NCBI GenBank assembly: GCA_947650365.1
Contig: CANTAL010000196.1
Location: forward strand, 124,001-188,000
DNA length: 64,000 nucleotides
Direction: 5' to 3'
Origin: Chamaelirium japonicum
Taxonomy: Eukaryota; Streptophyta; Magnoliopsida; Liliales; Melanthiaceae
Program-made: the position numbers and the translations under genes
Part shown: positions 1 to 64,000 of the stretch, in pieces
Layout: the number at the start of each line of letters is the position of its first letter
Position numbering within the stretch: position 1 is the stretch's first letter
Notes under the pieces: model-generated
The model's database searches: none
Told to the model about the DNA's origin: nothing
What the model saw: only the letters and a program-made list of their open reading frames with translations

Positions 1-70
1 AGGCATTCGAGCGACATGTGGACGCGATGGGAGTCAAAACCGTTTTGCTTCGCTAGACCAAGTGGGAGAT
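1..70 (+). mobile_element. 3' end of internal region of a Ty1/copia LTR retrotransposon (partial)
   Basis: These bases lie immediately upstream of an LTR and end in a purine-rich tract, as the non-coding 3' tail of a plant copia element does. No coding domain is visible because the rest of the element lies left of the window. The family assignment rests on the tract and LTR-start arrangement common in plant copia elements. It is treated as a fossil retroelement; lineage is not determined. Confidence 0.8.
60..70 (+). other. Polypurine tract of the copia element
   Basis: AAGTGGGAGAT abuts the TGTTAGG start of the LTR. This is where second-strand DNA synthesis is primed during reverse transcription in the family. 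Its position marks the following LTR as the 3' one. Confidence 0.8.
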
Positions 71-1446
71 TGTTAGGATTGATGTGTTCTAAGCTTGTAA
101 AACTTTATGTTTTGGTCTAATAAAGATTGATAGTTATTAATATATGAGATGCATATAGGTGCGTAACATAGTTACGTGTTCTTTTGAGAACAGAGAGCCA
201 TGGTTATGTGGTAGTCCACTGAGTTGAAGACTGAGTGGATTGGTCCCGTATAACCTAAATAAGTTCGCAGCTATGATCAGGTTGGTCGCCTCATCATGTT
301 AAGCTGTTGGCGATGACAGTTCATGGGATGTCTTCACCATGGTCATCACCAGGCACAGTGTCTGTGGCTGAACGGAACTAACACGGTGTACAGATCAGTG
401 AGCAGACACTGGTACACTAAGCCGTGTTTCTGCTTAGGGTAAAACGGTCCTAAACCCTGAGGAACCACGACTGATGGACTAACCAGTTGCGTGGTGCTTT
501 GGCGCACCAATGTGTGAGGGTCCATATGCAGTGATCCAAAACCACGGTGTACTGGGTTACCCGGCTGGCGTTGCATTAGCGTGTCACTCCTGCAGGCCAT
601 CCACACCCCTGATGGGAGGTGCGTTCCTTGGTGTGACTTACACTGTACCAAACCCAGGCCTGGTGGTCATCAGTTTGACTGTTGACCGGGTTCGATTACT
701 CGACGGGGTAATCAGAGGTAAGATGTATAGGTCAACCTGGAAGGAACCAAGTCATATGATCATTCGAGTCTGACGGTAGTCTTCACCGCTCGAAGTGAAT
801 CATGGCATCAAGTGGAGGGACAGCGGGTTTACCACTACTAAGCGGAGAGCAGGGGTATGATGGAGAACATAGTAAGTCTGGGTGAATTGGAGTGCAGCCT
901 GCGTCGCACTCTGGGTGGCTACGCAGGTTAACTCGAGCTCAGAGGATCGATGGTACACTCGGGTAGTGTGTCGATCGAGCTTGAGTTGGAAGCCATGAAC
1001 CCCGGTCCCTGATGGTTCCACCTTATCAACATTATGTATGGTTCTTGAACCGTCTCCTCGGAACACCATAAGCAGGAGGAAGATAGAAGTATACGCTCCG
1101 TGTGTGCTTGGCACTAGAGCACGGTAGATGCGTAACTACATACGAGTACTAAGGGTTGAGCCCGGGATTAGTACAGAGTCGTATGTAGTAATCCCTTGCC
1201 ATAAGTGAACTTCGCTGCATAGGTGCGATGCACCGGGGTATGTTGCGAGTTGACTAGTTGACTATGCTAGAGGCACCCTCCGGTGGCCTCAGTTAATAGT
1301 AAGTAACTAGTAGATATCACTTAAGTAATGGCCGTTAGGTATCGCACGCTAGAAATGGTCAAAATGAGGCGTCGGGGCGTTTTGGTAAAAACCTCACTCT
1401 GCCGGACCTCACTGTTGGCCGAACCTAGTGGTGGGACACCTCACTA

Positions 1447-1497
1447 GGGCCGGCCCTATGATGTAGGGATAAGAATCCCTCATCTATAGGGCCGGCC
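1447..1497. repeat. Imperfect inverted repeat in the copia LTR (U3)
   Basis: GGGCCGGCCCTAT on the left is matched by ATAGGGCCGGCC on the right, with partly complementary TAGGGAT and AATCCCT closer to the centre. It could fold into a GC-capped hairpin about 160 bp upstream of the TATA box. The GGCCGGCC core is itself palindromic. Confidence 0.75.
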
Positions 1498-1617
1498 ATA
1501 TGGATAGGGATGGGGCGATAAATCGGTTAATATCGAGCCCTAAAAAGTGGGAAAACGGATAAATACGCGGAGAGATAAAAGGGAGATAATGGAGAGATAA
1601 TGAGAGGGGGTTAATAT

Positions 1618-1641
1618 CCCCTTGGATCCTTATCCAAGGGG
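1618..1641. repeat. Perfect 10-bp inverted repeat just upstream of the LTR TATA box
   Basis: CCCCTTGGAT, a 4-base CCTT spacer, then ATCCAAGGGG. The arms are exact reverse complements. It lies about 14 bp upstream of TATAAA, where a paired regulatory site or a hairpin could affect LTR promoter activity; that role is inferred. Confidence 0.8.
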
Positions 1642-1654
1642 TGTTGGCCGGCCC

Positions 1655-1660
1655 TATAAA
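1655..1660 (+). promoter_or_regulatory. Putative TATA box of the copia LTR promoter
   Basis: TATAAA in a GC-rich context (GCCCTATAAAGCCC), followed within about 45 bp by a long CT-rich run (CCCCCCTCTCTCTC) like a plant 5' leader. This would place the R/U5 boundary region in the last ~500 bp of the LTR. Transcription from it is inferred. Confidence 0.6.
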
Positions 1661-2200
1661 GCCCTATGGGGCGCCGGCCCCATGTACAAGAAAAACCGAA
1701 CCCCCCTCTCTCTCATCTCTCGAGTTCTCTCCCGTTTCATCTCCCGTTTCCCGCTTGCTACTTCGTCTTCCTCGCGTGGAGTTCTGAAGAAGGAGAAGGG
1801 TCGTTCTTCGGAGGCACTCAGAGATCCGAGAGCGACGTTCCGTGCATCGTGTGAGATCGGGTGAACAAGAAGGCAACATCTCCATTCGTACCGTCGGCAT
1901 CTTCGCGAACGATCTTCCGTCTCCATCGACAAAGAAGACAATCCTCCGCGGTTAAAAGATCCGTACGAAAGGTATGTGTAATCTAACATGTAGATCTAGC
2001 GAGCATTATGATTTGCATCCATGCTAGTTAATCATTACGCTAGATTGCCGTTAGGGGTTTTCGATTCTCGTGCATACACATGCACACATATGTAGATTAG
2101 TTTCTGTAAAAAATTAAATCGTGTAACGTGCACCATGAACGGTCTTTCGACCGCCAAATCGTTTCCGCTGCGAGCCTCTGACCCGGATTAACTTCCAACA

Positions 2201-3411
2201 ACATTTGTGAGAATGAATTAGAACGGATCGTACGAATGAATTAGAATGGATCGTACGAATGGATTAGAATGGATCGTACGAATGGATTAGAATGGATCGT
2301 ACGAATGAATTAGAATGGATCATACAAATGAATTAGAAAGGTTACATTCATGAGAATGAATTAGAATGGATCGTACGAATGAATTAGAATGGATCATAGG
2401 AATGAATTAGAATGGATCGTGCAAATGAATTAGAATGGATACATTCGTGCGAATGAATTAGAATGGATCGTAGGAATGAATTAGAATGGATCGTACTAAT
2501 GAATTAGAATGGTTACATTCGTGTGAATGAATTAGAATGGATCGTACGAATGGATTAGAATGGATCGTACGAATGGATTAGAATGGATCGTACGAATGAA
2601 TTAGAATGGATCGTACAAATGAATTAGAAAGGTTACATTTGTGAGAATGAAATAGAATGGATCATACGAATGAATTAGAATGGATCGTACGAATGGATTA
2701 GAATGGATCGTACGAATGGATTAGAATGGAACATACGAATTAATTAGAATGGATCATACAAATGAATTAGAAAGGTTACATTCGAGAGAATGAATTAGAA
2801 TGGATCGTACGAATGAATTAGAATGGATCATGCGAATGAATTTGAATGGATCGTACGAATGAATTAGAATGGATCGAACGAATGAATTAGAATGGATACA
2901 TTCGAGCGAATGAATTAGAATAGATCGTAGGAATGAATTAGAATGGATCATACGAATGAATTAGAATGGATCGTACGAACGAATTAGAATGGATCGTACA
3001 AACGAATTAGAATGGATCGTATGAACGAATTAGAATGGATCGTACGAATGAATTAGAATGGATCGTACGAATGAATTAGAATGGATACATTCGTGCGAAT
3101 GAATTAGAATGGATCGTACGAATGAATTAGAATGGATCGTGCGAATGAATTAGAATAAATTGTACGAATGAATTAGAATGGATCGTACGAATGAATTAGA
3201 ATGGATACATTTGTACGAATAAATTAGAATGGATTGTACGAATGAATTAGAATGGATACATTCTTGCGAATAAATTAGAATGGATCGTATATTCGTGCAA
3301 ATAAATTAGAATGGATCATTCGAATGAATTAGAATGGATCGTGCGAATGAATTAGAATGAATCGTACGAAAGCATTAGAATGGATCATACGAATGAATTA
3401 GAATGAATCGT
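2201..3411 (+). repeat. Satellite block 1, plus
   Basis: Starts in mid type-C unit directly at the copia LTR end. It has runs of GAATGGATTA-type units and later GAACGAATTA-type units near 2980-3040. It ends at a seamless plus-to-minus switch centred on CGTACG at 3409-3414. Confidence 0.95.
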
Positions 3412-3540
3412 ACGATCCATTCTAATTCATTTGTACGATCCATTCTAATTCATTCGCACGATCCATTCTTATTCATTCGTATGATCAATTCTAATTCATT
3501 CGTACAATCCATTCTAATTCAGTCGTATGAATGTATCATA
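3412..3540 (-). repeat. Satellite block 2, minus (short)
   Basis: About five inverted units. The right end is the recurrent junction GTCGTATGAATGTATCATA (3522-3540), which also occurs at 45981 and, in complement, at several other switches. Confidence 0.9.
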
Positions 3541-5139
3541 CGAATGAATTAGAATAGATATATTCATGCGAATGAATTAGAATGGATCGTACGAATGGAT
3601 TAGAATGGATCGTACGAATGGATTAGAATGGATCGTACGAATGGATTAGAATGGATTGTACGAATGGATTAGAATGGATCGTACGAACGAATTAGAATGG
3701 ATCGTATGAACGAATTAGAATGGATCGTACGAATGAATTAGAATGGATACATTCGAGCGAATAAATTAGAATGGTTCGTACGAATGAATTAGAATGGATC
3801 ATAGGAATGAATTAGAATGGATCATGCAAATGAATTAGAATGGATACATTCGTGCGAATGAATTAGAATGGATCGTAGGAATGAATTAGAATGGATCTTA
3901 CGAATGAATTAGAATGGTTACATTCATGCGAATGAATTAGAATGGATCGTACGAATGGATTAGAATGGATCGTACGAATGGATTAGAATGGATCGTACGA
4001 ATGAATTTGAATGGATCGTACAAATGAATTAGAAAGGTTACATTTGTAAGAATGAATTAGAATGGATCGTACGAATGGATTAGAATGGATCGTACGAATG
4101 GATTAGAATGGATCGTACGAATGGATTAGAATGGATCGTACGAATGAATTAGAATGGATCGTACAAATGTATTAGAAAGGTTACATTCATGAGAATGAAT
4201 TAGAATGGATCGTACGAATGAATTAGAATGGATTATGCGAATGAATTTGAATGTATCGTACGAATGAATTAGAATGGATCAAACGAATGAATTAGAATGG
4301 ATACATTCGAGCAAATGAATTAGAATAGATCGTAGGAATGAATAAGAATGGATCATACGAATGAATTAGAATGGATCGTGCGAATGAATTAGAATGGATC
4401 ATACGAATGAATTAGAATGGATATATTCGTGCGAATGAATTAGAATGGATCGTACGAATAAATTAGAATGGATCGTACGAATGAATTAGAATGAATCATA
4501 GGAATGAATTAGAATGGATCGTGCAAATGAAATAGAATGGATCGTATGAATGAATATGAATGGATCGTACGAATGAATTAGAATGGATACATTTGTGCGA
4601 ATGAATTAGAATGGATCGTACTAATGAATTAGAAAGGTTACATTTGTGAAAATGAACTAGAATGGATCGTACGAATGGATTAGAATGGATCGTACGAATG
4701 GATTAGAACGTATTGTACAAATGAATTAGAATAGATACATTTGTGCGAATGGATTAGAATAGATCGTACGAATGAATTAGAATGGATCGTGCGAATGAAT
4801 GAATTAGTATGGATCGTACGAATGGATTAGAATGGATCGTGCGAATGAATTAGAATGGATCGTACGAATGAATTAGAATGGATACATTCATGCGAATGAA
4901 TTAGAATGGATCGTACGAATGAATTAGAATAGATCATACAAATGAATTAGAATGGATCGTGCGAATGAATTAGAATGGATCATAGAATGGATCATGTGAA
5001 TGAATTATAATGGATACATTTGTACGAATAAATTAGAATGGATTGTATGAATGAATTAGAATGGATCGTGCGAATGAATTAGAATGGATCGTGCGAATGA
5101 ATTAGAATGGATCGTACAAATGAATTAGAAGGGATCGTA
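3541..5139 (+). repeat. Satellite block 3, plus
   Basis: Mixed A/B/C units with several GAATGGATTA runs (3594-3690, 3945-4000, 4072-4140). A slipped GAATGAATGAATTA unit occurs near 4790. Ends at a CGTACG palindrome near 5139. Confidence 0.93.
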
Positions 5140-5267
5140 CGATTCATTCGTACGATCCATTCTAATTCGCTCGAATGTATCCATTCTAACTCATTCGCTC
5201 GAATGTATCCATTCTAATTCATTCATACAAATGTTACATACTTGAGAATGAATTAGAATGGATCGTA
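5140..5267. repeat. Satellite micro-blocks: minus 5140-5233, plus 5234-5267
   Basis: About four inverted units are followed by a single plus unit with its C/B-like lead (ATGTTACATACTTGAG), then another plus-to-minus switch at CGTACG. This is one of the smallest strand islands in the window. Confidence 0.85.
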
Positions 5268-6740
5268 CGATCCATTCTAATTCATTCTCACGAATGTAAC
5301 CTTTTTAATTCATTTGTATGATCCATTCGTACGATCCATTATAATTCATTCATACGGTCTATTCTAATTCATTCGCACGAATGTATCCATTCTAATTCAT
5401 TCGCACAATCCAATCTAATTCAAATGTACGATCGATTCTAATTCATTCACATGATGTATTCTAATTCATTCGTATGATCCATTCTAATTCATTCGTACGA
5501 TCCATTCTAATTCATTCCTACGATTTATTCTAATTCATTCGCACGAATGTATCCATTCTAATTTATTTGCACGATCCATTCTAATTCATTCCTATGATCC
5601 ATTCTAATTCATTCGTACGATCCATTCTAATTCATTCGTACGATCCATTCTAATTCATTCTCACAAATGTAACCTTTCTAATTCATTTGTACGATCAATT
5701 CTAATTCATTCGCACGATCCATTCTAATTCATTCGTACGATTCATTCTAATTCATTCGTATGAGCTATTCAAATTCATTCGCACGAATGTATCAATTCTA
5801 ATTCATTTGCACGATCCATTCTAATTCATTCCTATAATCCATTCTAATTCATTCGTACGATCCATTCTAATTCATTCGCTCGAATGTATCCATTCTAATT
5901 CATTCGTACGATCCATTCTAATACGTTCATACGATCCATTCTAATTCGTTCGTACGATCCATTCTAATTCGTTCGTACGATCCTAATTCATTCATACGAA
6001 CCATTCTAATTCATTCGCACGATCCATTCTAATTCATTCGCACGATCCATTCTAATTCATTCGCACAATCCATTCTAATTCATTCGCACGAATGTATCCA
6101 TTTTAATTCATTCGCACGATCCCTTCTAATTCATTAGCACTATCCATTCTAATTTATTCGTACAATCTATTCTAATTCATTCGCTCGGATGTATCCATTC
6201 TAATTCATTCGTACGATCCATTCTAATTCATTCGTATGATCCATTCTAACTCATTCGGTGGATCCATTCTAATTCATTCCTACGATCCATTCTAATTCAT
6301 TCCTACGATCTATTCTAATTCATTCGCTCGAATGTATCCATTCTAATACATTCGTACGATCCATTCTAATTCATTCGTATGATCCATTCTAACTCATTCG
6401 GTGGATCCATTCTAATTTATTCGTACGATCCATTCTAATTCATTCATACGATCCATTCTAATTCATTCGCACGAATGTATCCATTCTAATTCATTCGCAC
6501 GATCCATTCTAATTCATTCGCACTATCCATTCTAATTCATTCCTATGATCTATTCTAATTCATTCGCTCGAATGTATCCATTCTAATTCATTCGTACGAT
6601 CCATTCTAATTCATTCGTACGATCCATTCTAATTCGTTCGTACGATCCATTCTAATTCATTCGTACGATCCATTCTAATTCATTCGCATGATCCATTCTA
6701 ATTCATTCGTATGATCCATTCTAATTCATTCATATGATAC
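5268..6740 (-). repeat. Satellite block 4, minus
   Basis: Inverted A and B units. The rare GGATCC-bearing variant (CTCATTCGGTGGATCC) is present near 6250 and 6400. The right boundary is the recurrent junction TATGATACATTCATACGAC (6733-6751). Confidence 0.93.
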
Positions 6741-8635
6741 ATTCATACGACTGAATTAGAATGGATTGTACGAATGAATTAGAATTGATCATACGAATGA
6801 ATAAGAATGGATCGTACGAATGAATTAGAATGGATCGTGCGAATGAATTAGAATGGATCGTACGAACGAATTAGAATGGATATATTTGAACGAATAAATT
6901 AGAATGAATCATACGAATCAATTAGAATGGATCGTACGAATGAATTAGAATGGATCGTGCGAATGAATTAGAATCGATCGTACGAATGAATTAGAATGGA
7001 TCGTACGAATGAATTAGATCGTACGAATGAATTAGAATGGATCGTACGAATGAATTAAAATGGATATATTCATATGACTGAATTAGAATGGATCGTATGA
7101 ATTAATTATAATGGATCATACGAATGAATTTGAATGGATCGTGCGAATGAATTAGAATGGATCGTACGAACGAATTAGAATGGATCGTAAGAACGAATTA
7201 GAATGGATCGTACGAACGAATTAGAATGGATCATACGAATGGATTAGAATGGATCGTACGAATGGATCATGCGAATGAATTAGAATGGATCGTACGAATG
7301 AATTAGAATGGATACATTCGAGCGAATGAATTAGAACGCATTCTACAAATGAATTAGAATGGATCATACGAATGCATTAGAAAGGATACACTCGAGCGAA
7401 TGAATTATAACGCATTGTACGAATGAATTAGAATGGATCATGCGAATGAATTAAAAAGGATCGTACAAATGAATTAGAATGGATCGTGCGGATGAATTAG
7501 AATGGATTGTACGAACGAATTAGAATGGATCGTACGAACGAATTAGAATGGATCATACGAATGAATTAGAATGGACCGTACGAATGAATTAGAATGGATC
7601 ATATGAATGAATTAGAATGGATACATTTGTGCGATGAATAAGAATGGAGCGTACGAATGAATTAGAATGGAGCGTGCGAATGAATTAGAATGGATCGTAT
7701 GAATGAATTAGAATAGATATATTTGAACGAATAAATTAGAATGGATCATACGAATGAATTAGAATGGATCATATGAATGAATTAGAATGGATCATGAGAA
7801 TGAATTAGAATGGATCGTGCGAATGAATTAGAATGGATATATTCGTGCGAATGAATTAGAATGGATCGTGCGAATGAATTAGAATGGATCGTGCGAATGA
7901 ATTAGAATAGATCATACGAATGAATTAGAATGGATTGTACGAATGAATTAGAATGGATACATTCGTGCGAACGAATTAGAATGGATCATACGATTGAATT
8001 AGAATGGATCGTACGAATGAATTAGAATGGATCATGCGAATGAATTTGAATGGATCGTACGAATGAATTAGAATGGATCGAACGAATGAATTAGAATGGA
8101 TACATTCGAGCGAATGAATTAGAATAGATCGTAGGAATGAATTAGAATAGATCATACGAATGAATTAGAATGGATCGTACGAATGAATTGGAATGGATCG
8201 TACGAATGAATTAGAATGGATACATTCATGCAAATGAATTAGAATGGATCGTAGGAATGAATTAGAATGGATCATACGAATGAATTAGAATGGATCGTGT
8301 GAATGAAATAGAATGGATCGTACGAATGAATTAGAATGGATCGTACGAACGAATTAGAATGGATCGTACGAACGAATTAGAATGGATCGTACGAACGAAT
8401 TAGAATGGATCGTACGAATGAATTAGAATGGATATATTCGAGCGAATGAATTAGAATGGATCGTACAAATGAATTAGAAAGGTTACATTCGTGAGAATGA
8501 ATTAGAATGGATCCTACGAATGAAATAGAATGGATCGTATGAATGAATTAGAATGGATACATTGGAGCAAATGAATTAGAATGGATCGTACGAATGAATT
8601 AGAATGGATCGTGCGAATGAATTAGAATGGATCGC
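6741..8635 (+). repeat. Satellite block 5, plus
   Basis: Contains a shortened unit in which half 2 loses GAATGG (GAATTAGATCGTACG, about 7011-7025). This is followed near 7063 by a sequence like half of the recurrent junction (ATTCATATGACTGAATTAG) inside a plus block. Type A with GAACGAATTA forms a run near 7165-7230. Confidence 0.92.
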
Positions 8636-9088
8636 ACGATCCATTCAAATTCATTCGTACGATCCATTCTAATTCATTCGTACGATCCATTCTAATTCAT
8701 TCTCACAAATGTAACCTTTCTAATTCATTTGTATCATCCATTCTAATTCATTCGTACGATCCATTCTAATTCATTCGTACGATCCATTCTAATTCATTTG
8801 CTCAAATGTATCCATTCTAATTCATTCATACGATCCATTCTATTTCATTCGTAGGATCCATTCTAATTCATTCTCACGAATGTAACCTTTCTAATTCATT
8901 TGTACGATCCATTCTAATTCATTCGCTCGAATGTATCCATTCTAATTCATTCGTACGATCCATTCTAATTCGTTCGTACGATCCATTCTAATTCGTTCGT
9001 ACGATCCATTCTAATTCGTTCGTACGATCCTTTCTAATTCATTCGTACGATCCATTCTATTTCATTCGTACGATCCATTCTAATTCAT
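8636..9088 (-). repeat. Satellite block 6, minus
   Basis: Inverted units including three successive TTCGTTCGTAC variants (about 8965-9025). The switch back to plus is at TAATTCATTAGAAAGG, a join in which TTCATTAG is shared between strands instead of CGTACG. Confidence 0.9.
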
Positions 9089-9274
9089 TAGAAAGGTTAC
9101 ATTCGTGAGAATGAATTAGAATGGATACATTTGTGAGAATGAATTAGAATAGATTAGAATGGATCATACGAATGGAATAGAATCCATTCTAATTCATTTG
9201 TATGATCCATTCTAATTCATCGCACGATCTATTCTAATTCATTCGCTCGAATGTATCCATTCTAATTCATTCGT
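9089..9274. repeat. Satellite micro-blocks: plus 9089-9183, minus 9184-9274
   Basis: Two islands of about four units each. The first join is GAATAGAATCCATTCTAATTC, where adjacent half-units face each other. The second is the seamless ATTCGTACGAAT palindrome at 9269-9280. Confidence 0.87.
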
Positions 9275-9777
9275 ACGAATGAATTACAATGGATTGTATG
9301 AATGAATAAGAATGGATCGTACGAATGAATTAGAATGGATACATTCGTATGAATAAATTGGAATGAATCGTACGAATGAATTAAAATGGATATATTTGTG
9401 CGAATGAATTAGAATGGATCATACGATTGAATTTGAATGGATCGTACGAATAAATTAGAATGGATACATTTGTGCGATGAATAAGAATGGAGCGTACGAA
9501 TGAATTTGAATGGAGCGTACGAATGAACTAGAATGGATACCTTCGTAGGAATGAATAAGAATGGATCGTACGAATGGATTAGAATGGATCGTACGAATGG
9601 ATTAGAATGGATCGTATGAATGAATTAGAATGGATCATACAAATGAATTAGAAAGGTTACATTTGTGAGAATGAATTAGAATGGATCGTACGAATGAATT
9701 AGAATGGATCGTACGAATGAATTTGAATGGATCGTGCGATGAATTAGGATGGATCATACAAATGAATTAGAAAGGAT
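9275..9777 (+). repeat. Satellite block 7, plus
   Basis: Mixed A/B units, including GTGCGATGAATAAG variants that lack one A near 9475. Ends AAAGGATTCTAATCC, an opposing half-unit join. Confidence 0.9.
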
Positions 9778-10093
9778 TCTAATCCATTCGTACGATCCAT
9801 TCTAATCTATTCTAATTTATTCGCACAAATGAATCCATTCTAATTCATTCGCACGAATGTATCCATTCTAATTAATTCGTACGATCCATTATAATTCATT
9901 CGTATTATCCATTCTTATTTATTCGCACGATCCATTCTAATTGATTCGCACGATCCATTCTAATTCATTCGCACGAATGTATCCATTCTAATTCATTTGT
10001 ACGATCCATTCTAATTCATTCACATGATCCATTCTAATTCATTCGTGCGATCCATTCTAATTCATTTGTATGATCCATTCTAATTCATTCGTA
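9778..10093 (-). repeat. Satellite block 8, minus
   Basis: About 13 inverted units. Returns to plus at TTCGTACGAATAAATT, a seamless palindrome switch. Confidence 0.9.
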
Positions 10094-11341
10094 CGAATAA
10101 ATTAGAATGGATCATAGGAATGAATTAGAATGGATCGTGCAAATGAATTAGAATGGATACATTCGTGCGAATGAATTAGAATGGATCGTAGGAATGAATT
10201 AGAATGGATCGTACGAATGAATTATAATGGTTACATTCGTGCGAATGAATTAGAATGGATCGTACGAATGGATTAGAATGGATCGTACGAATGGATTAGA
10301 ATGGATCGTACGAATGAATTAGAATGGATCGTACAAATGAATTAGAAAGGTTATATTTGTGAGAATGAATTAGAATGGATCGTACGAATGAATTAGAATG
10401 GATCGTACGAATTGATTAGAATGGATCGTACGAATGAATTAGAATGGATCGTACGAATGCATTAGACTGGATACATTCGTGCGAATGAATTAGAATGGAT
10501 CGTACGAATGAATTAGAACGGATCGTACGAATGAATTAGAATGGATCGTGCGAATGAATTAGAATGGATCGTACGAATGAATAAGAATGGATACATTTGT
10601 GCGAATGAATTAGAATGGATCGTACGAATGAATTAGAATGGATCATACGAATGAATTAGAATGGATCGTACGAATGAATTAGAATGGATCGTGCGAATGA
10701 ATTAGAATAGATCATACAAATGAATTAGAATCTATACATTTGTGCGAATGAGTTTGAATGGATCATACGAATGAATTAGAATGGATCGTACGAATGAATT
10801 AGAATGGATCATACGAATGAATTAGAATGGATCGTGCGAATGAATTAGAATGGATTGTACGAATGAATTAGAATGGATACATTCGAGCGAATGAATTAGA
10901 ATAGATCGTAGGAATGAATTAGAATGGATCATACAAATGAATTAGAATGGATCGTATGAATGGATTTGAATGGATCGTACGAATGAATTAGAATGGATCG
11001 TACGAATGAATTAGAATAGCTCATACGAATAAATTAGAATGAATCGTACGAATGAATTAGAATGGATCGCACGAATGAATTAGAATGGATCATGCGAATG
11101 AATTAGAATGGATCGTACAAATGAATTAGAATGGATACATTCGTGCGAATGAATTAGAATGGATCGTGCGAATCAATTAGAATGGATCGTGCGAATAAAT
11201 AAGAATGGATAATACGAATGAATTAGAATGGATCGTACGAATTAATTAGAATGGATACATTCGTGCGAATGAATTAGAATGGATTCATTTGTGCGAATAA
11301 ATTAGAATAGATTAGAATGGATCGAACGAATGGATTAGAAT
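10094..11341 (+). repeat. Satellite block 9, plus
   Basis: Type A and B units, with a GGATTA-A-C cassette near 10255-10375. Ends GGATTAGAATCCATTCTAA, two half-units face to face. Confidence 0.92.
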
Positions 11342-11683
11342 CCATTCTAATTCATTTGTATGATCCATCCTAATTCATCGCACGATCCATTCAAGTTCAT
11401 TCGTACGATCCATTCTAATTCATTCGTACGATCCATTCTAATTCATTCTCACAAATGTAACCTTTCTAATTCATTTGTATGATCCATTCTAATTCATTCA
11501 TACGATCCATTCTAATCCATTCGTACGATCCATTCTAATCCATTTGTACGATCCATTCTTATTCATTCCTACGAAGGTATCCATTCTAGTTCATTCGTAC
11601 GCTCCATTCTAATTCATTCATACGCTCCATTTTATTCATCGCACAAATGTATCCATTCTAATTTATTCGTACGATCCATTCAA
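11342..11683 (-). repeat. Satellite block 10, minus
   Basis: Inverted units with an ATCGCAC-type shortened unit near 11385 and 11638. The right end is CCATTCAAATGGATCG near 11680. Confidence 0.9.
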
Positions 11684-12765
11684 ATGGATCGTACAAATGA
11701 ATTAGAATGGATCGTACAAATGAATTAGAATGGATCGTACGAATGAGTTAGAATGGATCGTGCGAATGAATTAGAATGGATCGTACGAATGAATTAGAAT
11801 GGATCCACCGAATGAGTTAGAATGGATTATACGAATGAATTAGAATGGATCGTACGAATAAATTAGAATGGATTGTGCGAATGAATTAGAATGGATCGTA
11901 TGAATGAATAAGAATGGATCGTACGAATGAATTAGAATGGATCGTGCGAATGAATTAGAATGAATCGTACGAATGCATTAGAATGGATACATTTATGCGA
12001 ATGAATTAGAATAGATCGTACGAATGAATTAGAATGGATCATACGAATAAATTAGAATGGATCGTGCGAATGAATTAGAATGGATCGTACGAATGAATTA
12101 GAATGGATCCACCGAATAAGTTAGAATGGATCATACGAATGAATTAGAATGGATCGTACGAATGAATTAGAATCGATCGTGCGAATGAATTAGAATGGAT
12201 CGTATGAATGAATAAGAATGGATCGTACGAATGAATTAGAATGGATCGTGCAAATGAATTAGAATGAATCGTACGAATGCATTAGAATGGATCGTACAAA
12301 TGAATTAGAATGAATCGTACGAACGAATTAGAATGGATCGTACGAACGAATTATAATGGATCGTATGAACGAATTAGAATGAATCGTACGAATGAATTAG
12401 AATGGATACATTCGAGCGAATGAATTAGAATGGATCGTACGAATGAATTAGAATGGATCATAGGAATGAATCAGAATGGATCGTGCAAATGAATTAGAAT
12501 GGATACATTCCTGCGAATGAATTAGAATGGATCATAGGAATGGATTAGAATGGATCGTACGAATAAATTAGAATGGATCGTGTGAATGAATTAGAATGGA
12601 TCGTATGAATGAATTAGAATGGATCCACCGAATGAGTTAGAATGGATCATACGAATGAATTAGAATGGATCGTATGAATGAATTAGAATGGATCATGCGA
12701 ATGAGTTAGAATGAATTGTACGAATGCATTAGAATGGATCGTACAAATGAATTAGAATGAATCGT
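11684..12765 (+). repeat. Satellite block 11, plus
   Basis: Carries three copies of the rare GGATCCACCGAAT variant (about 11812, 12107 and 12622). Their neighbouring units are similar, which points to local duplication at roughly 300-500 bp spacing. Ends at the CGTACG palindrome near 12765. Confidence 0.92.
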
Positions 12766-13936
12766 ACGATCCATTCTAATTCATTCGTCCGATCCATTCT
12801 AATTCATTCGTATGAATGTATCCATTCTAATTCATTCGTACAATCCATTCTAATTCATTCGCAAGATCCATTCTAATCCATTCATATGATCCATTCTAAT
12901 TCATTCCTACGATCTATTCTAATTCATTCGCTCGAATGTATCCATTCTAATTCATTCGTACAATCCATTCTAATTCATTCGCATGAACCATTCTAATTCA
13001 TTCGTATGATCCATTCTAATTCATTCGTACGATCCATTCTAATTCATTCATATGATCCATTCTAACTCATTCGCACAAATGTATCCATTCTAATTCATTC
13101 GTACGATCCATTCTAATTCATTCGCACGATCCATTCTAATTCATTCGTACGATCTATTCTAATTCATTCGTACGATCCATTCTAATTCATTAGCACAAAT
13201 GTATCCATTTAATTCATTCGTACGATCCATTCTAATTCATTCGCACGATCCATTCTAATTCATTCGTACGATCCATTCTAGTTCATTCGTACGATCCATT
13301 CTAATTCATTCGCACGATCCATTCTAATTCATTCGTATGATCCATTCTAATTCATTCGCACGAATGTATCCATTCTAATGCATTCGTATGATCCATTCTA
13401 ATTCATTCGTACGATCCATTCTAATCCATTCGTACGATCCATTCTAATTCATTCGTACGATCCATTCTAATTCATTCTCACAAATATAACCTTTCTAATT
13501 CATTTGTACGATTCATTCTAATTATTCGAATGATCCATTCTAATCCATTCGTACGATCCATTCTAATCCATTCGTACGATCCATTCTAATTCATTCGCAC
13601 GAATATAACCGTTCTAATTCATTCGTACGATCTATTCTAATTCATTCCTGCGATCCATTCTAATTCATTCGCACGAATGTATCCATTCTAATTCATTTGC
13701 ACGATCCATTCTAATTCATTCCTATGATCCATCCTAATTCATTCGTATAATCCATTCTAATTCATTCGCTCGAATGTATCCATTCTAATTCATTCGTACG
13801 ATCCATTCTAATTCATTCGTACGATCCATTCTAATCCATTCGTACGATCCATTCTAATTCATTCGTACAATGCGTTCTAATCCATTCGTACGATCCATTC
13901 TAATTCATTCGTACGATCCATTCTAATTCATTTGTA
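12766..13936 (-). repeat. Satellite block 12, minus
   Basis: Inverted A/B units, with inverted C units near 13480. Switch to plus at TTTGTACGAATG. Confidence 0.93.
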
Positions 13937-16900
13937 CGAATGAATTAGAATGGATCATACGAATGGATTAGAATGGATCGTACGAATGAATTAGAATGGA
14001 TCATACGATTGCATTAGAATGGATCGTACGAATGAATTAGAATGGATCGTACGAATGAATTAGAATGGTTACATTCATGCGAATGAATTAGAATGGATCA
14101 TAGGAATGAATTAGAACGGATCATGCGAATGAATTAGAATGGATCGTATGAATGAATTAGAATAGATCATACGAATGAATTAGAATGGATCGTACGAATG
14201 AATTAGAATGGATACATTCAAGCGAATGAATTAGAATGGATCGTACGAATGAATTAGAATGGATCGAACGAATGAATTAGAATGGATACATTCGAGCGAA
14301 TCAATTAGAATAGATCGTACGAATGAATTAGAATGGATCATACGAATGAATTAGAATGGATCGTACGAACGAATTAGAATGGATCGTACGAATAATTTAG
14401 AATGGATACATTCGAGCGAATGTATTAGAATGGATCGTACGAATGAATTAGAATGGATCATAGGAATGAATTAGAATGGATCGTGCAAATGAATTAGAAT
14501 GGATACATTCGTACGAATGAATTAGAATGGATCGTGCGAATGAATTAGAATGGATCGTACGAATGAATTAGAATGGATCGTGCGAATGAATTAGAATGGA
14601 TACATTCATGCGATTGAATTAGAATGGATCGTACAAATGAATTAGAATTGATCGTACGAATGAATTAGAATAGATTCGTACGAATGAATTAGAATTGATA
14701 CATTCGTTTGAATGAATTAGAATGGATCGTGCGAATGAATGAGAATGGATCGTACGAATGAATTAGAATGGATACATTCGTGCAAATGAATTAGAATGGA
14801 TTGTATGAATGAATTAGAATGGATCGTACGAATGAATTAGAATGAATCGTAAGAATGAATTAGAATGCATCGTACGAATGAATTAGAATGAATCGTACGA
14901 ATGAATTAGAATGGATCGTGCGAATAAATTAGAATGGATACATTCTTGCGAATAAAATAGAATGGACCGTATGAATGAATTAGAATGGATCGTGCGAATG
15001 AATTAGAATGGATACATTCGTGCGAATGAATTAGAATGGATTGTGCGAATAAATTAGAATGGATCGTACGAATGAATTTGAATGGATCGTGCGAATGAAT
15101 TAGAATGGATCATACGAATGAATTAGAATGGATCGTACGAATGAATTAGAATGGATACATTCGTGTGAATGAATTAGAATGGATCGTACGAATGAATTAG
15201 ACTAGATCGTACGGATAAATTAGAATGGATACATTCATGCAAATGAATCAGAATGGATCGTACGAATGAATTAGAATGGATCGTACGAATGAATTAGAAT
15301 GAATCGTACGAACGAATTAGAATGGATCGTACGAACGAATTAGAATGGATAGTACGAACGAATTAGAATGGATCGTACGAATGAATTAGAATGGATACAT
15401 TTGAGCGAATGAATTAGAATGGATCGTACGAATGAATTAGAATGGATCATAGGAATGAATTAGAATGGATCATGCAAATGAATTTGAATGGATACATTCG
15501 TGCGAATGAATTTGAATGGATAGTAGGAATGAATTAGAATGGATCATACGAATGAATTAGAATGGATCGTACAAGTGAATTAGAATGGATCGTGCCAATG
15601 AATTAGAATAGATCGTACGAACAAATTAGAATGGATCGTACGAATTAATTAGAATGGATACATTCGTGCGAATGAATTAGAATGGATTGTATGAATGAAT
15701 TAGAATGGATCGTACGAATGAAATAGAATGGTTACATTCGTGTGAATGAATTAGAATGGATCGTACGAATGGATTACAATGGATCGTACGAATGGATTAG
15801 ATTGGATCGTACGAATGAATTAGAATGGATCGTACAAATGAATTAGAAAGGTTACATTTTTGAGAATGAATTAGAATGGATCGTACGAATGAATTAGAAT
15901 GGATCGTACGAATGGATTAGAATGGATCGTACGAATGGATTAGAATGGATCGTACGAATGGATTAGAATGGATCGTACGAATGATTAGAATGGATCATAG
16001 GAATGAATTAGAATGGATCGTGCAAATGAATTAGAATGGATACATTCGTGCGAATGAATTAGAATGGATCGTACGAATGAATTAGAATGGTTACATTCGT
16101 GCGAATGAATTAGAATGGATCGTACGAATGGATTAGAATGGATCGTACGAATGAATTAGAATGGATCGTACAAATGAATTAGAAAGGTTACATTTGTGAG
16201 AATGAATTAGAATGGATCGTACGAATGGATTAGAATGGATCGTACGAATGGATTAGAATGGATCGTACGAATGGATTAGAATGGATCGTACGAATGAATT
16301 AGAATGGATCATACAAATGAATTAGAAAGGTTACATTCGTGAGAGTGAATTAGAATGGATCGTGCGAATTAATTAGAATGGATCGTACGAATGAATTTGA
16401 ATGGATAAATTTGTGCGAATGAATCTGAATGGATTGTATGAATGAATTACAATGGATTGTACGACTGAATTACAATGGATCGTACGAATGAATTAGAATA
16501 GCTCATACGAATAAATTAGAATGGATCGTACGAATGAATTAGAATGGATTGTGCGAATGAATTAGAATGGATCGTATGAATGAATAAGAATGGATCGTAC
16601 GAATGAATTAGAATGGATCGTGCGAATGAATTAGAATGAATCGTACGAATGCATTAGAATGGATCGTACGAATGAGTTAGAATGGATACATTTGTGCGAA
16701 TGAATTAGAATGGATCGTGCGAATGAATTAGAATGGATCATACGAATGAATTAGAATGGATATATTTATGCGAATGAATTAGAATGAATCGTACGAATGC
16801 ATTAGAATGGATCGTACGAATGAATTAGAATGGATACATTCGTGCGAATGAATTAGAATGGATCATACAAATGAATTAAAATAGATCATAGGAATGAATT

Positions 16901-17130
16901 AGAATGGATCGTGCAAATGAATTAGAATGGATATATTCGTGCGAATGAATTAGAATGGATCGTAGGAATGAATTAGAATGGATCGTACGAATGAATTAGA
17001 ATGGTTACATTCATACGAATGAATTAGAATGGATCGTGCGAATGAATTAGAATGGATCGTGCGAATGAATTAGAATTGATCATATGAATGAATTATAATG
17101 GATCGTGCAAATGAATTAGAATGGATCATA
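13937..17130 (+). repeat. Satellite block 13, plus (3.2 kb)
   Basis: One of the longest single-strand blocks. Several GGATTA-A-C cassettes lie between 15750 and 16340. The boundary near 17130 is a CATACGATGCAATC join. Confidence 0.94.
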
Positions 17131-18511
17131 CGATGCAATCTAATTTATTCGTACGATCTATTCTATTTCATTCGTATGATCAATTCTAATTCATTCGCAC
17201 GATCCATTCTAATTCATTCTCACGAATGTAACCTTTCTAATTCATTTGTATGATCCATTCTAATTTATTCGTACGATACATTCGAATTCATTCGTAGGAT
17301 CCATTCTAATCCATTCGTACGATCCATTCTAATCCATTCATATGATCCATTCTAATTCATTCTCACAAATGTAACCTTTCTAATTTATTTATACGATCCA
17401 TTCTAATTCATTCGTACGATCCATTCTAATCCATTCGTACGATCCATTCTAATCCATTCGTACGATCCATTCTAATTCATTCGCACAAATGTAACCATTC
17501 TAATTCATTCGTACGATCCATTCTAATTCATTCCTACGATCCATTCTAATTCATTCGGACGAGTGTATCCATTCTAATTCATTTGCACGATCCATTCTAA
17601 TTCATTCCTATGATCCATTCTAATTCATTCGTACGATCCATTTTAATTCATTCGCTCAAATGTATCCATTCTAATTCATTCGTACGATCCATTCTAATTC
17701 GTTCATACGATCCAATCTAATTCGTTCGTACGATCCATTCTAATTCATTCATACGATCCATTCTAATCCATTCGTACGATCCAATCTAATTCATTCGTAC
17801 AAATGTATCTATTCTAATTCTGTCGTACAATGCGTTCTAATCCATTCGTACGATCCATTCTAATCCATTCGTACGATCCATTCTAATTCATTCATATGAT
17901 CCATTCTAATTCATTCGTACGATCCATTCTAATTCATTTGCTTGAATCTATCCATTCTAATTTATTCGTACGATCAAGTCTAATTCATTCGTACGATCCA
18001 TTCTAATTCATTCGCACGAATATATCCATTCTAATTTATTCGTACGATCCTTTCTAATTCATTCGCACGATCTAATCTAATTCTTTCATATGATCCATTC
18101 TAATTCATTCGCATAAATGTATCCATTCTAGTTCATTTGTACGCACCATTCTAATTCATTCGTACGCTCCATTCTTATTCATCGCACAAATGTATCCATT
18201 CTAATTTATTCGTACGATCCATTCAAATTCAATCGTATGATCCATTCTAATTCATTCGCACAAATGTATCCATTTTAATTCATTCGTATGATCCATTCTA
18301 ATTTATTCATACGATCCATTATAATTCATTCGCACGATCCATTCTAATTCATTCGTACGATCCATTCTAATTCATTCGCATGAATATATCTATCCTAATT
18401 CATTCGTATGATCCATTCTAATTTATTCGCATGTTCTATTCTAATTCATTCGTACGATCCATTCTAATTCATTCGTACGATCCATTCTAATTCATTCACA
18501 CGAATGTATCA
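17131..18511 (-). repeat. Satellite block 14, minus
   Basis: Inverted units with inverted C cassettes near 17210-17480 and an ATCGCAC shortened unit near 18180. The right end CACGAATGTATCATACGAATG is a relative of the recurrent junction. Confidence 0.93.
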
Positions 18512-19373
18512 TACGAATGAATTAGAATGGATCATGCGAATGAATTAAAATGGATCGTACAAATGAAATAGAATGGATCGTGCGAATGAATTAGAATGGA
18601 TCGTACGAATGAATTAGAATGGATCATTCGAACGAATTAGAATGGATCGTATGAACGAATTAGAATGGATCGTACGAATGAATTAGAATGGATAAATTCG
18701 AGCGAATGAATTAGAATGGATCATACGAATGAATTAGAATGGATCATTGGAATGAATTAGAATGGATCGTGCAAATTAATTAGAATGGATATATTCATGC
18801 AAATGAATTAGAATGGATCGTGCAAATGAATTAGAATGGATATATTCGTGCAAATGAATTAGAATGGATCGTACGAATGAATTAGAATGGATACATTTGT
18901 GCGAATGAATTAGAATGGATTGTGCGAATGAATTAGAACGGATTGTGCGAATGAATTAGAATGGATCGTATGAATGAATAAGAATGGATCGTACGAATGA
19001 ACTAGAATGGATCGTGCGAATGAATTAGAATGAATCGTACGAATGCATTAGAATGGATACATTCGTGCGAATGAATTAGAATGGATCGTACAAATGAATT
19101 AGAATGGATCGTACGAACGAATTAGAATGGATCATATGAACGAATTAGAATCGATCGTATGAATGAATTAGAATAGATACATTCGAGCGAATGAATTAGA
19201 ATGGATCGTACGAATGAATTAGAATGGATCATAGGAATGAATTGGAATGAATCGTGCAAATGAATTAGAATGAATACATTCGTGCGAATGAACTAGAATG
19301 GATCGTAGGAATGAATTAGAATGGATCGTACGAATGAATTAGAATGGTTACATTCGTGCGAATGAATTAGAAT
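18512..19373 (+). repeat. Satellite block 15, plus
   Basis: Mixed A/B units. Ends GAATTAGAATATGATCC, an abrupt non-palindromic join. Confidence 0.91.
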
Positions 19374-19446
19374 ATGATCCATTCTAATTCATTCGCTTGA
19401 ATGCATCCATTCTAATTCATTCGTACGATTTATTCTAATTTATTCG
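19374..19446 (-). repeat. Satellite micro-block, minus (about three units)
   Basis: Three inverted units bounded on the right by TTATTCGAGCGAATGG, where the type-B dyad CATTCGNNCGAATG serves as the switch point. Confidence 0.87.
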
Positions 19447-20083
19447 AGCGAATGGATCGTACGAATGGATTAGAATGGATCATACAAATGAATTAGAAAG
19501 GTTACATTCGTGCGAATGAATTAGAATGGATCATACGAATGAATTAGAATGGATCATATGAATGAATTAGAATGGTTACATTCGTGCGAATGAATTAGAA
19601 TGGATCGTACGAATGGATTAGAATGGATCGTACGAATGGATTAGAACGCATTGTACGAATGAATTAGAATAGATACATTTGTGCGAATGAATTACATTGC
19701 ATCGTACGAATGAATTTGAATGCATCGTATGAATGAATTAGAATGGATCGTACGAATGAATTAGAATGGATCGAACGAATGAATTAGAATGGATACATTT
19801 ATGCGAATGAATTAGAATGGATCGCAGGAATGAATTAGAATGAATCGTACGAATTAATTAGAATGGTTACATTCGTGCGAATGAATTAGAATAGATCGTA
19901 CGAATGAATTAGAATGGAACGTACGAATAAATTAGAATGGATCGTGCGAATGAATTAGAATGGATCGTACGAATGAATTAGAATGGATCCACCGAATGAG
20001 TTAGAATGGATCATATGAATGAATTAGAATGGATCGTACGAATGCATTAGAATGGATCGTATGAATGAATTAGAATGAATCGT
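19447..20083 (+). repeat. Satellite block 16, plus
   Basis: Includes the GGATCCACCGAATGAG variant near 19985. Ends AATCGTATGATCC, a one-base-altered form of the usual palindrome switch. Confidence 0.91.
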
Positions 20084-20261
20084 ATGATCCATTCTAATTC
20101 ATTCGTACAATCCATTCTAATTCATTCACATGATCCATTCTAATTCATTCGTACGATCCATTCTAATTCATTTGTACGATCCATTCTAATTCATTCGCAC
20201 GAATATATCCATTCTAATTTATTCGTACGATCCATTCTAATTCATTCTCACGAATGTATCA
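20084..20261 (-). repeat. Satellite block 17, minus (short)
   Basis: About seven inverted units. The right end CACGAATGTATCATACGAATG matches the end of the minus block at 18511, so the two junctions are probably copies of one event. Confidence 0.89.
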
Positions 20262-20845
20262 TACGAATGAATTAGAATGGATTGTGCGAATGAATTTGAA
20301 TGGATCGTACAAATGAATTAGAATAGATTGTAGGAATGAAATAGAATGAATCGTATGAATGAATTAGAATGGATACATTCGAGCGAATGAATTAGAATGG
20401 ATCGTACGAATGAATTAGAATGGATCATAGGAATGAATTAGAATGGATCGTGCAAATGAATTAGAATGGATACATTCGTGCGAATGAATTATAATGGATC
20501 GTAGGAATGAATTAGAATGGATCGTACGAATGAATTAGAAAGGTTACATTCGTGAGACTGAATTAGAATGGATCATACGAATGAATTAGAATGGATCATA
20601 CAAATGAATAAGAATGGATACATTCGAGCGAATGAATTAGAATGGATCGTACGAATGAATTAGAATGGATCATAGGAATGAATTAGAATGGATCATGCAA
20701 ATGAATTAGAATGGATACATTCGTGTGAATAAATTAGAATGGATCGTAGGAATGAATTAGAATGGATCGTACGAATGAATTAGAATGGATCGTACGAATA
20801 AATTAGAATGGATCGTGCGAATGAATTAGAATAGATCATACGAAC
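20262..20845 (+). repeat. Satellite block 18, plus
   Basis: A, B and C units. Ends CATACGAACGAATGTATCCATTC near 20845. Confidence 0.9.
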
Positions 20846-21296
20846 GAATGTATCCATTCTAGTTCATTCGTACGCTCAATTCTAATTCATTCGTACGCTC
20901 CATTCTTATTCATCGCACAAATGTATCCATTCTAATTCATTCGTACGATCCATTCTAATGCATTCGCACGATCCATTCAAATTCATTCGCACGATCCATT
21001 CTAATTCATTCGTACGATCCATTCAAATTCATTCCTATGATCCATTCTAATTCATTCGCACGAATGTATCCATTCTAATTCATTTGCACGATCCATTCTA
21101 ATTCATTCCTATGATCCATTCTAATTCATTCGTACGATCCATTCTAATTCATTCGCTCGAATGTATCCATTCTAATTCATTCGTACGATCCATTCTAATT
21201 CATTCGTACAATCCATTCTAATTCATTCTCACGAATGTAACCTTTCTAATTCATTTGTATGATCCATTCTAATCCATTCGTACGATCCATTCGCTC
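20846..21296 (-). repeat. Satellite block 19, minus
   Basis: Begins with GTTCATTCGTACGCTC units and an ATCGCAC shortened unit, a combination seen again near 18120 and 31000. Ends CATTCGCTCGAATGAATT, the type-B dyad. Confidence 0.9.
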
Positions 21297-21400
21297 GAAT
21301 GAATTAGAATGAATCTTACGAATGAATTAGAATGGATACATTCGAGCGAATGAATTAGAAAATGGATACATTTGTGAGAATGAATTAGAATGGATCGTAC
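21297..21400 (+). repeat. Satellite micro-block, plus (about four units)
   Basis: Ends in the seamless GATCGTACGATC palindrome near 21400. Confidence 0.88.
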
Positions 21401-22727
21401 GATCCATTCTAATTCATTCGTACGATCCATTCTAATTCATTCGCATGATCCATTCTAATTCATTCATACGATCCATTCTAATTCATTCTCACGAATGTAA
21501 CCTTTCTAATTCATTTGTATGATCCATTCTAATTCATTCGTATGATCCATTCTAATCGATTCGTACAATCCATTCTAATTCATTCGAATAATCCATTCAA
21601 ATTCTTTCGTACGATCCATTCTAATTCATTCGTATGATCCATTCAAACTCATTCGGTGGATCCATTCTAATTCATTCGTACGATCCATTCTAATTCATTC
21701 GCACGATCCATTCTAATTCATTCGCACGATCCATTCTAATTCATTCACACAAATGTATCCATTCTAATTCATTCGTAGAATCCATTCTAATTCATTCGCA
21801 TGATCCATTCTAATTCATTCGTACGATCCATTCTAATTCATTTGTACGATCCATTCTAATTCATTTGCACGAATGTATCCATTCTAATTTATTCGTACGA
21901 CCCATTCTAATTCATTTGTACGAATGTAACCATTCTAATTCATTCGTACGATCCATTCGTACGATCCATTCAAATTCATTCGCAAGAATGTATCCATTCT
22001 AATTCATTCTCACTATAGATTCTAATTCATTCGTACGATCCGTTCTAATTTATTCATACAGTCCATTCTAATTCATTCGTACAATCCATTCTAATTTATT
22101 CGTACAAATGTATCCATTCTAATTCATTCGTATGATCCATTCTAATTCATTCGTACGATTCATTCTAATTCATTCGCACGATCTATTCTAATTCATTCGT
22201 ACGATCCATTCTAATTCATTCGCACGAATGTATCCATTCTAATGAATTTGTACGATTCATTCTAATTCATTCGCACGATCCATTCTAATTCATTCGTACG
22301 TCGTACGATCCATTCGAATTCATTCTCGCGAATGTAACGTTTCTAATTCATTTGTATGATCCATTCTAATTCATTAGTACGATCCATTCTAATTCATTCG
22401 TACGATCCATTCTAATCCATTCATACGATCCATTCTAATCCATTCGTACGATCCATTCTAATTCATTCTCACAAATGTAACCTTTCTAATTCATTTGTAC
22501 GATCCATTCTAATTCATTCGTACGATCCATTCTAATCCATTCGTACGATCCATTCTAATTCATTCGCATGAATGTAACCATTCTAATCCATTCGTACGAT
22601 CCACTCTAATTCATTCCTACGATCCATTCTAATTCATTCGCACGAATGTATCCATTCTAATTCATTTGCACGATCCATTCTAATTCATTCCTATGATCCA
22701 TTCTAATTCATTCGTATGATACATTCG
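21401..22727 (-). repeat. Satellite block 20, minus
   Basis: Inverted A/B/C units. A doubled short word (ACGTCGTACGATCC) occurs near 22300. The right end is the recurrent junction (22715-22733) with one base different from the common form. Confidence 0.93.
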
Positions 22728-25368
22728 TACGACTGAATTAGAATGGATTGTACGAATGAATTAGAATTGATCATACGAATGAATTAGAATGGATCGTACG
22801 AATGAATTAGAATGGATCGTGCGAATGAATTAGAATCGATCGTACGAATGAATTACAATGGATCGTACGAATGAATTAGATCGTACGAATGAATTAGAAT
22901 GGATCGCACGAATGAATTAAAATGGATACATTCATACGACTGAATTAGAATGGATCGTGCGAATTAATTAGAATGGATCGTACGAATGAATTTGAATGGA
23001 TACATTTGTGCGAATGAATCTGAATGGATTGTATGAATGAATTACAATGGATCGTACGAATGAATTAGAATAGCTCATACGAATGAATTAGATTGAATCG
23101 TACGAATGAATTAGAATGGTTACATTCGTGCGAATGAATTAGAATAGATCGTAAGAATGAATTAGAATGGATCGTACGAATAAATTAGAATGGATCGTGC
23201 GAATGAATTAGAATAGATCATAGGAATGAATTAGAATGGATCGTACGAATGAATTAGAGTGGTTACATTCGTACGAATGAATTAGAATGGATACATTCGT
23301 GCGAATGAATTAGAATGGATCGTACGAATGAATTAGACTGGATCGTACGAATAAATTAGAATGGATACATTCATACGAATGAATTAGAATGGATCGTACG
23401 AATGAATTAGAATGGATTGTACGAATGGATTAGAATGGATCGTACAAATGAATTAGAAAGGTTACATTCGTGAGAATGAATTAGAATGGATCGTACGAAT
23501 GAATTAGAATGGATCATGCGAATGAATTTGAATGGATTGTACGAATGATTTAGAATGGATCGAATGAATGAATTAGAATGGATCGTACGAATGAATTAGA
23601 ATAGATCGTAGGAATGAATTAGAATGGATCATACGAATGAATTAGAATGGATCGTGCGAATGAATTAGAATGGATCGTATGAACAAATTAGAATGGATCG
23701 TACGAACGAATTAGAATGGATCGTACGAACGAATTAGAATGGATCGTATGAATGAATTAGAATGGATACATTCGTACGAATGAATTAGAATGGATTGTAC
23801 GAATGAATTAGAATGGATACATTCGTGCGAATGAATTAGAATGGATCATACGAATGAATTAGAATGGATCGTACGAATGAATTAGAATGGATCGTGTGAA
23901 TGAATTAGAATCGATCGTCCGAATGAATTAGAATGGATACATTCGTGCGAATGAATTAGAGTAGATCATACGAATGAATTAGAATGGATCATACGAATGA
24001 ATTAGAATGGATCGTGCGAATGAATTAGAATGAATCATATGAATGAATTAGAATGGATCGTACGAATGAATTAGAATGGATACATTTGTATGAATGAATT
24101 AGAATGGATCGTACGAATGGATTAGAATAGATACATTTGTGCAAATGAATTAGATTGCATCGTACGAATGAATTTGAATGGATTGTACGAATGAATTAGA
24201 ATGGATCGTATGAATGAATTAGAAAGGATACATTCGAGCGAATGAATTAGAATTGATCATACGAATGAATTAGAATGGATACATTTGTGCAAATGAATTT
24301 GAATGGATTGCACGAATTGAATTAGAATGGATCATACGAATGAATTAGAATGGATCATGCGAACGAATTAGAATTGATCATACGAATGAATTAAAATGGA
24401 TCGTTCGAATGAATTAGAATGGATCGTACGAATTGATTAGAATGGATCGTACGAATGAATTAGAATGGATCGTACAAATGAATTAGAATAAATACATTCG
24501 AGCGAATGAATTAGAATAGATCGTAGGAATGAATTAGAATGGATCATACGAATGAATTTGAATGGATCGTGAGAATGAATTAGAATGGATACATTCGTGC
24601 GAATGAATTAGAATGGATCGGACGAATGAATTAGAATGGATCGTACGAATGAATTCGAATGGGTCGTGCGAATGAATTAGAATGAATCGTACGAATGTAT
24701 TAGAATGGATACATTCGTGCGAATGAATTAGAATGGATCGTACGAATGAATTAGAATGGATCGTGCGAATGAATTAGAATAGATCGTACGAATGAATTAG
24801 AATGGATCGTGCGAATGAATTAGAATGGATCGTACGAATGAATTAAAATGGATACATTTGTGCGAATTAATTAGAATGGATCATACGATTGAATTAGAAT
24901 GGATCGTGTGAATGAATTAGATTGGATTGTACGAATGAATTAGAATGGATCGTACGAATGAATTAGAATGGATCATGCGAATGAATTAGAATAGATCGTA
25001 CGAATGAATTAGAATGGATCGTATGAATAAATTAGAATGGATCGTGCGAATGAATTAGAACGGATTGTACGAATGAATTAGAATGGATCGTACGAATAAA
25101 TTAAATTAGAATGGATCGTATGAATGAATTAGAATAGATATATTTGAACAAATAAATTAGAATGGATCATACGAATGAATTAGAATGGATCGTACGAATG
25201 AATTAGAATGGATCGTGCGAATGAATTAGAATCGATCGTACGAATGAATTAGAATGGATCGTACGGATCGTACGAATGAATTAGAATGGATCATGCGAAT
25301 GAATTTGAATGGATCACACGAATGAATAAGAATGGATAATACGAATGAATTAGAATGGATCGTACGAA
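22728..25368 (+). repeat. Satellite block 21, plus
   Basis: Carries the same shortened unit (GAATTAGATCGTACG, near 22875) followed by ATTCATACGACTGAATTAG near 22930, the order seen in block 5 at 7011-7081. The shared order marks a common ancestor of both segments. Confidence 0.93.
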
Positions 25369-27167
25369 TGTATCCATTCTAATTCATTCGTACGATCCAT
25401 TCTAATTCGTTCATATGATCCATTCTAATTCGTTCGTACGATCCATTCTAATTCATTCGTATTATCCATTCTAATTCATTCGTTCGATCCATTCTAATTC
25501 ATTCTCATGAATGTAACCTTTCTAATTCATTTGTATGATCCATTCTAATTTATTCATACGATCCATTCTAATTTATTCGTACGATCCATTCTAATCCATT
25601 TGTACGATCCATTCTAATCCATTCGTACGATCCATTCTAATTCATTCTCACAAATGTAACCTTTCTAATTCATTTGTACGATCCATTCTAATTCATTCGT
25701 ACGATCCATTCTAATCCATTCGTACGATCCATTCTAAACCATTCGTACGATCCATTCTTATTCATTCGCACGAATGTAACCATTCTAATTCATTCGTACG
25801 ATCAATTCTAATTCATTCCTACGATCCATTCTAATTCATTCGCACGAATGTATCCATTCTAATTCATTTGCATGATCTATTCTAATTCATTCCTATGATC
25901 CATTCTAATTCATTCGTACGATCCATTCAAATTCATTCGCTCAAATGTATCCATTCTAATTCATTCGTACGATCCATTCTAATTCGTTCGTACGATCTAA
26001 TTCTTTCGTACGATCCATTCTAATTCATTCATAAGATCCATTCTAATTCATTCGTGCAAATGTTCCATTCTAGTTCATTCGTACGATCCATTCTAATTCA
26101 TTCGTACGATACATTCTAATTCATTCGCACAAATGTATCCATTCTAATTCATTCGTTCGATCCATTCTAAATCATTCGCATAAATATATCCATTCTAATT
26201 CATTCATACGATCCATTCTAATTCATTCGCATGATCCATTCTAATTCATTCGCACAAATGTATCCATTCTAATTCATTCGTACAATCCATTCTAATTCAT
26301 TCACACGATCCATTCTAATTCATTCGTACGATCCATTCTAATCCATTCGTACGATCCATTCTAATCCATTCGTACGATCCATTCTAATCCATTCGTACGA
26401 TCCATTCTAATTCATTCTCACAAATGTAACCTTTCTAATTCATTTGTACGATCCATTCTAATTCATTCGTACGATCCATTCTAATCCATTCGTACGATCC
26501 ATACTAATCCATTCGTACGATCCATTCTAATTCATTCGCACGAATATAACCATTCTAATTCATTCATACGATCAATTCTAATTCATTCCTACGATCCATT
26601 CTAATTCATTCGCACGAATGTATCCATTCTAATTCATTTGCACGATCCATTCTAATTCATTCCTATAATCCATTCTAATTCGTTCAATCCATTCTAATTC
26701 ATTCGCACGAATGTAACCATTCTAATTCATTCATACGATCCATTCTAATTCATTCGTACGATCCATTCTAATCCATTCGTACGATCCATTCTAATCCATT
26801 CGTACGATCCATTCTAATCCATTCGTACGATCTATTCTAATTCATTCTCACAAATGTAAACTTTCTAATTCATTTGTACGATCCATTTTAATTCATTCGT
26901 ACGATCCATTCTAATCCATTTGTACGATCCATTCTAATCCATTCGTACGATCCATTCTAATTCATTTGCACGAATGTAACCATTCTAATTCATTCGTACG
27001 ATCCATTCTAATTCATTCATACAATCCATTCTAATTCATTTGCATGTATGTATCCATTCTAATTAATTCGTACGATCCAATCTAATTCAAACGTACGATC
27101 CATTCTTATTCATCGCACAAATGTATCTATTCTAATTCATTCCTACAATGCATTCTAATCCATTCGT
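25369..27167 (-). repeat. Satellite block 22, minus
   Basis: Several inverted GGATTA-A-C cassettes in succession (about 25500-25760, 26330-26560 and 26700-26970). The cassette is locally amplified at a few hundred bp spacing. Ends in the seamless ATTCGTACGAAT palindrome. Confidence 0.93.
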
Positions 27168-27777
27168 ACGAATGAATTAGAATGGATCGTGCGAATGAAT
27201 TAGAATCAATCGTATGAATGAATTAGAATGGATCGTACGAATGAATTAGAATGGATCGTACGAATGGATTAGAATGGATCGTACGAATGGGTTAGAATGG
27301 ATCGTACGAATGAATTAGAATGGATCATACAAATGAAGTAGAAAGGTTACATTCGTGAGAATGAATTAGAATGGATCGTACGAATGAATTAGAATGGATC
27401 AGGCGAATGAATTTGAATGGATTGTACGAATGAATTAGAATGGATCGAACGAATGAATTAGAATGGATCATACGAATGAATTAGAATAGATCATAGGAAT
27501 GAATTAGAATGGATCATACGAATGAATTAGAATGGATCGTGCGAATGAATTAGAATGGATCGTACGAATGAATTAGAATGGATCGTACGAACGAATTAGA
27601 ATGGATCATACGAACGAATTAGAATGGATCGTACGAACGAATTAGAATCGATCGTACGAATGAATTAGAATGGATACATTCGTGCGAATGAATTAGAATA
27701 GATCGTACAAATGAATTATAATGGATCGTACGAATGGATTAGAACGTATTGTACGAATCAATTAGATTGCATCATAC
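27168..27777 (+). repeat. Satellite block 23, plus
   Basis: Mixed units. Ends TTGCATCATACGATCC near 27777. Confidence 0.91.
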
Positions 27778-30700
27778 GATCCATTCTAATTCATTCGTAC
27801 GATCCATTCTATTTCATTCGCACAAATGTACCCATTCTAATTCATTCGCTCGAATGTATCCATTTTAATTAATTCATACGATCCATTCTAATTCATTCGT
27901 ACGATCTAATTCATTCGTACGATCCATTCTAATTCATTCGTATGATCCATTCTAATTCATTCGTATGATCCATTCTAATTTATTCGTTCAAATATATCCA
28001 TTCTAATTCATTCGTATGATCCATTCTAATTCATTCGTACAAATGTATCTATTCTAATTCATTCGTACAATGCGTTCTAATCCATTCGTACGATCCATTT
28101 TAACCCATTCGTACGATCCATTTTAATTCATTCGTATGATCCATTCTAATTCATTCGTACGATCCATTCTAATTCATTTGCATGAATGTATCCATTCTAA
28201 TTCATTCGCACGATCCATTCTAATTTATTCATACGATCCATTCTAATTCATTCGTACGATCCATTCTAATTCTTTGTCACAAATGTAACCTTTCTAATTC
28301 ATTCGCACAATCCATTCTAATTCATTCCTATGATCTATTCTAATTCATTCGCACGAATGTATCCATTCTAATTCATTCATACGATCCATTCTAATTCATT
28401 CACACAAATGTATCCATTCTAATTCATTCGTACGATCCATTCTAATTCATTCGCATGATCCATTCTAATTCATTTGTACGAATGTATCCATTCTAGTTCA
28501 TTCGTACGCTCCATTCTAATTCATTCGCACGATCCATTCTAATTCATTCGTATGATCCATTCTAATTCATTCGCACGAATGTATCCATTCTAGTTCATTC
28601 GTACGCTCCATTCTAATTCATTCGTATGATCCATTCTAATTCATTCGTACGATCCATTCTAATTCATTCGTACGATCCATTCTAATTCATTCGCACAAAT
28701 GTATCCATTCTAATTCATTCGTATGATCCATTCAAATTCATTCGCACGATCCATTCTAATTCATTCGTATGATCCATTCTAATTCATTCCTATGATCTAT
28801 TCTAATTCATTCATTCGATCCATTCTAATTCATTCGTACGATCCATTCTAATTCATTCGCTCGAATGTATCCTTTCTAATTCATTTGTAAGATCCATTCT
28901 AATTCATTCGTACGATCCTTTCTAATTCATTCGCACGAATGTATCCATTCTAATGCATTCGTACAATCTATTCTAATTCATTTGTACGATCTATTCTAAT
29001 TCATTCGTACGATCCATTCTAATTCATTCGCACGATCCATTCTAATTCATTCGTACGATCCATTCTAATTCATTCGCACGATCCATTCTAATTCATTCAT
29101 ACGATTCATTCTAATTCATTAGCACGAATGTATCCATTCTAATGCATTCGTACGATCCATTCTAATTCATTAGTACGATCCATTCTAATCCATTTGTACG
29201 ATCCATTCTAATTCATTCGTACGATCCATAATAATTCATTCTCACAAATGTAACCTTTCTAATTCATTCGTACGATCCATTCTAATCCATTCGTACGATC
29301 CATTCTAATCCATTCGTACGATCCATTCTAATCCATTCGTACGATCCATTCTAATTCATTCGCACGAATGTAACCATTCTAATTCATTCGTACGATCCAT
29401 TCTAATTCATTCCTACGATTCATTCTAATTCATTCGTACGATCCATTCTAATCCATTCGTACGATCCATTCTAATTCATTCGTACAATGCGTTCTAATCC
29501 ATTCGTACGATCCATTCTAATCCATTCGTACGATCCATTCTAATTCATTCGTACGATCCATTCTTATTCATTCTCACAAATGTAACCTTTCTAATTCATT
29601 TGTACGATCCGTTCTAATTCATTCGTATGATCCATTCTAATTCATTCATACGATCTATTCTAATCCATTCGTACGATCCATTCTAAATCATTCCTACGAT
29701 CCATTCTAATTCATTCGCATGAATGTATCCTTTCTAATTCATTTGCACGATCCATTCTAATTCATTCCTATGATCCATTCTAATTCATTCGTATGATCCA
29801 TTCTAATTCATTTGCTCGAATGTATCCATTCTAATTCGTTCATACGATCCATTCTAATTCGTTCGTACGATTCATTCTAATTCATTCGTACGATCCATTC
29901 TAATGCATTCGTACGATCCATTCTAATTCATTCGCACGATCCATTCTAATTCATTCATACGATCCATTCTTATTCATTCATACGATCCATTCTAATTCAT
30001 TCGCACAATCCATTCTAATTCATTCGTACGATCCATTCTAATTCATTCGTACGATCCATTCTAATTCATTTGTATGATCCATTCTAACTCATTCGGTGGA
30101 TCCATTCTAATTTATTCGTACGATCCATTCTAATTCATTTGCACGATCCATTCTAATTTATTCGTACGATCCATTCTAATTCATTCGTACGATCTATTCT
30201 AATTCATTCGCATGATCCACTCTAATTCATTCGTATGATCCATTTTAATTCATTCGTACAATCCATTCAAATTCATTCGTACGATGCAATCTAATTCATT
30301 CGCACAAATGTATCTATTCTAATTCATTCGTACAATGCGTTCTAATCCATTCGTACGATCCATTCTAATCCATTCGTACGATCCATTCTAATTCATTCGC
30401 ATGAATGTAACCAATCTAATTCATTCATATGATCCATTCTAATTCATTCGTACGATCCATTCTAATTCATTCGAATGATCCATTCTAATTCATTCGTACG
30501 ATCCATTCTAATTCGTTTGCATGAATGTATCAATTCTAATTTATTCGTATGTCGTACGATCCATTCTAATTCATTCGCTTGAATGTATCCATTCTAATTC
30601 ATTCGTACGATTCATTCTAATTCATTCGCACGATCCATTCTAATTCATTCGTACGATCCATTCTTATTAATTCGCACGAATGTATCCATTCTAATTCATT

Positions 30701-31575
30701 TGCACGATCCATTCTAATTCATTCCTATGATCCATTCTAATTCATTCGTACGATCCATTCTAATTCATTCGCTCGAATGTATCCATTCTAATTCATTCGT
30801 ACGATTCATTCTAATTCATTCGCACGATCCATTCTAATTCATTTGCCCGATCCATTCTAATTCATTCCTATGATCCATTCTAATTCATTCACTTGAATGT
30901 ATCCATTCTAATTCATTCGTACGATACATTCTAATTCGTTTGCACGATCCATTCAAATTCATTCGTACGATCCATTCTTATTCATTCGTACGATCCATTC
31001 TAATTCATTCGTACGCTCCATTCTTATTCATCGCACAAATGTATCCATTCTAATTTATTCTTACGATCCATTCAAATTCAATCGTATGATCCATTCTAAT
31101 TCATTCGCACGATCAATTCTAATTCATTCGTCCGATCCATTCTAATTCATTCGCACGAATGTATCCATTCTATTTCATTCGTACGATCCATTCTAATCCA
31201 TTCGTACGATCCATTCTAATTCATTCGTATGATCCATTCTAATTCATTCGTATGAATGTATACATTCTAATTTATTCACACAATCCAGTCTAATTCATTC
31301 GTACGATCCATTCTAATTCATTCGTACGATCCATTCTAATTCATTCGTATGATCCATTCTAATTCATTCGCACGATCCATTAAAATTCATTCGCACGATC
31401 CATTCTAATTCATTCGTACGATCCGTACGATCCATTCTAATTCATTCGCTCGAATGTATCCATTCTAATTCATTCATACGATCCATTCTAATTCATTCGT
31501 ACGATCCATTCTAATTCGTTCTCACGAATGTAACCTTTCTAATTCATTTGTATGATCCATTCTAATTCATTCGTA
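27778..31575 (-). repeat. Satellite block 24, minus (3.8 kb)
   Basis: Together with 47372-51152, the longest block on one strand. The shortened unit appears inverted (ACGATCTAATTCATTCG, near 27902). From 28858 onward it is the left copy of the duplication shared with 32685-36062. Switches to plus at ATTCGTACGAAT. Confidence 0.94.
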
Positions 31576-32468
31576 CGAATGAATTTGAATGGATCGTACG
31601 AATGAATTTGAATAGATCGTACGAATGAATTAGAATGGATCATACGAATAAATTAGAATGGATCGTGCGAATGAATTAGAATGGATCATGCGAATAAATT
31701 AGAATGGACACATTCGAGAGAATGAATTAGAATGGATCGTACGGATCGTACGAATGAATTAGAATGGATCGTGCGAATGAATTTGAATGGATCGTGCGAA
31801 TGAATTAGAATGGATCGTACGAATGAATTAGAATTGATCGTGCGAACGAATTAGAATGGATCGTACGAATGAATTAGAATGGATACATTCGAGCGAATGA
31901 ATTAGAATGGATCGTACGAATGAATTAGAATGGATCATAGGAATGAATTAGATGGATCGTGCAAATGAATTAGAATGGATACATTCGTGTGAATGAATTA
32001 GAATGGATCGTGCGAATGAATTAGAATGGATCGTACGAATGAATTAGAATAGATATATTTGAACGAATAAATTAGAATGGATCATACGAATGAATTAGAA
32101 TGGATCGTACGAATGAATTAGAATGGATCGTGCGAATGAATTAGAATCGATCGTACGAATGAATTAGAATGGATCGTACGAATGAATTAGATCGTACGAA
32201 TGAATTAGAATGAATCGTACGAATGAATTAAAATGGATACATTCATACGACTGAATTAGAATGGATCGTGCGAATGAATTAGAATGGATACATTCTTGCG
32301 AATAAATGAGAATGGATCGTACGAATGAATTAGAATGGATCGTGCGAATGAATTTGAATGGATCGTATGAATGAATTAGAATGGATCGTGCGAATGAATT
32401 AGAATGAATCTTACGAATGCATTAGAATGGATCGTACGAATGGATTAGAATGGATCGTATGAATGAAT
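31576..32468 (+). repeat. Satellite block 25, plus
   Basis: Paralogue of 35084-35871 and of 40205-41911. It has about 105 bp (near 31670-31790) that those copies lack. It contains an unoccupied version of the LTR target at 32087-32091. Ends GAATTCTAATTCCATTC (EcoRI-type GAATTC at 32465-32470). Confidence 0.93.
32087..32091. other. Empty target site, paralogue 1 of the solo LTR insertion
   Basis: In the segment matching the LTR flanks (ATATTTGAACGAATAAATTAG, then GATCATACGAATGAATTAG) the CGAAT target occurs once, with no LTR. Confidence 0.85.
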
Positions 32469-35083
32469 TCTAATTCCATTCTAATTCATTCGTATGATCC
32501 ATTCTAATTCATTCATACAATCCATTCAAATTCATTCGTACGATGCAATCTAATTCATTCACACAAATGTATCTATTCTAATTCATTCGTACAATGCGTT
32601 CTAATCCATTCGTACGATCCATTCTAATCCATTCGTACGATCCATTCTAATTCATTTGCACGAATATAACCATTCTAATTCATTCGCTCGAATGTATCCT
32701 TTCTAATTCATTTGTAAGATCCATTCTAATTCATTCGTACGATCCATTCTAATTCATTTGCACGAATGTATCCATTCTAATGCATTCGTACGATCCATTC
32801 TAATTCATTCGTACGATCCATTCTAATTCATTCGTACGATCCATTCTTATTCATTCGCACGATCCATTCTAATTCATTCGTACGATCCATTCTAATTCAT
32901 TCGCACGATCCATTCTAATTCATTCATATGATTCATTCTAATTCATTAGCACGAATGTATGCATTCTAATGCATTCGTACGATCCATTCTAATCCATTTG
33001 TACGATCCATTCTAATTCATTCGTACGATCCATTCTAATTCATTCTCACAAATGTAACCTTTCTAATTCATTCGTACGATCCATTCTAATCCATTCGTAC
33101 GATCCATTCTAATTCATTCGCACGAATGTAACCATTCTAATTGATTCGTATGATCCATTCTAATTCATTTCTACGATTCATTCTAATTCATTCGTACGAT
33201 CCATTCTAATCCATTCGTACGATCCATTCTAATTCATTCGTACAATGTGTTCTAATCCATTCGTACGATCCATTCTAATCCATTCGTACGATCAATTCTA
33301 ATTCATTCGTACGATCCATTCTTATTCATTCTCACAAATGTAACCTTTCTAATTCATTTGTACGATCCATTCTAATTCATTCGTATGATCCATTCTAATT
33401 CATTCGTACGATCCATTCTAATCCATTCGTACGATCCATTCTAAATCATTCCTACGATCCATTCTAATTCATTCGCACGAATGTATCCATTCTAATTCAT
33501 TTGCACGATCCATTCTAATTCATTCCTATGATCCATTCTAATTCGTTCGTACGATCCATTCTAATTCGTTCGTACGATTCATTCTAATTCATTCGTACGA
33601 TCCATTCTAATGCATTTGTTCGATTCATTCTAATTCATTCGCACGATCCATTCTAATTCATTCATACGATCCATTCTTATTTATTAATACGATCCATTCT
33701 AATTCATTCGCACAATCCATTCTAATTCATTCGTACGATCCATCCTAATTTATTCGTATGATCCATTCTAACTCATTCGGTGGATCCATTCTAATTCATT
33801 TGTACGATCCATTCTAATTCATTCGCACGATCCATTCTAAATTATTCGTACGATCCATTCTAATTCATTCGTACGATCTATTCTAATTCATTCGCATGAT
33901 CCACTCTAATTCATTCGTACGATCCATTTTAATTCATTCGTACAATCCATTCAAATTCATTCGTACGATGCAATCTAATTCATTCGCACAAATGTATCTA
34001 TTCTAATTCATTCGTACAATGCGTTCTAATCCATTCGTACGATCCATTCTAATTCATTCGCTTGAATGTATCCATTCTAATTCATTCGTACGATTCATTC
34101 TAATTCATTCGCACGATCCATTCTAATTCATTCGTACGATCCATTCTTATTAATTCGCACGAATGTATCCATTCTAATTCATTTGCATGATCCATTATAA
34201 TTCATTCCTATGATCCATTCTAATTCATTCGTACGATCCATTCTAATTCATTCGCTCGAATGTATCCATTCTAATTCATTCGTACGATTCATTCTAATTC
34301 ATTCGCACGATCCATTCTAATTCATTTGCGCGATCCATTCTAATTCATTCCTATGATCCATTCTAATTCATTCCTATGATCAATTCTAATTCATTCGCTC
34401 GAATGTATCCATTCTAATTCATTCGTACGATACATTCTAATTCTTTTGCACGATCCATTCTAATTCATTCGTACGATCCATTCTTATTCATTCGTACGAT
34501 CCATTCTAATTCATTCGTACGCACCATTCTTATTCATCGCACAAATGTATCCATTCTTATTTATTCTTACGATCTATTCAAATTCAATCGTATGATCCAT
34601 TCTAATTCATTCGCACGATCAATTCTAATTCATTCGTCCGATCCATTCTAATTCATTCGCACGAATGTATCCATTCTAATTCATTCGTACGATCCATTCT
34701 AATCCATTCGTACGATCCATTCTAATTCATTCGTATGATCCATTCTAATTCATTCGTATGAATGTATCCATTCTAATTTATTCGCACGATCCAGTCTAAT
34801 TCATTCGTACGATCTATTCTAATTCATTCGTACGATCCATTCTAATTCATTCGTATGATCCATTCTAATTCATTCGCATGATCCATTCAAATTCATTCGC
34901 ACGATCTATTCTAATTCATTCGTACGATCCGTTTGATCCATTCTAATTCATTCGCTCGAATGTATCCATTCTAATTCATTCATACGATCCATTCTAATTC
35001 ATTCGTACGATCCATTCTAATTCGTTCTCACGAATGTAACCTTTCTAATTCATTTGTATGATCCATTCTAATTCATTCGTACG
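32469..35083 (-). repeat. Satellite block 26, minus
   Basis: From 32685 it repeats the unit order of 28858-31575. Distinctive shared words include CCTTTCTAATTCATTTGTAAG, the GGTGGATCC variant (33779) and an ATCGCAC shortened unit (34535). Ends at ATTCGTACGAAT. Confidence 0.93.
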
Positions 35084-35871
35084 AATGAATTTGAATGGAT
35101 CATACGAATGAATTTGAATAGATCGTACGAATGAATTAGAATGGATCATACGAATAAATTAGAATGGATCGTGCGAATGAATTTGAATGGATCGTGCGAA
35201 TGAATTAGAATGGATCGTACGAATGAATTAGAATTGATCGTGCGAACGAATTAGAATGGATCGTACGAATGAATTAGAATGGATACATTCGAGCGAATGA
35301 ACTGGAATGGATCGTACGAATCAATTAGAATGGATCATAGGAATGAATTAGAATGGATCGTGCAAATGAATTAGAATGGATACATTCGTGTGAATGAATT
35401 AGAATGGATCGTGCGAATGAATTAGAATGGATCGTACGAATGAATTAGAATGGATATATTTGAACGAATAAATTAGAATGGATCATACGAATGAATTAGA
35501 ATGGATCGTACGAATGAATTAGAATGGATCGTGCGAATGAATTAGAATCGATCGTACGAATGAATTAGAATGGATCGTACGAATGAATTAGATCGTACGA
35601 ATGAATTAGAATGAATCGTACGAATGAATTAAAATGGATACATTTATACGACTGAATTAGAATGGATCGTGCGAATGAATTAGAATGGATACATTTTTGC
35701 GAATAAATTAGAATGGATCGTACGAATGAATTAGAATGGATCGTGCGAATGAATTTGAATGGATCGTACGAATGAATTAGAATGGATCGTGCGAATGAAT
35801 TAGAATGAATCGTACGAATGCATTAGAATGGATCGTACGAATGGATTAGAATGGATCGTATGAATGAATTC
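35084..35871 (+). repeat. Satellite block 27, plus
   Basis: Matches 40205-41911 in order and, once the LTR and one 5-bp repeat are subtracted, in length to within a few bases. Holds the second unoccupied LTR target at 35488-35492. Ends with the same GAATTCTAATTCC join (35866). Confidence 0.93.
35488..35492. other. Empty target site, paralogue 2 of the solo LTR insertion
   Basis: The closest relative of the LTR-bearing segment has a single CGAAT at the homologous position. This confirms both the duplication and the LTR ends. Confidence 0.88.
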
Positions 35872-36062
35872 TAATTCCATTCTAATTCATTCGTACGATC
35901 CATTCTAATTCATTCATACAATCCATTCAAATTCATTCGTACGATGAAATCTAATTCATTCGCACAAATGTATCTATTCTAATTCATTCGTACAATGCGT
36001 TCTAATCCATTCGTACGATCCATTCTAATCCATTCGTACGATCCATTCTGATTCATTTGCAC
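35872..36062 (-). repeat. Satellite block 28, minus (short)
   Basis: Copy of 41912-42104. Includes the ACGATGAAATCTAATTC variant, which is shared only with that copy. Ends TTTGCACGAATTAGAATGG. Confidence 0.91.
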
Positions 36063-37110
36063 GAATTAGAATGGATCGTACGAATAAATTAGAATGGATC
36101 GTACGAATGGATTAGAATGGATCGTACGAATGGATTAGAATGGATCGTACGAATGAATTAGAATGGATCATACAAATGAATTAGAAAGGTTACATTCGTG
36201 AGAATGAATTAGAATGGATCGTACGAATGGATTAGAATGGATCGTACGAATGGATTAGAACGCATTGTACGAAGGAATTAGAATGGATCGTACGAATGAA
36301 TTAGAATGGATACATTCGTGAGAATGAATTAGAATGGATTGTACGTATGAACAAATAAATTAGAAAGGTTACATTCGTGAGAATGAATTAGAATGGATTG
36401 TACGAGTGAATTAGAATGGATCATGCGAATGAATTTGAATGGATTTTACGAATGAATTAGAATGGATCGAACGAATGAATTAGAATGGATCATACGAATG
36501 AATTAGAATAGATCGTAGGAATGAATTAGAATGGATTGTACGAATGAATTAGAATGGATCGTAGGAATGAATTAGAATGGATCCACCAAGTGAATTATAA
36601 TGGATCGTACGAATGAATTAGAATAGATCGTACGAATGAATTAGAATGGATCATACGAATGAATTAGAATGGATCGTACGAATGAATTAGAATGGACCGT
36701 ACGAATGAATTATAATGAATCGTACGAATGAATTAGAATGGTTCGTACGAATGGATGAGAATGGATCGTATGAATGGATTAGAATGGATCGTACGAATGA
36801 ATTAGAATGGATCATACAAATGAATTAGAAAGGTTACATTTATGCGAATGAATTAGAATAGATCGTACGAATGAATTAGAATGGATCGTACGAATGAATT
36901 AGAATGGATACATTTGTTCGAATAAATTAGAATGGATCGTGCGTGTGAATTAGAATGGATCGTACGAATGAATTAGAATGGATCGTACGAATGAATTAGA
37001 ATGGATCGTATGAACGAATCAGAATGGATTGTACGAATGAATTAGAATGGATACATTCGAGCGAATGAATTAGAATGGATCGTACGAATGAATTGGAATG
37101 GATCGTACTA
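36063..37110 (+). repeat. Satellite block 29, plus
   Basis: Copy of 42105-43151 with a GGATCCACCAAG variant near 36580. Ends GATCGTACTATTCATTC. Confidence 0.92.
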
Positions 37111-38673
37111 TTCATTCTAATTCATTCGTACGATCCATTCTAATGCATTCGTACGATTCATTCTAATTCATTCGTACGATCGATTCTAATTCATTCGTAC
37201 GATCCATTCTAAACCATTCGTATGATCCATTCTAATTCATTCGCACGAATGTAACCATTCTAATTCATTCGTACGATCCATTCTAATTCATTCCTACGAT
37301 CCATTCTAATTCATTCACTCGAATGTATCCATTCTAATTCATTCCTATGATCCATTCTAATTCATTCATACGATCCATTCTAATCCATTCGTACGATCCA
37401 TTCTAATCCATTCGTACGATCCATTCTAATTCATTCGCACGAATGTAACCATTCTAATTCATTCGTACGATCCTTTCTAATTCATTCCTATGATCCATTC
37501 TAATTCATTCGTATGATCCATTCTAATCCATTCGTACAATCCATTCTAATTCATTCGCACGAATGTAACCATTCTAATTCATTCGTACGATCCATGCTAA
37601 TTCATTCGCACGATCCATTCTAATTCATTCGCACGATCCATTCTAATTCATTCGTACCATCCATTCTAATTCATTCGCACGAATGTATCCATTCTAATGC
37701 ATTCGTACAATTCATTCTAATTCATTCGTACGATCCATTCTAATCCATTCGTACGATCCATTCTAATTCATTCGTACGATCCATTCTAATTCATTCTCAC
37801 AAATGTAACCTTTCTAATTCATTTGTATGATCCATTCTAATTCATTCGTATGATCCATTCTAATTCATTCGCACGATCCATTCTAATTCATTCGTATGAA
37901 CCATTCTAATTCATTCCTACGATATATTCTAATTCATTCGCTCGAATGTATCCATTCTAATTCATTAGTTCGATCCATTCTAATTCATTCGTACGATCTA
38001 TTCAAATTCATTCGCATGATCCATTCTAATTCATTCGTACGATCCATTCTAATTCATTCTCACGAATGTAATCTTTCTAATTCATTTGTATGATCCATTC
38101 TAATTCATTCGTACGATCCATTCTAATCTATTCGTACGATCCATTCTAATCCATTCGTACGATCCATTCTAATTCATTCTTACAAATGTAACCTTTCTAA
38201 TTCATTTGTACGATCCATTCTAATTCATTCGTACGATCCATTCTAATCCATTCGTACGATCCATTCTAATCCATTCATACGATCCATTCTAATTCATTCG
38301 CACGAATGTAACCATTCTAATTCATTCGTACGATCCATTCTAATTCATTCCTACGATCCATTCTAATTCATTCGCACGAATGTATCCATTCTAATTCATT
38401 TGCACTATCCATTCTAATTCATTCCTATGATCCATTCTAATTCATTCGTACGATCCATTCTAATTCATTCGCTCGAATGTATCCATTCTAATTCATTCGT
38501 ACGATCCATTCTAATTCGTTCATACGATCCATTCTAATTCGTTCGTACGATCCATTCTAATTCATTCGTACGATCCATTCTAATCCATTCGTACGATCCA
38601 TTCTAATGCATTCGTACGATCCATTCTAATTCATTCGCATGAATATATCAATTCTAATTCATTCGTATGATAC
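37111..38673 (-). repeat. Satellite block 30, minus
   Basis: First of three copies (the others at 43152-44716 and 56267-58012). The 65-codon frame at 37896-38093 is a translation of inverted 23/28-bp units and has a counterpart in each copy. Right end is the recurrent junction (38666-38684). Confidence 0.93.
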
Positions 38674-38819
38674 ATTCATACGACTGAATTAGAATGGATT
38701 GTACGAATGAATTAGAATTGATCATATGAATTAATTAGAATGGATCGTACGAATGAATTAGAATGGATCATGCGAATGAATTAGAATGGATCGAACAAAT
38801 GTATAAGAATGGATCGTAC
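38674..38819 (+). repeat. Satellite micro-block, plus (about six units)
   Basis: Sits between the recurrent junction on the left and GATCGTACGATTTATTC on the right. It is preserved as 44717-44861 and 58013-58149. Confidence 0.9.
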
Positions 38820-40204
38820 GATTTATTCTAATTCATTCGTACGATCCATTCTAATGCATTCGTACGATTCATTCTAATTCATTCGCACGATCCATTCTAA
38901 ATCATTCGTACGATCCATTCTAATTCATTCGTACGATCCATTCTAATGAATTAGTACGATTCATTCTAATTTATTCGCATAAATATATCCATTCTAATTC
39001 ATTCGTACGATCCATTCTAATTCATTCGCACGATCCATTCTAATTCATTCGCACAAATGTATCCATTCTAATTCATTCATACGATCCATTCTTATTCATT
39101 CATACGATCCATTCTAATTCATTTGCACGATCCATTCTAATTCATTCCTATGATCCATTCTAATACATTCGTACGATCCATTCTAATTCATTCGCTCGAA
39201 TGTATCCAATCTAATTCATTCGTACGATCCATTCTAATTCATTCGTACGATCCATTCTAATTCATTCTCACGAATGTAACCTTTCTAATTCATTTGTATG
39301 ATCCATTCTAATTCATTCGTACGATCCATTCTAATTCATTCGCACGATCCATTCTAATTTATTCGTACGATCCATTCTAATCCATTCGTACGATCCATTC
39401 TAATTCATTCATACGATCTAATTCATTCGTACAATCCATTCCAATTCATTCGTACGATCGATTCTAATTCATTCGTACGATCCATTCTAATTCTTTCGTA
39501 TGATCCATTCTAACTTATTCGTTTAAATGTATCCATTCTAATTCATTCGTACGATCCATTCTAATTCATTCGTACAATCCATTCTAATTCATTCGTACGA
39601 TCCATTCTTATTCATTCGTATGATCCATTCTAATTCATTCGTACGCACCATTCTTATTCATCGCACAAATGTATCCATTCTAATTTATTCTTACGATCTA
39701 TTCAAATTCAATTGTATGATCCATTCTAATTCATTCGCACGATCAATTCTAATTCATTCGTCCGTTCCATTCTAATTCATTCGCACGAATGTATCCATTC
39801 TAATTCATTCGTACGATTCATTCTAATCCATTCGTACGATCCATTCTAATTCATTCGTATGATCCATTCTAATTCATTCGTATGAATGTATCCATTCTAA
39901 TTTATTCGCACGATCCACTCTAATTCATTCGTACGATCCATTCTAATTCATTCGTATGATCCATTCTAATTCATTCGTATGATCCATTCTAATTCATTCG
40001 CATGATCCATTCAAATTCATTCGCACGATCTATTCTAATTCATTCGTACGATCCGTACGATCCATTCTAATTCATTCGCTCGAATGTATCCATTCTAATT
40101 CATTCATACGATCCATTCTAATTCATTCGTACGAGCCATTCTAATTCGTTCTCATGAATGTAACCTTTCTAATTCATTTGTATGATCCATTCTAATTCAT
40201 TCGT
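38820..40204 (-). repeat. Satellite block 31, minus
   Basis: Contains the boundary between the two copies of the ~5.1-kb tandem duplication (around 39520-39590). The shortened unit occurs inverted near 39415. Ends at ATTCGTACGAAT. Confidence 0.92.
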
Positions 40205-40616
40205 ACGAATGAATTTGAATGGATCGTACGAATGAATTTGAATAGATCGTACGAATGAATTAGAATGGATCATACGAATAAATTAGAATGGATCGTGCGA
40301 ATGAATTTGAATGGATCGTGTGAATGAATTAGAATGGATCGTACGAATGAATTAGAATTGATCGTGCGAACGAATTAGAATGGATCGTACGAATGAATTA
40401 GAATGGATACATTCGAGCGAATGAACTGGAATGGATCGTACGAATGAATTAGAATGGATCATAGGAATGAATTAGAATGGATCGTGCAAATGAATTAGAA
40501 TGGATACATTCGTGTGAATGAATTAGAATGGATCGTGCGAATGAATTAGAATGGATCGTACGAATGAATTAGAATGGATATATTTGAACGAAAAAATTAG
40601 AATCGATCATACGAAT
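40205..40616 (+). repeat. Satellite block 32, plus, left of the solo LTR
   Basis: Left part of a plus block that continues at 41530. The last five bases, CGAAT, form the left target-site duplicate of the LTR. Confidence 0.93.
40612..40616. repeat. Left target-site duplication of the solo LTR
   Basis: CGAAT directly precedes the TG start of the LTR and is repeated at 41530-41534. It occurs only once at the two paralogous empty sites. Confidence 0.9.
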
Positions 40617-40654
40617 TGTGGGTGCAAATTTTGGCGAGAGTTTACCAACTACCA

Positions 40655-41075
40655 CGGGACCCACCGGCCCTGCCTGGTGGGCCCACGAAGACTACAGCGG
40701 GACCCACCGGCCCTACCTGGTGGGCCCACGAAGACTACAGCGGGACCCACCGGCCCTGCCTGGTGGGCCCACGAAGACTACAGCGGGACCCACCGGCCCT
40801 GCCTGGTGGGCCCACGAAGACTACAGCGGGACCCACCGGCCCTGCCTTGTGGGCCCACGAAGACTACAGCGGGACCCACCGGCCCTGCCTGGTGGGCCCA
40901 CGAAGACTACAGCGGGACCCACCGGCCCTGCCTGGTGGGCCCACGAAGACTACAGCGGGACCCACCGGCCCTGCCTGGTGGGCCCACGAGGACTACCGCG
41001 GGACCAACCGGCCCTGCCTGGTGGGCCCACGAGGACTACCACGGGACCCACCTGCCCTGCCTGGAGGACCCCCAG
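40655..41075 (+). repeat. Ten 43-bp tandem repeats in the solo LTR (U3)
   Basis: Units starting CGGGACCCACCGGCCCTG recur exactly every 43 bp at 40655, 40698, 40741, 40784, 40827, 40870, 40913, 40956, 40999 and 41042. The first seven intervals are almost identical (GAAGACTACAG), while the last joins read GAGGACTACC and the final unit is divergent and shortened. Nine units carry the palindrome GTGGGCCCAC, which contains TGGGCC (site II-like) and GGGCCCAC (fits the TCP consensus GGNCCCAC). They lie upstream of the TATA box, where enhancer repeats occur in plant LTRs; binding is inferred. Because 43 is not a multiple of 3 and the unit has no stop in this orientation, all three frames stay open. 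Confidence 0.95.
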
Positions 41076-41125
41076 ATACGGCAGCAAAAACCGCCATTTG
41101 CCCCGGAATTCCTCCCCGGGAATCC

Positions 41126-41133
41126 TATAAATA
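41126..41133 (+). promoter_or_regulatory. Putative TATA box of the solo LTR
   Basis: TATAAATA in the context ATCCTATAAATAGCAG, 50 bp downstream of the 43-bp repeats and upstream of a CT-rich leader-like stretch (about 41210-41245). A good match to the plant TATA consensus; activity is not shown. Confidence 0.7.
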
Positions 41134-41529
41134 GCAGAGTCTTCGAATGTAAAAGGATCGAATTCTCAGTTCTAAAAACCAGAGCTCTGGGATTTTCAAC
41201 TTCTGATCTACCATCTCTCTTCGATCTTCTTCTCTCTTTCGAAGAGATCAGGGAGCTTTCAGTGATACTCGGCCTGTCGAGGTCACTTCAACCTAAGTGT
41301 TAGTGAATTCGGGTTGCTCCCTATAGCACGGAGACGTAGGCTTCGGCTGAACTCCGAGATCACTTCTCTTGTGACAAAATCTCTCTATCTCTGATTGCTT
41401 TTCTGTTTACATATCAAAAAAGCAACAACTTCAACCAACCGATCGACCAACGATCTTCGACATTAACTTCGACTCCAATTGACTGGTGCTGCGAAGGTCT
41501 TCGGGTCGGCACGAAGATTTTCCCCCACA

Positions 41530-41911
41530 CGAATGAATTAGAATGGATCGTACGAATGAATTAGAATGGATCGTTCGAATGAATTAGAATCGATCGTACG
41601 AATGAATTAGAATGGATCGTACGAATGAATTAGATCGTACGAATGAATTAGAATGAATCGTACGAATGAATTAAAATGGATACATTCATACGACTGAATT
41701 AGAATGGATCGTGCGAATGAATTAGAATGGATACATTCTTGCGAATAAATTATAATGGATCGTATGAATGAATTAGAATGGATCGTGCGAATGAATTTGA
41801 ATGGATCGTACGAATGAATTAGAATGGATCGTGCGAATGAATTAGAATGAATCGTACGAATGCATTAGAATGGATCGTACGAATGGATTAGAATGGATCG
41901 TATAAATGAAT
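41530..41911 (+). repeat. Satellite block 32 continued, plus, right of the solo LTR
   Basis: Begins with CGAAT (41530-41534), the right target-site duplicate, and resumes the same unit order as 35488-35871. Contains the shortened GAATTAGATCGTACG unit near 41629. Ends at GAATTC (41908-41913). Confidence 0.93.
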
Positions 41912-42104
41912 TCTAATTCCATTCTAATTCATTCGTACGATCCATTCTAATTCATTCATACAATCCATTCAAATTCATTCGTACGATGAAATCTAATTCA
42001 TTCGCACAAATGTATCTATTCTAATTCATTCGTACAATGCGTTCTAATCCATTCGTACGATCCATTCTAATCCATTCGTACGATCCATTCTAATTCATTT
42101 GCAC
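41912..42104 (-). repeat. Satellite block 33, minus (short)
   Basis: Copy of 35872-36062, displaced by about 6,042 bp (5.12 kb plus the LTR insertion). Confidence 0.91.
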
Positions 42105-43151
42105 GAATTAGAATGGATCGTACGAATAAATTAGAATGGATCGTACGAATGGATTAGAATGGATCGTACGAATGGATTAGAATGGATCGTACGAATGAAT
42201 TAGAATGGATCATACAAATGAATTAGAAAGGTTACATTCGTGAGAATGAATTAGAATGGATCGTACGAATGGATTAGAATGGATCGTACGAATGGATTAG
42301 AACGCATTGTACGAATGAATTAGAATGGATCGTACGAATGAATTAGAATGGATACATTCGTGAGAATGAATTAGAATGGATTGTACGTATGAACAAATAA
42401 ATTAGAAAGGTTACATTCGTGAGAATGAATTAGAATGGATTGTACGAATGAATTAGAATGGATCATGCGAATGAATTTGAATGAATTTTAAGAATGAATT
42501 AGAATGGATCGAACGAATGAATTAGAATGGATCATACGAATGAATTAGAATAGATCGTAGGAATGAATTAGAATGGATTGTACGAATGAATTAGAATGGA
42601 TCGTAGGAATGAATTAGAATGGATCCACCAAGTGAATTAGAATGGATCGTACGAATGAATTAGAATAGATCGTACGAATGAATTAGAATGGATCATACGA
42701 ATGAATTAGAATGGATCGTACGAATGAATTAGAATGGACCGTACGAATGAATTATAATGAATCGTACGAATGAATTAGAATGGTTCGTACGAATGGATGA
42801 GAATGGATCGTATGAATGGATTAGAATGGATCGTACGAATGAATTAGAATGGATCATACAAATGAATTAGAAAGGTTACATTTATGCGAATGAATTAGAA
42901 TGGATCGTACGAATGAATTAGAATGGATCGTATGAATGAATTAGAATGGATACATTTGTGCGAATAAATTAGAATGGATCGTGCGAGTGAATTAGAATGG
43001 ATCGTATGAATGAATTAGAATGGATCGTACGAATGAATTAGAATGGATCGTATGAACGAATCAGAATGGATCGTACGAATGAATTAGAATGGATACATTC
43101 GAGCGAATGAATTAGAATGGATCATACGAATGAATTGGAATGGATCGTACT
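42105..43151 (+). repeat. Satellite block 34, plus
   Basis: Copy of 36063-37110, including the unusual GTACGTATGAACAAATAAATT unit near 42385 (36345 in the other copy) and the GGATCCACCAAG variant. Confidence 0.92.
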
Positions 43152-44716
43152 ATTCATTCTAATTCATTCGTACGATCCATTCTAATGCATTCGTACGATT
43201 CATTCTAATTCATTCGTACGATCGATTCTAATTCATTCGTACGATCCATTCTAAACCATTCGTATGATCCATTCTAATTCATTCGCACGAATGTAACCAT
43301 TCTAATTCATTCGTACGATCCATTCTAATTCATTCCTACGATCCATTCTAATTCATTCACTCGAATGTATCCATTCTAATTCATTCCTATGATCCATTCT
43401 AATTCATTCATACGATCCATTCTAATCCATTCGTACGATCCATTCTAATCCATTCGTACGATCCATTCTAATTCATTCGCACGAATGTAACCATTCTAAT
43501 TCATTCGTACGATCCTTTCTAATTCATTCCTACGATCCATTCTAATTCATTCGTATGATCCATTCTAATCCATTCGTACAATCCATTCTAATTCATTCGC
43601 ACGAATGTAACCATTCTAATTCATTCGTACGATCCATGCTAATTCATTCGCACGATCCATTCTAATTCATTCGCACGATCCATTCTAATTCATTCGTACG
43701 ATCCATTCTAATTCATTCGCACGAATGTATCCATTCTAATGCATTCGTACAATTCATTCTAATTCATTCGTACGATCCATTCTAATCCATTCGTACGATC
43801 CATTCTAATTCATTCGTACGATCCATTCTAATTCATTCTCACAAATGTAACCTTTCTAATTCATTTGTACGATCCATTCTAATTCATTCGTATGATCCAT
43901 TCTAATTCATTCGCACGATCCATTCTAATTCATTCGTATGAACCATTCTAATTCATTCCTACGATATATTCTAATTCATTCGCTCGAATGTATCCATTCT
44001 AATTCATTAGTTCAATCCATTCTAATTCATTCGTACGATCCATTCAAATTTATTCGGATGATCCATTCTAATTCATTCGTACGATCCATTCTAATTCATT
44101 CTCACGAATGTAATCTTTCTAATTCATTTGTATGATCCATTCTAATTCATTCGTACGATCCATTCTAATCTATTCGTACGATCCATTCTAATCCATTCGT
44201 ACGATCCATTCTAATTCATTCTTACAAATGTAACCTTTCTAATTCATTTGTACGATCGATTCTAATTCATTCGTACAATCCATTCTAATCCATTCGTACG
44301 ATCCATTCTAATCCATTCATACGATCCATTCTAATTCATTCGCACGAATGTAACCATTCTAATTCATTCGTACGATCCATTCTAATTCATTCCTACGATC
44401 CATTCTAATTCATTCGCACGAATGTATCCATTCTAATTCATTTGCACTATCCATTCTAATTCATTCCTATGATCCATTCTAATTCATTCGTACGATCCAT
44501 TCTAATTCATTCGCTCGAATGTATCCATTCTAATTCATTCGTACGATCCATTCTAATTCGTTCATATGGTCCATTCTAATTCGTTCGTACGATCCATTCT
44601 AATTCATTCGTACGATCCATTCTAATCCATTCGTACGATCCATTCTAATGCATTCGTACGATCCATTCTAATTCATTCGCATGAATATATCTATTCTAAT
44701 TCATTCGTATGATACA
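43152..44716 (-). repeat. Satellite block 35, minus
   Basis: Second of three copies; the third is 56267-58012. The 65-codon frame at 43938-44135 is again satellite. Right end is the recurrent junction (44708-44726). Confidence 0.93.
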
Positions 44717-44861
44717 TTCATACGACTGAATTAGAATGGATTGTACGAATGAATTAGAATTGATCATATGAATTAATTAGAATGGATCGTACGAATGAAT
44801 TAGAATGGATCATGCGAATGAATTAGAATGGATCGAACAAATGTATTAGAATGGATCGTAC
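44717..44861 (+). repeat. Satellite micro-block, plus
   Basis: Copy of 38674-38819, with the same AATTGATCATATGAATTAATT unit. Confidence 0.9.
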
Positions 44862-45990
44862 GATTTATTCTAATTCATTCGTACGATCCATTCTAATGCA
44901 TTCGTACGATTCATTCTAATTCATTCGCACGATCCATTCTATATCATTCGTACGATCCATTCTAGTTCATTCGTACGATCCATTCTAATGAATTAGTACG
45001 ATTCATTCTAATTTATTCGCATAAATATATCCATTCTAATTCATTCGTACGATCCATTCTAATTCATTCGCACGATCCATTCTAATTCATTCGCACAAAT
45101 GTATCCATTCTAATTCATTCATACGATCCATTCTTATTCATTCATACGATCCATTCTAATTCATTTGCACGATCCATTCTAATTCATTCCTATGATCCAT
45201 TCTAATTCATTCGTACGATCCATTCTAATTCATTCGCTCGAATGTATCCAATCTAATTCATTCGTACGATCCATTCTAATTCATTCGTACGATCCATTCT
45301 AATTCATTCTCACGAATGTAACCTTTCTAATTCATTTGTAGGATCCATTCTAATTCATTCGTACGATCCATTCTAATTCATTCGCACGATCCATTCTAAT
45401 TTATTCGTACGATCCATTCTCATCCATTCGTACGATCCATTCTAATTCATTCATACGATCTAATTCATTCGTACGATCCATTCTAATTCATTCGTACGAT
45501 CGATTCTAATTCATTCGTACGATCGATTCTAATTCATTCGTACGATCCATTCTAATTCATTCGTATGATCCATTCTAACTTATTCTAATTCATTCTAATT
45601 CATTCCTATGATCCATTCTAATTCATTCGCACGAATGTATCCATTCTAATTCATTTGTATCATCCATTCTAATTCATTCGTGCGATCCATTCTAATTCAT
45701 TCGTACAGATGTATCCATTTTAATTCATTCGCATGATCCATTCTAATTCATTCGTACGATCTATTTTAATCCATTCTAATTCATTCGTACGAACCATTCT
45801 AATTCATTCCTACGATCCATTCTAATTCATTCGCATGATCCATTCGTACGATCCATTCTAATCCATTCGTACGATCCATTCTAATTCATTCATACGATCC
45901 ATTCTAATTCATTCGTACGATCCATTCTAATTCATTCGTTTGATCAATTCTAATTCATTCGTACCATCCATTCTAATTCAGTCGTATGAA
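44862..45990 (-). repeat. Satellite block 36, minus
   Basis: Follows 38820-39520 up to about 45585, then enters sequence shared with 58985-59380. At 45576-45600 (CTAACTTATTCTAATTCATT) the middle of the segment present at 58850-58985 is missing, a deletion or an old crossover point. Ends in the recurrent junction in complement (45981-45999). Confidence 0.92.
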
Positions 45991-46567
45991 TGTATCATAC
46001 GAATGAATTGGAATGGATCATAGGAATGAATTAAAATGGATCGTGCAAATGAATTAGAATGGATACATTCGTACGAATGAATTAGAATGGATCGTAGGAA
46101 TGAATTAGAATGGATCGTACGAATGAAATAGAATGGTTACACTTGTGGGAATGAATTAGAATGGATTGTACGAATGGATTAGAATGGATCGTACGAATGA
46201 ATTAGAATGGATACATTCGAGCGAATGAATTAGAATAGATCGTAGGAATGAATTAGAATGGATCATACGAATGAATTACAATGGATCGTGCGGATGAATT
46301 AGAATGGAATGTATGAAAGAATTAGAATGGATCGTACGAATGAATTAGAATGGATACATTGGAATGAATTAGAATGGATCGTACGAATGGATTAGAATGG
46401 ATCGTACGAATGGATTAGAATAAATTGTGCGAATGGATTAGAATGGATCGTGCGAATGGATTAGAATGGATTGTACGAATGAATTAGAATGGATCGTGCG
46501 AATGAATTAGAATGAATCGTACGAATGCATTAGAATGGATCGTACGAATGAATTAGAATGAATCGTA
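45991..46567 (+). repeat. Satellite block 37, plus
   Basis: Copy of 59381-59955. Includes a shortened unit (ATACATTGGAATG, near 46355). Ends AATCGTACGATCC. Confidence 0.92.
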
Positions 46568-47371
46568 CGATCCATTCAAATTCATTCGTCCGATCCATTC
46601 TAATTCATTCGCACGAATGTATCCATTCTAATTTATTCGTACAATCCATTCTAATTCATTCGCACGATCCATTCTAATTCATTCGTATTTTCCATTCTGA
46701 TTCATTCCTACGATCTATTCTAATTCATTCGCTCGAATGTATCCATTCTAATTCATTCGTACGATCCATTCTAATTCTTTCGTATGATCCATTCTAACTC
46801 ATTCGGAAGATCCATTCTAATTCATTCGTACGATCTATTCTAATTCATTCGCACGATCTATTCTAATTTATTCGTACGATCCATTCTAATTCATTCGCAC
46901 GATCGATTCTAATTCATTCGTACGATCCATTATAATTCATTCGCACAAATGTATCCATTCTAATTCATTCGTACGATCCAGTCTAATTTATTCATATGAT
47001 CCATTCTAATTCATTCGTACGATCCATTCTAATTCATTCATACAATCCATTCAAATTTATTCGTACGATCCATTCTTATTCATTCATACGATCCATTCTA
47101 ATTCATTCGCACAATCCATTCTAATTCATTCATACGATCCGTTCTAATTCATTCGTATGATCCATTCTAACTCATTCGGTGGATCCATTCTAATTCATTC
47201 GTACGATCCATTCTAATCCATTCGTACGATCCATTCTAATTTATTCGTACGATCCATTCTAATTCATTCGTACGATCCATTCTAATTCATTCGCACGATC
47301 CATTCTAATTCATTTGTACGATCCATTTTAATTCATTCGCATAATCCATTCTAATTCATTCGTATGATACA
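46568..47371 (-). repeat. Satellite block 38, minus
   Basis: Copy of 59956-60757, with the GGTGGATCC variant near 47178. Right end is the recurrent junction (47363-47381). Confidence 0.92.
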
Positions 47372-50300
47372 TTCATACGACTGAATTAGAATCGATTGTA
47401 TGAATGAATTAGAATTGATCATACGAATGAATTAGAATGGATCGTACGAATAAATTAGAATGGATCGTATGAATGGATTAGAATGGATCGTACGAATGAA
47501 TTAGAATGGATTCACCGAATGAGTTAGAATGGATCATACGAATGAATTAGAATGGATCGTACGAAGGAATTAGAATGGATTGTGCAAATGAATTAGAATG
47601 GATCGTATGAATGAATAAGAATGGATCGTACAAATGAATTTGAATGGATTGTACGAATGAATTAGAATGGATCGTACGAATGAATTAGAATGGATCATGC
47701 GAATGAATTAGAATAGATTGTACGAATGAATTAGAATGGATCGTATGAATAAATTAGAATGGATCGTGCGAATGAATTAGAATGGATCGTACGAATGAAT
47801 TAGAATGGATCCACCGAATAAGTTAGAATGGATCATACGAAAGAATTAGAATGGATCATACAAATGAATTAGAATGGATTGTGTGAATGAATTAGAATGG
47901 ATTGTGCGAATGAATTAGAATGGATCATACGAATGAATTAGAATGGATCGTGCGAATGAATTAGAATGAATCGTACAAATGCATTAGAATGGATCGTACG
48001 AATGAATTAGAATGGATCGTATGAACGAATTAGAATGGATCGTACGAACGAATTAGAATGGATCGTATGAACGAATTAGAATGGATCGTACGAATGAATT
48101 AGAATGTATCATGCGAATGAATTAGAATGGATCGTACGAATAAATTAGAATGGATCATAGGAATAAATTAGAATGGATTGTGCAAATAAATTAGAATGGA
48201 TACATTCATGCGAATGAATTAGAATGGATCGTAGGAATGAATTAGAATGGATCGTACGAATGAATTAGAATAGTTACATTCGTGCGAATGAATTAGAATG
48301 GGTCGTAGGAATGAATTAGAATGGATCGTACGAATGAATTAGAATGGTTACATTCGTGCGAATGAATTAGAATGAATCGTACGAATAGTTTAGAATGGAT
48401 CGTAGGAATGAATTAGAATGGATCGTACGAATGGATTAGAATGGATCGTACGAATGGATTAGAATGGATCGTACGAGTGGATTAGAATGGATCATACGAA
48501 TGAATTAGAAAGGTTACATTCGTGAGAATGAATTAGAATGGATACATTCGAGCGAATGAATTAGAATGGATCGTACGAACGAATTAGAATGGATCGTACG
48601 AACGAATTAGAATAGTTACATTCGTGCGAATGAATTAGAATGGATCGTACGAATGAATTAGAATAGTTACATTCGTGCGAATGAATTAGAATGGATCGTA
48701 CGAACGAATTAGAATGGATCGTACGAACGAATTAGAATGCATCGTGCGAATGAAGTAGAATAGATCGTATGAATAAATTAGAATGGATCATACGAATGAA
48801 TTAGAATGGATACATTCATGTGAATGAATTAGAATGGATTGTACGTTTGAATTAGATTGGATTGTGCGAATGAATTAGAATGGATACATTCGTGCGAATG
48901 AATTAGAATAGATCGTATGAATGAATTTGAATGGATCGTACGAATGAATTAGAATGGATCGTGCGAATGAATTAGAATGGATCGTACGAATGAATTAGAA
49001 TGGATCATACGAATGAATTAGAATGGATACATTCGAGCGAATGAATTAAAATGGATCGTACGAATGAATTAGAATGGATCATAGGAATGAATTAGAATGG
49101 ATCCTGCAAATGAATTAGAATGGATACATTCGTGCAAATGAATTAGAATGGATCGTAGGAATGAATTAGAATGGATCGTACGAATGGATTAGAATGGATC
49201 GTACGAATGAATTAGAATGGATCGTACAAATGAATTAGAAAGGTTACATTTGTGAGAATGAATTAGAATGGATCGTACGAATGAATTAGAATGGATCGTA
49301 CGAATGAATTAGAATGGATACATTCGTGCGAATGAATAAGAATGGATCATACGAATGAATTAGAATGGATCGTGCAAATGAATTAGAATGGATCATACGA
49401 ATGAATTAGAATGGATACATACGAATGAATTAGAATGGATCATACGAATGAATTAGAATACATCATGTGAATGAATTAGAATGGATCGTACGTTTGAATT
49501 AGATTGGATTGTGCGAATGAATTAGAATGGATACATTCGTGCGAATGAATTAGAATAGATCGTATGAATGAATTTGAATGGATCGTACAAATGAATTAGA
49601 ATGGATCGTGCGAATAAATTTGAATGGATCGTGCGAATGAATTAGAATGGATCATACGAATGAATTAGAATGGATCGTACGAATGAATTAGAATGGATAC
49701 ATTCGTGCGAATGAATTAGAATGGATCATACGAATGAATTAGACTGGATCGTACGAATAAATTAGAATGGATACATTCATATGAATGAATTAGAATGGAT
49801 CGTACGATTGAATTAGAATGGATTGTACAAATGGATTAGAATGGATCGTATGAATGAATTAGAATGGATCATACAAATGAATTAGAAAGGTTACATTCGT
49901 GAGAATGAATGAGAATGGATCGTACGAATGAATTAGAATGGATCATGCGAATGAATTTGAATAGATTGTACGAATGAATTAGAATGGATCGAACGAATGA
50001 ATTAGAATGGATCATACGAATGAATTAGAATAGATCGTAGGAATGAATTAGAATGGATCGTAGGAATGAATTACGAATGAATTAGAATGGATCGTGCGAA
50101 TGAATTAGAATGGATCGTACGAATGAATTAGAATGGATCGTACGAACGAATTAGAATGGATCGTACGAACGAATTAGAATGGATCGTACTAATGAATTAG
50201 AATGGATTTGAATGGATTGCATGAATGAACTAGAATGGATCATACGAATGAATTGGAATGGATCGTACGAATGAATTAGAATTGATACATTCATGCAAAT

Positions 50301-51152
50301 GAATTAGAATGGATCATACGAATGAATTAGAATGGATCATACGAATGAATTAGAATGGATCGTGTGAATGAATTAAAATGGATCGTGCGAATGAATTAGA
50401 AAGGATACATTCGTACAAATGAATTAGAATAGATCGTACGAATGAATTAGAATGGATCATACAAATGAATTAGAAAGGGTACATTTGTGAGAATGAATTA
50501 GAATGGATCGTACGAATGAATTAGAATGGATCGTACGAATGGATTAGAATGGATCGTACGAATGAATTAGAATGGATACATTTGTCCGAATAAATTAGAA
50601 TGGATTGTACGAATGAATTAGAATGGATACATTCTTGCGAATAGATTAGAATGGATCGTATATTATTGCAAATAAATTAGAATGGATCGTACCAATGAAT
50701 TAGAATGGATCGTGCGAATGAATTAGAATGGATCATACGAATGGATTAGAATGGATCGTACGAATGAATTATAATGGATCATATAAATGAATTAGAATGG
50801 ATACATTTGTGCGAATGAATTAGAATGGATCGTACGAATGAATTAGAATGGATCGTACGAATGAATTAGAATGGATACATTCGAGCGAATGGATCATACG
50901 AATGAATTAGACTGGATTGTACGAATGAATTAGAATAGATCGTGCGAATTAATTAGAATGAATCGTACGAAAGAATTAGAATGGATCGTACGAATGAATT
51001 AGAACGGATCATACGAATGAATTAGAATCGATCGTGCGAATGAATTAGAATGGATCGTACGAATGAATTAGAATGGATACATTTGTGCGATGTATAAGAA
51101 TGGAGCGTACGAATAAATTAGAATGGAGCGTACGAATGAACTAGAATGGATT
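47372..51152 (+). repeat. Satellite block 39, plus (3.8 kb)
   Basis: Copy of 60758-64000 but with about 460 bp more between 48530 and 49020. Markers include the GGATCCACC variant (47812), CATCATGTGAATG (49460) and TATATTATTGC (50658). Ends in a partial form of the recurrent junction (CAGTCGTATGAATGTATCC). Confidence 0.93.
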
Positions 51153-52058
51153 CAGTCGTATGAATGTATCCATTCTAATTCATTCCTATGATCCATTCTA
51201 ATTCATTCGTACGATCCATTCTAATTCATTCGTCCGATCCATTCAAATTCATTCGTACGATGCAATCTAATTCATTCGCACAAATGTATCTATTGTAATT
51301 CATTCGTATAATGTGTTCTAATCCATTCGTACGATCCATTCTAATTCATTCGTATGATCAATTCTAATTCATTCGCACGATCCATTCTAATTCATTCGTA
51401 CGATCCATTCTAATTCATTCACACGAATGTAACCATTCTAATTCATTCGTACGATCCATTCTAATTCAATCGTACAATCCATTCTAATTCATTCGTACGA
51501 TCCATTCTAATTCATTCGCACGAATGTATCCATTCTAATTCATTCTAATTCATTCGTACGATCCATTCTAATGCATTCGTACGATTCATTCATATTCATT
51601 CGCACGATCCATTCTAATTCATTCGTACGATCCATTCTTATTCAATCATACGATCCATTCTAATTCATTCGCACAATCGCATGATCCATTCTAATTTATT
51701 CGTACGATCCATTCTTATTCATTCGTACGAGCTTTTCTAATTCATTCGTAAGATCCATTCTAATGCATTTGTACGATTCATTCTAATTCATTCACACGAT
51801 CCATTCTAATTCATTTGTATGATCCATTCTAATTCATTCGTACGATCCATTCTAATTCATTCGTTCGATCCATTCTAATCCATTCGTACGATCCATTCTA
51901 ATCCATTCACATGATCCATTCTAATTCATTCGTACGATCCATTCTAATTCATTCTCACGAATGTAACCTTTCTAATTCATTTATACGATCCATTCTAATT
52001 CATTCGTACGATCCATTCTAATCCATTCGTACGATCCATTGTAATTCATTCTCACGAA
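51153..52058 (-). repeat. Satellite block 40, minus
   Basis: Not part of the 43190-51070 / 56290-64000 duplication. Inverted A/B units. Ends TCTCACGAAGATACGAATG. Confidence 0.91.
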
Positions 52059-55000
52059 GATACGAATGAATTAGAATGGATACATTCATGCGAATGAATT
52101 AGAATGGATCGTATGAATGAGTTAGAATGGATCGTATGAATGAATTAGAATGGATTGCATGAATGAATTAGAATGGATCATACGAATGAATTGGAATGGA
52201 TCGTACAAATGAATTAGAATGGATACATTCATGCAAAAGAATTAGAATGGATCGTACGAATGAATTAGAATGGATCATATGAATAAATTAGAATGGATCG
52301 TGCAAATGAATTAGAATGGATACATTCGTGCGAATGAATTAGAATGGATCGTACGAATGAATTAGAATGGTTACATTCGTGCGAATGAATTAGAATGGAT
52401 CGTACGAGTGGATTAGAATGGATCAAACGAATGGATTAGAATGGATCGTACGAATGAATTAGAATGGATCGTACAAATGAATTAGAAAGGTTACATTTGT
52501 GAGAATGAATTAGAATGGATCGTACGAATGAATTAGAATGGATCGTACGAATGAATTAGAATGGATCGTACAAATGAATTAGAAAGGTTACATTCGTGAG
52601 AATATATTAGAATGGATCGTACGAATGAATTAGAATGGATACATTTGTGAGAATGAGTTAGAATGGATCGTATGAATGGATTAGAATGGATCGTACGAAT
52701 GAATTAGAATGGATCGTGCGAATGAATTAGAATGGATCGTACGAATGAATTAGAATGGATACATTTGTGCGAATGAATTAGAATGGATCGTACGAATGAA
52801 TTAGAATGGATACATTTGTACGAATGAATTAGAATGGATCGTGCGAATGAATTAGAATGGATCGTACGAATGAATTAGAATGGATCGTACGAATGAATTA
52901 GAATGTATCGTACGAATGAATTAGAATGGATCGTGCGAATGAATTAGAATGGATCGTACGAATGAATTAGAATGGATACATTCGAGCGAATGAATTAGAA
53001 TGGATCATACGAATGAATTAGAATGGATACATTTGTGCGAATGAATTTGAATGGATTGCACAAATTGAATTAGAATGGATCATACGAATGAATTAGAATG
53101 GATCGTGCGAATGAATTAGAATTGATCATACGAATGAATTAGAATGGATCATACAAATGAATTAGAATGGATACATTCGTGCGAATGAATTAGAATGGAT
53201 CGTCCGAATGAATTAGAATGGATCGTGCGAATGAATTAGAATTGATAGTGCGAATGAATTAGAATGGATCGTACGAATGAATTAGAATGGATACATTCGT
53301 GCAAATGAATTAGAATGGATCGTACTAATGGATTAGAATGGATCGTACGAATGGATTAGAATGGATCGTACGAATGGATTAGAATGGGTCGTACGAATGA
53401 ATTAGAATGGATAGTGCGAATGAATTAGAATGGATCGTGCAAATGAATTAAAAAGGTCACATTTGTGAGAATGAATTAGAATGGATCGTGCGAATGAATT
53501 AGAATGGGTCGTACGAATGAATTATAATGGATCGTACGAATGAATTAGAATGGATCTTGCGATTGAATTAGAATAGATCGTACGAATGAATTAGAATGGA
53601 TACATTCGTGCAAATAAATTAGAATGGATTGTGCAAATGAATTAGAATGGATCGTCTGAATGAATTAGAATGGATTGTGCGAATGAATTAGAATGGATCA
53701 TACGAACGAATTAGAATGGATCGTACGAACGAATTAGAATGGATCGTATGAATGAATTAGAATGGATCGTATAAATAAATTAGAAAGGTTACATTTGAAT
53801 TAGATTGGATTGTGCGAATGAATTAGAATGGATACATTCGTGCGAATGAATTAGAATAGATCGTATGAATAAATTAGAATGGATCATACGAATGAATTAG
53901 AATGGATCGTGCGAATGAATTAGAATGAATCGTAGGAATGCATTAGAATGGATCGTACGAATGAATTAGAATGGATCGTACGAATGAATTAGAATGGATC
54001 GTAAAAATGAATTAGAAAGGTTACATTTGTGAGAATGAATTAGAATGGATCGTACGAATGGATTAGAATGGATCGTACGAATGAATTAGAATGGATCGTA
54101 CGAACGAATTAGAATGGATCGTACGAATGAATTAGAATGGATCGTACAAACGAATTAGAATGGATCGTACGAATAAATTAGAATGGATACATTCGAGCGA
54201 ATGAATTAGAATGGATCGTACGAATGAATTAGAATGGATCATAGGAATGAATTAGAATGGATCGGGCAAATGAATTAGAATGGATATATTCGTGCGAATG
54301 AATTAGGATGGATCATACGAATAAATTAGAATGGATCGTACGAATGAATTGGAATGGATATATTCGTACGAATGAATTAGAATGGATCGTACGAATGGAT
54401 TAGAATGGATCATAGGAATGAATTAGAATGGATCATACGAATAAATTAGAATGGATCGTATGAATGAATAAGAATGGATCGTACAAATGAATTAGAATGG
54501 ATCGTGCGAATGAATTAGAATGAATTGTACGAATGCATTAGAATGGATCGTACGAATGAATTAGAATGGATACATTTGTGCGAATGAATTAGAATGGATC
54601 GTGCGAATGAATTAGAATGGATACATTCGTGCGAATGAATAAGAATGGATTGTGCGAATGAATTAGAATGGACCGTACGAATGGATTAGAATGGATCGTA
54701 CGAATGGATTAGAATGGATCGTACGAATGGATTAGAATGGATCGTACGAATGAATTAGAATGGATCATACAAATGAATTAGCAAGGTTATATTCGTGAGA
54801 ATGAATTAGAATGGATCGTACAAATGAATTAGAATGGATCATGCGAATGAATTTGAATAGATTGTACGAATGAATTATAATGGATCGAACGAATGAATTA
54901 GAATGGATACATTCGAGCGAATGAATTAGAATAGATTGTAGGAATGAATTAGAATGGATCATACGAATGAATTAGAATGGATCGTGCGAATGAATTTGAA

Positions 55001-55529
55001 TGGATTGTACGAATGAATTAGAATGGATACATTCGTGAGAATGAATTAGAATAGATCATACAAATGAATTAGAATTGATCGTGCGAATGAATTAGAATGG
55101 ATCGTACGATGTACGAATGAATTAGAATGGATCGTGCGAATGAATTATAATGGATCAAACGAATGAATTAAAATGGATACATTCGAGCGAATGAATTAGA
55201 ATGGATCATACGAATGAATTAGAATGGATCGTACGAATGAATTAGAATGGATCGTACGTTTGAATTAGAATGGATCGTACGAATGAATTAGAATGAATCA
55301 TAGGAATGAATTAGAATGGATCGTTCAAATGAATTAGAATGGATACATTCGTGCGAATGAATTAGAATGGATCGTAGAAATGAATTAGAATGGATCGTAC
55401 GAATGAATTAGAATGGTTACATTCGTACGAATGAATTAGAATGGATCATACAAATGAATTAGAATGGTTACATTCATGAGAATGAATTAGAATGGATACA
55501 TTCGAGCGAATGAATTAGAATGGATCGCA
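52059..55529 (+). repeat. Satellite block 41, plus (3.5 kb)
   Basis: Mixed A, B and C units with repeated GGATTA-A-C cassettes. A reverse-strand 65-codon frame at 54765-54962 is satellite translation. Ends GATCGCACGATTC. Confidence 0.93.
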
Positions 55530-55593
55530 CGATTCATTCTAATTCATACGTATAATCCATTCTAATTTATTCGTACGATCCATTCTAATCCAT
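55530..55593 (-). repeat. Satellite micro-block, minus (under three units)
   Basis: One of the smallest inverted islands, bounded on the right by AATCCATCGTGTGAATG. Confidence 0.86.
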
Positions 55594-56266
55594 CGTGTGA
55601 ATGAATTAGAATGGATCGTACGAATGAATTAGAATGGTTACATTCGTGAGAATGAATTAGAATGGATCGTACGAATGAATTAGAATAGATATATTCATGT
55701 AAATGAATTAGAATGGATCGTACGAATGAATTAGAATGGATCACGCGAATGAATTAGAATGGATCATATGAATAAATTAGAATGGATCGTGCGAATGAAT
55801 TAGAATGGATCATACGAATGAATTAGAATGGATCGTACGAATGAATTAGAATGGATACATTCGTGCGAATGAATTAGAATGGATCGTACGAATGGATTAG
55901 AATGGATCGTACGAATGAATTAGAATGGATACATTCGAGCGAATGAATTAGAATAGATCGTAGGAATGAATTAGAATGGATCATACGAATGAATTAGAAT
56001 GGATCATGCGAATGAATTAGAATGGATCGTATGAATCAATTAGAATGGATACATTCATGCAAATGAATTATAATGGATCATAGAAATGAATTAGAATGGA
56101 TCATACGAATGAATTAGAATGGATCGTGCGAATGAATTAGAATGGATCTTACGAATGAATTAGAATGGATCGTACGAATGGATTAGACTGGATCATACGA
56201 ATGAATTAGAATGGATCGTACGAATGAATTAGAATGGATACATTCGAGCGAAAGAATTAGAATCGT
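55594..56266 (+). repeat. Satellite block 42, plus
   Basis: Ordinary A/B/C mixture. Ends AGAATCGTATGATCC, an altered palindrome switch that forms the left edge of the third copy of the 37-39 kb segment. Confidence 0.91.
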
Positions 56267-58012
56267 ATGATCCATTCCAATTCATTCGTACGATTCATTC
56301 TAATTCATTCGTACGATCGATTCTAATTCATTCGTACGATCCATTCTAAACCATTCGTACGATCCATTCTAATTCATTCGCACGAATGTAACCATTCTAA
56401 TTCATTCATACGGTCCATTCTAATTCATTCCTACGATCCATTCTAATTCATTCACTCGAATGTATCCATTCTAATTCATTCGTATGATCCATTCTAATTC
56501 ATTCATACGATCCATTCTAATCCATTCGTACGATCCATTCTAATCCATTCGTACGATCCATTCTAATTCATTCGCACGAATGTAACCATTCTAATTCATT
56601 CGTACGATCCATTCTAATTCATCCTACGATCCATTCTAATTCATTCGTATGATCCATTCTAATCCATTCGTACGATCCATTCTAATTCTTTCGCACGAAT
56701 GTAACCATTCTAATTCATTCGTACAATCCATGCTAATTCATTCGCACGATCCATTCTAATTCATTCGCACGATCCATTCTAATTCATTCGTACGATCCAT
56801 TCTAATGAATTAGTACGATTCATTCTAATTCATTCGCATAAATATATCCTTTCTAATTCATTCGTACGATCCATTCTAATTCATTCGCACGATCCATTCT
56901 AATTCATTTGCACAAATGTATCCATTCTAATTCATTCGTACGATCCATTCTTATTCATTCATACGATCCATTCTAATTCATTCGTACGATCCATTCTAAT
57001 TCATTCGCACGAATATATCCATTCTAATGCATTCGTACAATTCATTCTAATTCATTCGTACGATCCATTCTAATCCATTCGTACGATCCATTCTAATTCA
57101 TTCGTACAATCCATTCTAATTCATTCTCACAAATGTAACCTTTCTTATTCATTTGTACGATCCATTCTAATTCATTCGTATGATCCATTCTAATTCATTC
57201 GCACGATCCATTCTAATTCATTCGTATGAACCATTCTAATTCATTCCTACGATCTATTCTAATTCATTCGCTTGAATGTATCCATTCTAATTCATTAGTT
57301 CGATCCATTCTAATTCATTCGTACGATCCATTCAAATTCATTCGCATGATCCATTCTAATTCATTCGTACGATCCATTCTAATTCATTCTCACAAATGTA
57401 ACCTTTCTAATTCATTTGTATAATCCATTCTAATTCATTCGTACGATCCATTCTAATATATTCGTACGATCCATTCTAATCCATTCATACGATCCATTCT
57501 AATTCATTCTTACAAATGTAACCTTTCTAATTCATTTGTACGATCCATTCTAATTCATTCATACGATCCATTCTAATCCATTCGTACGATCCATTCTAAT
57601 CCATTCATACGATCCATTCTAATTCATTCGCACGAATGTAACCATTCTAATTCATTCGTACGATCCATTCTAATTCATTCCTACGATCCATTCTAATTCA
57701 TTCGCACGAATGTATCCATTCTAATTCATTTGCACTATCTATTCTAATTCATTCCTATGATCCATTCTAATTCATTCGTCCGATCCATTCTAATTCATTC
57801 GCTCGAATGTATCCATTCTAATTCATTCGTACGATCCATTCAAATTCGTTCATACGATCCATTCTAATTCGTTCGTACGATCCATTCTAATTCATTCGTA
57901 CGATCCATTCTAATCCATTCGTACGATCCATTCTAATGCATTCGTATGATCCATTCTAATTCATTCGCTTGAATATATCTATTCTAATTCATTCGTACGA
58001 TACATTCATACG
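56267..58012 (-). repeat. Satellite block 43, minus
   Basis: Third copy of the segment at 37111 and 43152, with its 65-codon frame at 57226-57423. It has roughly 200 bp more than 43152-44716 before that frame. Right end is a one-base variant of the recurrent junction (57996-58014). Confidence 0.93.
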
Positions 58013-58149
58013 ACTTAATTAGAATGGATTGTACGAATGAATTAGAATTGATCATATGAATTAATTAGAATGGATCATACGAATGAATTAGAATGGATCG
58101 TGCGAATGAATTAGAATGGATCGAACAAATGAATTAGAATGGATCGTAC
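58013..58149 (+). repeat. Satellite micro-block, plus
   Basis: Third copy of the six-unit island at 38674 and 44717. Confidence 0.9.
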
Positions 58150-59380
58150 GATTTATTATAATTTATTCGTACGATCCATTCTAATGCATTCGTACGATTC
58201 ATTCTAAGTCATTCGCACGATCCATTCTAAATCATTCGTACGATCCATTCTAATTCATTCGTACGATCCATTCTAATGAATTAGTACGATTCATTCTAAT
58301 TCATTCGCATAAATATATCCATTCTAATTCATTCGTACGATCCATTCTAATTCATTCGCACGATCCATTCTAATTCATTCGCACAAATGTATCCATTCTA
58401 ATTCATTCGTACGATCCATTCTTATTCATTCATACTATCCATTCTAATTCATTTGCACGATCCATTCTAATTCATTCCTATGATCCATTCTAATTCATTC
58501 GTACGATCCATTCTAATTCATTCGCTCGAATGTATCCAATCTAATTCATTCGTACGATCCATTCCAATTCATTCGTACGATCCATTCTAATTCATTCTCA
58601 TGAATGTAACCTTTCTAATTCATTTGTATGATCCATTCTAATTCATTCGTACGATCCATTCTAATTCATTCGCACGATCCATTCTAATTTATTCGTACGA
58701 TCCATTCTAATCCATTCGTACGATCCATTCTAATTCATTCATACGATCTAATTCATTCGTACGATCCATTCTAATTCATTCATACGATCGATTCTAATTC
58801 ATTCGTACGATCCAGTCTAATTCATTCGTATGATCCATTCTAACTTATTCGTTCAAATATATCCATTCTAATTCATTCGTACGATCCATTCTATTTCATT
58901 CGCACGATCCACTCTAATTCATTCGCACGATCCATTCTAATTCATTCGTATGATCTATTCTAATTCATTCGTACGATCCATTCTAATTCATTCCTATGAT
59001 CCATTCTAATTCATTCGCACGAATGTATCCATTCTAATTCATTTGTATCATCCATTCTAATTCATTCGTACGATCCATTCTAATTCATTCGTACAGATGT
59101 ATCCATTTTAATTCATTCGCACGATCCATTCTAATTCATTCGTACGATCTATTTTAATCCATTCTAATTCATTCGTACGATCCATTCTAATTCATTCCTA
59201 CGATCCATTCTAATTCATTCGCATGATCCATTCGTACGATCCATTCTAATCCATTCGTACGATCCATTCTAATTCATTCATACGATCCATTCTAATTCAT
59301 TCGTACGATCCATTCTAATTCATTCGTATGATCAATTCTAATTCATTCGTACCATCCATTCTAATTCAGTCGTATGAATG
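58150..59380 (-). repeat. Satellite block 44, minus
   Basis: Copy of 44862-45990 that retains the part missing there. Ends in the recurrent junction in complement (59369-59387, one base different). Confidence 0.92.
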
Positions 59381-59955
59381 TATCTTACGAATGAATTGGA
59401 ATGGATCATAGGAATGAATTAGAATGGATCGTGCAAATGAATTAGAATGGATACATTCGTGCGACTGAATTAGAATGGATCGTAGGAATGAATTAGAATG
59501 GATCGTACGAATGAATTAGAATGGTTACATTCGTGCGAATGAATTAGAATGGATCGTACGAATGGATTAGAATGGATTGGACGAATGAATTAGAATGGAT
59601 GCATTCGAGCGAATGAATTAGAATAGATCGTAGGAATGAATTAGAATGGATCATACGAATGAATTAGAATGGATCGTGCGAATGAATTAGAATGGAATGT
59701 ATGAAAGAATTAGAATGGATCGTACGAATGAATTAGAATGGATACATTGGAATGAATTAGAATGGATCGTACGAATGGATTAGAATGGATCGTACGAATG
59801 GATTAGAATGGATTGTACGAATGGATTAGAATGGATCGTGCGAATGGATTAGAATGGATCGTACGAATGAATTAGAATGGATCGTGCGAATGAATTAGAA
59901 TGAATCGTACGAATGCATTAGAATGGATCGTACGAATGAATTAGAATTAATCGTA
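59381..59955 (+). repeat. Satellite block 45, plus
   Basis: Copy of 45991-46567 in the same unit order. Ends TAATCGTACGATCC. Confidence 0.92.
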
Positions 59956-60757
59956 CGATCCATTCAAATTCATTCGTCCGATCCATTCTAATTCATTCGC
60001 ACGAATGTATCCATTCTAATTTATTCGTACAATCCATTCTAATTCATTCGCACGATCCATTCTAATTCATTCGTATGATCCATTCTGATTCATTCCTACG
60101 AACTATTCTAATTCATTCGCTCGAATGTATCCATTCTAATTCATTCGTACGATCCATTCTAATTCTTTCGTATGATCCATTCTAACTCATTCGGAAGATC
60201 CATTCTAATTCATTCGTACGATCCATTCTAATTCATTCGCACGATCTATTCTAATTTATTCGTACGATCCATTCTAATTCATTCGCACGATCGATTCTAA
60301 TTCATTCGTACGATCCATTATAATTCATTCGCACAAATGTATCCATTCTAATTCATTCGTACGATCCATTCTAATTTATTCATATGATCCATTCTAATTC
60401 ATTCGTACGATCTATTCTAATTCATTCGTACAATCCATTCAAATTCATTCGTACGATCCATTCTTATTCATTCATACGATCCATTCTAATTCATTCGCAC
60501 AATCAATTCTAATTCATTCATACGAACCATTCTAATTCATTCGTATGATTCATTCTAACTCATTCGGTGGATCCATTCTAATTCGTTCGTACGATCCATT
60601 CTAATCCATTCGTACGATCCATTCTAATTTATTCGTACGATCCATTCTAATTCATTCGTACGATCCATTCTAATTCATTCGCACGATACATTCTAATTTA
60701 TTTGTACGATCCATTTTAATTCATTCGCATGATCCATTCTAATTCATTCGTATGATA
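59956..60757 (-). repeat. Satellite block 46, minus
   Basis: Copy of 46568-47371. Right end is an exact recurrent junction (60751-60769). Confidence 0.92.
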
Positions 60758-63700
60758 CATTCATACGACTGAATTAGAATGGATTGTATGAATGAATTAG
60801 AATTGATCATACAAATGAATTAGAATAGATCGTACGAATAAATTAGAATGGATCGTATGAATGGATTAGAATGGATCGTACGAATGAATTAGAATGGATC
60901 CACCGAATGAGTTAGAATGGATCATACGAATGAATTAGAATGGATCGTACGAAGGAATTAGAATGGATTGTGCGAATGAATTAGAATGGATCGTATGAAT
61001 GAATAAGAATGGATCGTACAAATGAATTTGAATAGATTGTACGAATGAATTAGAATGGATCGTACGAATGAATTAGAATGGATGATGCGAATGAATTAGA
61101 ATAGATTGTACGAATGAATTAGAATGGATCGTACGAATAAATTAGAATGGATCATACGAATGAATTAGAATGGATCGTACGAATGAATTAGAATGGATCC
61201 ACCGAATAAGTTAGAATGGATCATACGAATGAATTAGAATGGATCGTACAAATGAATTAGAATGGATTGTGCGAAAGAATTAGAATGGATCGTACGAATG
61301 AATTAGAATGGATCGTGCGAATGAATTAGAATGAATCGTACGAATGCATTAGAATGGATCATACGAATGAATTAGAATGGCTCGTATGAACGAATTAGAA
61401 TGGATCGTACGAACGAATTAGAATGGCTCGTATGAACGAATTAGAATGGATCTTTCGAATGAATTAGAATGTATCATGCGAATGAATTTGAATGGATCGT
61501 ACGAATGAATTAGAATGGATCATAGGAATAAATTATAATGGATTGTGCAAATGAATTAGAATGGATGCATTCGTGCGAATGAATTAGAATGGATCGTAGG
61601 AATGAATTAGAATGGATCGTACGAATGAATTAGAATAGTTACATTCGTGCGAATGAATTAGAATGGATCGTAGGAATGAATTTGAATGGATCGTATGAAT
61701 GAATTAGAATGGTTACATTCGTGGGAATGAATTAGAATGAATCGTACGAATGGTTTAGAATGGATCGTAGGAATGAATTAGAATGGATCATATGAATGGA
61801 TTAGAATGGATCGTACGAATGGATTAGAATGGATCATACGAATGAATTAGAAAGGTTACATTCGTGAGAATGAATTAGAATGGATCGTACGAATGAATTA
61901 GAATGGATACATTCGAGCGAATGAATTAAAATGGATCGTACGAATGAATTAGAATGGATCATAGGAATGAATTAGAATGGATCCTGCAAATGAATTAGAA
62001 TGGATACATTCGTGCAAATGAATTAGAATGGATCGTAGGAATGAATTAGAATGGATCGTACGAATGAATTAGAATGGTTACATTCGTGCGAATGAATTAG
62101 AATGGATCGTACGAATGGATTAGAATGGATCGTACGAATGAATTAGAATGGATCGTACAAATGAATTAGAAAGGTTACATTTGTGAGAATGAATTAGAAT
62201 GGATCGTACGAATGAATTAGAATGGATCGTACGAATGAATTAGAATGGATACATTCGTGCGAATGAATAAGAATGGATCATACGAATGAATTAGAATGGA
62301 TCGTGCGAATGAATTAGAATGGATCATACGAATGAATTAGAATGGATACATACGAATGAATTAGAATGGATCATACGAATGAATTAGAATGCATCATGTG
62401 AATGAATTAGAATGGATCGTACGTTTGAATTAGATTGGATTGTGCGAATGAATTAGAATGGATACATTCGTGCGAATGAATTAGAATAGGTCGTATGAAT
62501 GAATTAGAATGGATCGTACAAATGAATTAGAATGGATCGTGCGAATAAATTTGAATGGATCGTGCGAATGAATTAGAATAGATCATACAAATGAATTAGA
62601 ATGGATCGTACGAATGAATTAGAATGGATACATTCGTGCGAATGAATTAGAATGGATCGTACGAAAGAATTAGACTGGATCGTACGAATAAATTAGAATG
62701 GATACATTCATACGAATGAATTAGAATGGATCGTACGATTGAATTAGAATGGATTGTACAAATGGATTAGAATGGATCGTATGAATGAATTAGAATGGAT
62801 CATACAAATGAATTAGAAAGGTTACATTCGTGAGAATGAATGAGAATGGATCGTACGAATGAATTAAATGGATCATGCGAATGAATTTGAATGGATTGTA
62901 CGAATGAAATAGAATGGATCGAATGAATGAATTAGAATGGATCATACGAATGAATTAGAATAGATCGTAGGAATGAATTAGAATGGATCGTAGGAATGAA
63001 TTACGAATGAATTAGAATGGATCGTGCGAATGAATTAGATCGGATCGTACGAATGAATTAGAATGGATCGTACGAACGAATTAGAATGGATCGTATGAAC
63101 GAATTAGAATGGATCGTACTAATGAATTAGAATGGATTTGAATGGATTGCATGAATGAATTAGAATGGATCATACGAATGAATTGGAATGGATCGTACGA
63201 ATGAATTAGAATTGATACATTCATGCAAATGAATTAGAATAGATCGTACGAATGAATTAGAATGGATCATACGAATGAATTAGAATGGATCGTGCGAATG
63301 AATTAGAATGGATCTTGCGAATGAATTAGAAAGGATACATTCGTACAAATGAATTAGAATAGATCGTACGAATGAATTAGAATGGATCATACAAATGAAT
63401 TAGAAAGGTTACATTTGTGAGAATGAATTAGAATGGATCGTACGAATGAATTAGAATGGATCGTACGAATGGATTAGAATGGGTCGTACGAATGAATTAG
63501 AATGGATACATTTGTACGAATAAATTAGAATGGATTGTATGAATGAATTAGAATGGATACATTCTTGCGAATAGATTAGAGTGGATCGTATATTATTGCA
63601 AATAAATTAGAATGGATCGTACGAATGAATTAGAATGGATCTTGCGAGTGAGTTAGAATGGATCATACGAATGGATTAGAATGGATCGTATGAATGAATT

Positions 63701-64000
63701 AGAATGGATCATACAAATGAATTAGAATGGATACAATTGTGCGAATGAATTAGAATGGATCGTACGAATGAATTAGAATGGATCGTATGAATGAATTAGA
63801 ATGGATACATTCGAGCGAATGGATCATACGAATGAATTAGACTGAATTGTACGAATGAATTAGAATAGATCGTGCGAATGAATTAGAATGGATTGTACGA
63901 AAGAATTAGAATGGATCATTCGAATGAATTAGAATGGATCATATGAATGAATTAGAATCGATCGTGCGAATGAATTAGAATGGATCGTACGAATGAATTA
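60758..64000 (+). repeat. Satellite block 47, plus, runs off the window
   Basis: Copy of 47372-51070. The match is still running at base 64000, so both the array and the duplication extend beyond the window. Confidence 0.93.

Follow-up and report, generated by a model that had tools for sequence, protein, structure and literature searches.

The closest described system is the Chio1/Chio2 satellite of the holocentric plant Chionographis japonica, which was shown by ChIP to underlie the CENH3 units of this species and is reported as several spaced megabase arrays on each of its twelve chromosomes (2n = 24; 1,526 Mb assembly, HiFi reads at 58.5x; PMC10264360). The alternating orientation of Chio1/Chio2 arrays has also been published (PMC10264360, PMC12722358). 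In the text of these papers, the authors regard it as unknown whether the 8-bp motif of the satellite is crucial to centromere identity, and suggest that a 9-mer in common could form hairpins collapsing replication forks (PMC10264360, PMC12722358). In the sister genus, the Chama satellite of Chamaelirium luteum is also centromeric and has this 9-mer, TTCGTACGA, in common, but it is described with a 60-bp unit and homogeneous, consistently oriented arrays (PMC12722358). The macro-dyad (peri)centromeric satellites of the beetle Tribolium madens resemble the array studied here by their subarrays of opposite orientation and by a few inversion sites present in many copies. As described, however, they consist of ~110-bp elements and larger repeats of unrelated sequence, with mostly two subarrays per array and degenerate units at the inversion sites (PMC13081366), whereas we found 23/28-bp units and 57 blocks.

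We analysed a window of 64,000 nucleotides (the whole stretch of DNA under study). On comparison with the published description of the monomers, its array is almost certainly the centromeric Chio1/Chio2 satellite, very probably from C. japonica. Both have 23- and 28-bp monomers that are 5 bp and one substitution apart, an 8-bp dyad, three dyads in the short monomer and a mixture of forward and reverse arrays, and the text passages compared hold no difference in kind (PMC10264360). Exactly three axis classes of at least 4 bp occur in our 23-bp unit, one of them 8 bp long, and the 9-mer is present on the minus strand of the tandem consensus. Since the array and its strand alternation are in print, the finding as stated in a preliminary description of this DNA is not new. 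What our analysis adds is that the switches concentrate on the single 8-bp dyad of the unit, TCGTACGA. Dyad-centred switching was not found in the literature covered, namely running text of PMC10264360, PMC12722358, PMC13081366 and PMC10766186 and search listings of other papers.

Structure of the array

The array begins at 2,201, immediately 3′ of an LTR, reaches the end of the window (2201–64000) and extends past it on the same contig, C208, where it starts at 15,154 and continues as far as the 258 kb read extend, with two more insertions. We scanned both strands for the 16-base core GAATGAATTAGAATGG, allowing at most 4 substitutions, and retained 2,527 units (1,398 on the plus and 1,129 on the minus strand). 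From 2,211 to the window end these units form 57 alternating blocks separated by exactly 56 strand changes, as the preliminary description had estimated; the tandem-repeat finder and orientation check that it proposed agree, with TRF periods of 23, 46 and 69 along the array. As ~1,249 switches would be expected if units were oriented independently, the 56 switches reflect a block structure and not noise. Blocks contain 1 to 158 units (median 34), with no preferred size. Over 258 kb we counted 220 switches, 110 from plus to minus and 110 from minus to plus.

The repeat unit is 23 bp long, GAATGAATTAGAATGGATCGTAC, and is accompanied by a 28-bp variant with the consensus GAATGAATTAGAATGGATACATTCGTGC (426 units in the window) that makes up ~18% of the regular units. 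In consensuses drawn from 258 kb, the variant has a 5-bp insert and a single substitution relative to the short unit (GGAT[ACATT]CGTGC versus GGATCGTAC), and the 23-bp period dominates, with 7,377 same-strand occurrences versus 1,613 for 28 bp. The plus and minus consensuses of the 23-bp unit are identical, and the frequencies of minor variants on the two strands are closely correlated (r = 0.976 in the window and 0.989 over 258 kb). Moreover, for 74% of the plus and 78% of the minus 23-bp units an identical unit exists on the opposite strand, and shared 40-mer pairs are 561,328 direct versus 517,003 inverted (words with more than 40 copies excluded). These values bear out the earlier proposals that one unit consensus serves both strands and that the two orientations evolve together. 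Genome-wide, an exact 46-base dimer was counted 162,480 times in forward and 164,476 times in reverse orientation; the reversed-pattern control gave 0 and 0.

Two elements are inserted in the array within the window. The plus-strand LTR at 71–2200 is the right LTR of a complete element whose left LTR lies outside the window, and its target-site duplication ACATT stands at 2201–2205; a Pfam search with the 22 residues preceding this LTR returned no family. A solo LTR, also on the plus strand (40617–41529), is flanked on each side by the target-site duplication CGAAT, contains a 43-bp tandem array (40648–41071) and divides the satellite into two parts (2201–40616 and 41530–64000).

Duplicated switches and the 8-bp dyad

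Rare-word chaining revealed 129 direct versus 5 inverted anchor chains; 400-base windows, compared separately, serve as an indication only. For example, a 4.5-kb stretch that includes switches (35487–39959) has a direct duplicate at 41529–45989 with 97.0% identity. Series of switches are repeated in such direct duplicates, which are 85–97% identical and differ by point mutations. Many visible switches were thus inherited via direct duplication, and raw counts overstate the number of events. Grouped by flank similarity, the 56 switches of the window form 36 clusters at one threshold, and the 220 switches of the 258 kb form ~116 clusters (79 to 155 depending on the threshold), the independence of clusters being approximate.

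The dyad TCGTACGA is self-complementary and spans the unit boundary. Over 258 kb, 66 of the 110 plus-to-minus switches have a spacing of 10 and 32 of the 110 minus-to-plus switches a spacing of 4, both of which place the axis on this dyad; another 35/110 and 6/110 minus-to-plus switches, with spacings of 17 and 12, have their axis on GATC. The switches at 8631–8640 (plus to minus, spacing 10, where the dyad reads TCGCACGA, a variant of TCGTACGA) and at 10091–10094 (minus to plus, spacing 4) are examples of the dyad-centred type. Counted per cluster, dyad-axis spacings are found in 28/56 plus-to-minus and 18/60 minus-to-plus clusters, versus 1 in 23 expected, and in 8/20 and 5/26 with looser clustering.

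Junction microhomology leads to the same dyad. It could be scored for 53 of the 56 and 52 of the 60 clusters, the others being excluded with more than 4 mismatches, and reaches at least 7 bp in 45 of the 105 fitted clusters (27/53 and 18/52) versus 1.7% of 529 phase pairs; it amounts to 0–2 bp in 20/53 and 17/52. The dyad is intact at 17/28 and 11/18 of the dyad-centred junctions, versus 40% array-wide (p = 0.022 and 0.059). Irregular same-strand breakpoints, for their part, are not enriched in the dyad (25% inside versus 30% expected; n = 120). Of 230 distinct junctions, 82 were dropped for exceeding 3 mismatches, and the 120 are those of the 148 fitted junctions whose left unit measures 23 bp. 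The dyad is therefore not supported as a general hotspot of breaks; this test scores breakpoint positions and the switch test scores axes, so that the two measures are not strictly equal.

Genome-wide, we obtained ~114,000 matches to the switch patterns, copies included. Among the plus-to-minus matches, 5,010/47,929 have a spacing of 10, 14,016 a spacing of 15 and 4,498 a spacing of 17 (GTGCAC axis); among the minus-to-plus matches, 9,936/66,315 have a spacing of 4 and 7,098 a spacing of 12. These patterns require exact flanks and count copies, a few of them nested, and not events; as they match only 40 and 22 of the 110 and 110 switches in the 258 kb, the genome-wide counts are incomplete. 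Junctions vary between loci. A spacing of 10 is seen in only 5 of the first 100 plus-to-minus matches on the large contig C1, where the junctions among the matches listed lie at ~1.4–3.2, 10.3–10.5, 17.2–18.1 and 27–30.6 Mb; in the same assembly C12 measures 69.9 Mb and C13 3.9 Mb. The 9-mer TTCGTACGA is also reported in the consistently oriented Chama arrays (PMC12722358), so the motif alone does not suffice for switching.

Inverted copies and mirror arms

Some switches are flanked by short inverted copies with 91–98% identity, versus a background of ~83–85%. The plus-strand arm at 8279–8632 ends near the 8631–8640 switch and is 98.3% identical over 354 bp to the minus-strand arm at 8736–9089, which itself ends at a switch near 9090. 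A 663-bp stretch that contains a switch (9431–10093) has an inverted copy at 11024–11685 (98.0%), and a 409-bp stretch on the plus strand (10092–10500) is 96.6% identical to 13340–13747 on the minus strand. Among the alignments listed, recent inverted copies are short: the 45 longest of 2,855 inverted alignments are only 80.5–84.8% identical, which gives no support to long recent inverted duplications, while the 45 longest direct alignments reach 97.0%.

Mirror arms were assessed where both arms measured at least 300 bp, which left 134 of the 220 switches testable, 86 being too short. At most of these 134 switches the mirror arms do not rise above background. They exceed the 99th percentile of the null at 10/68 minus-to-plus and 1/66 plus-to-minus switches (11/134), or 4/33 and 1/29 by clusters, with no significant overall shift (p = 0.20 and 0.21). 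Two related minus-to-plus switches of spacing 17 illustrate such arms, at 47362–47378 (91.6% over 451 columns) and 60750–60766 (91.1% over 449 columns), each with a 46-bp shift. Of the ten minus-to-plus switches above the threshold, seven have arms shifted by 23–46 bp and three have unshifted arms; a fold-back exactly at the switch is compatible with these arms but not required by them.

Origin of the strand switches

We consider it fairly probable that the switches arose by template switching at the dyad and were then multiplied by direct duplication. As TCGTACGA reads the same on both strands, any two intact copies are also inverted repeats of each other. In the course of replication or break repair, the 3′ end being extended could leave its template at the dyad, pair with the dyad of an opposite-strand unit close by and copy backward over a few hundred bases. 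It would be returned to its original direction by a second jump, either at this dyad or at the weaker dyad GATC, and every such event would add two switches together with a short inverted copy. Segmental duplication in direct orientation, on a kilobase scale, would then multiply the switches, while homogenisation and mutation would wipe out the mirror symmetry of the older ones. The strand pattern, the dyad-centred junctions, the few inverted copies and the direct duplications are observed; we infer that the jump is replication-based, that it is the main source of switches and that older arms have eroded.

The repeated inversion invoked in the preliminary description could account for most junctions. 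Two breaks joined via dyads by microhomology would turn over the interval with no copying, a scheme with which dyad-centred junctions agree equally well and which leaves no mirror arms, as seen at most switches. It would also yield one plus-to-minus and one minus-to-plus switch per event, in line with the 110 and 110 counted, but alternation forces near equality anyway. However, inverted copies lie beside several switches, and simple inversion would not create them; breaks at dyads should also have produced irregular same-strand junctions there, for which no preference was seen. We therefore regard simple inversion as a rather unlikely source of the switches. Recombination between inverted copies, the other route that had been suggested, finds no support as the source of the switches, whose junctions point to the short dyad. 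Homologous exchange between plus and minus blocks would turn over the intervening stretch, leave the number of switches unchanged and thus move boundaries without making any; it also predicts no dyad-centred junctions. While the single pool of variants common to both strands indicates that exchange or mixing between orientations occurs, it is improbable that recombination between blocks already opposite created the pattern.

The alternation could instead be maintained by selection, large inverted subarrays or hairpins helping the centromere and the origin of each switch being incidental. The conserved inversion sites and proposed chromatin role of the T. madens (peri)centromeric satellites (PMC13081366), together with the discussion of the Chio dyad as a hairpin former (PMC10264360, PMC12722358), speak for this idea. 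Nonetheless, we hold it to be very improbable, given that the centromeres of C. luteum are described as using arrays of constant orientation (PMC12722358) and that blocks of 1 to 158 units have no preferred size. It is scarcely credible, judging from the assembled sequence, that the switches are assembly errors. The window does lie on an unplaced contig of 535,678 bp, but series of switches recur in point-mutated direct duplicates, thousands of junction matches are found genome-wide and, among the matches listed, on C1, and the target duplications of both inserted elements match. The published alternation also comes from a HiFi assembly (58.5x in PMC10264360; PMC12722358), in agreement with the earlier opinion that an artefact is unlikely.

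The proposed template switching at the dyad is akin to the ODIRA-like switching at short inverted repeats, as far as the descriptions consulted go. The latter leaves inverted copies whose junctions retain the short repeat. Here, the 45 of 105 clusters with at least 7 bp of microhomology place such repeats at the junctions, while mirror arms above the null threshold accompany 11 of the 134 testable switches. ODIRA-like switching differs in that it is described for yeast gene loci and has been put forward for human variants; it requires a replication origin, and its products are inverted triplications.

More tentatively, the dyad TCGTACGA might be a pivot of strand exchange, with template switching at the origin of both a large share of the switches and the 28-bp Chio2 variant. 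If so, the dyads of centromere repeats would persist partly by driving rearrangement and spread, and not by chromatin function alone. The bias of switches to the dyad, absent from irregular same-strand junctions, makes this role of dyads a testable idea, and the junction map may matter given the suggestion of the Chio authors on hairpins and fork collapse.

Insertions templated by quasi-palindromes are a known concept, which predicts inserts complementary across the dyad. The 28-bp variant may have arisen likewise: its insert ACATT holds CATT, which is complementary to AATG on the other side of the dyad, and CATT, dyad and AATG together give CATTCG-TG-CGAATG, which would fit such a templated insertion.

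Extent and identity of the alternating array

A scan with the 16-base core of the unit resolves the window, from position 2,211 on, into 57 blocks separated by 56 strand changes, which bears out the approximately 56 changes claimed in the preliminary description. The 23-bp consensus is the same on the + and - strands, as had also been proposed; the frequencies of minor variants in 23-bp units are correlated between strands (0.976), and for about three-quarters of these units an identical copy exists on the opposite strand. If units were oriented independently, about 1,249 switches would be expected in the window, against the 56 counted.

The detailed analysis covered the assembled sequence of one contig, C208 (535,678 bp), which contains the window at positions 124,001-188,000; the genome comprises 1.52 Gb (1,519 Mb) in 3,253 contigs, with 69.9 Mb in C12 and just 3.9 Mb in C13. 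The satellite of C208 spans 15,154 to the end of the 258 kb read, with 220 switches (110 + to - and 110 - to +). Genome-wide, an exact dimer has 162,480 forward and 164,476 reverse occurrences, and the reversed-pattern control of this dimer gave 0 matches in both directions.

Judging by matching features, the array is almost certainly Chio1/Chio2, a satellite described from Chionographis japonica, a holocentric lilioid plant. As published, Chio has monomers of 23 and 28 bp that are five bases and one substitution apart, three dyads in the short monomer and an 8-bp dyad, all of which are found here, and CENH3 binding of Chio and a primary assembly of 1,526 Mb in twelve chromosome scaffolds are reported (PMC10264360). 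Mixed orientation is also shared; a 2025 paper on the sister genus terms the orientation of Chio frequently alternating (PMC12722358).

Position of the switches within the unit

Each switch was described by its spacing, from the last core on one strand to the first core on the opposite strand. In the 258 kb of C208, 66 of the 110 + to - switches have a spacing of 10, with the axis at the centre of TCGTACGA, the single 8-bp self-complementary dyad of the unit; spacings of 15 (nine switches) and 20 (four) are what this axis gives when one or two 28-bp units are involved, as partially confirmed by eye. Among the 110 - to + switches, 32 have a spacing of 4, again on the TCGTACGA dyad, while the weaker GATC dyad is the axis of spacings 17 (35 switches) and 12 (six), with and without the 28-bp insert, respectively. 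In the window alone, spacing 10 accounts for 16/28 + to - switches, and spacings 4 and 17 for 7/28 and 14/28 - to + switches.

Because duplications copy switches, these were clustered by 600 bases of context, giving 116 clusters of approximate independence at a threshold of 0.78 (79 to 155 across thresholds 0.74 to 0.85). By plain spacing, 28 of 56 + to - and 18 of 60 - to + clusters lie on the 8-bp dyad, where chance would place 1 in 23, and the excess persists with looser clustering (8/20 and 5/26). Junction microhomology, measured without picking any motif beforehand, reaches at least 7 bases in 27/53 and 18/52 fitted clusters versus 1.7% of all phase pairs, and is just 0-2 bases in 20/53 and 17/52. 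The dyad is intact at 17/28 and 11/18 dyad junctions versus 40% in the array, a difference of modest significance. Irregular same-strand junctions show no dyad preference (25% versus 30% expected).

Genome-wide, a pattern with exact flanks and spacings of 0-28 gave 47,929 + to - and 66,315 - to + matches, which count copies and not events. Spacings 10, 15 and 17 account for 5,010, 14,016 and 4,498 of the + to - matches, and spacings 4 and 12 for 9,936 and 7,098 of the - to + matches, an even spread across 29 spacings being 3.4% each; the query was restricted to these five spacings, most of which were already seen to be enriched in C208 or in the matches listed on contig C1, making this a check rather than a full distribution. 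Local families differ: on C1, the first 100 + to - matches include just five with spacing 10, and each region seems to have its own amplified junction types. At C1:1,365,193-3,152,545, the first satellite region of that contig, a different + to - family is common, with spacing 17 and GTGCAC as its axis.

Origin and spread of the switches

Direct duplications dominate C208 (for example a 12.8-kb one with 94.3% identity and a 4.5-kb one with 97.0%, over a background of about 83%), and chains of rare anchors are direct in 129 cases and inverted in five. Many switches are therefore inherited copies. Short, recent inverted copies also occur in the window, at 8279-8632 with 8736-9089 (354 bp, 98.3%), 9431-10093 with 11024-11685 (663 bp, 98.0%) and 10092-10500 with 13340-13747 (409 bp, 96.6%), and several of them end at or near switch points. 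A mirror test, covering those switches whose arms were sufficiently long (134 of 220), placed 10/68 - to + and 1/66 + to - switches above the 99th percentile of the null (4/33 and 1/29 by clusters). Over all switches, the shift in mirror similarity reaches weak significance (p = 0.002 and 0.02), and by clusters it is not significant (p = 0.20 and 0.21).

Recombination between inverted copies, previously suggested as one way in which the two orientations evolve together, was not borne out as the source of the switches: exchange between inverted blocks would add no switches, so that new ones would need a strand jump. The position that fits such a jump is the TCGTACGA dyad; for this reason we favour template switching at the dyad. 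The main rival is plain inversion joined through dyads. Chama, the satellite of Chamaelirium luteum in the sister genus, shares the 9-mer TTCGTACGA with Chio yet has constant orientation (PMC12722358), which limits the dyad reading.

The 28-bp insert, ACATT, includes four bases (CATT) complementary to AATG on the far side of the dyad, and it turns the 8-bp dyad into the near-palindrome CATTCG-TG-CGAATG. Quasi-palindrome-templated insertion yields such near-palindromes, and the resemblance of the 28-bp variant to its products, over four matching bases, is suggestive only. Within the 23-bp unit, conservation in the window is lowest (0.77-0.85) at three dyad bases (G, A and C of CGTAC), although switches sit on this dyad. 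Loss at CpG sites would fit this weak conservation, since CpG methylation of Chio is reported to be high (PMC10264360).

Other elements in and beside the array

The array holds a complete LTR element, about 10.7 kb long (C208:115,500-126,211; window 71-2205) and possibly of the Ty1/copia type, to judge by the sequence that precedes its right LTR. It is a young insertion, given its target duplication (ACATT) and its LTRs of about 2.13 kb, which differ at 8 of 2,132 positions (99.6% identity). A solo LTR (window 40617-41529; target duplication CGAAT) contains 9.9 tandem copies of a 43-bp repeat. The solo LTR has at least 63 matches in the same genome, among 40 of 6,659 candidates scored, and several, paired 6-8 kb apart, look like full elements. 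Another insertion, about 0.76 kb long (C208:82,101-82,863), carries internal tandem repeats, and its left edge resembles the end of this solo-LTR family in reverse complement. Just outside the satellite border lies another tandem array (C208:12,320-13,994) with a period of about 119 bp and about 97% identity of shifted copies; a 1.2-kb relative (92.7%) is found at the start of C208.
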